In this document: one piece after another, positions 1 to 64,000 of the stretch
Layout: every line of letters starts with the position of its first letter
Position numbering within the stretch: position 1 is the stretch's first letter
DNA from: Mya arenaria
Lineage: Eukaryota > Mollusca > Bivalvia > Myida > Myidae
Assembly: GCF_026914265.1 (NCBI RefSeq)
Contig: NC_069124.1
Span: 14,467,088 to 14,531,087, forward strand
Reading direction: 5' to 3'
DNA length: 64,000 nt
Position numbers and translations under genes: made by a program
The notes under the pieces: generated by a model
Told to the model about the DNA's origin: nothing
Database searches by the model: none
The model's input: only the letters and a program-made list of their open reading frames with translations

Positions 1-690
1 GGGATATTTCATGTGTATGATGTGAGACATTGGATCATATCATTATGTTGGGATATCTCACGTGTTTGATGTGAGACATTGGATCATAGCATTATGTTGG
101 GATATTTCACGTGTATGATGTGAGACATTGGATCATAGCATTATGTTGGGATATTTCACGTGTATGATGTGAGACATTGGATCATATCATTATGTTGGGA
201 TATTTCACGTGTATGATGTGAGACATTGGATCATATCATTATGTTGGGATATTTCACGTGTATGATGTGAGACATTGGATCATATCATTATGTTGGGATA
301 TTTCACGTGTATGATGTGAGACATTGGATCATATCATTATGTTGGGATATTTCACGTGTATGATGTGAGACATTGGATCATATCATTATGTTGGGATATT
401 TCACGTGTATGATGTGAGACATTGGATCATATCATTATGTTGGGATATTTCACGTGTATGATGTGAGACATTGGATCATAACATTATGTTGGGATATTTC
501 ACGTGTATGATGTGAGACATTGGATCACATATGTTAGATGTGAGACATTGGATCATATCATTATGTTGGGATATTTCACGTGTATGATGTGAGACATTGG
601 ATCACATCATTATAATGGGATATTTCATGTGTATGACATGAAATATTGGATCATATCATTTTAATGGGAATATTTCACATGTAAGATGTG
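1..690. repeat. 49-bp satellite array, about 13-14 units
   Basis: Units beginning gggatatttc start at 1, 50, 99, 148, 197 and so on, giving a strict 49-bp period. Most central copies are nearly identical. A shortened unit lies near 491-566, and units after 615 decay, so the right edge of the array is inside the window and the left edge is outside. Most units contain the palindrome CACGTG (E-box core) followed by gtatgatgtgagacattgg. No coding potential was seen. Confidence 0.95.
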
Positions 691-1990
691 AAACAATTAC
701 AATGGTATAATTCACATGAGTGCGCAACATTGAATTCATTGCAAGATTGGATCATTTAATTATAACCTATTAAACATACATTTATGAAACATAAAAAAAT
801 TGTATTGCAAAACTTAAGTGAATTATTGATGTAAATATCATGTATATACTCTTTTGCTTATTTAAGGCATTTGTTAATGTCAAGTTCATGTTATTTCCTA
901 TTTGTTGTTATATGTTGTTAAGTATGCTACAGTTGGTATCAGTTATAGAATATCACCGGTATTTGCAAATACCTGGTAGTTAATTATACAACTTATTACA
1001 GTTAATAACTCACGGTAATAAATCTAAAACCTTTTTCTTGCATTGTGTTTTTATGGGCAATATTATAAGTTAAGGGGCAAAGGAAAACATATCTGGTAAG
1101 AGCTAAGGTCGAACCAGAGTATGGTTTCCTGCGCCCCGTATATCCCACATCGGGTCACCTTCTAACAGTGTAAATATCAGTGATTCTCAGGTTGACAACT
1201 TGTTTACATATTTAAATGTTTCATTTATTCATCGGATTCGGAAAATGGGTGCCATGATGGTACGATATAAATTTGGTGACCCAATATGGAAAAATATGAG
1301 GTCACAGCTTGACCAGTCCTGGACCAATGGCGTTGTGTAATTTATGTTGGAGGCGTGATATTTTGAAATACATTTTCATAATAGGTTGAAACTATGTGTT
1401 TATAGGACACATCCCCACCCCAAGTGCACCATTTCACATGCTGGAATTCATTCCTGTAACAGTTGACTGGCTTAGATTGCATGCTTTATAGAATGTTTTA
1501 AGTTAAGGGCCATAACTCTGCACTTACTGGGTGCCCCAAACACAGTTAAATACCTGGTTCACAACATAAATTGCTGCTTAACATACATGTCAAGTTTCAT
1601 CACTCTGGCAAATTGTGCAGTAACACTATGAAGTTTTAGAGAAACTTGTAAAGAGCGTATGAAAAATCATAAAATAATGTCAACATGTTGGCATACGCCC
1701 AAAAAAGAATATAGCTCATTCTCTTACCACAAAGCGATTATGCCATGTGTTAGAATTATCATTATCAAACCAATGGTAAATGAGAACGATTTAAATCCGT
1801 AGCATAAATCTCAAAATTTCCGCATTCATACAGTTGCCCTCGCGCTATTAACATATATATGGCACCCAAGAATACGAAGAAGACAGCAAGAAAGACGTAT
1901 GCCAGGAATCAAGGTACATGTAAGGGCAATAAGAGCCAATCTGCACCATTATCGTCCAAACCTGTTAACTCATCTGTTCAAGATCTCCTT
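691..1990. other. Non-coding stretch, no gene recognised
   Basis: AT-rich sequence between the satellite and the TTCAACCCC element. The short open frames around 1859-2159 have no recognisable domain and run into the repeated motif, so they are not called as genes. Confidence 0.6.
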
Positions 1991-2004
1991 GCTCAAGGGG
2001 CTGT

Positions 2005-2722
2005 CATACTTTTCAACCCCAAGACCTTTCAACCCCTATGCCATATGTGAAATCAAAGATTTTTCAACCCCTTTGTCATTTCAACCTTTAAAAGTGCTAC
2101 GACTTTTCACCCTCTCCCACCCCCATTCCCTAAAACGAAGACATTACATCCAGTTATAAAAGAAGACTGTTCAACCCATTTATTTCTCACCTTTGTAAAG
2201 AAAATAAAAAATACAATTTCCTTCAAACTTTATTTTCAAAATCAATAATGTGTAAGGAATAAAAAAAATTAACATCAATATTCAGTTCAATGAATTTGAG
2301 AAAGACATAACAAATATTTAATGTATAACAATATACAATTCTAACATAATGTTTTGACTGCGTATTTTTTTTAAAGCAAAGCAAGTTCTATAAATTATAC
2401 AATTTTATTATTTAAAGATCAAAAGTATGATCCATAATACATGTACATATAAATTCGTTCTGACGTTCCATATTTGTAAAAAGCATAAAAAGATACCAAA
2501 AAAGGCAAAATAATATCAAAATTATATGGGTAGTGAATTGCTTAACTTAATTGCTACGTGATGAATGTGTGTTCTTTAAATCATACTTTTTTTAAATCAG
2601 TTTCAATTTTTTTGTAAAAGATTTTTTTTTATAAAAACAACTCCTGACAGACATAAAACCAAGGGGTTGAAAAGTCTTTAAAATAGGGGTTGAAAAATCC
2701 AGGGGTTGAAATGACATTATTC
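2005..2722. mobile_element. Inverted-repeat element with repeated TTTCAACCCC motifs
   Basis: The left end (about 2010-2095) carries four copies of TTTCAACC(CC). The right end (about 2655-2720) carries three copies of the reverse complement, GGGGTTGAAA, in similar spacing, with ATGTCATTTCAACCCC-like sequence at both sides. Between them is about 560 bp of very AT-rich DNA without a gene. This looks like a non-autonomous DNA transposon with subterminal motif clusters. Exact ends and target duplication were not resolved. Confidence 0.5.
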
Positions 2723-2762
2723 ATCAAAAATGGTGAACAAATATGGAAAACAAGGGTTCTTT

Positions 2763-3062
2763 TAAATGATACCGAGTTTAATTTGAAAGAAATGAGCATA
2801 GAACACGGCATTTCTACCTTATGATACTATAGAAGATCACAGTAAACCTTTTAGCATTCACCAATCATTTAATATGTTTTGCCTTTTCTGCTATATTAAA
2901 TACAGGGTTACAAGTTATCAGTAATTGATATTTTCTATAAATTCATTATTTAGGAAGTAGTTAAAGGTATATCGGTCAAAATTGATGTCTGTTATACATA
3001 TGTGTATGTATGTATTGATTTTGAATAAGAGTGTCACTTTAAGTTTAAACGTGATTTTCTAA
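2763..3062 (+). repeat. Dispersed repeat, copy 1 (partner at 32475-32750)
   Basis: About 300 bp running from gataccgagtttaatttgaa to aataagagtgtcactttaag. It matches 32475-32750 along its whole length in the same orientation, with scattered changes. It ends only about 150 bp before the ALG5 start codon, so it probably forms part of that gene's upstream region. The family was not identified. Confidence 0.8.
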
Positions 3063-3215
3063 AAATAGTATATGATTTTTTATAAATTAAAATATCGAAC
3101 AGGTATCCTCTTTTAGAAAACTATTTTGAGATGACCCCTCGACTCCGTGTCATTCAGGCGCTTGCAGTTGAGTTTCAAGCTTTTAACGGATGCATGATTC
3201 GTGGCAGTAAACAAA

Positions 3216-6200
3216 ATGGACTTGACAATCTCAACTTTTTTGTCAGCAATATTCGTTCTTGTGTTATTTTTATCTATATTGGTAAGTATCTTATTTGCAT
3301 TCTTATATTCTATTTATAAGATTGATATGCAACACTTAGTATATGAGTGAAGACTAGCCATTGCATCATAGCCGAGCTTGCCTTTTAATTTTAATAACAT
3401 GGGACCATTAATTATGTCATCATACTTGCAGTGGTAACCCTAAGTTAAGATTGAAGAATACGTATAAAGACATGTCTGTGATATGACCTCATTTGCATGA
3501 TTATAAAGTTAACCTTTGATGAAATTGCATCTAGCGTGTGGCTGTGTACCTGCCACTTAGTCCATATAAACAGCCGCTTCAGAGTCTTTGACAATTTTTG
3601 ATTTAGCGACTCAACGCGTTCATATCCCACTTGTTGTTTTCCTAGCCAAGAATGGCAGATCCCAGCGCTAAGTATATTGAAGGGAAAGATAACGGGCACT
3701 TGCTAGGTGGTTCGAAAATGGCGATGCTTTATTGACAGAAGTCGATCTGAATTAGACTGATTATTTCTGTTTCATTTAATACTTAAGTGAAATAAGAGAA
3801 AGGTATTTGCTAAAATAATTAATGCGTAACTTTTGTGTTTTTATTTAACAGTGACTTGTTAAGCATTGTGGCGTTACAATTGAAGAATATATTTTACTTG
3901 GTATGGATCAGTCGACTTGTGGCATTTAGGGAACAAAATGAATATCCAAAATTAATGTTAAAAAAGTTCCCTATATGCGCATTATTGTGGCTAACCTGCC
4001 ACTGAGCACAGAGCTATTATAAGATACTGGCTAATTCAACCAGATCATAACAGAGGGCACACTATGTACACTTACTAACTAATAATCGTTATGGTCAATC
4101 CAATCAATCCTGACTAGTCTATATTCCAGACTAAAGTATAACTGGATGTAGTCCACCTATAGTCTCATGACGTCCACCATCTCAGCAAAAAGTAGTGAAC
4201 GGTCCTTGCGCAGAGAATTCTTGTTGCCACAATTTTGAAATTATCTCCTTTAAAAATTCATATTTCTATAAAAAAAAATTTGCCTACTATTAAACACATT
4301 TATTTATGTCATTATGACAAATAAACATATTCAGATATCATAAAACACTTACATGTGTCAAGTGTTTATCAAGTATCCCGATATCTGTAAATTGTGGACA
4401 AATCTGACAGGTTGTGTACATGTATAAAACGGTATTCATGACCCAGAATAAATTTATGTAAAAATAACCACTCGAATGACAAATTCAATCCAGTTTAGAT
4501 CACTGTCAGGTATATATTGAAGAATTTTGTCATTATAATTCAACATTGATGCATAATATTACTATATATTCTTTCACCCGGTGTTAAATGGTAGTGAGTT
4601 GTAGCGTTACAGGGATACATCAGAAATGTCAAAATAATAAAAAAAGTATCCCTGATCATTCATTATTGTAGCTAAACTGGATGTGAAGTTTGCCTGGTGT
4701 GTGACTTAAACCTGCAGCTATTTGATGGTTGAATCACTAGCATAGAGCTTTACCAAATGAGCTAACAAGCTGGCTGGTTGTAACTAATTAATGCTTACCA
4801 ATAACTACATGTACCTTAAAATAAGCAATCTTAAAGACGTAATTTTCCCGCAAGCACTGCACTGGTAAAATGCTTTCTGGGCTTGCTCAAATTCTATTTT
4901 ATATAGCAGGGTTTGTTGAATTATTTTAATATAAGGGTTTAGGCTTGTTCATCCAAAAGTCAGATTTCGATGACTGTTTACCCCATACAATATTTTCAGA
5001 CGATAATTTATATAATTTTTTTTCAGCTGATTATTGTCATATATGTGACATCAAAGGCATATCCCGACCTGGGTCGCTATGATAGTGAGAAGTACTTTGA
5101 AGCTCCCGACAAGAAAGATAAGTGCCCATTCCCGAGTCTACATGATCCTCCAAGCGTTGATCTCTCCGTCATTGTGCCTGCTTACTTTGAGCAGGAAAGA
5201 TGTAGGTTTACTTACAGTATGAAATTAGTCCAGTGATTATTTTTCAACCATTTTGGGAAGGGGGTCAGCATTAGGACACCTTATACAATCAAATCTGCCT
5301 CATTAAATAATTCTGGACTTTGCAATAGTTGAAAGTCACTGAGATTTATTTTTAACTCCTTTATTATTCTTTAGAAGTAAAATTGTTTTGCCTTTTGGTA
5401 TTGGCAATGGAATTAGGGCCATAATTAAGTTCTGCCCTGATATTGGTTCGAAAAATTAAGTCATTTATGCATATAAAAGTAATAATTATCATTTAACTTT
5501 CATGTTTAGATCAAAACAGTTAAATATATTTTTGTAAAATCACAGCCGTAAAACAAGAAAATCTTCATTTTAGTGCCAGCCATGATGGATGAAGCTTTAG
5601 AGTTTTTGGATGACAAACAGGTTGGTTAATGATTTACAGATTATTGTATATGAACATTATATGCTTAGTAAGATAAGATTACATTAATGATTGTATATAG
5701 ATTATTGTAAATGATAGAAGTGAATTAACTGTAAACCATTAACAAAAAAGTTACTAAACATTTTAGATATGCACCAACCCATTAATTAATATTTATATAA
5801 CTGACTTGAAAATGGTGTGAATATTATTTTTTCCAGAAAAAAAATCCCTCGTACAGTTATGAAGTGATTGTTGTGAATGATGGCAGTACTGATAAGACAT
5901 CTGAGGTATTGCTATAGTCAATGAAAGTAACCTTTCCTCAACTCTTGAAAAAATGATGAGCTTTGTTAAATAGTCTGTGTTATTTAATATGCTTTTATTC
6001 TCTGTTCAAGGTTTCATATTTCTATCAAAAAACAGATAATTACGAATGACTTTTATAAAAAAAATTAACAATAATTGTGAATGTCGCATTTAATAAAGTA
6101 TATACCTGTACATTTGGAACATAAGTTTATAAAGTGTTTTCATGTAGGTGGCTTTGGAGTACACAAAGAAGTATGGCAGTGATAAAGTACGAGTTCTTAC

Positions 6201-8575
6201 GTTGGAGAAGAACAGGGGCAAAGGAGGAGCCATAAGACTGGTTAGAATAATTATCTCATTAGACCTATCTCACTTGACTGGTTAGCACAATTGTCCTATA
6301 CGACTGGTTAGAACAGTTGTCTCATTAGACAGGCTATAACTACTGTCTCAATAAAATGGCTAGAGCTACTGTCTCAATTAAATGGCTAGACCTTTTGTCT
6401 CATTAGAACAGGTAAAGCTATTGACTCATTTGACTGGTAAGAACAATAGTTCCGTTAGACTAGTAAGAATAGAGTCCCCCCCCAAAAAAAAAAATTCAGT
6501 CATTTCTCAGTTACAGACTCAACTTAATTTGACAAGAAAACAGTCTGCCTTGCCAGCTTGGAATCAGATATTTGTTGGGGTTTTAAATGTAAGAAAAACA
6601 ATCTCTCATAAATTATGTTGATATGGAAGATTTGATTAATCACACACGTACATGTATATAAAAAATATGATGCCTTGTCTCTCCACAGGGTATGTTTGTA
6701 GCCCGAGGCCAATATATCCTTTTTGCCGATGCTGATGGAGCCAGCAAGTTTAGCGACCTGATCAAGCTGGAAAAATTAATGTCAGAAATGCGCAACAGCG
6801 AAAACATGGCCGTGGTTTGTGGTTCCAGGGCTCATCTGGAGCAAGATTCAGTGGCTGAGGTAACTTGCTTTTTAAGCTGGTCTGTTTATTGAAGAAAATA
6901 AGTGGTAGTAATGTCAAAGCCTTGGTGTCTTTTAAAGCATCGTTTTGATATTTAATTGGAATGTGGTATACATGTTGCCTGACACAATATGCACACGTAC
7001 AGCAAAGCCCATATTCTGTCTTTATTAATTGTCCAGTTTTGCTCCTTTAAAAAGTCAACTGGGAAAACAAATAAATAACTAAGATTTGCTCTACTTCTTG
7101 TTGTTAGTTTTGTAGTAACTAAATACAGTTGAACCCTGTTGATTAGAACTCCCAGGGACCAGCGAAATCACATTGAGCCTCAGTAAATTAAGCCAAGCAG
7201 TAATGCTTTCATTTAGTAAAAAAAATGGTCCTTAACTTCCAGTTTGAGCCAACGAGGAATTTGAGCTGATGAGGCTCGACTGAATTACATTCAGGACCTA
7301 TTTTACTAATTTGTGATGTATCAGTATTGAAATTTTTGGTAAACGTGAAAATTGATGACTGTCTGTTTAATGAAGCAAAGTTTTATTCAAAAGTTATGTT
7401 TATAGGTATGCTTCTCAACAATTTGTAGAGTTTTAAGTTCAAAACAGTAATTGATTTTATTTATTTCAAACATGAGTGGTATTTTGTTATGCTCAAATAA
7501 AAAGAAAAACTTCTGTTATCTCATTTCAGCGCTCCATGTTCCGCACGTTCCTCATGTACGGGTTCCACTTCCTTGTGTATTTCCTGTGCGTGCGGGGAAT
7601 CAAGGACACACAGTGCGGGTTTAAGCTTCTCACCCGGGATGCGGCCCTTCTGCTATTCTCAAATCTACATGTGGAGAGATGGTGAGAGCCAGTTTAGTGT
7701 ATACCAGTTCATTTTTGCTTATTGATAGACAGCTTAAGTTGACATTAAGCACCTGAGGAATGCCACTTAATTTGATAACATGCAGTATAACATGAATATG
7801 TTTTTATTTTTGTAAATCATTTGTTTCAGGGCGTTCGATGTAGATCTCCTTTATTTAGCACAAAGATTTAAAATTCCAATTGGGGAGGTGGCAATCAACT
7901 GGCAAGAAATAGAAGGTATGGTTAACTAGTAAAGAATAAATACCGGTAGAAGGTATGGAAAACTGATAAACGAATAAATATGAAGCATAAAACGTCATGC
8001 TTAAATTTACTGTTTTATAAATCTGTTTTTTTGGTGACTAAATCAACACTTGTTCGAAAAATGATACCAATTTTTTTTTATAGCTTAAATACGCTTGACT
8101 TACCCTATGAACGCTTTTTCATGCAGGTCATTATCTAATATATAGTGATCCTATGAAACTCAACCTCATTAGATAAATACAATTTTACAAAGATTCATAT
8201 ACATGAGCATTTGTTACTTAATGTACTTGAACCCTAATACTGTTAACTTTCAGTTCTTGGTTCCAACAGGATGTTTGAATAATGTGTTTAATGAAGCTTT
8301 TTAAATGCAGGTCTTTGCCTCATGCTTTATTGTTTATTGGTTGCTTTTGCTCACAGTGTGCCTACCTTTAAGATTGATTTTATTTACGAAAGGTGCATAC
8401 ACATCTAAAATGTATCTTTATGTATTGTTTGCTTAAATATGAACTTTCTGTTGCAGGTTCTAAGATGATTCCTGTTTGGAGCTGGCTTCAGATGGGCCGG
8501 GACTTGTTATTGATACGACTGCGATACGTTCTGGGTGCCTGGAGAATCAACACAGACATCAAGAAACTAAAATAG
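3216..8575 (+). CDS. ALG5: Dolichyl-phosphate beta-glucosyltransferase (ALG5), nine exons
   Basis: ALG5 transfers glucose from UDP-glucose to dolichyl phosphate on the cytosolic face of the ER, making the Dol-P-Glc donor used in N-glycan precursor assembly. Exons: 3216-3281, 5027-5201, 5574-5620, 5837-5905, 6148-6240, 6689-6859, 7530-7681, 7830-7915 and 8457-8575. All junctions are GT-AG, the phases agree, and the sum is 325 residues (human about 324). The ATG at 3216 was chosen because it opens a hydrophobic signal anchor ([20 protein letters not shown]) that continues into exon 2. Family marks are VVNDGSTD at about residues 108-115 (human has VVDDGS), NRGKGGAIR, the metal-binding DAD at about 164-166, [16 protein letters not shown] and SLHVERWAFD-like sequence. 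The C-terminus (WSWLQMG, LRY..GAWR) is intact. Intron 1 (about 1.7 kb) holds repeats and intron 6 holds a small transposon. The gene looks functional. Confidence 0.97.
3563..3992 (+). repeat. Split dispersed repeat in ALG5 intron 1
   Basis: 3563-3615 (ttagtccatataaacagccg) and 3927-3992 (tagggaacaaaatgaatatc to gcgcattattgtggct) match the two adjacent halves of the unit repeated at 26415-26740. Here they are separated by about 310 bp of unrelated sequence. Either something was inserted, or the 26-kb copies carry a deletion. Confidence 0.65.
4690..4782 (-). mobile_element. tRNA-related SINE fragment or tRNA pseudogene
   Basis: Read on the minus strand, the segment has a box-A-like TTAGCTCATTTGGTAAAGC and, about 40 bases later, a box-B-like GCAGGTTTAAGTC. 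The spacing is tRNA-like but the arms do not pair well enough for a working tRNA. It lies in ALG5 intron 1. Confidence 0.4.
7126..7282. mobile_element. pogo/Tc1-like MITE, degenerate copy in ALG5 intron 6
   Basis: Starts TA-CAGTTGAACCCTGTTGATT and ends in GAGGCTCGACTG, an inverted-repeat layout matching the better preserved copy at 33132-33305. A TA precedes the left end. About 157 bp, no coding capacity. Confidence 0.65.
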
Positions 8576-8837
8576 AAACTTTGTTGTTATTAGGTTGTAG
8601 GCTTTGTTATTCCAATTGACGTTTAAGTGTTCATCATGATGATGGTCACTGTAAAAAGGTAGATGACTGTTCTAAATTTATGTAAATGAAGTTGCAAGAC
8701 AGCTAAGATAGACATGAAGTAACAGGGATGCCAATTTTCTTTTCTTATTTTTTAAATGATTTTTAATTACAATTACCAGTAGATCAATATATATATAAAA
8801 AGTACATAGTATTTATCTGTTTCGATCTTCTTTCACA

Positions 8838-8843
8838 AATAAA
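8838..8843 (+). promoter_or_regulatory. Candidate ALG5 polyadenylation signal
   Basis: AATAAA about 263 bases after the ALG5 stop codon. It is the first clear canonical hexamer downstream. Confidence 0.5.
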
Positions 8844-9157
8844 GTATGTCTTGTAAATACTGATGGAAATCTGATTTAAAATAATGTTTACAATATGTTT
8901 ACAATGTTATATTCTTCTACTGGTTTCCTCTTTTTTTACAATTTTGTGTAGGCATCCCTCGTTAAAAGATGGCATGAATAAGCTATGAACTTTTGTAAAG
9001 AAGGAATGGTTGGTTTGACATAAGTGAGGATTTCACTATCGATATGTGGGAATTGCCATAAAGAAAAATGTAGATTAGTTTTGTGTTTTGCTATCATATA
9101 ATGTATCTGTGATTTGTAAAAGTTATACAAGTTGTTAAATTAATCCATGTATACAGA

Positions 9158-9258
9158 CACGGACCTATAAACCATGGATTGGAAACTGCCTGCTATGTCT
9201 TTATAGAGCTTTTGAATTAACATTATCCAAGATCATATCCAGGGTTTATAGGTCTGTG
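9158..9258. mobile_element. 101-bp palindromic MITE downstream of ALG5
   Basis: Left end CACGGACCTATAAACC and right end GGTTTATAGGTCTGTG are inverted repeats with one mismatch. ATACAGA flanks both sides as a 7-bp direct repeat (9151-9157 and 9259-9265), which looks like a target-site duplication. No coding capacity. Confidence 0.7.
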
Positions 9259-9635
9259 ATACAGAACATTAAGTATTATAATGTATTCAATACATATTAT
9301 TGTTACTTATCAATCTTCAAAAGAAAAGATAAGCAATACTTTGGCAAGTGTTCTTAAATATTCTGTGACACCTACCAAATTTCTGTGAGGAAAAGAGTGC
9401 AGCAAAATAAGTGTCATCCCTTTCTGCTCAGCAATGTTGCAAGTATAGCATATCAATCCATTTACGCTAGTTTTCAGTCAACTTTTCTGAAGTTATAGAA
9501 CTTGAAATATATTTCAGCAAAATTTAATAAAAAATATAAGAATAACTCATTTTATGCTTGATTTTATTATTAAATGGCACATCTTGAATTTTGTTTTTGT
9601 TTTTTTCCCTCCTGCTGCAGACAAAATTTGTTTAA

Positions 9636-9999
9636 AGGTGCACTCTCACAGATTTACTGCTTTGGCAACTTTTTTTAAGTTTTGTCTTGGAATGAGCCAA
9701 TTTTTGCGTAAATATCAGCAAACCAGTGAAATAAGACTGCTGACAAAAGATCAGATCGCAGATTTTCATATTTCCATTTCAATTTTCAAAAAATTTATGT
9801 TTTATGGCTAAAAGCGTTGCTAACTGTTTAAGAAAAATGCATAAAACATCAATTTTTGAACTTAAATATGAAAATCTGAGATCTGATTTTTTTGTCAGCA
9901 GTCTTACATTACTGGTTTCCATGCATTTTTCGCATTTATTAACTAATTCAGTGACAAAAAAAATAAATTGTAAAGAGATAAATCTGTGAGAGTGCAGCT
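9636..9999. mobile_element. Foldback MITE, TTAA-flanked family, copy 1
   Basis: Starts AGGTGCACTCTCACAGATT and ends AATCTGTGAGAGTGCAGCT, flanked by TTAA on both sides. The interior is also a long imperfect palindrome: motifs such as AATGAGCCAATTTTTGCG and the AGACTGCTGACAAAAGATC segment recur reversed, so almost the whole element could fold into one hairpin. Other copies are at 11612-11916, 31723-32072 and 38212-38545. TTAA target sites suggest piggyBac-type mobilisation (inference). Confidence 0.85.
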
Positions 10000-10004
10000 T
10001 TAAA

Positions 10005-11377
10005 AGTCTGAGTTACAATTATTATTTTTTAAAACCTACCTCTTTTGGCTGTCTGTTTTCAAAGAAGTCATTGCCATAACACTGGATTTGTCAGCTGTGA
10101 TGGAGGCTGAAAGCTCCTTAACTATTGGGGAGTTGTTCACACAAAACTAAACTTGGAACACATTATCTATGAGTAAATGTATAGCATGGCCCATAACTCT
10201 TATTATATAACAAGTAATTCATGAGTTGTGTCCCTTCGGGATCTGCTGATGTTTACCTTTTTGACATTTTCCTTTCTTTTGTCTTTGTTCACATAACTGT
10301 ACCTCTGTGGCATGAAGTATTTAAACTTATTTTGATACAGTCATATACATATATATTTTATATGGTAACTGCATTAACTGGTATGGATTTGTTTACACTT
10401 GTTTTTCTTTTTTCTGTTGTACCATTTGCGATATAAGCAGATTTTTATTTGGACCTCTAAGGCTGATATGCCATACATAGATGAACTATCACTAATCTTG
10501 AAAAAATTCATCATTGACCCAAACACAAATTTTTGATTTAGGAGCCTTTGTTTTACATACTTCGAAAAGAGAATATCATACTTGAAATTCACTATTAAAC
10601 AAGTCATATAGTTAGTCATTATTTGCTTGTAAATATTACTTTTTAACAGACAAACATTTCTGTTTAATGTATCATTTAACCAATCTGTTCATTTTCTTCT
10701 TATTACGGTATATGGAGGGTTTATTCTTCAAGAATGGATATAGTTATTGTTCAGTCCCTTCTAAGCACTGTATCAAAATTTTGTTGTTGAATAAATGAAG
10801 ATCTTTATTCTTTTTATTATTCTATAATTAATTATGCATTTCTGATTATCTCTTTTACATATACATGATACAAATAATGGACGATCATTAAACATTTACA
10901 ACATCTACACACAATGATAATATCAGGGGTTCTCAAGTTCAGAGATAATCTTGAAATAATAATTGGGAGTTTTTAAATTAAGCTACTGTACAGTTTTAAA
11001 CCGTTTACTCAGACATTCGCATTGAAAATAATAGCAAGTGCCTTGAAATGAAAGCCACCAGGGTCAAAGCCACCCTTATTAACCCTGCTATGGGCATGAG
11101 TCACTCATATTTGAACAAACCGTAGGCTATTTTTCAGGATTGACAATTATCAGCTATTAGAACCCCTGTATGATTGATTATTCAGTGAAAACCCTGGCTG
11201 TTCACCAAACCATACATTGGTCCCTTGATGGTTTTTAAATGTGTGAAGTAACATTACTTTTGGAACTATATCGGAAAAAAACGGTACTGTATTGTGGTCT
11301 TCGTGGTTTCATTGTTTAAATGCAAAAACTTAATGTTGGCCATAACTCAAAAACAATTCAATATATAGACATGAAAC
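10005..11377. other. Non-coding stretch, no gene recognised
   Basis: AT-rich sequence with only short, domain-free open frames. No splice-linked coding pattern was found on either strand. Confidence 0.55.
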
Positions 11378-11394
11378 TTGGTATATATATATAA

Positions 11395-11395
<1 letters not shown>

Positions 11396-11463
<68 letters not shown>
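11396..11463. repeat. (TA)n microsatellite
   Basis: About 34 uninterrupted TA dinucleotides. Confidence 0.95.
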
Positions 11464-11470
<7 letters not shown>

Positions 11471-11611
11471 ACATATTACCCAAGACAATACACACATGTA
11501 CATCAAGGCCCCATAACTCTTGATTCAATAATTGTTGAGATATATCCCTTGTTTGAATGAAAATATCAGGCTAGCATTTCATACATTTTATTGCAGTATG
11601 AAAATCCTTAA

Positions 11612-11916
11612 AGCTGCACTCTCACAGATTGAACGTTTTGACAAATTCTTAAATTTTTGTCTTGGAACGAGCCATTTTTGGCGAAAATCCATGGAAACCA
11701 GTTATATAAGACTGCTGACAAAAAATAGATCTCAGATTATCAGACCTTTAGTAACGGTTTAAGCCATAAAACATTAATTTTCGACGGAAATATGAAAATC
11801 TGATCTTTTGTCAGCAATCTTTTATCATTGGTTTGCAGATATTCAGCAAAAATTTGCTCTTTCCTAGACAAAAAATAAAAAAGTTGTAAAAATGGTATAT
11901 CTGTGAGAGTGCAGCT
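11612..11916. mobile_element. Foldback MITE, TTAA-flanked family, copy 2
   Basis: Perfect ends AGCTGCACTCTCACAGAT and ATCTGTGAGAGTGCAGCT with TTAA immediately outside both (11608-11611 and 11917-11920). Best preserved ends in the window. Confidence 0.88.
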
Positions 11917-12134
11917 TTAAATGCTTTTCTGGACGATAAAGTGTACGGTACGGTGTATAGTGGCCAGGGTTTTAGCTTGAAATTGAACACAAAACTGTTC
12001 CAGCATTTGAGACTAAGAAATTTGGAACTAAATTATACATGTACTCTTAAAAGCTTACAAAATATTAACAATTCTAAGAATAAACAATGCTTATGCATAC
12101 GATTTTGATTAAATATTGTTGACTTTATGTATAA

Positions 12135-13060
12135 CAAGAGCTGTCACAGAGACAGCACGCTCGACTATTCCGCCGCTTTTCAGTGTAAGGATTGAAAAGA
12201 TTTGGCGAAACATGCATGGATCACTGTAAGATTAGATTTCAATGCAATACATGATGTGCTGAGATATTAACATAAATGTGGTTACATGCAAAATTTTAAC
12301 CAGAATTTCTAAGTCTAATAATAAAGGGCCATTATTTGCAAAATACAGTTACCTAACTTGGTTATTCAATTAGGTTGGGTGGTTGAATACCATTGTATAA
12401 AGTCTCAATGCAATACATCAAGTAGTTGCTGAGATATTATCATATGTGTGCTATAACATGCAAGACCTTAACCAGAATTTCTAAGTTGCATAATAAAGGG
12501 CCAAAAATTATATAATATGAAAGATAGAATTATCTTACTTGATTAAATAAGAAGGTTAAATGGTTGGGAGCCTGTGTGTAAAGTTTCAATGCAATACATC
12601 ATGTATTCGCTGAGGTATTGACTTAAAAGTGGTTACATGCAAAACCTTAACCAGAATTTCTATGTTGAATAAAAAAGGAGCCATTATTTGAATTAATGCA
12701 AACTAGAGTTATCTTACTTGGTTATTTAAGTAGATTGGATGGTTGAGTACCATTGTATAAAGTCTCAATGCAATACCTCTAGTAGTTGCTGAGATATGAA
12801 CCTTAACCAGAATTTCTAAGTCGAATAATAAAGGCCTATTTTTTTGCATTAAATTCAAATAAGTGTTATCTAACTTCATTAATTTAGTAGGTTAAATAGT
12901 TGGGAATACATATCTAAAGTTTCAATGCAATACATGATGTATTCACTGAGATATTGATTTAAAGGTGCTTGCATGCAAAACCTTAACCAAGGTGTGACGC
13001 CAACGCCGACGCTTGGGGGAGTAGTATAGCTCTCCTTATTCTTCAAACAGTCAAGCTAAA
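12135..13060 (+). mobile_element. Pearl/Helentron-like non-autonomous element with about 5 internal repeats
   Basis: Starts CAAGAG, then a short hairpin (CTGTC-acaga-GACAG), then GCTCGACTATTC. It ends with an imperfect inverted copy of that motif (aaacagtcaagc) followed by taaaaat. Inside are about five tandem units of 157-181 bp, each with TCAATGCAATACAT and ACCAGAATTTCTAAGT motifs. This matches the general plan of bivalve pearl elements and Helentron-associated elements: subterminal inverted repeats, a hairpin and a tandem-repeat core. A further copy of the same unit runs off the window at 63655-64000. Confidence 0.7.
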
Positions 13061-13439
13061 AATACATAATCATTGTTTAAATTAATACTACTATTTGTTC
13101 TCACATATTGAAAAAACATATTATGTATATAAGGTTAATCCTTTAAAGAATAGAAACATGTCAACAAAATTATTTTTAAATTATCAACAGGTTACTTACA
13201 AATGCTATTCAAAGAGCAACAGTAATTACAATGTATACTTGGGTATGACAAAAAAATGAAAGCAGAAAAATGTATCTCTAGCATCAATTCTTACAGACAT
13301 ATCATTGTTCATATCGTTATTTGGTTATCAAATCGTCATTAATGTAATTAAGTATAAAAAGGTTAATATATTAAGACAAACACCATACTTGGCAGATAAT
13401 GTTAGGGATTAATTACTGAAGCATCGTAAGTCACACACT

Positions 13440-13670
13440 TATAACATGATTTTAAAGCTAAGCTCATTATTTTCGTTTTGGTATAATTTGTGTAGTACAT
13501 GTGTATTTACTTTCTTAAGAGTGTTTGAACTTAAAAACCACACTATCTTGATGAAAGTCACAATTATGAACTACTTATTATTGGATAAACTATGATTAAA
13601 TTAGAAATTTAGCTGAATGAAACAAGCTACTTAAGCTTGTTAATTTTGAGAACTTTCAGGAAATTGGGAC
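13440..13670. mobile_element. Small palindromic MITE, CTTAAG-rich family, degenerate copy
   Basis: The right part (aagctacttaagcttgttaattttgagaactttcaggaaattggg) and the left part (taaagctaagctcattattttc) resemble the two ends and interior of the better copy at 42096-42349. The ends are eroded. Confidence 0.5.
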
Positions 13671-14517
13671 ATGATATGTCCATGTTTCATTATGACATAA
13701 AAAATACATTTCAGTGTTATGCAGATCTGCCAGATTAATATCAATGGCATGTTGATGCTGATCAACTGAAATATAGAAGCAATAAGTAAACTACCACCAT
13801 CCCATTAAAAAAAAACTTTCAGACATTAATATTAGATAAACAAGTGCATCTTAAATGCATGGATTGTATTACTGGTAGCTTTGTTTCTGGTTGCTTCATG
13901 GGGATGAGTAATCTGTCTATTGGGCATCACAGCAGTAGTTTAAAACACATCCATGTTTACTATTACACAATTCATAATTAAAGAGGGTTTAACTCTGCAC
14001 ATCTATGGAAGTAAAACATGTTTATGTACAGGTTTACCTGTGACATAATTATACGTAGTTACTGCGTTTCAGAGTAAAACATTGTTGGATAGCATTTTCT
14101 CTAAACCCAATAGGCAAATATCATTCTTCAACAAATGAATATTATTCATGCATTGTACAAAATCACTTTTCCTGCAGTTTAATAATTCTTTTACATTGAG
14201 TTTAAATCAAATTAATAGAATATAATATTGAACGTCACAGCATTAAAATAGTAATAAGTCTTTATCATATCACAAAAAATATATTTGGTAAATCATACAT
14301 CAGGTTAAAGACGGTAAAACTGGCCTCACAAATCAATCTTGTGTCAAAAATAAGGTTTGCATAACAACATGGAAACCTATGAGCCAGCTCATTCCCAGCC
14401 ATTTTATAATTCACTTCATCACAAGTTAGAGAAAGCCCTGTTTAATGATATGTATTGTAACGTGTCTTTCTCACAGTGTGTCTTGTCCTGAGTATGAATG
14501 TGGAGTTTGAAGGTTCA
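13671..14517. other. 3' flank of the Ly6-like gene, no other gene seen
   Basis: AT-rich. Probably contains the 3' UTR of the minus-strand Ly6-like gene, but no polyadenylation site could be assigned confidently. Confidence 0.45.
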
Positions 14518-17500
14518 TCACAACCATACAGTACACAAAATTTTCCCAAGCAATCCAACAACCACCGCAAATACAACTGAACACTTAAATGTCATCCCAT
14601 GGTTGCACAATTCTTCTCTACAAGTACAAATGTCTGCAGTAATGCCTTGGTGTTGCCCGACGCTACAGCCCTCGCCCGTGTATGGGACGCAGCTCCTTGT
14701 TACCTCAACAACACGGCGACCCCCTTCGTCTGAAGTCATACAAGACATGTTTGACATAATCTTTTTATTTTTATTTTCTATTTTTAATCTGACATTTGTA
14801 CTTATTTAATCGTGGTAGAAAAATGTAAAAAAAAATCGTTAGCAAAGTCGCATGCATTTTTACTTTTAAATTGCTTAAAACTTTGTTTTGTTTATTTCAT
14901 TTTCAAATGAGCAACATCATTTATGAAATGAACAATACTTTATTTGTCAAACATTAAAAGATGACATTTGTATTCTGTACATATGAAATACTTTAACATG
15001 TCGTACAAGAGAGATATGCATAATTTATGGGTGGAACCAACAAGCCAATGAGGTCACCACCTCCATAAACAAGAGGCACATCAGTGCCTGTGCTCCACTG
15101 GCCAAAAGGTTCAAGCAAAGACCACCTAACGAACATTTTCGTCAAGTTTCATAGAAATACAATCATCAATTTTTGAGGAGAAGTTATTTAAAAAAATTTT
15201 TTACTTTAATAGCTCTGGCTGCCATGTTGTGCAGTGGACCGAAATGATTTGGGCAATTTGAGTAAAGGAGCACCAAACAAACATTTCTGTCAAGTTTTAT
15301 CGAAAAAAGGTCATCGGTTTCGACGACAAGTCGTATAAAGTTTTTTTTATTTTTTTTTCTGGCAGCCATGGTGTGCAGTGGACTGGGCACATTTAACAAA
15401 TTTTGGTTAATGACCACCCAAGGAACATTTCTGTCAAGTTTCATCAAAATCTGATCATCGGTTTCTGAGGAGAAGTCGTTTAAAGGTTTTTCTATTTTTA
15501 CCTCTGGGGGCCATCTTGTGCAGTGGACCGAAACCATTGAAGCAAATTTGATAAAGGACCATCCAAGGAACATTTCTATTAAGTTTCATCAAAATCTGAT
15601 CATCTGTTTCTGAGAAGATGTTCTTTAAAGGTTTTTCTATTTTTTGCCCTGGCAGCCATGTTGTGCAGCGGACCGGAACCATTTGAGCAATTGTGGTTAA
15701 GGACCACCCAAGGAACAATTCTGTCAAGTTTCATCAAAATCTGCCTATTCGTTTCAGAGGAGATGTCGTTTAAAGATTTTGCTATTTTTAGCTGTGGGGG
15801 CCATATTGTGCAATGGACCAGAACCATTTGAGCAATTTTAATAAAGGACCACCCAAGGAACATTACTGTCAAGTTTCATCAAAATCTGCCGAACCGTTTC
15901 AGAGGAGATGTCGTTTAAAGATTTAGCTATTTTTAGCTCTGGCGGCCATATTGTGCAATGGACCGGAACCATTTGAGCAATTTTGGTAAAGGACCACCAA
16001 AGGAACATTCCTGTGAAGTTTTGTTAAAATCCGCTTATCAGTTTCAGAGGAGATGTCGTTTAAAGTAAAAGTTTACGCACGCACGCACACACGCACGCAC
16101 GCACTCACGACGGACAATCTGTGACGACATAAGCTCCATGGCCTTCGGCCAGTGGAGCTAAAAATATCAGACACCAACACATGTTTTCATGAGCAAAAAA
16201 TCAAATATTATAAACTTACTCCTGTAGCCTCTGGTTTTCTGGCATGAGCCATCACATTTTGATGCATGTATTGACTGCAGCCTGAAGTTGTCTCCGCACA
16301 TGTCCCCGTATTGAGAGCCAGGTAGTGTGGAACAAACATAGCAACGAATCTGACCCTTGCATTCTGAAATAAATATTGATCACAATTTACAGTTACGAAT
16401 GTATAAATTCAGCCACCTAGCTTGATGTTTACATCTTATTGTACCGTCCAGGATATTATAAAGAAATACGACTTCTCTTGACCAGCAGAACATTTCAAAA
16501 ACATCATTATTTATAATAGCACGCCTTTTTGAAGAAGGGGGTGTCAAGTCAAAGCAAAAACTTACTATACAGGAGAAATGTTGGCATAGTGCTGCCATTC
16601 TTAGTCTCGGGCGTAAGAAAACGTCCATGTGAATATTTACAGACTGCCAGAGCAAAATTCACACAGCTTTCACTACTACCAAAGTACCTACATTAAACAT
16701 GGGAACCATGCAGTAAAATCCCTTCTATCAAATATTGATGCAAACAAGTTGCACTGGATATCTTGACACCCATCAGGGGAAACAAACTTGCAGACCAGCA
16801 GGTAAAGATAGGAGCAAAGGATGATGTAAACCTTGATCAAGAATTTATTGATATAATTGATGGAAGAACAGTTAAACAACTGATGAAATGCAAAGTTAAG
16901 GAAGAAAAATACCATGACAATACTTCAACGCAGAAAAAAATCATTATGTCTCCATACATGATGTTGCAATTGTACCTGGAAGCAGGGTTTGTGTCTGCTC
17001 AAGCAACAGGAAATTAAAGGATTACTGAGTCAAATCCTGAACATAAGGATGACTCCTGTGACACATGTTAAGTCCCAGAATTATCAGAATATTATATCAT
17101 CCATTGCTTTCAGTACACTGCCTCAAGTAAAAGACTACAACTGCACACGGACAGAATTTTCGGTCGACATTCTGTTTCTAGCTGAGTCATCTGTGGAGGT
17201 ATTGGCAAGGAAAGTAGATGGAAGTTCAACTGTAGTTTAGTGAGCTGGTTTCTTCATGGTATAATTTCACAGGCAACAGACAGGCTGCCGCTGTAATTTT
17301 AATTCATCGAGTGATTGACAACTTTCCTTTATTGTACAAACAAGGGTTAAGAACGAGAAAACATTAACAAAATGTTGAAGGTGATTATAGTGGAAACTAC
17401 AACGAGACAACAATGCCATTATTAGCAGTATCGTATTGAACAGTCAAATAATGGCATTGTCACCTACACTCTGCAACCTCTACACACGGGACAGCATGGA

Positions 17501-19705
17501 CGGAGTGACTGGACATCATACAGAATTTGCAGATGATGCCAGCATATGGAACAGTGACAAGTCAATTGAAAATGCCATTGAAAAAACAAATGAAGATCTT
17601 CATAAGATTAATATATGGTGTGATCAATGGAACATGAGCATAGCCTCTGAAAAAACTAAGGCAATCCTATTCAAAACTGACATTGAACCCTTTCAGAAGT
17701 TGGTATACAATAATATTCCCATTGAGCTGATTCAAAACAAAAAATTGCTAGGGGTAACCATAGACAACAACTTGTCATTCAACACCCACATTCATGAGAA
17801 GTCAATGGCTGGCTACAGAGCACTAAAAGGACTTGATTGTTTCACAAGTAAATATAGAGGTTGTACACAGACTACATATATGAAACTCTACAAAGCCTTG
17901 GTCTTGCCAATTTTGGACTTTGGCTTACCTGTACTGGTCACTCAAACTGACCAATGCATATGCGCATTTGAACTGGTCCAACGCAGCGCCATGTTAAAAG
18001 CTAGTGGATGTTTACCGAGTACAAGCACAGAATCATTGGAACTATTAACAAATACCCTACCAATGAACATTTACATTAAGTTGAGACAAGTAGAGGAACT
18101 GGTCAGAATTGTAGTCAAAAGAGATGAAGACCCACTGAAAAAAGACTTGAACAAGTGGATGTCAAATAGGTCAAGTTTTAGAGGGAAACCTACAACATTT
18201 GCGCTTCTAATGTGCCGCTACACAGAACTCAAAGACAAAATCAAGCTAGAAAATATAGAGAAGGAATTTGAGTACAACGTGAAGTACATTGGTCTTTCTA
18301 GGACACGCGAAAAAGGTTAACTTCGAACAATTCACTGTGGATAAGGAAACCCAGACAGCAAATATAGCACACATACTAGATGCTACATCTGGAGGAGACA
18401 TCCTAGTGTTTACAGACGGCTCTTCACTGGGTAACCCAGGCCCTACCGGTGCAGGTGCTGCCATCTATCTTTAAGGATACAAGTCAAATATTCACAGACT
18501 GCCAGGGAGCAATATCAACAGCATTTTCAAGAGAGATTCCCAAGAATAAAATTGAAACCGTTTTTAACATTAAAACATCTGTAACAAGTTTAGAGGACAA
18601 TGGTAACACACTCCATGTGCACTGGATACCTGGCCATAAAAACATAGAGGGAAATGAGCTGGCTGACGAGCAGGCAAAAAAGGGGCTAAGAAGGCAGCAG
18701 AATTTGATGAAGCAGAATTCGATGATGAAAAGAAAGATGCAGGTGAAGTCATGCAAATGATGAAAAGAAAAGCAATTAATGAAAAATGGTCAGCACAATA
18801 CCGCAACTCTGAGAGGTCTTTCGCCATACATGACATCTTTGTCACACCCGGGGTAAGAAACTGCGTTGGTGAAAAGAAAAGAAAAAGTTTCAGCCAAATC
18901 AACCAACTCCTAAGTGGTCACACCCGGCTAAAAGATCACTGGGCAAAACAGACACTAGACCAAACAGACAACTGTTGCCGTGTCTGCCAAGTTCCTGAAA
19001 CCGTAGACCACTTCTTATTCTACTGTAAAAAGTATGATGAAGCTAGAAGAGGACTGGAAGAAAGAACTATGCAAATACTATACAGATATTGCATACCCAA
19101 TGCAGCAATTATGTTGGGGTTACTAGCGGGTATAATAGAAGAAATAACGAATTGTGCTAAAGAAGAACTGATGGATTCATTAAGCTTATATCTGTCAGAA
19201 ACAAACATGCTATAAATATTTAATTTTATAAAAAATAATAAAAAATAATTCCTTTTTTAAAAAACACAACTTTCCTAAATTCGATGAGTCCAGAAAAAAA
19301 AAGTAACAAGAGTACAAGTACATAGAATAAATCACAAAGATGATATCGGCAAAAATATTCGATAAAGTACATCGAGACCATAGGCGACGACGACACCATA
19401 ATTCGACAAACAACAACAAAAACACCTGTAGTTAGGACGTGCTTTCTACTCCCAATCACCTTAACCACCACCACCACCATCAATGCATTTGACTCGCAGT
19501 CAGTGACTAAAATACGATCAACAACAACAAAATTATCAAAGATTACCCAGTACATTTTAATGTAAATGTACTCTAGTAAACATTCGGATATATCCATGTC
19601 CGAAATTTAACTTCCATTTTACAGACTAGTGTTAATTGAGAGCTTACCTGTTATACACATATAAAGCAGAGCATATATCGATACACTATACCTAGAAGTC
19701 AACAT
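14518..19705 (-). CDS. Ly6/uPAR (three-finger) domain GPI-anchored protein, three exons
   Basis: Assembled on the minus strand. Exon 1 is 19705-19648 (signal peptide, starting MLTSRYSVSIYALLYMCIT), exon 2 is 16363-16220, and exon 3 is 14729-14518. GT-AG junctions and phases (1, 1) agree and give 137 residues. The mature part has the Ly6 cysteine pattern: IRCYVCSTLPGSQYGDMCG and KCDGSCQKTRGY in exon 2, then TRSCVPYTGEGCS and ADICTCREELCN in exon 3. The closing C-x4-C-N is the family signature. The last 25 residues (SVVFAVVVGLLG...) are hydrophobic and end at the stop codon, as in a GPI-attachment signal, so the protein is probably an outer-leaflet surface protein. The RCYVC..CG pattern recalls quiver/sleepless-type Ly6 proteins (ion-channel modulators), but that assignment is inference. 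Intron 1 (about 3.3 kb) holds two LINE fragments; intron 2 holds a pearl-like element. The exon 1 choice rests on phase plus hydrophobicity and is the least certain part. Confidence 0.88.
15067..16163 (+). mobile_element. Pearl/Helentron-like non-autonomous element with about 6 repeats of 145 bp
   Basis: Starts CAAGAGGCAC with a perfect hairpin (AGGCAC-atca-GTGCCT), then GCTCCACTGGCC. It ends with the perfect inverted copy GGCCAGTGGAGC followed by taaaaat. The core has about six tandem units of 144-146 bp, marked by caaggaacatt at 15419, 15564, 15710, 15854 and about 15998, and an ACGC/ACAC microsatellite at about 16075-16108. The plan is the same as at 12135-13060 although the core sequence is unrelated. 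It lies in intron 2 of the Ly6-like gene. Open frames across the units are side effects of the repeat. Confidence 0.75.
16630..17070 (+). mobile_element. LINE fragment (RNase H end and C-terminal region), degenerate
   Basis: Reads FTDCQSKIHTAFTTTKVP near 16640, then LHWIS and HPSG, GNKLADQQVKIGAK at about 16777-16818, and HDVAIVPGSRVCV near 16960. These match FTDCQGAISTAF, HWIPGHKNIEGNELADEQAK and HDIFVTPGVRNCV of the second LINE fragment at 17410-19260. The pieces are in different frames with stops between them. This is an older copy of the same or a sister LINE family, placed directly upstream and in the same orientation. Confidence 0.75.
17410..19260 (+). mobile_element. 5'-truncated I-superfamily-type LINE: RT, RNase H and zinc-knuckle end
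   Basis: 17436-18320 is a 294-residue open frame covering the C-terminal half of a reverse transcriptase: the palm motif FADDASIW near 17525-17548, then LGVTIDNNLSFNTHI and the thumb. After a frame change near 18300, RNase H begins (DILVFTDGSSLGNPGPTGAG at about 18397-18456). A second frame holds FTDCQGAISTAF and HWIPGHKNIEGNELADEQAK (about 18491-18690). The part between these, normally carrying the catalytic glutamate, is missing, so RNase H has an internal deletion. 18751-19215 encodes the tail with CCRVCQVPETVDHFLFYC (CCHC). An A-rich stretch follows the stop. RT plus RNase H plus CCHC points to the I/Nimb/Ingi side of the LINEs (inference). Upstream RT and endonuclease are absent. The element is dead and lies antisense in intron 1 of the Ly6-like gene. 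Confidence 0.88.
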
Positions 19706-19832
19706 TTTTATTTTTTAATCAGAAAACGGTTATCAATTCCGTTAATTGCGAGTTCATGTCTACTTCCAGGTTGAAGTGCCTTGGTTGTTACCTTGAAAAT
19801 TATACTCGTTCGTAGAATTTGCAATATTTGAG

Positions 19833-21680
19833 GGGCGATACTATTTTCCGGTCTCTCCTCGTAAAATCCGGTCTCATCCGGTCTCATAATTCCCGGTTCA
19901 TAACTTATGGCCCCAGGCAACGGATTGTGTTGCTGATGTTTATAACACATTACAATTGAAAAATTCCATGTTTGCATATCCGACTCATATCGATACGATA
20001 CGATATGTTTATTGCGTAAAACATTATACAATGTTCATAGCATGTAAACAAGTAAATCAATGAATGGAGAAAAAGTACAAAAACACATTTTCTGGAGCTA
20101 ATAGTTGCAATGTTATAACATCCTATTATAGTAAGTATGCGTGTGCTTAGACTTTAAAGCTACTAGATGAATAGTGTTAGTTGAAGTTGCGCCATTCTTA
20201 AGTAATCAACACATTATGTCTCCATTTTTCGTTTATAATTTTGTGCCATTCGCTAACATTGAATACATTTGAATACCTTCGTCATTATTACACAACTTTA
20301 GCCGAATTTATTTTATTTGTCAACTTGAAGTTTGCAATAAAACTCTAGCTGTTTAAGAAATCTGATGCTGATTATTTTATTTATTTTTGAATTTGGTTAT
20401 ATATATGTTATCATCGTATTATTTTTAATCAAGCTTATAAGAGTCTTTGCATAACAATCATTTATTCTATAAAATTGTCTTTATAATAAACAACAATATT
20501 TTTAGGGTATGAACCGAACAGTAGCCGTGCTTGTGTAATAAAAAACTGGCTAATCCGTTCATCATGCCCTTAACGAGGGACATTCGCTAATCTCTGACAC
20601 GCGTTGCATAACGCATTTACACCTTTCATGGTATGACATTATTGTGTATTGTCATAAACCTGTTATGAAGAGTTCCTTAACAAAATAAAATGATAATAAA
20701 TAAACTTCTGAAATATTTGGAAGGCTATTTTGCAAATGAAATATAACTTACAAGATACAAGAATCTTTATTTAAAGTCGTCATGATCGGTGGAACTACGA
20801 TGCTCCTAATTTATAAAAAGTAACAAATCTCAGCTTATAAAAGTTCCACGACTTCTATAACAACCAAATGTACATGCCTGTGGTGTCTTTGCAACTGCTA
20901 ATGCTGTGGATTCTTGTTTTAAGAATGGCTATGTAAATACAAATGTCAATTTCGTTGTAAATGAAATGAGGGAACATCTAGTCGGCTGTCTAGAAAAAAA
21001 AATCCGTTTCATAAAGAAAATGAAAAATCGCGATCCCTATGAATTTCAAATTTAAAACATTCTGTTCATGTGAAATGCCAGAACTCGTCGACAATTTAGT
21101 TATTTGCGAAAATAGAACATGCAGGACAAGATTCCACATGAAATGCGTCGGCATAAGAATTAAAATTAGACGATCAGTTGGCAGAAATACATAAGGCAAC
21201 TGGTCGTGGAAGTGCATCTGCTGCAACAAAATCAATAGTTAAACAAAATAAAAATAATAAAATTCCTGAAGTACTGAGTTAACTAACAAATTTGATTTAC
21301 ATGTAGTCAAGCATTGTTTCTTTTTGTATTACTATTATCAATAGTATACTTATAACTGAATTTAATATGAAAAAAACACACACACACACAATGTGTTTGT
21401 TATTCATGACATTAATTTTAGTACATGTGCATAGTTCATGTTTTTATCTTTGTCTAAATTTATTATATGTTATATTGATATAAAATATGAAATAAATGGT
21501 GACATAATTATCATCAATATATCTAATGTTTTAATCAACTGTAATCTTTTGTAATCCTATTACCCCCCGCGGTCATTAACACCTTTTTGATCACGCCCGA
21601 TAGCTACTATAAAATTTGGAAAACAGAGACCGGAGGAGACCGGGACCGGATGAGACCGGGACCGGGAAATAGTATCGCCC
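19833..21680. mobile_element. Mutator-like DNA transposon, 1.85 kb, with PHD-finger remnant
   Basis: Terminal inverted repeats GGGCGATACTATTTTCCGGT (left) and ACCGGGAAATAGTATCGCCC (right). Both sides are flanked by the 9-bp direct repeat ATATTTGAG (19824-19832 and 21681-21689). Subterminal CCGGTCTC motifs recur at both ends. A 9-bp duplication with GGG-starting ends fits Mutator-like elements (inference). Inside, 21063-21226 (+) reads as a PHD finger with all eight zinc ligands: CSC, then ICENRTCRTRFHMKCVG, then SWKCICC. An in-frame TAA lies between the sixth and seventh ligands. No transposase was recognised, so the element is probably non-autonomous. It fills most of the gap between the divergent Ly6-like and HSPA12-like genes. 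Confidence 0.8.
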
Positions 21681-21689
21681 ATATTTGAG

Positions 21690-22172
21690 GGGCTATTTCA
21701 AAATTATTCTTCACATACTCTAATAAATAGAAAGAGGAAGCAAATTGTAATGGAAATAAACATCCTTTTCCTTATACTAACAAACAGTCCAACTTTCCAT
21801 TTGGTAAACTGAAGACTAAAGAAACGCCAAAGACCAAGCGTACACAGGCATTCACCAGGAAATGAAATGGTAATTGTCAACCCATTTGTATTAGTTTAAT
21901 TGATTCTTTTCAATTAATTATTGCATCACTCATATTCAAATGCAATGTACATGTAAATATAATAGTGGTAAATGCATATTATATTGATTTATACACTCCG
22001 AAAAGGCCGTACTACAATATCACTACGGTATCATGCATTAAATGATATCGGGGCAACTTCATCATGAAATTGATCATCCGGAATGCTTCACTTCGCGGGA
22101 AAGAAACCACAAATGTTAATTGACACATTCATTAGTGTGATTGATTAGTTTTTTTTAACCCAACAGTGAAAT
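21690..22172. other. 5' flank of the HSPA12-like gene
   Basis: Holds the probable promoter or leader. A good splice acceptor (tttttttaacccaacag, ending 22166) lies seven bases before the start codon, which suggests an upstream non-coding first exon that could not be placed. Confidence 0.5.
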
Positions 22173-25100
22173 ATGGCTGAACTTCAAAGCGAGCACGTGC
22201 TAGTGGTTGCCATAGATTTTGGGACGACCTACTCCGGATATGCTTTCTCGTCTGGAGTAGAATTTGAGAAGGATCCAACAAAAATATCGTCAAACAAACC
22301 ATGGATTGCATCACAGGGCTTAGGTATAACTTTCGATTTAATACTTGCAAAAAATACCAAACTGGCTGCTACAAACTGCTGTTATTGATTGTTTTAATAG
22401 ACTCATAATATACACTACGAGGATGCACTAGAACATCTACACACATCTACAGTCATTGGTAGGAAAAACACACACTTTATTTTGGTGGGTCACAGTAAAA
22501 GACTGACCAGACCGGACCAATTCTGGACCGACGGAAATCTACATACCACTCCGGAAATCGTTCGGGAGTCTTCGGAATGTCGGTTGGGTTTAAAAGACTG
22601 TCCGGACTGAACCAATTCCGTACCATATCACACATACGTATTACTCTGGTTTATATTGTTTAAGATTTTGTCTCCATCCTCTTAAGGTTGTCCGGTTAGC
22701 AGCAGCAGAAGTATTTATTTCGACTTGTACATAGTACGTCTTCAGGACACAATATACACAGTTAATAACAAATACGGTTTTAAAAAAAACAACACATAAT
22801 AACACTATGTATATTGAATACTGAATAAAGGACACGTTCACGTGTCAAGTAAAAACCGTTTCACCTCATCACGTGACACCACCAACACGTACAGTGGTCA
22901 CTTATCGCTTCTCACTAATGTATACCGTGTTCGATTCTGGCCTGGGCCGCCGTTCATCTGTTTATTTGGTGGTCACCAAGCCCGACAAGTGGCTCGGTTT
23001 CCTCCGGCCGGTACTCCGTTTCACCTCACAGCATAAAACCACACACACGTAACATCGTGGGGAGTCATAATACAAAGTGGTTCACCGTTATAAACTGTTT
23101 CATAATCGTTATAAAAATAAGTTTTTAGTTCAATTTTTATCGACAAGATTCTTCAGTGCTTAAATGTTTCTCGCCTGTCCGTAACAGTCTCACACAAGAC
23201 ACCGACGTGCGTTCTGTTGAATCCCGACGGCACGTTCAAAAATTTCGGGTACCAAGCGGAGGACAAGTACAACGAGATTGCCGCCGACGACAGCCAAGAT
23301 CATTCACAGTTCTACTTCTTCCGGCGGTTCAAGATGGTTCTACACACCAGGGCGGTGAGCTCTTTATACTTACAGTGCATATACTAGTAAGCACACCTTG
23401 TCCACCACTCCAAGAAACAATTCAACTTCCCTAATCACCGTCATTGCTTCGTAACAAAAAAGTCATTGACTGTATTCTGAACATCAAGTTTTGGCAAAAC
23501 TCTGAAAAATACAAGGTTTTTTTTTAACAATACGTAAACTCTTCCAAACATTTAGATTTCGTGATGGTTTCAGCACCTTAACCGCGAGGTAACGGTCGAG
23601 GATGAAACGGGCAAGTCTATGAAGGCCATCGACGTGTTTGCTCACGGAATCAGGTCTGTCTCTTTCAGTCATATGATTGCATCCGACGGTGCCCGCTCTT
23701 ATTTCTATTTCTATGGAGCAGAAGGGATGTTTAATTCGACTTGAATATCACAATATAGTCTTACATGTATCAGTTATGAATTAGTACCGAATAATGTACG
23801 AAAAACAAATTAACTATTTCTCACAGTTTAATATCTATCTTTAATACTTTTGAACCTGACACTACGAATTGGAGTAGATCCAGCCTCTGTAGTTCTTTTT
23901 TTGATCTGTATATTTTATAAAAGTGTAGCCCCGGTCCCGTTCTGCCATATGGACATTGGGTTAACATAATATATATGTGATCAATTGTCGCCCTTTACGA
24001 ACAGATTCTTAAAGAACCACGCCCTTGAGACAATTAACATTCAGGGTCTACAGATAGACGAGATGGACATCCACTGGGTGATCACGGTCCCAGCAATCTG
24101 GTCGGACGGCGCCAAGCAGTTCATGCGGGAGGCCGCTCAAAAGGTACATGCATCTCGTCTTCCGGTCATTCATTTAAGGTTATTTTGCCACGTTCGGGAT
24201 GCCCGGTATGTGACAATGCATCTAAACACTGCTAGAAAAGTTGTATGTGATACCACATCGTACATATAGATGGTGGCAGTGAAGTACTCCGAATTACTGA
24301 CTCATGGACCTTGTTGCCCATGTTCTTGCTGCCTCGGTTTGACCGACATTCGAATCTGGAATTGGAATCATTGTTCAATATTATTAATTTCAAGTGCTTT
24401 AATTAGTACATGTACCGTATAGTCACGAATGTCCAAAATTATTCACCGATTACAGGCGGGCGTCGAGGAAAACAATCTGAGTATCGCGCTGGAACCGGAA
24501 GCAGCGTCCGTTTATTGCAAGTACCTGCCGATCCACCAATTGGGCCAGGACGCTTCCGGTGGCTGCTTCCTTCCGGGCGCCAAGTACATGGTCATTGACC
24601 TGGGAGGTATCAAGGGGCATTTTTTGCTTTTATAGCAATATGATAATTTAAAACTTTGTCGCTAGTACTGTGCTAGTTATTGCATCTTCTAAAACACAGT
24701 TTACTGTAAACTAGTGATGTCCATAATAAGGTTACACTTCATATCAGATCGATTCGATTCTGATATTCGCTGAGAAAGGGTCATGTTAAAAAAGCTTACT
24801 GAACGTATTCCTCAGAACATATTCAAATAAGTTTGCGCATTTCTTACCGATTTATGGTCCATTCCAGGTGGCACAGCGGACATCACGGTGCACAAGGTGG
24901 AGGGAGACGGATCTCTGTGCGAAGTCCATGGTCCTAGCGGTGGCGCATGGGGAGGAACTAAGGTATTAAACATGGACTGTTTATATGATAGACGAGACAA
25001 ATTACTACTAGAACATAAATTCCAGGCCAAAAGCTCTTTGACTGACTCTTAAATATTTATTTTTAAGAATTTGATATTGCCATATCAGACATATTCCGTT

Positions 25101-26211
25101 TCACTCCAGTCATCTATAAATCGGTCATTGGAAATAATTTTGATTTAAAAAATAACTTTGTATTTTAAGCCTTAAACATATGTTCGACTATTGAACGGCA
25201 TTGTATTCATCCGTTCAACAGGTTGACCAAGCGTTCATGCGTTTCGTGACGGAGATTTTTGGTGAAGACGTCATGCGTGACTTCAAGAAGAACAACATGG
25301 AAGACGCAATTGACCTTCATAGGGAGTTTGAACTGCGCAAGCGCAGTGTGAAAATGGACAGCGGCGAAACCACCAGCATGGCCATCAAGATCCCCGTGGC
25401 GCTGTATGAGCTGTACGAAGACAAGCATGGAAAGAGACTGAGGGACGACATGAAGAATAGCCCAAAATTTAAATCTTATCGCGACAAAATTACCTGCACT
25501 GCTGACAAAATGAAAATAAACATTGATCTTATGAAAACATTTTTCAAGCGTCCACTTGAGGATTTAGTGGAGCATATCCGGGACATTTTGGGAGAACTTC
25601 CGGTTCGCGGAACGAGAACCTTCATCGTCGTCGGCGGATTCGCCGAATCGAACATGGTTCAGGAATATTTACGATCAAAATTTCCGAACATGAAGGTCAT
25701 CATTCCTTTTGATGCTGGTCTGGCAGTTCTGAAGGGTGCCGTCATTTTCGGGCACGCACCAGTTGTGATTACTTCACGCGTATGTCCGCGAACGTACGGA
25801 ATGGCGGTGTCCAAGCTGTACGTCGAAGGTCAATATCCTGAAGACAAAGCAGAAACTGACATATCCCAAAGAAAAATCGTCAGGAACGTTTTTCATAAGT
25901 ACATGCAAGTTGGCCAACCGACAAAAGTTGGCCAATCTATTACGTCACTTCCATTGAGCGTCAGAGCGGGCCAACAGCAGGCTCGCGTTCGAATCTTCGC
26001 ATCCAAAAATTCTTGCCCATGTTTCGTGACGGACGAGGGATGCTCGTACCTTGGAGAAATTCTCGTGGACGTACCAGAAATGGAGTTTGACGAGGGAGGG
26101 ACGATAGAAGTCCAGATGACGTTTGGGGGTACGGAGCTACATGTCGAGGCGCTCGAGAAAAAGTCCAAGCAAATGTACAAATCCAGATTTGACTTTCTTA
26201 GTGGGAACTAA
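22173..26211 (+). CDS. HSPA12-like HSP70-family protein, seven exons
   Basis: Atypical HSP70 ATPase of the HSPA12A/B type; cytosolic and nucleotide-binding. Family members have roles in stress and immune responses and are greatly expanded in bivalves. Exons: 22173-22323, 23188-23354, 23574-23653, 24005-24143, 24456-24606, 24868-24962 and 25222-26211. Phases agree and give 590 residues, the normal size range. Motifs: phosphate-1 loop AIDFGTTYSGYAFS (D15), KTPTCVLLNPDG, RRFKMVLHT, WVITVPAIW..GAKQFMREAA (about 155-178), IALEPEAASVYC, phosphate-2 loop VIDLGGGTADITVH across the exon 5/6 junction (about 225-238), and adenosine motif VVGGFAESNMVQEYL (about 397-411). As usual for HSPA12 there is no classical substrate-binding domain and no EEVD end. 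No disabling change was seen. Which of the many bivalve paralogues it is cannot be decided here. Confidence 0.96.
22490..22640. repeat. Short tandem duplication, about 96-bp period, in HSPA12-like intron 1
   Basis: aaaagactgaccagaccgga near 22496 recurs as aaaagactgtccggactgaa near 22592, each followed by ccaattc. Two diverged units. Confidence 0.5.
22885..23130 (+). mobile_element. tRNA-related SINE, copy 1
   Basis: Box-B-like TGTTCGATTCTGGCC, then the body motif GGTGGTCACCAAGCCCGACA and a GGTACTCCGTTTCACC / AACATCGTGG region. Related copies with the same body are at 32120-32365 and 52060-52285. It lies in intron 1 of the HSPA12-like gene. Confidence 0.7.
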
Positions 26212-26247
26212 GTCAGTTTCTTTCGGAATTGTGTTACTAGTATATGG

Positions 26248-26253
26248 AATAAA
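26248..26253 (+). promoter_or_regulatory. Candidate polyadenylation signal of the HSPA12-like gene
   Basis: AATAAA 37 bases after the stop codon, implying a very short 3' UTR if used. Confidence 0.5.
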
Positions 26254-26399
26254 AAGACAATTTATTATAATACGATTATCCAAAGAATATGCAGATAATT
26301 ATGTCTGGCGGGAAATTGTCTCTGATTTTATGCATTGGTTCATTTTATCATGTTTTATGTATCAGCTGTACAATCATGTGAGTATTCGATGTATCAGAT

Positions 26400-26745
26400 G
26401 TGCAGTTAGGTGAATATGCGATGTATTAGTCCATATAAACAGCCACTTCAGTCTTTGGCGGTTTTTTTTGTTTTGGCAACTCTACGTTTAGGGAACAAAA
26501 TTAATATCCAAATGTTAAAAAAGTTCTCTAAACGCGCATTATTGTGGCTAGCGATGTATCAGCTGTACAATCATGAGAGTATGCGATGTATTAATTCATA
26601 TAAACAGCCACTTCAGAGTCTTCGAAGATTTTTGATTTGGCAACTCTACGTTTAGTGAACAAAATGAATATCTAAATGTTACAAAAAGTTCCCTAAACGC
26701 GCATTATTGTGGCTAGCGATGTATCAGCTGTACAATCATGTGAGC
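26400..26745 (+). repeat. Tandem repeat, about 168-bp period, two and a half units
   Basis: gcgatgtatcagctgtacaa, then catataaacagccacttcag, then gcgcattattgtggctagcg recur at about 26415 and 26582, with a third partial start at 26718. The same two halves occur separated in ALG5 intron 1 (3563-3992). Confidence 0.75.
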
Positions 26746-27395
26746 ATGCAATGCCTGGCATTCTCGTACACAAGAGCGATATGATGCTTATTATAATGCG
26801 TACAACATGCATTCGATTGTTAATTGTGAATGGTGCCTGGTGACCCTGTATCATTTTGAAACCATTTGAAAAAGGTTTTGATTTGTAGAGAAATAATCGG
26901 TAAATAGTGTAGCGAAAATAATATTACAATAATTGTCATTAGGCATTGAAGGATTGCAAATAGGTCTCTACACATAATGTACATATCGTCAATTACTTCA
27001 TATTTCAGTAATAAGCAAGCATTACCCTCTCAACTGATACAAATATTATATGGGGTTGCCGGGCATCTAAATGTAAGACACTTATAAAAGATAGCTTATC
27101 TTTACATCGGATATCTTATTATTTGAGGGGCGGTATTCACAGTTCAAGTTTTTAAACATTAAGCGCTCTCTGACGTCACTCTTTTCCCATAATTCTCTGA
27201 TAGGTGGCACTGTTTTAAGCGTTTTCTTTGTTGAGCGCGCCGCCAGCCGAGCAGTCATTGTTTAGTTTTAATTTAAGTAAATTTCCTTAAATGTTCATGA
27301 TAATATTAGAAAAATTATGTACTTTGAATAAAATTAATAAAATTAAAATATTTCAGAAAATATGAGATACCTTACTTAATAAATGCCTTTAATTA

Positions 27396-27698
27396 GGCCT
27401 AAAAATACATTTGGTTCGGGTTACCCGACCCTACCTACGAAATAGGCTCCAACCCTACCGTTTTTATAGTCAGTTTGAAAAAAAAAATGAGAAACTAAAA
27501 AAAAGAAAGTTTTATTGCTTTTCAAAATGTAGTTTAAAACCTTGAATGCTTTGTACAGAAGATTACTTTAACACCAGTCTCCAATGATGAAAATGACATT
27601 CTTATATAAAGCCCAATGCAATAAAATAAAATAAAAAAGCCTACCTACCCTACCTATTTTTGAAAAGGATGTAACCATAACCAAACCTTTTTTAGGCC
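27396..27698. mobile_element. Harbinger-like MITE, 303 bp
   Basis: Terminal inverted repeats GGCCTAAAAATACATTTGGT and its inverse (ends aaccaaaccttttttaggcc), extending about 28 bp, flanked by TTA on both sides (27393-27395 and 27699-27701). A 3-bp TTA duplication and GGCC ends fit PIF/Harbinger or ISL2EU elements (inference). Confidence 0.8.
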
Positions 27699-28243
27699 TT
27701 AGGAAATGAATTTTGTGGACACCGACTCTGGACATTTCAAGAGTCTGTTTGTTTTCAGTGTTGTTCATGTGTGGTATATTTTGATTCTCCTAATCATACA
27801 ACAATTGCAGACTTGCAGAAAATGAAAACAAAACAAAAATCGATTAATATTTATAATATACTCCCAGTTCCATTTTCTTGTTTACCTATTGTTAAACCTT
27901 TCCAAGATCACATCTAATTTTAATGAACATCCATAGCTACATTAACTACAGCTTTGTTCATTCATATGAGCAAACATTGTTTTGTGTCTTTCAAACATTT
28001 TTAAGCTTTACTGCAACTTTTCAACAGCATTGTAAATTACTTTTAATGCAGTTGAGTTTGGAGTTACATTTTCCTTTTGCGAATCAGGTTTCTGTACCAT
28101 ATAGTCCAAACGCAGTTGTAAAACGATACTTGACGAATTAGTTTGATTTTAAACAAAACAATTGTAACCAAGCAAAACCAAACGGCTTCAAACGCAATTA
28201 ATACATGATCAGGATGAAAACATGATCAGGAATATTTGGTAAA

Positions 28244-31200
28244 ATGAAAATACAAGGAATTTCTCCTAAACATAGCTTTGGGCTTATTTTGGTGCTTGGT
28301 AAGTGATTTTGATTTGTTTTATTAAAAATCAATTATGCAAAATTTATGGATACAGTTTAAATAATAAACGATACAATAATATTTCTTTGGTGGAGGTTGG
28401 CAGCGTATTGACTCGGTATCTAAGACTTGAAGGATTTGGACAATACCTCATACCAGACATTATACTCACGGATTCGGAACTCCTCGGCCATTTTCCATCG
28501 AAAACAACCTCGGATGTATGCCGGTACAGCAGTTGAAGTAGTTTGTAATTTTTGTAAATAATGCTATTAATAAATTGTTGTGTTTTAACGTGTAATTTGT
28601 ATAAATAAGGTTACAGTGATTGTTAGTGACATTGTAAACCGTCCATATACATCCGAGGTCGTTTTCGATGAAAAATAGCCGAGGTGTTTCGAATTGATGT
28701 TGACACACGACCCCCTCCCCACTCCCGGAAAACCAACAAACTTTATGTGTCTGCATGGCTCTCAACTTTATCCGGCCTATACTACATAATGTAATATATA
28801 TATATCATGCATTACAATACAGTGGTGACATTGCTCAATACAAATGTTATATACATTTTAATCTCAATCTGCCATTTTCAACAAATTGAATGGTGAATAT
28901 TGTCCACGATTTCCTGATCCATATGTGACATGCTACGAACAATTCAACAATGCTCGACCTGTTATTTTATTCATCCGCTTGCAATAATGATTAATATTTT
29001 TAAAATTCACTTCGGTAAACTTCTTTTTTCAACCGCCCAGCCCGAACGTCACTGGGTGGGGAATGTTGTAATGGATATCATGACCTGAGTGGTGAGTACC
29101 ATGGCTCCCAGTGGTGCTCCGACTTGTGCTGCGGAAGTTCCAAACTTGGGCTGCTAAATTGTTGCAACACGCCCATCCTCACCGCACCAGACACCGATAA
29201 GTCCACCACATGTGGGAAATTCTTTAAGGAGCCTCAGGATATGTATGAACACAAAGCTGTATTTTTTGTTAAGAAAGAAGAACGCAAAGAAATTATTTAC
29301 GATAGTATTAGTAATCGATTTAATTTACTAGTATTACCAGGAAATATTGTGAATAAATTAATCCGTCTCATTCGGACGGCGGATGCACACACTGTTCCCA
29401 CAATCATGGTCATTTCCACAACCGTGGCCATTCCCATAACCGTGGCCATTTCCACAACCGTGGCCATTCCCATAACCGTGGCCATTTCCACAACCGTGGC
29501 CATTCCCATAACCGTGGCCATTTCCACAACCGTGGCCATTCCCATAACCGTGGCCATTTCCAGAACAATGGTCATTCCCAGAACCGTGGTCATTTCTACA
29601 ACCGCGTTCATCCCCACAACCGTGGCCCTTCCCACACAACCATGGTCATTCCTCAAACCGTGGTCATTCCTACAACCGTGGCTTTTCCTACAACCTTGGC
29701 CATTCCCAAAGCCGTGGCCATTCCCAAAACCGTGGCCATTCCTACAACTGTGGCCATTCCTACAACCGTGGCCATTCCCAAAGCCGTGGTCATTCTAACA
29801 ACCATGAACATTCCCATTACCATGGCCATTCCCACAACCGTGGCCATTCCTACAACCGTGGCCATTCCCAAAGCCGTGGCCATTTTCACAACCATGGACA
29901 TTCCCACAACCGTGGCCATTCCCACAACCATCGCCATTCCCACAACCATGGCCATTCCCACAACCGTGGCCATTCCCAAAGCCGTGGCCATTCTCAGCCA
30001 TTCCCAAAGCCGTGGCCATTCCCAAAACCGTGGCCATTTCTACAACCGTGGCCATTCCTTCAACCGTGGTCATTCCCAAAGCCGTGGCCATTCTAACAAC
30101 CATGGACATTTCCATAACCATGGCCATTCCCACAACCGTGGCCATTCCTACAACCGTGGCCATTCCCAAAGCCGTGGCCATTTTCACAACCATGGACATT
30201 CCCACAACCGTGGCCATTCCCACAACCATCGCCATTCCCACAACCATGGCCATTCCCACAACCGTGGCCATTCCCAAAGCCGTGGCCATTCTCACAACCA
30301 CGGACATTCCCACAACCGTGGTCATTCCTACAACCGCGGCCATTCCCAAAGCCGTGGCCATTCCCACAACCATGGACATTCCCATTACCGTGGCCATTCC
30401 CAAAGCCGTGGCCATTCCCACAACCGTGGTCATTCCTACAACCGCGGCCATTCCCAAAGCCGTGGCCATTCCCACAACCATGAACATTCCCATTACCGTG
30501 GCCATTCCCACAATCATCGCCATTCCCACAACCATGGCCATTCCCACAACCATGGTCATTCTCACAACCATGGCCATTCCCACGACCATCGCCATTCCCA
30601 CAACCATGGCCATTCACACAACCGTGGCCATTCCAACAACCATGCCCATTCCTACGACCGTGACCACAAAGTGCATTCCGTATCATAAACACGAGGTCAG
30701 TGGGGGCATTTCATTTTCTCATAATATTATTGATTACAAAAAAGGGGTAATGACTGTTGATACAGTATACATCTGGTTTAAACAATTTCAGTATTTTAAG
30801 GTGTCCACAGAGGACCTGGAATGCCAAGGTTGTGGTAACATTTGGCCACCGTTTACTTGATAAGCTACGGTTGTGGTCACATTCGGCCACGTTATATGCT
30901 AAGGTTGTGGGGCCGGTCATAGATTTTAGACTTACATATACATATTGTTTGTATATACAGTTCGCGGCATTTATGGTAATCGGGCTATAACAATCTGGGT
31001 AATTTTAATTATAAGATATTTTGATCGGCTTACCCACCTTGCTATGGCCAAAAGTGTACAAGTATCTACCATTTCAAGAGTAAAGTCCCTGCTTTTTTCC
31101 ACAGATGGATACCGATTGTGATCGGGCTGGGAGTAGTGGTATTCCTGGCTGGTCTGGGCAAGGCCATCGCCTGCTGTTGCCAATACTGTGACAAACGGAG

Positions 31201-31575
31201 CGGAACAAACGGAGTACAGCCACAGGAAAGTGCGTTAATGGAACAAATTTCGCAATCGTCTAATTTTATGTTGCAATGTTTTAAAGTCAGTTTTATGTGT
31301 TAACGCTATCATATTTAACGCAAATAGTATACAATAATATATATGTATAATATGTCGATTATAATTTGGAGTTGTTTTTTCCAGCTCCAACTCCGCCCAG
31401 TGAGGCCCGAACAGAAGATTTCCATCACAAACAAACACCACCGATATCACATGTGCGAACACTTCATGTCAACTGTTATTCCGGAAGCCAGTATTCCGGA
31501 TACCTGGTGAAATACAACAACGCGCATGCGCAACAAGCATGGGTGCCACTTGGATCAGAACATGAAAAGGAGTGA
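28244..31575 (+). CDS. Shisa/CYYR1-like transmembrane adaptor SHL0, four exons
   Basis: Exons: 28244-28298 (signal peptide MKIQGISPKHSFGLILVL), 29041-29242 (cysteine-rich), 31105-31229 (transmembrane) and 31385-31575 (tail). GT-AG junctions and phases 1, 2, 1 match genes A-D exactly and give 190 residues. The ectodomain has eight cysteines in the pattern CC..WC-x3-CCG..CC..C (ECCNGYHD, QWCSDLCCGSS, LNCCNTP, TTCGKFF). The helix is WIPIVIGLGVVVFLAGL, followed by ACCCQYCDK. The tail (TPTPPSEARTED... ending EHEKE) lacks the Pro/Tyr repeats and the PPxY motif of A-D. Shisa-like proteins act as membrane adaptors that bind receptors and bring in ubiquitin ligases or sorting factors; the role here is unknown. 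Intron 1 carries a MITE; intron 2 carries an 18-bp minisatellite and a short 40-bp array. It is the divergent, probably oldest member of the cluster. Confidence 0.85.
28472..28694. mobile_element. MITE with long inverted repeats, ATTCGGAACTCC family, copy 1
   Basis: Left end ATTCGGAACTCCTCGGCCAT to CCTCGGATGTAT and right end in inverse orientation (acatccgaggtcgttttcgatgaa to gtttcgaat), about 50-bp arms around about 115 bp. Sister copies are at 42450-42779 and 53018-53222. Lies in intron 1 of SHL0. Confidence 0.8.
29397..30664. repeat. 18-bp minisatellite in SHL0 intron 2, about 70 units
   Basis: Consensus CCATTCCCACAACCGTGG with variants (CATAACC, CAAAGCC, CAACCATGG). Because 18 is a multiple of three, long open frames appear on both strands (up to 348 codons, Gly-His-Ser-His-Asn-Arg type); these are by-products. 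Blocks of several units recur (for example 29820-29980 and 30120-30280), showing higher-order duplication. Confidence 0.95.
30826..30915. repeat. Short 40-bp minisatellite remnant in SHL0 intron 2
   Basis: Two to three diverged units with CCAAGGTTGTGG, ATTTGGCCACGT and TTGATAAG, the same unit as the large arrays at 41408-41813 and 50370-51697. It ends ggttgtggggccgg, as does the 50-51 kb array. Confidence 0.75.
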
Positions 31576-31722
31576 CGTTCGAACATGTGTATCTTGCGTG
31601 TACATGTTTTTAAGTATGTTAAAATGTTCTGAAAAAAATGTTATTTTTCGTGGTCTTAATAGGATAACAAGTTGGCCTCAAATGATGATGGCCACAGCTG
31701 ACATTATTGTTTAATTATTTAA

Positions 31723-32072
31723 GCTGCACTCTCACAGATTGACAGTTTAAACATGTTTTTGTTTGTTATTTTTTTATCTCAGGATCAGATGATTTTAGCA
31801 CCAATGTTTCAATTTAGTCATATAAGATAACTCACAATAGAACAGATCTCAATTGTTTAAAAAACCGGCTGAAAACTTCAATTTTCATAAAGCGTAAGTA
31901 ACGCTTTAACCAACAAACCATCAGTTTTTGACCATAAAATATGAAGAACCGCGATATAATATTTAGACAGCCATCTTATAGCACTGGTTTTCAGACACTT
32001 ACGCAAAAATTGGCTCATTCCAAGACAAAATAAAAAAAATGTCAAAAACGGGCAATTCGTTATAGTGCAGCT
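31723..32072. mobile_element. Foldback MITE, TTAA-flanked family, copy 3
   Basis: Ends GCTGCACTCTCACAGATTGA and TATAGTGCAGCT, flanked by TTAA on both sides. It lies just past the SHL0 stop codon and contains AATAAA at 32029, which could supply that gene's polyadenylation signal (inference). Arms more eroded than copy 2. Confidence 0.78.
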
Positions 32073-32119
32073 TTAAAATTATTACCTTGATATTAAGGTC
32101 TTGTTAAGTGAAGAAACAC

Positions 32120-32365
32120 ATGAACAAAACTGTATCCTGTTAGCACAGTGATTGGCGTACCCGTTTTTCACCAATGCGTCCCCAGTTCGATTCCCGGCCT
32201 TTCCGTATGTAAGTTTGGTTTGTGGTCACCAAGCCGGACATTTTGATTTTCTCGGGTTCTCCGGTTTCCCACACAACTCAACTACACTCTCGCGCAACAT
32301 CGTGATAATGACCATGACTTAGTATAGTTTAATATAACTTTTTCACAATCGTAAAATAAAGCCAA
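32120..32365 (+). mobile_element. tRNA-related SINE, copy 2
   Basis: Box-A-like TTAGCACAGTGATTGGCGTA and box-B AGTTCGATTCCCGG about 35 bases on, then GTGGTCACCAAGCCGGACA, GGTTCTCCGGTTTCC and CGCAACATCGTG. Box B is nearly canonical. Shared with the duplicated block at 52060. Confidence 0.8.
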
Positions 32366-32474
32366 TTTTAACTCAAAGATGCATTGTTACTCCCAAATAA
32401 AGTTCCCAAAATTATTACAATTGTTTTAATATACCCAAAAGGATAAATTAATGTCGAAAACAATGTTTATTATG

Positions 32475-32750
32475 AAGGATACCGAGTTTAATTTGAACGA
32501 AAGGTGCAGAATACACGGTATTTCTACCTAATGGGACGATATTAGACCACAGTTAATATTTGAGCACTCACCGATCATTTAACATGTTTGTGTTTTCAGC
32601 TATTAAATACACAGTTATAATCTTACTATCAGTAATTAATATTTTCCATAAGTGCATTATTTAATAAGTAGTTAAAGGTTAATCACTCAGAATTTATGTT
32701 AATTATACATGTGTATGAATTTGGAATAAGAGTGTCACTTTAAGTAAAAC
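32475..32750 (+). repeat. Dispersed repeat, copy 2 (partner at 2763-3062)
   Basis: Runs from ggataccgagtttaatttga to aataagagtgtcactttaag, colinear with the copy upstream of ALG5. Confidence 0.8.
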
Positions 32751-33131
32751 TTTTAAATATTGATGAAACTCTCAAATTTCAAGTATTTAGATGAATTTCA
32801 ATGCAACCTACACCCTTGAACTAATTAGCCCTAATTGGTTGATTCTGAATGTAAACTATTTTAAACATTTCATTCTTTTGTTGACCACGGATGCAGATGA
32901 TTCCCAGACGCTACCGAAATTCCAATTCTCATTGATGTGTTCTCATGCAGCTATACTTTATATGAACTCTTGATTCTGACATCAGAATGGTACAGTGTGA
33001 GAAAAATATGACATTTGATTTGACTTTGGACTTTTAACTGTTTCGTTGGGACAACTAGAAGTTGTGTGTTTTGGTGTCTCTCTAAAGTTCAACCAGTTTT
33101 ACTAGACTTATATAACGCATAATGCTTAGTA

Positions 33132-33305
33132 CAGTGGAACCCCGTTGGCTCGAACTCGCTTGGCCCGAACTCCTCGTTGGCTCGAACTAGATGTAATGGA
33201 CAGATTCTTTATACTGAAGGTAAACAATCCCGCTTGGCTCGAATTTTCTGAGGCTCGAGGTATTTCCACCAGTCCCTGGGAGTTCGAGCCAACGGGGTTC
33301 GACTG
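33132..33305. mobile_element. pogo/Tc1-like MITE, 174 bp
   Basis: Ends CAGTGGAACCCCGTTGGCTC and GAGCCAACGGGGTTCGACTG form near-perfect inverted repeats, flanked by TA on both sides. CAGT ends with TA duplication fit the pogo branch of Tc1/mariner (inference). Confidence 0.82.
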
Positions 33306-33879
33306 TACTTAAAAACTGTGTTCTTGGCAATAAATGTCTAAGTGGTGTCAGTCCGGGCCCTTTGCGGGTATTTCAAATTTAATCCTTATATTTATGTATT
33401 ATGTCGCTTATATGCAGAGATTTACCCTCGGGGACAAATTTGCCCCATGTCTAAAGTAACACGTGACACGCATTAAATGGAGTGCTAAACATTAAAAATG
33501 CATTCCGACACACCCTTCATGATACCTTCAAGTTATCAGCTTTTTTTATTTAGAATGAATGCATGAAACTTGCACTCGTACAGTTTTAAAGATTGCTGAC
33601 AGTCTTACAGATATCGTTTTTATTTTCCAGATTTTTACTGCAGCGTAATACTGCGTTTGGATTTTTCTTAGCTAGCGTTAGCTTCATTATTATGTTTAAC
33701 GTAGTTCTCAACACGAACTATTGGCATTTTATTCCTAATACCAGTGTTCTTAATTGCTATATAAACGTGTCTATACATATTCTAGGTGCGAATTTTCTCG
33801 CGTGGGTATATTTGTCCCTTCAGCAAATTTGCCCCATTGCAAATGTCGGTTATATAAACGCCATATTATTATCCAGGCG

Positions 33880-34020
33880 GACCCAGGAAAATACATAAAA
33901 GGGGGCATACCTTAGGTGGGTAACCTAATGAATTGCGCCCCCCCCCCCCGAAAAAAACAAAAAAAAACTGAAATGTTTTTGATTTAAAGAGTTGGAAGGT
34001 TTTTTGGGGGGTAAACATGG
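33880..34020. mobile_element. GCGGATCC-type element, fragment
   Basis: ggcggacccaggaaaataca, followed by gggggcataccttaggtggg and a C-run, resembles the left half of the elements at 34898, 45852 and 60370. Incomplete. Confidence 0.5.
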
Positions 34021-34409
34021 TAGTGTCATATTCAACCACTGAACGAAGGTAACATCTTAAGTTTCCAAAGCGCGGTAGTTTGTATGCATAAGTTTGTCTT
34101 GTAGTAAAGCGAAATTAATGTCGTATTGATTGAACAAAAACGTATTCACATTTTCCGAAAATGAATAATACGAGTTACATCATGTCGGAGTATTGAGTAT
34201 TGAGTATTGAGTATGCATTGAAAACGTGGTCGGGTGCTCGTGTTACATGAACTATGAATGTTAGATCCTTGGTGACAGCTTACCTGACAAAAATACGTTG
34301 TGATCATTAATTAAAGCAAGTTAAGACTTAAATTTGGACTATTAAGATTGTTAATAATTTAAAGAAATTTAGAAAAAGACCAGATTAATTAAGTAAATCA
34401 ACATAAGCC

Positions 34410-37400
34410 ATGGAGAATCTTCTAGATGGTTGTCGCGTTTTGCTGGTTCTCATTTCAGGTAAGCAATATTATTGTCACCATAACATACTCATCAACATAA
34501 TCATAAATAACATATGCAAAAGAAGCAACACTTGGAGCAGCAGATGATACGCATTCAACACCGACATTATCATCTTTATCATTGTCGTCGTCTTTTCCAT
34601 CATCCGGAGGGGGATGGGCTGGGCGAGAGGAAGACGGGTCCGTCATATTGACTTCTCTAAGTTGATCAGTAAAACATATAGTTCATGAAATAAAAGAGGG
34701 ATTAATGTGCTGCATTGACGCAAATAAGTAATCATGATGAAACAAGTTACAGACTTTCTCCGCAAATACCATAATGAACTACTTTATAGTTTTACTTTAC
34801 GGTATCCGGCCCATAAATGTGCCGATTATCTGATAAAACCACACCATATTTTTATGCTTGGTGAAACCTTTCACTTTTGGGTCTAAGACGTCTGTTTGCA
34901 GGAGCGGATCCAGAATCCGACGTAAAAGGGGCGTAACTTAGGGGCGTAGCCTTTTGACTTGCGCCCCTCCCTCAATTCCGGAAATTATTTTGTTTAATGT
35001 GTTGGTAGGCGGGCTAGGGGGTACTTAATTTTTTTTTAAAATTTCTTGTCCGAAATGGTGCATTTGGGGCGTATTTTATTACCCTTTTCTCCATATTGAA
35101 ATCTTTTATTTTTTATTATTTTTTTTTTTTTTGGGGGGGGGGGGGGAGGGGCGCCACCGGGATCCGCTAATCCGCAAATCCGTATCCGATCAATAACTGA
35201 ATAACGCTGGAGCCCACGGACCTCAAATTCAGTAGGCTGGTTAGTCCTGACTAGTAGATGAGCCCAATTATTTGAGGTCAGTGGGTCAACCGTCGAGGTT
35301 GTGGTGATTTTGCGCTGAGAATCCGTTTCCGACCAATAACTGAAGAACGCTCGGGCTCAGGGACCTTAAACTTGGAAGGCAGCTTGATCGTGATCAGCAA
35401 ATGAACCTTTCAGATGTGGAGGTCAGTGGATCAAAGGTTAAGGTCAATCATTGATGGAATCTTGGGCTTAGGAACTTCATACTTGGTAGGCAGTTTGAAC
35501 ACTACCAGCGATGACCCCTATTGACAATAGATAACAGGATTCCAATACGGTTAACATAACAAAGCCATTTACCTAATAACATCATTATCTTAAAAGTTAT
35601 CCAGTTCTATTTAATTTGTTTCCTCATTCTCATTAAAACTTTTAATTTTCGTGCAAACTTTTCTATTTAAAAAAAAAAACGGGCAAAAAACTTATCTAAC
35701 GTTATGGTTTTCATATACATACATGTTCAGTTTTGCCCAACACAAACAGACTCTAGTTGACATCCACTCCATCTTGCCACAGTGCTATTCATTTAGGTGG
35801 TCATACTTTGCTTTCAATATTTTCAAATCACATCCGAAGGTCGTCATGAAAATATGTTATCTGTCCATTTAGGATCAGATACTAATGGGTATCTGTCCAA
35901 TGAGGCATTTCAGGGGCATTTGTCACATTCCTGTGACTGTTCTTGTTGAATATTTTTTTCTGCACACAAAACCCCTTCAAATGATACCAAAGCAATAAGG
36001 TCTCGCCTTGCTTAATTCACATATACTTGTATCTGGTACTTTAAAATACATGTAGTACTTCTGAAATAGAATCTGCACTTGAAACCCACGTCGATTTGAC
36101 CAGGGTCCTCATTACATATAAAAACTGTTATCATCGATTGTTTAAATATATTTTTGCTGATGTTTTTTTTCTGCACACTAAGCTTGTTCAAATGATAACG
36201 AAATTATATGGAGTCACAAGTCAACATTCACATACTTGTGTATATAAATACCTTAACAGCTTATTTAAATAGCTTCTGCACTGGATTTGACCAGGATCTT
36301 CAATTCTGATTAATGATTGTATCTATAATTCTATATGCATGGAATATAAAACATGTAATTTTGTACGAACTACTGATAAAAGAAATGAATAAACAATACG
36401 AACTTATATTTTGCTTCAAGTACTCATAAATGTTTGGGGGGGGGGGGGGGACTGCAGATAACACAATATATATTTTAATGGTTTAATGTCGCAACCACAA
36501 ATTATGAAACCGCTTGAAAACGGGTATTTAGCAGATAATCATCTGCTCTTTTAAATGTCAAATTTAAATAATTTATTGGTAAAATCTTGGATTATGACCA
36601 ATTTTGATTTTTTTAATAAAAAGCAATAAGCACTTTTGTATCACAGCCAATACAAAGGAACACAGACTCAGTAAATATGATACAATACACATTTTCCCTG
36701 TCGCGAGCCACATAGCGAGTGCTGTACACATACTGTTGATGTTAATGTTGGCTATTTTTAGCGCACTTTGCTAGCGCTGGTCAGTGCTGCAATTCATACT
36801 ACGACATCACCTTCGACTACCACGACGCCAAGTGGTGCAGCTCCTACTGTTGCGGCGCCTCCACGTCCGGTGTGTTCCTTTCAACATCCGTGGGGGTCCT
36901 CGAATGTTGTGATAACTTCCTGTTGGCAGCCAGTTCTGAAGACACCTCGTCGATTTGTGCGGACTTCTTTCTTCAAAACATGTATGTATTTTAAACGTAC
37001 AATGTCATGTCTTAACAGATATTAAAGGAAATTGTTAGTGTATTATATTGATTCAACCTAACACTGGAAACTCTATCAAGGAGTGTTTTGCATTCTTAGA
37101 ATAATTTGTAGTTTTACTAGTAAAACTTATTTGTTCCATCCCCATATTGAACATCCGCAAAAATAATTATAAATCGTTTGAACTTGTTCACGGTTTTTGT
37201 AATGTTCCATCAGTTGGGTCCCCATCCTGATCGCGCTTGGCGGCCTTGGATCCCTGATCTGTATTTGTGTTGTGGTAGCATGCTGTTGTCAGGGTGGCAA
37301 TCACAGAGGCGGCGTTGTCCAGCCTGCGCAACCACAGACCAGTGAGTACAAACGTTTTTATGTATGAACATTTCAATTTTTGTTTCAAGATGGAAGACAA

Positions 37401-37895
37401 AAAAGGACATGTAGTATCCAAACAATATGCAGGCTTTATTAACAGGCTTAATCAATTGGTTTTTAAAACACACTTCATGGGAGAAATGGACCGTTCTAAT
37501 TGCATCTAATGGTCTCCTCTTCATTTAGAAACAGGGTTGCAGTCTGTGGTAACTTTTGAAATATTGAGATACGCACTTTGTTACTGTAATGTGATTGTTA
37601 CTTCTGAGCCAACGCTGCCATTTCTTCAACCGGATTTAAAAGAATTGTCAATATTTTACCAGGTTTAATAATGGTTGCCGGAAGTAGCAATCCCCAATAC
37701 CCACAAGGTCCATATGGAGCCCAGCAGTACCCTCAAGGCACGTACCCACCCGGGAACCAGGCTCCAGGTTACCCGCCTGGAGCAGCCTACCCACCTGGAG
37801 CCGTTTACCCACCACCCGTGTACGGAGCAGGGACCCAAAGTGCACTTCCGCCCAAACAGAGCGCTGATCATCCATCGGGTGCTGACCAATCTTAA
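34410..37895 (+). CDS. Shisa/CYYR1-like transmembrane adaptor, gene A, four exons
   Basis: Exons: 34410-34458 (MENLLDGCRVLLVLIS signal peptide), 36762-36981 (cysteine-rich), 37214-37341 (helix) and 37663-37895 (tail). Phases 1, 2, 1; 209 residues. The start has a strong context (gccATGG) shared by genes B and C; D has gcATGG. Ectodomain cysteines follow QCCNSYYDITFDYHDAKWC, SSYCCG, LECCDN and SICADFF. The helix is WVPILIALGGLGSLICICVV, followed by ACCCQGG, a likely palmitoylation cluster (inference). The tail has YPPG repeats and PPPVYGAG, a PPxY motif of the kind bound by WW domains of NEDD4-type ligases. This tail is the longest of the four because one YPPGA segment is duplicated. The large intron 1 (2.3 kb) holds a GCGGATCC-type element and 145-bp repeats. 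Confidence 0.9.
34898..35175. mobile_element. GCGGATCC-type MITE in gene A intron 1
   Basis: Begins gcaggagcggatccagaatc, contains ggggcgtaacttaggggcgt and ttgcgcccctccctca, and ends ggggcgccaccgggatccgc, so the ends are inverted. Homopolymer T/G runs near 35115-35148 interrupt it. Confidence 0.65.
35176..35520 (+). repeat. Degenerate tandem repeat, about 145-bp period, in gene A intron 1
   Basis: Units start near cgctggagcccacggacctc (35205) and cgctcgggctcagggacctt (35350), with a third at about 35458. It contains GTCAGTGGGTCAAC-type motifs. The same family occupies 44100-44800 in gene B intron 1. Confidence 0.65.
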
Positions 37896-38211
37896 TATGC
37901 TGCGTGTGCATTTTCTAGCAATGCGTGTTGTTCTATTTCAGACTTAATGTGCCATATATGTTTAAATTCTTGTTGGGAGTTCATTGTTCATCGTTTTTGT
38001 ATCAAGCGAATCCCTGGATGTACATGTATCCTTACTGTTAATTAATCACTTGGCTTTCATGTAAAACTTGGTTTCACATAATGCTTGAATAAGTTAAAAA
38101 TACATTGTGTCGGGCTATTAACTTTTGTGAACTGTATCACTGTACTTGTGAGATGTCATTTTAGTCCCAGGCACAATACACTCTTCAAAATAAGTTTAAG
38201 ACCACATTTAA

Positions 38212-38545
38212 AGCGGCACTCTCACAGATTGAAAGTTTTGACAACTTTTTCATATTTTGTCTTGGGACGAGCAAATGTATTCGAAAATAATGGATACCAG
38301 TGGAATAAGACTGCTGAATTTAAATCAGATTTTAGATTTTTATTTTAACGTCAAATATTAATGTTTTATGCATTTTTTCTTAAACCGTAAGTAACGCTTT
38401 CAGCCATAAAACATAAATTTTCAAACGGAAATAAGAAAATCTTCGATCTGATCTTTTATCACTGGTTTGCAGTTATTTATGCAAAAATTGACTAATTCCA
38501 AGACAAAAAAAAATGTCACAACGGTAAATCTGTGAGATTGCAGCT
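38212..38545. mobile_element. Foldback MITE, TTAA-flanked family, copy 4
   Basis: Starts TTAA-AGCGGCACTCTCACAGATT and ends AATCTGTGAGATTGCAGCT-TTTA. Lies in the 3' flank of gene A. Confidence 0.82.
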
Positions 38546-38549
38546 TTTA

Positions 38550-40540
38550 GTGGGAATATTCTCTCAATACCATTATATAACCTTCAATAGAAAACAACAA
38601 AATCAATACCATTTCAATGCTTTAATTAGGAAATCTCGGAGAATCGACATATGAGATCTATGAAATTTAAAGAACGGATAACTTTATGTAAATAATCAAT
38701 TATTCATTTTTTTTATATTTTAATACGAGCGTATATATGCTTTTGTTGACTCTTCGAATTGCATCACAACTAAATGGTTTACTTTCGTACCAATCGTTCA
38801 TACATGTTCATCCATATCTTTTATATGATACTTGGGGTCTGTGTTGAAGTAATCATTAACTAAATATCTTCTAAAGAAATGCTTGTTAACGGTATTTACC
38901 GATTTGAGTAATTTCTAAAGTTGTAAAGGAACTGTCATGTTCGTCGTATTGTTTATGTTGGAAACTTCATAGTGCGTCGTGATTCATTATTGCATTTCCA
39001 AAACATGAATGCTATTTCCGGCTTTTATTATTATATGATAATTACTTATCACATTCTATGTTCAATACAAACACGTATTTAATTGATGTATTGTAATGTA
39101 TTGTATTACTTGATACAGTTACCTGGCATTATTGCATTGCAATATTTGTAATCTCCGCGCGTTCCAAATTTTGAATCCTAGGGTTATGTAAAGTATGTGT
39201 GTTGTGACAATTGCAAATTCTTCAAGGTTAAATGGCAGTAAACTGATTTCACCATGACAACAAATACTGCTCTGTCTTTATAATTGTATGTTTTTCCCGT
39301 TGTTTATTCAGAATATTAATAGTTATTTTCTCGACAGAAGTACTGTCTTTTGGACCTAGGGATTCCTCGACTTAACCCATTGGCTGATAAATTCATAGTT
39401 TTTTTCTATTGGTCAGAATTCCCAATTCCTAAATTTCTAGCGGAGTGTCGGGCATATAAGCGGCGCATTTTACGAATCTTAAGAATCAGTTCCTTTGGTA
39501 TGATCTTTTGATCAGATCTCTTTTGGTAATTTTCGATCAGAAACACACACTGACTAGATGCAAAGTAAAGTAAATATCCTCAAATGGCTTTGCCAATAAA
39601 GTATGGGACAGTAGTAAATTAAAAGACCAATGCATTATAAATTGCGCTGCTACTGTTATTGAGAAACTACAGTTGCTTGAAGTTTGACTGTTTGATTGAA
39701 CTTGAACGATAAGAGATATAAATTAAAATTTATTGAGATGAGAGACTTTGTGTTTCCTTGTTCCACAATAAATAAGACGCCATCCTGACAGAGACTAAAG
39801 AAAGCCAGATGTGTTACAATATGATGAAAGATCTTTATAAAATGTACTCCGTGTTCACTGAGACATAATATCATAATAATAAATAATAGTAATTACATTT
39901 TTAACTTCTGTTTACAAACTATATGCCAAAGGCAAAAAAATATTTAAAGAAACCTTACACATATCATCATCATCTCACAATTAGCATGTTGGGCATTTGC
40001 TATTTCCATTGTTGACAGCTCAAATTTCTCCAGTAGATCTTAATGAATGTACACAATGTTTCTTAATATCATCAACACGAAGAACAAGTGTCCGAATGAA
40101 TTCATCTCATCAGATGTTGATGAACAGCATTAAAATGTATAGTCATCCTTGAATCGTTTTTTTTTAAATATGAACTGGACACAAGCAGGAACCAGATCTA
40201 GTAATAAATGTCCTCGAACTGTTTCTGTATGTGTGAACATTGTGTTAATTGTTTGATAGAATTGTATCAAATACATTAATATTCAATGATTCACTGAAAC
40301 TAGCAAAAGCCACTAAACAATTGGCCTTTTAGCATTTCGTATTAATGAAACATAAGTACATTTGGATATTGCAATAAGAAGAGCTTTAGTAGGCAAAATA
40401 TCCTCTCTCCGTAAACCGTTTAAGCCCACGTCTCCAACTGAATAAACTGCTTTCGTATTGACGAATGATACTTGTGGCCATCCACTTCTGTAGCAGTTCC
40501 GAGAGAACTTTGCCCGCCAAGCCTTCTGGTAAAGTGTCAA
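38550..40540. other. Non-coding spacer between genes A and B
   Basis: AT-rich. No coding exon or structured element recognised. Confidence 0.5.
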
Positions 40541-40544
40541 CCTT

Positions 40545-41350
40545 AGGCTTTTGCTAAAACCGACCCTTCCAATGCGGAAATTCCATCGGTTATCGGTAAG
40601 GCTGTATTAATGGAAATGGTAATGTGGTGTTTGCACTTTTGTGACTCTCGTGCAGTGTCCTTGGGTCAAAACTATGTCCCTTTAAACAACGTTGATTGAA
40701 TAAAAGTGTTGGTGGCGATGGCCGACGGAGGATGCATTAGTCGGTCCGCACTCTGATCTTCGTCGATGATTAGTTATCACTCAGGAATGGTTTTTACTCA
40801 CATACACATAGATAATTTAAGAACTCTACAAATATCTGTCGCTAAAATGCTCTTCAGAGCTTAGTCACTCATTGCGACGAAAAATAAATGCTAAAGTAAA
40901 AACAGAAGCTTCATAAAGATTTCATCAACGTGAAGACAATCATTTCAAACTGCGGACGAAGAGGTTGAAGAATGTTGACTTTTACATTGACCTTTAATGT
41001 ATTTACCCCATCTCCACCCCACGGGTATTTGAACGATGGCAGGCGACGCTTCCAAACATCTTCCTCCGACCAAAGATAACCTTGACCTTGAGCCCTGACA
41101 CTGAGTACCAAATATATATTCAATTGTGTGAGACACTTCCGATTTGGGCCGTATCAATGTGGTGAATCTAGGTTCGAGTATTCTATTCTCGTTCAGTTTT
41201 ATATAAACACTATTAAGATTCATTGCCTTCTTTGATGAAGTTGGCGATGAACTCTCTGTTCTCTGAGATGAGGTTTGGCTGAGATGTGTAAGACCAACAT
41301 GAACTGGTTGTGTTCTATACGTCTTGGTCTGAAACTGGACAAACATTATG
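40545..41350 (+). repeat. Duplicated spacer block, partner about 48450-50370
   Basis: cttccaatgcggaaattcca with tcggttatcggtaagg, the tRNA-like SINE, gaagcttcataaag and aactgcggacgaag all recur in order at 48.45-50.2 kb. A 133-codon minus-strand frame here is not kept open in the partner and is not called. Confidence 0.7.
40700..40800 (+). mobile_element. tRNA(Leu/Ser)-related SINE head, eroded
   Basis: GTGGCGATGGCCGACGG... then TCGGTCCGCACTCTGATCTT and ATCACTCAGGAATGG. The better copy is at 49633-49760 in the partner block. Confidence 0.5.
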
Positions 41351-41407
41351 ACCTTGTTTATTAACTTGCCGTTTACCGTTAAATTAAAACAGAATTAAAA
41401 CATAGCG

Positions 41408-41813
41408 CCATGGTTGTGGTATAATTTGGCCACGTTTGCGTGATTAGCCAAGGTTGTGGTATAGTTTGGTCAGATTTGCGTGATGAGCCACGGTTGTGGT
41501 ATAATTTGGTCAGGTTTGCGTCATAAGCTAAGAGTGTGGTATAATTTGGTCACGTTTGCGTAATGAGCCAGGGTTGTGGTATAATTTGGTCACGCATTTG
41601 ATTGATGAGCCAGGGTTGTGGTATAATTTGGCCAGGTTTGCGTGATTAGCCAAGGTTGTGGTATAATTTGGCCAAGTTTGTGTGATAAGCCAAGGATGTG
41701 GTATATTTTGGCCACGTTTGCGTGATAAGCCAAGGTTGTGGTATAATTTGGTCAGGTTTGCGTGATAAGCTAAGATTGTGGTATAATTTGGCCAAGTTTG
41801 CGTGATAAGTCAA
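41408..41813. repeat. 40-bp minisatellite, about 10 units
   Basis: Unit CCAAGGTTGTGG, then TATAATTTGGCCACGT and TTGCGTGATAAG, 40 bp. Same family as 30826-30915 and 50370-51697. Open frames on the minus strand are caused by the repeat. Confidence 0.92.
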
Positions 41814-42095
41814 TCGTAACAACTCGGCGATTTCCGGCAAGATTCGAGATAGACTGTTCGATAATGGCCGTGGTGTTCCGATTGTTTTGTTGTGTCTTCT
41901 TTGGTCATGCAGGAAATCAGGCATCATAATAATACAGAGAAAACATACCATATTTTATCTGACTAAGGTTCATGAAACTTTTCAATTTCTTGTTTGAAGC
42001 ACTGAAAGTTCCATAAAGGTTCAACCAGTTTGACAAGACCTACTGTCACTTAGTGGAATTTATGGCTATAAGATAAATCTTTCCCTTTAAAGGCC

Positions 42096-42349
42096 CTGGC
42101 GCCAATTTCTCGAAACTTCTTAAGTCCCTTATAACAGGATTAAGTTAAGCTCACTATTTTTGTTTTTAAATGTTTTGCGTAATATTTACATCTTTTAAGA
42201 GTTTTCAAACTTTATATAGAAATTATCTTTAAGATAATCACAATAAATAATTTTTAATTTATCAAAATTCAATGTAAGTTTGTATTTTGGCCTATGGAAA
42301 TAAGCTACTTACGCCTATTTAGCTTAAGAAGTTTAGAGAAATTGGGGCC
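42096..42349. mobile_element. Palindromic MITE, CTTAAG-rich family
   Basis: Ends GGCGCCAATTTCTCGAAACT and (inverted) GGCCCCAATTTCTCTAAACT, both followed inward by TCTTAAG. The paralogous site at about 52731-52746 lacks it. Related pieces lie at 13440-13670 and 57137-57190. Confidence 0.75.
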
Positions 42350-42449
42350 AGAAGCTAAGCCTTATGTACTTGAATACAAATATCTAAAAAAAAATCAGAA
42401 AAAAATAAAATACATTTACAAACAATGAAATTAAAAATGAAATTATGTT

Positions 42450-42779
42450 TTGGAACGTCTCGGCCATTTTCCAACGCAAACAACATAGGATGTATATGGA
42501 CGGTTTTCTCTGTCAGAAATCTTGACATTTAACTACGCTGCAAGGATATCGCGTAGTAATTTCAATTTAACTGTTAAATCGAAATTATATTGGGATTCTT
42601 AATTATTTATGCAATAATACACTTCACTGGCAATCAGTTTAAACTTAGATATTCAAAATGCATGTTGAAACACTTAAATTAATTATATATTTTATTTAAA
42701 AAATAACGAACTACTTCCACGGATGTACCAGCATACATCCGAGGTTGTGTTCGATGGAAAATTAAGATGTGTTCCAAAT
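42450..42779. mobile_element. ATTCGGAACTCC-family MITE, copy 2
   Basis: Left ttggaacgtctcggccattt to ataggatgtatatggacgg; right catacatccgaggttgtgtt to gtgttccaaat. Longer interior (about 220 bp) than copies 1 and 3. Confidence 0.72.
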
Positions 42780-43597
42780 GTGAACGCAGGCAAAGCCGAT
42801 AATTTGCTATTGACTGTAGCTTGCTTAAAAACTGTGTTTAAGGCAATTCATGCTAAAGTGGAGACATTTCGGGTCCTGTGCGGATATTCCAAGCTTGATC
42901 TTAATATTTATTTTATGTTATTGGCCATTATATATGACGAAAGTTATGGCGAATTTTCCTCAAGTCTGAAGATGGGGTAAATTTTGGCCTTTCCGTGCGT
43001 ATTTTATGTAATATGAACGCGAAAAATGCTTTGCCCTCCCCCGCGGGTATTTCAATTCTGGCAGTAAATAATTGAAAAATAAACAAATCGAACGAAGCGT
43101 GTAATAATCGCCAGATGATGTATCTCCATGTACAAATGATTAAATGGTTGAAATTCCATGGTTATGCCTGATTTAACAGTTTAGTTTTCCAGCTTGCTAT
43201 CTTGTCTTACTTACTAGTATGTATGCTAGTGCTAAAAATGGAGTGCTAAACTTTCAAAATACATGTACATTTAATTGAAAATAATCGCCCTCATATTTGA
43301 GCTGATACCTTTGAAGTTTTCAGCTTTAAACGCATATTTCATTCTTATCTACTGTTTATACTTGAACTTGTACAGTTTTTTTTTCGACAGATTAAAAATA
43401 CAAGTATTAGTATTAATTTTGAAAGACACCAAACAGATTTCGTTTTTATGTCCCGGAATGAAAACGGAAATTTAGGTGATTTAAGTAAGTTAGGACTTAA
43501 TTTTAGAATAAAATATTTAAGAAATTAAAACCATTTAGCTTCAACTACAAAATATACTGATAAATACAGTGATTAATTAAGGACATCAACATAAGCC

Positions 43598-46500
43598 ATG
43601 GAGAATCTTCTAGGCGGTTTTCGCATTTTGCTGGTTCTCATTTCAGGTAAGCAATATTATTGTCACCATAACTTACTCATCAACATAATCATCATTATCA
43701 GCAGCAACAGATGCAACACCACCAACACCGTCTTATTCATCAACCGGGGAATGTATAAAGCATTGAGCTCTAGCGGACTCGGGAGGTGGGGGTGTGCGGG
43801 GTAAGCATTGCCTAAGTCATGGTTAATATGGTTAATATGGTAAATAAATTCTGCATGAATAACCCATCCAAATGCACCATTTAAGACCAAGCTTAGTAAA
43901 AACAAACACCACTTGTCATGTTTAGAGCCTTTTTGGGGTTTTCCTTGGGGAGGGGCACCCCCTTTAACGTCAAATCCTGAAATTGCCCTTGTAAAGTATT
44001 TGCTCTTTATTGCAACTGAAATCGGACGCAAGATGACATATTCTGGAATCTTTTAAGACAAAAAAAAACATGTTTGTTATATTGCTTCAGGTTTATTTAG
44101 ATGCTCTCCCGAAAGATCGGCATTTAATTATCGGCCCGTCCCTCCGTCCGTCCATCTGTCTCATCAGCAGATGAAACAACGATTTTGAGGTCATTCAAGG
44201 TTGTGATGATTTAGCTGAAACCCCGTATCCGGGCAATAACTAAATAACGCTAGAGTCCTGGGACTTCAAACTCTGTAGGCCGGTTGGTCTTAACCAATAT
44301 ATTCGCCCAAATGACTTTTAGGTCAGTGGGTCAATGGTCAAGGTTGTGGTGACCTTGAGCTGAACATCCGTTTCGGATCAATAACCGAAACACGCTCGGT
44401 CCCATGGACTCTAATCTTTGAAGGCTGGTTGGTCGTGACAAGTAGATGAACCGTTTCGATCTTGAGGTCAGTCAGTCAAATGTGAAGATGAGGACCTTGA
44501 GCTGAATATCAATAAATACGAAGCCCGTTCAAATGATACCAAAATGATATGTGCATACAACACCGGGGATGAACAAAAAAAGTCACTTGACCACAAATAA
44601 ATAACTGTAGAACGCTCGAGCTCAGAGACCTCAGACGTGGAAGGCAGCTTGGTCATGACCAGCAGAGGTCAGTGGGTAAAAGGTTAAGGCCAATAACTTA
44701 TGAACACTTAGGCATAGGAAGGCAGTTTTAAACACTTGCAGCGATGTCACTGATAATGGATACCAGGATTTCAATACGGTACACATGACAAAGCCGTTTA
44801 CCTACTAACATCATTCAATTAAAAGTTATTCAATGCTAGTTACTTTGTTTCTTCATTTTCTTTATTATACATTTTGTTTGTTCATACCATATTTTCTATT
44901 ACTGCAGTATAGGTTTTCATTACTAAAAATGAATCCTCGCAATCTCTAACTTTATGTAAAGTGTTCACATACACACCAGTGTCCAACACTCTCATTTAAA
45001 AGTAATACACACACGAATTGACACCCACTCCACCTTGTATTGTCTTGTCTTCTTGAACATACTATGCTCTTTAAAACTGTTTGTGATCGCTAGTTTCAAA
45101 CTGCATGGGTATACGTTATATACTTAAGGTTATCTGTCCATAGAAGCCCAAATACTAATGAATATCTGTCGGGGGCATATGTCTCGATCCTGTGACAGTC
45201 CTTGTTGAATAGTATTTTTCTTCACACAAAACCGGTACCGCTAGCAGGGTGGCTACCAATGGTTCAAAAGTAAGATGTGGCTGCCAGGCAAAATTTCTCA
45301 TATCTTGGTATCTGGTACAAAAAAAATAGTTGTTGAATTTGAATCTGCACTTGAAAACCACATCGATTAGACCAGGATCATCGATTGCTTAGTTATATTT
45401 TTAAAATGTTTTCTGCACACCAAATCCGTTCAAATAATACCAAAATAATATGGGCATACAAGTCAACATTCACATATTTTGAAATAGAAGCTACGCTTGA
45501 AAACCACGTCGATTTGACCAGGACCATCAGTACTTATTGATAATTGTATCCATCGAATGTTTACAAATACTTTAATAACGTTTTCCTGCACACCAAACCA
45601 GTATAAATGTAATATCGGTCACAAGGCAAGATTCACATACTTGTGTATCTTATACCATCACAGCTTTTTGAAAAAGCTTCTGCACTGGATTTGACCAGGA
45701 CCTTCAATACTGATTAATGATTGTATCTATATGCGTGGAATATAAAACATGTTATTTTGTACGAAATACTGATAAAAGAAATGAATAAGTAATACACACT
45801 TGTGTTTTGTTTCAAGTACTCCTTAATTACTAGAGTGAACACAATATACAGGTGCGGATCCAGGAATTGACGTTAGAGGGGGCGTAACTTAGGGGCGCAA
45901 CTTTTGACATGTGCCTCTCCCTCAGAACCGAAAGTATATGGCATGAACTGTTCGTATGGGGATTGGGGGTTACTCCCTCATGAAAATTTTAACAATTTGT
46001 AGTTGGAAATGGTGTATTATGAACTTGGATGATTTTAGAGGGGGCACACGCCGGGTGCGCCCCCTCTTAATCCGCTTGTGATATATATTAATGGCTTAAT
46101 CTCGCCACTGGTTTCTGAAAGCCGCCTTAAAAGGGGTAACTAGCCAAAACCATTTGCTCCATAAAATGTCAAATTTAAATATTTTATGGTTATATCTTGG
46201 ATATTGGCCAATTTTGAAAAAAAAATCAAAGACAAAAGCAAAATCGTATCAATAGCGTTCATATAGATCTGTGCAGGTCGTGTCCCTCTGTATATACGGC
46301 AATGACATATTTCTAATGCATAAAAGACATGTTAATGATTCATATTAACAATATTATCTGAGACACACTTATCTGAGACACACTCATGGTGAATGTCCGA
46401 ATACAGATGATATGAACATCGCCTCTGCCGCAAACCCCATAACGAGCGCTGTACATTGGTACGTACCGTGCTGCAATGCATCCCTTTAACAAGGTTACTG

Positions 46501-47695
46501 TGTATGTGATATTAATTAACGTTAACGTTGGCTATTTTAGCGCACGTTGCTAGCGCTGGTCAGTGCTGCAATGCTTACTATGACATCACGTTCGAGTACC
46601 ACGACGCCCAGTGGTGCAGCTCCTACTGCTGCGGTACCTCCACGTCCGGTGGGTTCCTTTCAACATCCGTGGGGGTCCTCGAATGTTGTGATAACTTCCT
46701 GTTGGCAGCCAGTTCTGAAGACACCTCGTCGGTTTGTCCGGACTTTTTTCTTCAAAACACGTATGTATTTTAAACGAAAAATACGATGTCTTTAATGGTT
46801 TTTGGACCACATAATACCTGAGGCGATTCAAGGATATGGAAATTGTTCGTGTATTATTTCATGTACATGTATATTGATTCAACAAAAATCGGTCAATGTC
46901 GTTTTACATGCTTGGAAAAAATGGAGATTTGTAAGTACATCTAACTTATTCCATCACCATACTGAACATCCGCAATAATAATTATATGACTCAAATGTTT
47001 GTCTTGTTAACGGTCTTTGTGATGTTTCATCAGTTGGGCGCCCATCCTGATCGCGTTTGGCGGCCTTGGATCCCTGATCTGTATTTGTGTAGTGGTAGCA
47101 TGCTGTTGTCAGGGTGGCACTCACAGAGGCGCTGTAGTCCAGCCTGCACAACCGCAGATCGGTGAGTACAACCGCCTTTATGTACGAACATATCAACGCG
47201 TGGTTAAGATGGAAGAAATATCCAAACAGCATGCAAGCATCAGGCTTCATTAATTGTTTTTCAAAGACCCTTTCCCGGGAGAAATATTTTTGTCATCTCT
47301 TTATTTATGAGACGGAGCATACAAATTGCATTTAATGGTCTCGGCCGTCATGCAGAAACAAGGCTGCAGCATTTGGTATTAAAAAATAAGAAACAAACTT
47401 TGCAAATGTTATGTAATTGTTAATTTTGTGCCAACGGTGTCATTCTTCAACAATACTGAAATTCCAGGTCTTTCCTGGCTTTCAAATGATGTCAAAACGT
47501 GTTTCAGGTTTGATAACGATTGCTGGAAGTAGCAATCCCCAACACTCACAATGCCCATATGGAGTCCAGCAGTACCCTCCAGGCGCGTACCCACCCGGGA
47601 ACCAGGCTCCCGGTTACCCGCCTGGAGCAGCCTACCCGCCACCCGAGTACGGAGCAGGGGCCCAAAGTGCATTTCCGCCCAACCAGAGCGCTTGA
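43598..47695 (+). CDS. Shisa/CYYR1-like transmembrane adaptor, gene B, four exons
   Basis: Exons: 43598-43646 (MENLLGGFRILLVLIS), 46541-46760, 47034-47161 and 47508-47695; phases 1, 2, 1; 194 residues. The ectodomain carries the eight conserved cysteines (QCCNAYYDITFEYHDAQWC, SSYCCG, LECCDN, SVCPDFF). The helix is WAPILIAFGGLGSLICICVV with ACCCQGG. The tail keeps YPPGAYPPGNQAPGYPPG and the PPxY motif as PPPEYGAG, but stops soon after (FPPNQSA). AATAAA at 47848 is a plausible polyadenylation signal. Intron 1 (2.9 kb) holds 145-bp repeats and a GCGGATCC-type element, arranged as in gene A. No disabling change seen. Confidence 0.9.
44100..44800 (+). repeat. Degenerate tandem repeat, about 145-bp period, in gene B intron 1
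   Basis: Unit starts at about 44248, 44393 and 44613, with motifs GACTTCAAACT.TGTAGGC, GGTCAGTGGGTCAA and GTGACCTTGAGCTGAA. An insertion of about 75 bp separates the second and third units. Matches gene A intron 1 (35176-35520). Confidence 0.65.
45852..46082. mobile_element. GCGGATCC-type MITE in gene B intron 1
   Basis: Starts gtgcggatccaggaattgac with gttagagggggcgtaactta and ends tgcgccccctcttaatccgc. The inverted ends (GCGGATYMAG, GGGGGCGCA) are clearest in this copy. Confidence 0.75.
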
Positions 47696-47853
47696 CAACC
47701 ATTGGATGCAGGCGCATCATAATATGCTACGTGTATTCATATAGAATATATTAGCAATATTTGTCGTTCCTATTCAGACTTAAAGTGCCATAATATATAT
47801 GCATAATTTCTGTGAGCGTTTCTTGCTGAAAAGTGTGAGCGTTTTAAAATAAA

Positions 47854-48440
47854 ATATAAATATTATACATTGCATCAATTTTGCATATATACATAACAAT
47901 GACGCATGAATGGCGTAAAATTAGAGCATATTCACAGAAATGTTCGTACTGTAGACTGAACACTTGGCTTTCATGGATATATGTGCTTTCACATACTGCT
48001 TGATTAAATTTCCAAAAATATGATCATTTTGAAAATCCACATTGTTGCGGGCTATTAATTTTTTTTATACTCCTTAAAAACGTTTAGATAAATATCATAA
48101 AGTGGCAAAGGCAATCGCATGATATTTGAATAAAATTGGTACTGTACGGATGGGGTTTATATATTTTCATTAAAAAAAGAGATCGCATACAGAACAATAA
48201 ATTTTAAGAGCGGGTAAGAGCGAAACATACAGATACCCATAAAATGTAATGACATCTGTAGAAATTCGTTCAAAATGGATTTATTTGGCACAATGGTTTT
48301 ATATGTTTTATAATTGAATATGTCACTTTTACTTTATTCTTCATAGTTCTAAAGTTGATGGTGGGGCATATATTCCAATTTTGTAAGAATTGACAAGTAT
48401 TATGCCAAGTGTGAGCCCAGAAAGACTCGTGTTTCAGATT
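47854..48440. other. 3' flank of gene B, no gene seen
   Basis: Its first part is homologous to the 3' flanks of A, C and D (for example a ccacattgt followed by ggctatta-type motif at 48040, 38110, 56860 and 62940). Confidence 0.55.
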
Positions 48441-49632
48441 ACACGAGTTTCACTGACCCTTGCAATGCGGAAATCCCATCGGTTATCGGTAAGGATATTT
48501 TGATGCAATCAGAACACCTCGGCCAGTATCCAACAGGACTTTGCGAAGTCTATCTCAAAGCTTGCCGGAGTTGTCCGAGTTGTTACGATTTATTTTGATG
48601 GTCTGTTTGTGGTGTCTGTACCTTTGTGTCTCTCTTTCAATGTCCTTGAGTCTTACCAATGTGCCTTTTAAAAGGGTGTCTATGCCATGTGTTATTGCCT
48701 GCTGTGCCCATCTCTGTATTTTAAAAAATACAAGTTCTTATCTTAAAGCTTTAACGGTGTATGACAAAGAGGAAGTCGTTGGCATGCGACATGCTCATAT
48801 AAGCAGAACGACGCTTTCCACATGTACATGCTTTCCACTCCATTACAGCTCAATACTTATAGAGGCTTGAAACATGATGTAGGCATAAGATCAATGCAAT
48901 GATATCTTAAGAATTGAATTTCAATATTAATATGGCATCTATTTGGCGAATCATGGCCACAGGGGCCAGACTTTGAAAACTGAATTTATGGACAGTGTCT
49001 AACACAATCATACTTGATGTACTTCGTGATAATTATTTATGCGACCCTTTAGACCGGTTGTTGGTCACCTTTGGCGGGAGGTCACAGGCAAACTTGTTCT
49101 CGTGTTATATAGAATAACATTGAGTTTGTCTCCAAGAGGTCCATTTTATTTATTAGTGAGTGACAACCTATGCGGTTGTACTGTATCATGAGGTGACTGG
49201 ACTGGCAACAAATAAATGATGTTAAGCGATGTTCGTGTCCTTGAGTATGGCACCCTTAGTAGTCGTTCGTTGGTAGCTATGGATGAAATGGGCAGTGATG
49301 GTTTCTTAAACCACTATGAGGTAAGGTTGGGAACAAGAATAACTTGGTAGTCACCCAAACGAAATCCGGAAATGCCATCTTCGTCCATTTCAAAGTTGCA
49401 CAGCTTTATTTTTTATTTAATTTTGGCTAACAAAGCTCGACCAAGAAGGGAAGGTCTAGTTTAATGAGTCATTCGAAAAGTCCAGGAGTACTAAACGCTG
49501 AAGTGTCATACATACTTGTGTAACTACATATAAAGAAAATATAATACCCCAAATAACAATATAATTATATTTAAAAAAAAAAAAAACTTAATATCCCGGT
49601 TGCCGCTTTGTCAGAAACATGTTGAAATTTTA

Positions 49633-49765
49633 ATGAAGGCGTTAGTTGCGATGGCCGAATGGGTAGATTGTCGGACTCAGATATTCGGTCCGCACTCAGA
49701 GTTTCGTCGGTGATTAGTACTGGTTATCACTCAGGAATGGTAAATGGTTCTAAAACATAGATGAC
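49633..49765 (+). mobile_element. tRNA(Leu/Ser)-related SINE
   Basis: Box-A-like GATGGCCGAATGGGTAGATT, then GTCGGACTCAGATATTCGGT and TTATCACTCAGGAATGG. The tRNA-like head suggests derivation from a class II tRNA. No intact tRNA fold. Confidence 0.6.
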
Positions 49766-49850
49766 TCTAAAACAAATAATTGTCACTAAAAAGTTCCACA
49801 GAGCTTAGTTGCTTGTTCGTCATTGCAGCGTAATTTTAATGCGAAAGTAA

Positions 49851-50095
49851 TGCACCAGTCAATTGTAACCACGCACTGCGGGAACGAACTGATGGTAAAA
49901 CCCCCGCCAAATGCCCGCACCCCAGGGACCCTAGGTAAGGCCCATTCCCCGTTATATTTTGCGCGAAGACAAACCCACCGCATTCACCCGGCACTGCGGG
50001 GACTCCTGAAAGGTAAAAACACGGCCCATTTCCCCGGCTCTCCCCGGTATACCCCCTGGGTGGGGGTGGGGGCGTGGTTACAATTGACTGGTGCA
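49851..50095. mobile_element. Harbinger-like MITE, 245 bp, with TAA target duplication
   Basis: Perfect inverted ends TGCACCAGTCAATTGTAACC and GGTTACAATTGACTGGTGCA, flanked by TAA (49848-49850 and 50096-50098). The paralogous block has the uninterrupted site ctaaagTAAaaacag at about 40891-40905, a natural empty site that fixes both ends and the 3-bp duplication. Confidence 0.9.
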
Positions 50096-50369
50096 TAAAA
50101 ACAAAAATAGAGAAAGTGCAATGATTAATACCAGTTTCATAAAGATTGCAGGAAAGTGAAGACAAATATCTCAAACATTGAACTGCGGACGAAGTGTTTT
50201 AAGAATGTTGACTGTTACATTGACCTTTCAATTTACTGACCCCCTGACCACCCCTGGTATTTCAACGACGGCAGGCGATCCCACTTCTTCCTCCGAATCT
50301 AGGTTCGGGTTTTACATCCTCGCTCAAGATTGTATTTAACACTATTGAGATTCACGGCCTTTGATGTAG

Positions 50370-51697
50370 GTGGCCAGTTTTGCGTTAAGTGCCAATGCTG
50401 TGGTATAATTTGACCACGTTTGCGTGAAGTACCAATTCTATGGTATAATTTGGCCACGTTTGCGTGAATAGCCAATGCTATGGTATAATTTGGCAACGTT
50501 TTCGTACAGTGCCAATGCTGTGGTATAATTTGGCCACGTTTGCTTGAATAGCCAATGCTATGGTATAATTTGACCACGTTTGCGTGAATAGCCAATGCTG
50601 TGGTTTAATTTGGCCACGTTTGCGTGAAGTGCCAATGCTGTGGTATAATTTGGCCACGTTTGCGTGAAGTGCCAATGCTGTGGTATAATTTGGCCACGTT
50701 TGAGTGATGAACCAATGCTGTGGTATAAATTGGCCACGTTTGCGTGATAAGCCAATGCTGTGGTATCATTTGGCCATGTTTGTGTGATGAACCAATGCTG
50801 TGGTATAATTGGCCCATGTTTGCGTGATGAGCCAATGCTGTGGTATAATTTGGCCACGTGTGCGTGATGAACTAATGCTGTGGTATAATTTGGGCACGTG
50901 TGCGTGATTAGCCAATGCTGTGGTATAATTTGGCCAAGTTTGCGTGAAGTGCCAATGCTGTGGTATAATTTGGACACGTTTGTGTGATAGACCAATGCTG
51001 TGGTATAATTTGGCCAGGTTTGCGTGATTAGCCAATGTTGTGGTATAAATTGGCCCATGTTTGCGTGATGAGCCAATGCTGTGGTATAAATTGGCTACGT
51101 TTCCGTGATGAGCCAATATTGTGGTATAAATTGGCCCATGTTGCGTGATAAGCCAAGGTCGAGGTATAAATTGGCCCATACTTGCGTGATTTGCCACGGT
51201 TTTGGTAATATTTGGCCACGTTTGCGTGATAAGCCAAGCGTATTATTTGGCCACCGTTTGCGTGATATTCCATGGTTGTGGTATAATTTGGCCAGGTTTG
51301 TGTGATAAGCCAAGGTTGTGGTATACTTTGGCCACGTTTTCTTAATAAGCCAATGATTGTGGTATAATTTGGTCACGTTTGCGTGATTTGCCACGGTTTT
51401 GGTAATATTTGGCCACGTTTGCGTGATAAGCCAAGCGTATTATTTGGCCACCGTTTGCGTGATTTGCCATGGTTGTGGTATAATTTGGCCCATGTTTGCA
51501 TGATTTGCCAGTGGTGTGGGGCCAAGGTTTTGATAAAGTTTGGCAAGGTTTGCGTGATAAGCCAAGCGTATAAATTGGCCACCGTTTGCGTGATTTGCCA
51601 TGGTTGTTGTATAATTTGGCCACGTTTGCGTGATTTGCCACGGTTGTGGTATAATTAACCCTTGTTTGCGTGATTTGTCAGGGTTGTGGGGCCGGCC
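50370..51697. repeat. 40-bp minisatellite, about 33 units
   Basis: Regular 40-bp spacing of gccaatgctgtggtataatt (for example 50591 and 50631). The second half changes to CCAAGG/CCACGG variants and has a higher-order duplication: about 85 bp at 51181-51266 recurs at 51378-51463. Since 40 is not a multiple of three, three units make a 40-residue repeat in every frame, producing many long spurious frames on the minus strand. Confidence 0.95.
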
Positions 51698-51699
51698 AC

Positions 51700-51816
51700 T
51701 TTGTGTGTGCGAACACTTCCTGTTTACTGGTATTTCGGAAACCAGTATACCGGGTATCTGGTAAAATAAAACAACGCGCATGCGCATCAAACATGAAATG
51801 AACATGAAAAGGAGTG
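51700..51816 (+). pseudogene. Truncated copy of SHL0 exon 4
   Basis: gtgcgaacacttcctgttta, then ggaaaccagtataccgggta, aacaacgcgcatgcgca and acatgaaaaggagtga match SHL0 exon 4 from about 31450 to its stop at 31575. It is broken: an in-frame TAA follows ctggtaaaa, and the first third of the exon, intron 3 and the transmembrane exon are missing. The 40-bp array abuts it directly through ggttgtggggccgg, which in SHL0 lies in intron 2 (30900-30915). A deletion of about 530 bp relative to SHL0 explains the junction. Confidence 0.85.
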
Positions 51817-52059
51817 ACGGTTGCATTTATTTATTTTGCGAGTACATGTTTTTAAGTATGTCCATAAACATTTTCTGAAAAAAATGTTCTTTTTCCTTGG
51901 TCTTTAGAAAACTATTAGTTGGCCTAAAATGATGACAGTCAAAGCTGACAGTATTGTGTTAATCATTAAAATGACAGAACTATTAGCCTCGCTTTAGTAT
52001 GTTGACTTTGTAACGTTGATATTAATGTCCTGTTAATTTAAAATGTATATGAACAAAAC

Positions 52060-52285
52060 TGTGTCCTATTAGCCCAATATTTGGCGTCCTCGTTGTTCAT
52101 TAATGCGTCCCGAGTTCGATTCTTGAAATTTGCGTTTGTGGTCACCAAGTCGGACTAGTGGGTTTTTTTCCGGGTTCTCCGGATTCCCCGAGAACACAAG
52201 GCCACAATCTAGAGCAATATCGTGCCAATGGCAGTGCATTAAACGTTCTTAACAATCGTTGTAAAATAAATCAACTTAACTAAAA
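52060..52285 (+). mobile_element. tRNA-related SINE, copy 3 (duplicated with its block)
   Basis: Box-B GAGTTCGATTC, then GTGGTCACCAAGTCGGAC and GGTTCTCCGGATTCC, and an AATATCGTGCC tail. It sits at the same place relative to the SHL0 exon 4 fragment as copy 2 does to SHL0, so it was copied by the segmental duplication. Confidence 0.75.
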
Positions 52286-53017
52286 CTTTGAGCATTTCTT
52301 TAACACCTCATTTGTTAAATATCGATGAAATTATAAAATTTCAAGTATTTTAGATGAATTCAATGCAACCTACACCCTTGAACTACTTAGCCCTAATTGG
52401 TTGATTCTGAATGTAAACTATTTTAAACATTTTATTATTTTGTTGTCCACGCGTGCATATGATTCCAAAACGCTATCGCAAATTCCATCCTCCCATTTAT
52501 CTCGCCTCGATCTAAACATTTCACATTTCGATGTGTCTCCATTGCAGGCATTTTGGCATCAAAACAATACAGAGAAAACATTCCACATTTTATTTGACTA
52601 AGGTTCTCTAAACTTTGCAATATATTGTTTGAAGCACTCCATAAAGGTTCAACCAGTTTGACAAGACCTATGTATAACTTTTCTGTCACTTAGTGGAAAT
52701 AATGGCTTTTAGTTAAATCTTTCCCTCAATCTGGCCCATAAGCTAAGCCTAAGGTATTTAAGAAAACAAATATATTTTTTTTAAAAATCCGAAAATTTTA
52801 AATTACGTTTTATATACAAGCAATAAAATTGGAAATAAAATAATCTTAAACGTAATGTGGAACAAATCAGACAGAAGGTTAATAAGAAGCGTTGAAGAGG
52901 CCTAATACAACCAGTAACTTGTTTCTTTATAAGTTAATGTAGGGAAATTTACTGACCGGCTTTGAAGGTGGCTTCAAGAATGTAGTTTACCTAAGGACTG
53001 TATTTGTGGCATGTCAC

Positions 53018-53222
53018 ATTCGGAACTCCTCGGCCATTTTTATTGAAAACAACCTCGGATGTATTTGGACGGTTTACATACTGTACTTTTAAGTCCGCTG
53101 CAAGTAGATCGCGTAGTAATTCTATTGAACTCTAAAACATTACATTTAATTAATGATATAATTCATACATGATGGCATACATCCGAGGTCGTTTTTGATA
53201 AAATGGCCGAGGAGTTCCGAAT
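53018..53222. mobile_element. ATTCGGAACTCC-family MITE, copy 3
   Basis: Ends ATTCGGAACTCCTCGGCCAT and ATGGCCGAGGAGTTCCGAAT are perfect inverse copies; arms of about 50 bp reach CCTCGGATGTAT. Shortest and best preserved copy. Confidence 0.88.
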
Positions 53223-53795
53223 GTACATGTCTAAGTGGTGACATTCCGGGTCTTGTGCTGATATTTCAAATGTTATCTTTACGTTTATGTTACACTCTGC
53301 TATTGTCTCAATTATCCCATTGTAGTTTGATAAGCACACAATCAAAATAGATGCCATACCTGGTAGCTGTAGTTTTATTGACTTTGTATTCTTAAGATTG
53401 TCATGTAGTAATGCAAAATTAGTCGTATCAATCTGCCAAAAAAAACTTATTCACATTCTCTGAAAATGAACAATATTGTTTACGAAAACCAAGTGGGCGA
53501 AACATTAGGTGTGAATTGGAATCAGTCAATCTGAAGAATCCTTTATATTGTTAACCGCATGAAGGCTAATTTAAGATTTAACAAATAAAGCTCGCATTAC
53601 AAGTATTATGTGAGTTCCTCAGAAGATCCTTAAATGAGATACATTAAGTTCACAGATTGAAAATGGGAATTCAAATAACTAAAGTTATTTTAAACTTGAT
53701 TTTGAAATGAATATCAAATAATTTGAAACCATTTAGCATTGTAGACAAGACATCCTGATAGAAAAATGGATTATTAAAGGAAATCAATATAAGCC

Positions 53796-56581
53796 ATGGA
53801 GAATCTTCTAGACGTTTGTCGCGTTTTGCTTGTTCTCATTTCAGGTAAGCAATAACGGGAATTGTCATCCTAACATCCCCACGTGCATATTAAAAATCTT
53901 TATCATCAACAGCAGTAGCAGCAACAGTTGGATCAGCAGCAGTAGCAGCAATAATTGGATCAGCATCAGTAGCAGCAACAGTTGGATCAGCGACAGTAGC
54001 AGCAATAGTTGGATCAGCAACGGTAGCAGCAACAGTTGGATTAACAGCAGTAGCAGCAACAGTTGAATCAGCAGCAGTAGCAGCAATAATTGGATCAGCA
54101 GCAATAGAGGCAACAGTTGGATCAGCAGCAGTAGCAGCAATAATTGAATCAGCAGCAGTAGCAGCAACAGTTGGATCAGTGGCAATAGCAGCAATAGTTG
54201 GATCAGCAGCAGTAGCAGCAACAATTGGATTAACAGCAGTAGCAGCAACAGTTGAATCAGCAGCGGTAGCAGCAATAGTTGGATCAGCAGCAGTAGCAGC
54301 AACAGTTGAATCAGCAGCGGTAGCAGCAATAATTGAATCAGCAGCAGTAGCAGCAACAGTTGGGTCAGCGGCAGTAGCAGCAATAGTTGGATCAGCAGCA
54401 GTAGCAGCAATAGTTGGATCAGCAGCAATAGCAGCAATAGTTGGATCAGCAGCAGTAGCAGCAACAGTTGAATCAGCAGCGGTAGCAGCAACAGTTGGAT
54501 CAACAGCAGTAGCAACAACAGTTGGATCAATAGCAGTAGCAGCAACAGTTGGATCAGCAACAGTAGCAGCAACAGTTGGATAAGCAGCCGTAGCAGCATC
54601 AGTTGGATCAGCAGCAGTAGCAACAAAAGTTTGATCAGCGGCAGTAGCAGGAACAGTTGGATCAGCAGCAGTAGCAGCAATAATTGGATCAGCAGAAGTA
54701 GCAGCAACAGTTGGATCAACAGCAGTAGCAGCAATAGTTGGATCAGCAGCAATAGCAGCAATAGTTGGATCAGCGGCAGTAGCAGCAACAGTTGGATCAG
54801 TAGCAGTAGCAGCAACAGTTGGAGCAGTAGCAGTAGCAACAACGGTTGAATTAACAGCGGCCACAACAACGTCATAATCGCTATCATTATTCTTTTCGTC
54901 ATTTTCGTCATCATCACTAGCGGATCCATCGGAAATTGGGGGAGGGGGGTGTGTGTGAAAATTACAATATTATATTATAAGCTTTCAGTTATTACTGTTT
55001 GTGTATTTACTCTAAATTTTTAGGTTTATGTTTTGAATATTAATTTATTGCACCCAAAAATAAATAAGTAATAATACGGACTGGCCTGGCAAAGACCAGA
55101 CATTTTATTCATATATAGTAAGAATGAACAGACCTCTTGGAGATCCATTGGTGCAAATTTATGCCAATTGTCCGCGTTCTCAGTAGATGATACAAAGCAC
55201 ATCTCATTTATAGTGAATTTCACATTGATACATACCGTTCTGCATAGCAACTTTGTCACAACGTGGCTGAGAATATGCTGTTGACGACATGGCTATTTTC
55301 AGCGCACGTTGCAAGCGCTGGTCAGTGCTGCAATGCTTACTACGACATCACGTTCGACTACCACGACGCCAAGTGGTGCAGCTCCTACTGCTGCGGCACC
55401 TCTACGACCGGTGGGATCTTCACAGCGTCCGTTGGGATCCTCGAATGTTGCGATAACTTCCTTTTGGCAGCCAGTTCTAAAGACACCTCAGTGGTGTGTG
55501 TGGACTTCTTTGTACAAAACATGTATGTATCTTAAACGAACAATACCATGTCTTTAAGAGCTTAGGGACAACACAACACATGAGAGGTTTCTTTAAATAT
55601 AAGGACGAAATTCGTGTTTAATTAAATAGATTCAACTTAATACTGGAAAAATTGTAGTAAAAAGTAAAATCATAGTTACATAATTTAAAAAATGATCAAT
55701 ATTTGTATGTTTGCTAGTACATCTTTCTTTTTAATTTCCAGAACGTGCATCCACAAAGATTAACATAATAAAACATATTATATTCTATATGCTCAGAATA
55801 ATTTGTAGTTTTGCTAGTATATCCTATTGGTTCCATCCCCATATTGTACATCCGCAAAATAATTATATGCCTCAAATGTCTTCAACTGTTCATGGTCTTT
55901 TAAATGCCCTCACAGTTGGGTACCCATCCTGATCGGGATTGGTGGACTTGTTGGCCTTGGTGTTGTGGTAGCCATCTGTTTTCAGCATGGCAATCGAAGA
56001 GGTGCCGTTGTCCAGCCTTCACAACCACAGACCGGTGAGTACATTTATGAACATATCAAAGCATGGTTAAAGATTGAAGAAGACATTCATTATACAAACA
56101 GTGCGCCAGCTTCATTAGCAAAGTGTTTACAATTTTCTATTTCCCGGCAGAAATGTGTTTGCCACCGCCTTATGTATTAGTCAGATCGCCTGTCACGCAG
56201 ATACAGGGTTGCAGTCAGTGGTAACTTTTGAAAAAAAAATATCAGATACAAAGTCACGTTATTAATGTAGCGGAATGTTGATTTATGATCCAACGATGAC
56301 ATTTATTCAACGAAATTGAACTCCTAGGTATTTTTGTACTTTAAAGTAATTGTCAATCATGTTCAGGTTTGGTAATGGTTGCCGGAGGTTACAATCCCCA
56401 ATACCCACAAGGCCCATATGGTGCCCAGCAGTACCTTCCGGGCGCGAACCCACCCGGGAACCACGCGCCTGGCTACCCCCTTGGAGCAGCCTACCCGCCA
56501 CCCGTGTACGGAGCAGGGGTCCAAAGTGCCAATTTGCCTCAAAAAAGTGCTGGACACCCAATGGTTGCAGACGAACCCTAA
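53796..56581 (+). CDS. Shisa/CYYR1-like transmembrane adaptor, gene C, four exons
   Basis: Exons: 53796-53844 (MENLLDVCRVLLVLIS), 55303-55522, 55916-56034 and 56367-56581; phases 1, 2, 1; 200 residues. The eight ectodomain cysteines are kept (QCCNAYYDITFDYHDAKWC, SSYCCG, LECCDN, VVCVDFF). The transmembrane exon is nine bases shorter than in A, B and D: WVPILIGIGGLVGLGVVVAI, then CFQHG, so the ACCCQ cluster of A and B is reduced to one cysteine. The tail retains PPPVYGAG (PPxY) and ends VADEP. AATAAA at 56636 lies 55 bases past the stop. Intron 1 begins with a 0.95-kb minisatellite about 60 bases after the splice donor. Confidence 0.9.
53904..54858. repeat. 27-bp minisatellite in gene C intron 1, about 35 units
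   Basis: Unit GTTGGATCAGCAGCAGTAG plus CAGCAACA, 27 bp, with CAA/AAT and GGA/GAA variants. It is in a multiple of three, so long open frames (up to 354 codons, Leu-rich on the minus strand) appear on both strands and are not genes. In genes A, B and D the same intron position carries only short ATC/CAG-type repeats. Confidence 0.95.
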
Positions 56582-56649
56582 CATGTCGATATTATGCATA
56601 TCTTTAAAAATGATATTTTCATTGTATTTTCATACAATAAAAAATATAA

Positions 56650-58540
56650 AGTCTCAAATAGATGTTTGAATAATTTTGCCGAATATTTTGACATAATATA
56701 ATGTTTGAGTGCAAGTCATGTATTATAACATTGTTGTTTTAGTGAATGTGTTTCATGTACATGTATTCTTACAGTAGACATGCCACTTGGCTTAATTGTA
56801 TATACTGCCTTCCTATAGTCATTGGTGAAAATGCCAAACATAAACGTTTAAGAAAGTCCACATTGTAGCTGCATATTGGTTGATCGTATTGAGTTGATGT
56901 CCTTGTCATTTTAGTCCCATGAACATTTGTATGTTACAGCAGTCTTTAATGGAAGCACTGGAAGCGTTGTAAGGCTGTTGGCGCGACTAGCATGAATTTA
57001 TTTTTTTTACAAATCTGTTCACACAGGCGATACAAATTGAATCCAAAAATATGTTGAGTGGCCTCAAACCCTTACCGATAAGTGCCTATCACTAACTTAA
57101 AATAGGCAATGTAAATTGATGATTTTTTTATAACAACTTAGCTACTTAAGCTTGTTAGGCTTAAGAAGTTTCGAAAAATTGGGCCCTAGTGCAAAAATTC
57201 TTGTCAAAAGTAGATCTGCCGAAACCTGATTTCGATTTGCGGTACTAAAGCGTGTAGGCCTGCGGTCAAAATGTGTGATTATCATGTATAGTGACAAAGG
57301 CAATCATATTGCTGGTATAAAAAGTCTGGTTTCACGTATTGAGCCGTGAATGTACTTTTGTATTTATACATATTTGTGTTAATCCCTGTAATGTCGTCAG
57401 TTTTTTCTATATCTCTAACATGTATTTGGTTAAGCGTTCAAACACCGATAGTAAATTGAATATGACTCAATCAGGTTTGAATTGTAGAGTTAACTAAATA
57501 AATGACTTAATGCGTTATCCGTGGCAGTGTATTGTTAATGAAACCAAAATTCCAGATAAGGTTTCATTTGCATTTCATTGAGCATTTCTCCATACTTTAA
57601 TAAATATTGTGGTCATCCCACATAATTATGAACTGAGTATTTCAAGTGATTGATACTCCATAGGCATTGTTTTGATTTAATTGACTATCAGCATAAATAT
57701 ATAAAAGTATTTGCGTTGGAATTTATTAGCATGCATATACTATCATTAGATGTTTATGTTAATTTGTTTTACAATAACTTGACTGAACCCACAAAACGTA
57801 GCAGGCCGAACGCCTTTCAACGCTTTAAGTGCTATGATTTGATAAAGTTGCAGTCGACTCCTGAGTAACCGAAAATAGAGGCTCACTGCTCACAACGGCT
57901 ACAGTGTAACAGCATTTGACTAACGTTCCCAAGTATTCCCCCCCGCCCCCGCCCCCCCCCCCCCCCCCCCCCCCAACCCCAACACTCCACAAAACAAACA
58001 AAATGTTCGTGAATGAAGGCAAATAAACTGACGGAGCCGGTAAATTGGCTTTAAAGGGTCGTTTAAATGGTTTGTATATTGCACTTTTAAGGGGGAAGGG
58101 GTATTACAAAATAAAGTGTGGCAACGTATTAGGTGTGTTAAAACTAAGATATTGACGGCCGTAACCTTTCAAAAATGATGATATATGATAAGATGTCTTT
58201 GAAGTCAATGGTTTTGAAAAGCGTTAGTAACGCGATTCAGCAAAAGTCTGTAGCGTGATTGGCTGATTGACATTATCACGTGATGATACTTATGTATTCA
58301 ATAAGATTAAAATATCCTTCAGTTGATGTATGAGTCCTTGTTGACAAGAGGATATGGTATCTGCTTTCTAATTGTTTTTCTTGACTGTGTCGACGTGGGC
58401 TCGCTCCACATTACGACCAGTTATTTATACGTTAATTGTATTTTTTTTTCGCAACTTCGGTATCGAAGAGTAAAATAATTATAATATAAGTGTTTTTAGA
58501 TACATTTCCAGGAAAACTACTGTTTTTGGTCGAAAAACAT
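56650..58540. other. 3' flank of gene C and spacer, no gene seen
   Basis: Contains a right-end fragment of the CTTAAG-rich MITE (57137-57190) and a long C-run (about 57940-57974). No coding exon recognised. Confidence 0.5.
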
Positions 58541-59038
58541 GAGAGAGACCCCTTAAAGCATGTAACTTACTTAAATTCTGTGTTCTTGACAATACATGTC
58601 AAAGTGGTGACATTCCGGGTATTAGTTTGTGGAGACTAGTTTCCTTAAAACCAAGGAAATGGCATAACCACAGAACGTGTGGAAGTTTGTCTCCCAGTAA
58701 TAGAGAATTTATGTTTTATTGATCCAACAAATAATTATTTTCATTTTCCGAAAATGATCAATACGCTTTACGAGTTACAATAAGCCAGGACATTGAACAA
58801 AATCAATCGGGTGCAGAGTGCACCGTTAGCTGCATGAATTCTATTGTTTGAAAATTAAATAAAAGCATGTATTATGTATAATCCATTACGACAGATTGAT
58901 TGAAATAAGGACAATCATTATGATCGTTGATTGGAAATGGAAATTTAGTTTATTAAAGGTAGTTAAAAATGATGCTAAACCATTAGCGCCAAAGACAAAA
59001 TAAACTGATAAAAGTGATTTTTAAAGTTAACGTAAGGC

Positions 59039-59193
59039 ATGGAGAATCTACAAGATGGATGTCGCGTTTTGCTGTTTCTCATTTCAGGTAAGCAATACCA
59101 TTGTCATCCTAACATCTTCATCAACATAGCAATCTTGATAACCATCAGCTGTAGTCACAGCGCCCACACTATAACCACCGTCCCAATCATCAT

Positions 59194-59224
<31 letters not shown>

Positions 59225-59519
59225 AGCAGCATCAAAAACGAATTTTACAGGGTGAGTGGGATTTTATGTAATATTGTCCGAGTGAACTTTTCATTTTAAA
59301 ATGGTAGAAAAATAGGCATATAAAACACCAAAATGCACCATAGCTCAATCTAGGCATTTACTTGAAGGTCACCCAAACTTCTGAAGATCATTTAGAGTAT
59401 ATATTTTTCTGTATATATATCTGGAACGGGTCAAAACTCTTATTTTCATCCTCGTCATCATCATCATCATCATCATCAGCAGCATCATCATCAGCAGCAG
59501 CAGCAGCAGCTGCTGCTGA

Positions 59520-59557
<38 letters not shown>

Positions 59558-62500
59558 CCATCATTATGAGTTCTGTTAATAGTCTTGTTTAGTTTATCCG
59601 CGATTATATAAGATGCTTATCTGATAATACCACTAATGATCATGTTAAATTTTCGATGCCTTGTGACCTCAGACAATTTTAGTATTGTTTAAAGCGGTAA
59701 TACATGTTGATTAACATATCTAAATATGGAAATGAATTGATCAAAAATACGTTGTGCATTAAGTTATTACTATGTTTGCAACAGTTTTTAACCTAATACG
59801 AAAATGATATGGGATCACGAGGTAAATTCATATTTATGTTTCTGATACCTTAGCAGCCTTTAATTAAAACAACATACCACGTCGATTTGTCCAGGATCCT
59901 CAATACTTATTTCAGATTGCAACTATGCTCCGAATAAACAAAATTATGCTATTTTTATTTGCCAAAATGAATACGCAATGCGTATTTCTGTTTTGTTTCA
60001 AGTACTCCGAAATGGATCGGAGTGAACACAGTATATAATATTTAGAGATGGCATCGAGTATTAAAATTGGTACTCGAGTACTCGGACGATCTCTTCGATA
60101 CTCGGGTACTCAATTACTCGGATACCTTGCCTTTTAGTTTTCGGGAAAGACAAGTCAGTGTATATACATGTATCGTTCATGTATTTTGTGCGTTAGTCGT
60201 AATCATTAATCAAAACTGTCATTTAATATGTACCTTAACAGAAAAATCACTAAAAAGAAAACTATTTGGTACTCGGGTAATCGGATGATTAATCGGGTAC
60301 TCGAGTACTCAGGTACTCATTGTCATTCCTAATAATATTGGATGAACTCCAATTTTGAACTGTCCCGAGATTAAATTAAGTTCAAGGATGGGGTTTTCAT
60401 CACGTAACTTAGGGGCCTTTTGACTTGCGCCCTTCCCTCCGATACGAAACCTTTTGGTTTAAAGTGTTGCTAGAGGGTGTTGAGGGTAGGGGGTACTCCT
60501 CCAATACAATTTTAACCATTTCTAATCTAATGATGCATTTTGGGCTTATTGCATTACTTTGTTTTTATTGTATTGAAATTTAAAGTAAAACTTGGACAAT
60601 CTTAGGGGGGTCCGGAAGTTCCCCCCCGACCCCTTCTGCTCCGGGATTAAGATGATAAGCATTGGTAACCGGTGCAATTGCGTATATCTAATTTACGTCT
60701 TAGGCCATACCAACTCTTTGGTTTTGTTTAACATTAGTCCCAGACCTAAAAACAAGAAATCCAAACAAATTAAATTAAATTAAAAAATCCAAGAACATGA
60801 ACCCTTTAGTTTAAAAGCAAAATTACAGTCTTGTCATTGTTGATACTTTTCATGGTGATCAATAAATACTGAATGCAAATAACAGCGTGTAACCTGCAAT
60901 CATAACTCTAAGGTTATGATCATCATTAATAGTGCAAAACAAGAGGATTTTTCGTTTCAAAACCAGTCCTTCAATACTCCATACATGAATTTAGCCCAAA
61001 AACCCTTTACTTGCATATGTAGGGCAAAAAGAAATACTCAATAAAAAATCAAACAAAATACGCATTGTTAGCGGTATACGAAGTAGTACTACGTTATAGG
61101 ATATTTGCATATTAGTTGAAGAACAAGAACCAAATTTCCTCGCTTAAGTTCACATGCTCTTAGTTGGCTCGGGTTATATACGTCCACGAGGTGTATATAT
61201 CCAAAACGTACTGTCAATATACTATGGACTATACCGTTGGTTATTTTCAGCGCATGTTGCTAGCGCTGGTCAGTGCTGCAATGCTTACACCGATTACAAG
61301 TTCGAGTACCACGACGCCAAGTGGTGCAGCTCCTACTGCTGCGGCACCTCCTCAATCGGTGGCATCTTTACAACATCCTTGAGGATCCTCGAATGTTGTG
61401 ATAACTTCCTGTTAACAGCCAGTTCTGAAGACACCTCAGCGATGTGTCCGGACTTTTTTGCCCAAAATGTGTATGTATTTAAAACACATTCTGAATTTGT
61501 TGTCTTTAAGATCTCCGTATCACATAACACTTGTGGCCTTTTACATTATCTGTGTGTAATTATTTTGATTCAACTCAACACTGGAGCGCCCAGAGTTGTT
61601 TAACACATAGAGGAAACGGTTAAAAATAAAACAGAATAATATAGTGGACCCTTTACATGTTTAAAATAATTTGTATTTTTGTAAGTACATCTAATTTGTC
61701 TCATCCCCATATTGCACATCCGCATACACTATAATATGACCCGAATGTTTTCAACCTTTCACGGTCTTTTTTTCATGTCGCCTTAGTTGGGTACCCATCC
61801 TGATCGCAGTTGGCTGCCTGGGATCTCTGATCTGTCTGTGTGTAGTGATAGCATGTTGTGTCAAGGGTGGCAATCGGACAGGCGTCGTGGTTCAACCTGC
61901 ACAACCACAGGCCAGTGAGTACATCTACCATTATTGTTTGTTGATGAACATATTAATGTTTGTTCCATTATTGAAATTCATGTACATTTTCCATCGTTTT
62001 TGTCATTTCCTAATTTATGGAACCGACAGTGCAAATAACATTTAAGCGTGTTGTCCGTCAGCGTTGTAGCCAGTGATAAGGTTTGGATAAATGAGATACA
62101 AACTTTGGTACTGTGATAACAGTTGAATTAACTGTAAAGTAGTGGGGTGAGAGCGGTCTAGTGGAATATGTGTCCGCCTCTCACCCAAAAGGTGGCGAGT
62201 TTGAATCCAACGCGGAATACATGTACTTTTTCATGGTCTCTCAGGTGGACACCAGTACTGGTTTCTACGCAGGAAACAGATATATAAGATGTCATTCCCA
62301 TTCATCAGAGGTTGATTAATGATAAATCAAACATGTACGAGAATGATATGCGATCAGCTTTTGTCATAATCTAATTGCTGAGCAAACGATGTAATTTCTT
62401 CAACCAAGTAAAATTTCAATTTCTTCCTTTTAACTAATTATCAATCATTTACCAGATTTGATAATGGTTGCCGGAGGTTACAATCCTGAATACCCACAAG

Positions 62501-62613
62501 GCCAATATGGAGCTCAACAGTACCCCCAAGGCGCGTACCCGACCGGGACCAACGCAAACGTCTACCCGCTTGAAGCAGCCTACCCGCCACTCGTGAACGG
62601 AGCAGGCAACTAA
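59039..62613 (+). CDS. Shisa/CYYR1-like transmembrane adaptor, gene D, four exons; PPxY lost
   Basis: Exons: 59039-59087 (MENLQDGCRVLLFLIS), 61251-61470, 61787-61914 and 62456-62613; phases 1, 2, 1; 184 residues, the shortest member. The ectodomain keeps all eight cysteines (QCCNAYTDYKFEYHDAKWC, SSYCCG, LECCDN, AMCPDFF). The helix is WVPILIAVGCLGSLICLCVV with ACCVKGG. The tail diverges: YPTGTNANVYPLEAAYPP, then LVNGAGN and the stop, so PPPVY has become PPLVN and the normal end (about 10-30 residues) is missing. All splice sites are intact, so the gene may be expressed with an altered tail. AATAAA at 62913. Intron 1 carries CAT/CAG microsatellites, a hAT-like MITE and a GCGGATCC-type element. 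Confidence 0.87.
59184..59231. repeat. (ATC)n(AGC)n microsatellite in gene D intron 1
   Basis: Run of ATC repeats changing to AGC repeats about 100 bases after the exon 1 donor, the position occupied by the 27-bp array in gene C. Confidence 0.9.
59448..59562. repeat. (ATC)n/(AGC)n microsatellite with palindromic centre
   Basis: ATC runs interrupted by AGC blocks and by CAGCAGCAGCTGCTGCTG, a perfect inverted repeat, then a further (ATC) run of about 14 units. Confidence 0.9.
60043..60331. mobile_element. hAT-like MITE, 289 bp, in gene D intron 1
   Basis: Starts TAGAGATGGCATCGAGTA and ends inverted (GAGTACTCAGGTACTCATTG to CATTCCTA), rich in TACTCGAGTA palindromes. Flanked by the perfect 8-bp duplication ATAATATT (60035-60042 and 60332-60339). 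The 8-bp duplication and TAG.GATG ends fit the hAT superfamily (inference). Confidence 0.88.
60370..60655. mobile_element. GCGGATCC-type element, eroded, in gene D intron 1
   Basis: Contains cacgtaacttaggggccttt, ttgcgcccttccctccgata and aggggggtccggaagttccc, the body motifs of the elements at 34898 and 45852. The terminal GCGGATCC is lost. Confidence 0.55.
62146..62290 (+). mobile_element. tRNA(Glu)-related SINE in gene D intron 3
   Basis: GAGCGGTCTAGTGGAATATG (box A), CCGCCTCTCACCC (CTC in anticodon position) and GGCGAGTTTGAATCCAACGC (box B) resemble the head of a tRNA-Glu-like sequence. A body with ggtggacaccagtactgg follows. Not an intact tRNA. Confidence 0.65.
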
Positions 62614-63654
62614 AGTGCTCATTTATCAGAGGTTTGATAATGGAAAAAAATGTACGCATAGCATCATATCTCTGGTGTACGAGAATGACCAAAAAGTGCA
62701 GAATCTCCATTGGGTGCAGATGAATCAATGATGTTAGCAATGTTTCTAGTTCCTATCCAGACACTATGTTCCATACTTTTGCATTATTTCCTTGTGTGTT
62801 CAATGTTGAAAATTGTGTGCATAAAATGTAGATGTATTGCTATATTCATAGAAAGCATTGGCTTAAATGCATACTTTTGTTGATTTCACATAATGCTTGA
62901 TTAATTTGCAAAAATAAAAGTTAAAAAAAATAAAAAAATATCCACATTGTGCATGGCTGGCTATTTATTGATCGTACTGCAGCAATGTCATGTCCTTTTT
63001 AATCCAAGGTACATTTACAATACTATTACAACAGTCTTTTGGCGGGGCAATGTAGTTACATTTATATTGCAGACATTTTGAAAATACACTTGAAATTATT
63101 CAATACCCAAACCAAAATAGTTTCAAAAACTACCGTGTGTTTCCCCCTTAATCGGAATGATGGCGGGCAGCGTCGTTTTGGCAAAAATGGAACAAAATAC
63201 TATTATATGTTTCATATTATGTTCAACTTGTTTTGAAACCTTTAATTTAACAAATCTATCGTTTTATTCATGAACGGCACTATATTGCTACAATTGCTAA
63301 ATGTTAAGAGGTCAATGCTCCTCAAAAGGATTTTTTACCTGGGCAGGGGAAAAATACATTCTTTTTTAGCAGGGGAATGGGGTGGAAAACAATGAAAAAC
63401 TCATACCGGCAAAATACTGGTACCGTTTTATCAATAAATATGTGAAATAGCACAGTGCATACAGTGTAATACTAAATACAACAGTGTAATACGAAATACA
63501 GAGTAAAAGACACTTATTACCTGGTAAAGGAATACAAATGAATTCTCTAAAAAATGCATACACAAAACGTATACCATGTACAAAAAAAAACATGCAACAG
63601 ACTGAACCTTTACAGTATGTAATGGTTTTTATTATTATGCAAGTTTGTGTTAAT
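62614..63654. other. 3' flank of gene D, no further gene seen
   Basis: Its first 450 bases match the 3' flanks of A-C. After that, AT-rich sequence without recognised coding exons. Confidence 0.5.
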
Positions 63655-64000
63655 TAGTAACATGTGATCTAACTTAATTAAGTAGATTATATTGTTAAGA
63701 ACTATTGTAGAAAGTCTAAATGCAATACATAAAGTTGTTGCCGATTTATAACCTTATGTCTTCTTCAATGCAAAACCATGACCAGAATTTCAAAGTTGAA
63801 TAATAAAGGGCCATTATTTGCAATATATGAAAAGACAGAGTTATTTTACATGATTAATGAAGTAGTTTGGAAGGATGGGAACACTTGTCTAAGGTTCCAA
63901 TGCAATACATGTACATACTGTTAATGTATAAATTAAGATTAGATACATGTTCTTAAATGTGCTTACATGCAAAACCATAACCAAGCTGGGTGAGCAGTAT
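63655..64000 (+). mobile_element. Pearl/Helentron-like element, cut by the window end
   Basis: Two units of the 12135-13060 family (TGCAATACAT at about 63719 and 63900; CCAGAATTTCAAAGTTGAAT; GGGCCATTATTTGCA). It then reads into aaccataaccaagctgggtg, the family's right-end segment. The terminal inverted motif would lie just beyond the window. Confidence 0.7.

Follow-up and report, generated by a model that had tools for sequence, protein, structure and literature searches.

Gene models and other features of the locus

The window analysed here, 64,000 nucleotides of Mya arenaria DNA, contained five intact four-exon genes, termed SHL0 and SHL-A to SHL-D, arranged head to tail on the forward strand. 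The array extends from 28244 to 62613, with SHL0 exon 1 starting at the former position and SHL-D exon 4 ending at the latter (Table 1). The sequence-only reading had proposed five genes with these limits and one exon plan. Models rebuilt from the DNA agreed with it: each gene formed a single open frame, the intron phases were 1, 2, and 1 in all five, and GT-AG boundaries were present at 15 of 15 introns. Five gene structures that agree in this way at their splice sites are not a product of chance. The array could continue beyond the right edge of the window.

Exons 1 and 2 were 49 and 220 bases long in SHL-A to SHL-D, and 55 and 202 bases long in SHL0. The initiation codons of SHL-A, SHL-B, and SHL-C were found in the context GCCATGG, and exon 1 of SHL0 was the sole ATG-to-donor candidate with a phase-1 GT[AG]AG donor in approximately 2.8 kb (26251–29030). 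The deduced proteins of 190 (SHL0), 209 (SHL-A), 194 (SHL-B), 200 (SHL-C), and 184 (SHL-D) amino acids shared the same plan: the N-terminus was hydrophobic and was followed by eight cysteines, a single helix, and a tail of approximately 50–75 residues. Hydropathy indicated one strong hydrophobic segment in every protein, in line with the single helix described earlier; signal peptides were assessed by hydropathy alone, and that of SHL0 was weak.

Table 1 Exons of the SHL genes and the exon remnant in the window.
Feature	Position	Strand	Basis
SHL0 exon 1 (signal peptide start, ends in phase 1)	28244..28298	+	rebuilt model, donor scan
SHL0 exon 2 (eight-Cys ectodomain)	29041..29242	+	model; Shisa_N E 0.0013, 19.2 bits
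SHL0 exon 3 (IW motif, transmembrane helix, CCCQYC)	31105..31229	+	model, hydropathy
SHL0 exon 4 (tail without PPxY)	31385..31575	+	model, motif scan
SHL-A exon 1	34410..34458	+	rebuilt model
SHL-A exon 2 (ectodomain)	36762..36981	+	model, Cys alignment, Pfam
SHL-A exon 3 (transmembrane helix, ACCCQ)	37214..37341	+	model, hydropathy
SHL-A exon 4 (tail: PGYPPGAAYP, PPVY)	37663..37895	+	model, motif scan
SHL-B exon 1	43598..43646	+	rebuilt model
SHL-B exon 2 (ectodomain)	46541..46760	+	model, Cys alignment, Pfam
SHL-B exon 3 (transmembrane helix)	47034..47161	+	model, hydropathy
SHL-B exon 4 (tail: PGYPPGAAYP, PPEY; stop 47693-47695)	47508..47695	+	model, motif scan
SHL0 exon 4, broken remnant (in-frame stop, deletion)	51706..51814	+	DNA homology, onward into 3' flank to 51970
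SHL-C exon 1	53796..53844	+	rebuilt model
SHL-C exon 2 (ectodomain)	55303..55522	+	model, Cys alignment
SHL-C exon 3 (helix; nine bases shorter than in A, B, D; Cys cluster reduced)	55916..56034	+	model, hydropathy
SHL-C exon 4 (tail: PGYPLGAAYP, PPVY)	56367..56581	+	model, motif scan
SHL-D exon 1	59039..59087	+	rebuilt model
SHL-D exon 2 (ectodomain)	61251..61470	+	model, Cys alignment
SHL-D exon 3 (transmembrane helix)	61787..61914	+	model, hydropathy
SHL-D exon 4 (truncated tail without PPxY and PxYPx4YP)	62456..62613	+	model, motif scan

Most of SHL0 intron 2 was occupied by an 18-bp minisatellite of approximately 71 copies (TTCCCACAACCGTGGCCA; 29395–30666), one frame of which was open for 443 codons with a GHSHN-type repeat. 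SHL-C intron 1 harboured a further minisatellite, which began approximately 60 bases past exon 1 and had a 27-bp unit in 35 copies (ATCAGCAGCAGTAGCAGCAACAGTTGG; 53905–54848). Retrotransposon remains at 17391–19215 comprised fragments of a reverse transcriptase (RVT_1, under the cut-off) and an RNase H (above the cut-off). Two open frames gave no Pfam match: one of 338 codons just upstream of SHL0 (25195–26211), which we take to resemble the C-terminal portion of an HSP70 relative of the HSPA12 type, and one at 4943–5236, a stretch of which presumably resembles the dolichyl-phosphate glucosyltransferase ALG5.

Cysteine pattern and family placement

The cysteine order previously read from the sequence, CC..WC-x3-CCG..CC..C, was confirmed in all five ectodomains (the third loop being shorter in SHL0) and corresponds to the pattern CC..C..CC..CC..C. 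Definitions of the STMC6 superfamily were taken from papers citing its founding paper (Pei and Grishin 2012); as quoted there, members have one helix, six luminal cysteines in the order C..C..CC..CC (PMC5578492), WY/WF/IW adjoining the membrane, and a tail rich in prolines (PMC6125347); a signal peptide and, commonly, PPxY in the tail also belong to the plan. Every SHL protein contained the six-cysteine order, plus an extra cysteine beside the first and one more at the end. The eight-cysteine pattern of Shisa proper, C..C..CC..C..CC..C (PMC10531659), was found in none, as the single cysteine between the two CC pairs, after CCG, was missing. The second cysteine of the first SHL pair was in register with the first Shisa cysteine, the preceding one being the extra residue. 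Since the cysteine number stays at eight, it can reasonably be inferred that the SHL ectodomain has a changed disulfide partner. The juxtamembrane motif was IW in SHL0, SHL-A, and SHL-C, TW in SHL-B, and VW in SHL-D. The tails of SHL-A to SHL-C were proline-rich with one PPxY each, that of SHL-D was proline-rich without PPxY, and that of SHL0 had few prolines and no PPxY.

The Pfam model Shisa_N (PF13908) matched all five exon-2 ectodomains with the conserved cysteines in register; none of the matches reached the curated cut-off of 22 bits. SHL0 gave the best match (E 0.0013, 19.2 bits), the E value for SHL-A was 0.05, and SHL-A and SHL-B scored 14.1 and 14.3 bits; Shisa3, used as a control, scored 63.1 bits. 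Apart from one weak compositional match, no other Pfam family matched all five ectodomains, and eight shuffles of SHL0 that preserved the cysteine positions gave no match. Full-length SHL proteins yielded weak Pfam matches at most, and no family reached its cut-off.

SHL0 was then aligned with the N-terminal domain of Shisa3 (PDB 5m0w), an entry located with a vertebrate Shisa query and used only for its PDB letters. The score was 61, compared with 30.2 ± 5.2 in cysteine-fixed shuffles, of which 0 of 2000 scored as high; because the target was selected as a known Shisa, this is a pairwise test and not a database E-value. SHL0 and Shisa3 had the C-x15-C spacing and C-x-G-x2-D-x2-G-x-Y-H in common. 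SHL-A to SHL-D scored 41–45, values equalled or exceeded by 16–73 of 2000 shuffles. As these four alone are near the shuffles, the Shisa link rests mainly on SHL0, to which they are tied by the common exon plan, the phases, and 41–44% of ectodomain residues. With the Shisa_N register in all five and the SHL0–Shisa3 score well above the shuffles, the Shisa-like assignment of the sequence-only reading was upheld.

Several weaker matches were rejected. CMC4 (E 0.09–0.9) was compositional, weaker than Shisa_N, and lay on the other half of the domain; SpoIIM (E 0.004 for SHL-C), MLANA, and Myticin-prepro were under their cut-offs and compositional or helix-driven. PDB profile searches with the full and the ectodomain alignments gave no Shisa match, and CXCR4 and RUMGNA_01417, low-scoring matches of the full alignment, were attributed to the helix or composition. 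A single-sequence PDB search with SHL0 returned only chance matches, and no SHL relatives were found in viral contigs. AlphaFold models of two exon-2 ectodomains had mean pLDDT values of 41.2 and 40.5; since both were of low confidence, they lend no fold support to the Shisa assignment.

Could the resemblance to Shisa be convergent, the SHL genes encoding an unrelated small cysteine-rich membrane family, e.g., a lineage-specific membrane-anchored defence or matrix protein? The sub-threshold Shisa_N scores, the recurrence of CC-rich domains, and the near-background scores of SHL-A to SHL-D against Shisa3 would agree with this, and defence genes often occur in duplicated arrays. However, SHL0 matches Shisa3 in register, spacing, and non-cysteine residues beyond cysteine-fixed shuffles, the juxtamembrane IW and the proline-rich tails of SHL-A to SHL-D fit the STMC6 plan, and no other Pfam family reaches its cut-off. 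We thus consider convergence unlikely.

The CYYR1 model (PF10873) gave no match to the five SHL proteins at E values up to 1 (full proteins) or 10 (ectodomains), and the WBP-1 model (PF11669) matched none of the proteins or ectodomains. A control, for which a CYYR1 sequence was used, confirmed that both models were present in the profile library. The CYYR1-like label given earlier was accordingly dropped. Membership in another STMC6 branch (CYYR1, WBP1/VOPP1) instead of the Shisa branch would entail the same architecture of signal peptide, cysteine-rich domain, helix, and PPxY tail (PMC11399591, PMC6125347), but it is very unlikely, as Shisa_N matches where these two models do not and SHL0 has the Shisa C-x15-C spacing. 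Judged from sequence, the six-cysteine order and the juxtamembrane IW place the SHL genes in the Shisa-like (STMC6) superfamily, outside Shisa proper. We classed them as Shisa-like, and not as Shisa proper or CYYR1, because they have the STMC6 cysteine order and single helix, lack the Shisa pattern, and are unmatched by the CYYR1 and WBP-1 models.

Putative docking motifs in the tails

The tails of SHL-A, SHL-B, and SHL-C contained PGYP[PL]GAAYP, a PxYPx4YP motif, followed by PP[VE]Y, a PPxY motif. The sequence-only reading had not pointed out these shared motifs or their absence from SHL-D and SHL0. In composition-matched shuffles of these tails, PxYPx4YP occurred in 0.3–0.8% and PPxY in 25–34%; only the former therefore exceeds what composition predicts. 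PxYPx4YP in the three genes represents a single inherited motif, not three independent ones. The Ca2+ sensor ALG-2 is known to bind PPYP-x4-YP and to tolerate PXYP, and type 1-like ALG-2 sites occur in Scotin/Shisa5 and in annexins A7/A11 (PGYPPPPGGYP) (PMC5037681). CYYR1 uses its PPxY motifs to bring the ligase WWP1 to late endosomes (PMC11399591).

Relative to SHL-A to SHL-C, SHL-D carried a CAA to TAA nonsense change that shortened its tail; PPLVN replaced PPPVY and NVYP replaced PGYP, by which both putative docking sites were lost and the ectodomain was kept. The SHL0 tail was unrelated to the other four and contained neither PPxY nor PxYPx4YP.

Origin of the array and selection

DNA alignment revealed homology between the SHL units in flanks and introns as well as in exons. 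The first-exon spacing was 9.2 (A–B), 10.2 (B–C), and 5.2 kb (C–D). SHL-A and SHL-B were the closest pair (dS 0.14; 0.33–0.48 for the other pairs of SHL-A to SHL-D), and the tree of the four was unresolved with both coding sequence and introns (supports 45–63). The overall identity of SHL0 with SHL-A was 36%, and dS between SHL0 and SHL-A to SHL-D was mostly saturated; on these sequences, SHL0 is an older paralogue than the other four. A broken remnant of SHL0 exon 4 preceded SHL-C (Table 1). The simplest reading would be that a block comprising an SHL0 3' end and an A-type gene was duplicated and that the SHL0 copy in it died. No further SHL relics were found besides this remnant.

Pairwise dN/dS among SHL-A to SHL-D, determined by simple counting on 51–73 codons per exon, was 0.27–0.55 for exon 2 and 0.38–0.92 for exon 4, and the whole-CDS values of 0.33–0.58 indicate constraint on these genes. 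The contrast of a conserved ectodomain with a diverging tail, suggested before, stood in its direction, exon 4 having the higher value in five of six pairs; it was reversed for the pair of SHL-A and SHL-D, and exon 4 remained below 1 in all pairs, so that positive selection was not shown by these values. Decay of most of the duplicates, with one or two genes expressed and the tail loss of SHL-D being decay and not a working form, would accommodate the nonsense change in SHL-D and the broken SHL0 exon already present upstream of SHL-C, but is improbable since all five frames and 15 introns are intact and dN/dS of the pairs with SHL-D is 0.33–0.58, not approximately 1.

Introns 2 and 3 of SHL-A to SHL-D were only 65–74% identical between units, compared with the A–B synonymous divergence of 0.14. 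This contrast could reflect exon-centred gene conversion or constraint, and it may be exaggerated by gappy intron alignments. Related 40-bp minisatellites were observed upstream of SHL-B (41407–41813) and SHL-C (50371–51519), with a short relative in SHL0 intron 2 (30823–30910); this repeat possibly marks the duplicated blocks.

Discussion

Here, we proposed that the SHL array probably encodes type I membrane adaptors of the Shisa-like (STMC6) superfamily that were multiplied by tandem duplication. Most likely, the SHL proteins would act as trafficking or degradation adaptors, two of them without docking motifs; a defining activity of Shisa-like adaptors is to bind a client receptor and mislocalise or degrade it. 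The undescribed surface-receptor adaptor set envisaged in the sequence-only reading is likewise a hypothesis. The disulfide-bonded luminal domain would hold a membrane protein as its client within the secretory/endosomal pathway, and the juxtamembrane cysteines may be palmitoylated. In the tails of SHL-A to SHL-C, PPxY would dock WW-domain ubiquitin ligases of the NEDD4 family, by analogy with CYYR1, and PxYPx4YP would dock ALG-2, by analogy with Scotin/Shisa5; docking may then route the client either to retention or to degradation in lysosomes. As a near copy that has kept the ectodomain and helix but not the two docking motifs, SHL-D could engage the same client and yet not direct it to degradation; it may compete with SHL-A to SHL-C. 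SHL0, the older paralogue, may use a different tail signal. It is conceivable, although doubtful, that the array forms an adaptor set specific to this lineage, with the same ectodomain joined to docking-competent tails in SHL-A to SHL-C and to docking-deficient tails in SHL-D and SHL0. Such a set would act in receptor turnover as a built-in pair of active and decoy forms, and its Shisa domain would have a relocated cysteine and hence perhaps a rewired disulfide.

Among known proteins, Shisa4 and Shisa5 (Scotin) are likewise single-pass type I proteins with a cysteine-rich luminal domain, a proline-rich tail, and cysteines where the helix meets the cytosol, and Scotin has a type 1-like ALG-2-binding motif (PMC5037681). 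Within the Shisa1/L1 subfamily, the invertebrate members group with Shisa5 (PMC7653359). In contrast to Shisa4 and Shisa5, the SHL proteins lack the fifth Shisa cysteine (CCG-x-C), have an extra cysteine before the first, and are encoded in a tandem array; SHL-D and SHL0 also lack PPxY and the ALG-2-type motif. The N-terminal domain of Shisa3 shares with SHL0, in register, the block C-x-G-[YW]-x-D-x2-G-x-Y-H-x4-C and CCGS. CYYR1 has the same architecture and a PPxY tail, which recruits WWP1 (PMC11399591), but its profile does not match the SHL proteins, and it has three PPxY motifs compared with one in each of SHL-A to SHL-C. WBP1/WBP1L/VOPP1 resemble them in the STMC6 architecture, PPxY, and juxtamembrane aromatic motif (PMC6125347), yet the WBP-1 profile does not match. 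The array seems to represent locally expanded members of a known protein type and not a new type, since the encoded proteins are Shisa-related, three of them keeping tail motifs predicted to recruit ubiquitin ligases and ALG-2 and two having none.

No description of a tandem Shisa-like array in molluscs was found in the literature searched, which included few subscription journals. A 2020 survey reported one or two Shisa genes in those protostomes having any, and none in one mollusc (PMC7653359), and Shisa-domain genes were over-represented in gill in a mussel transcriptome atlas (PMC5549309). The presence of at least five sub-threshold Shisa-like genes in one array suggests that surveys undercount the family in this lineage. 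With SHL-D and SHL0, natural tail-loss paralogues are at hand for testing which of the tail motifs is important.
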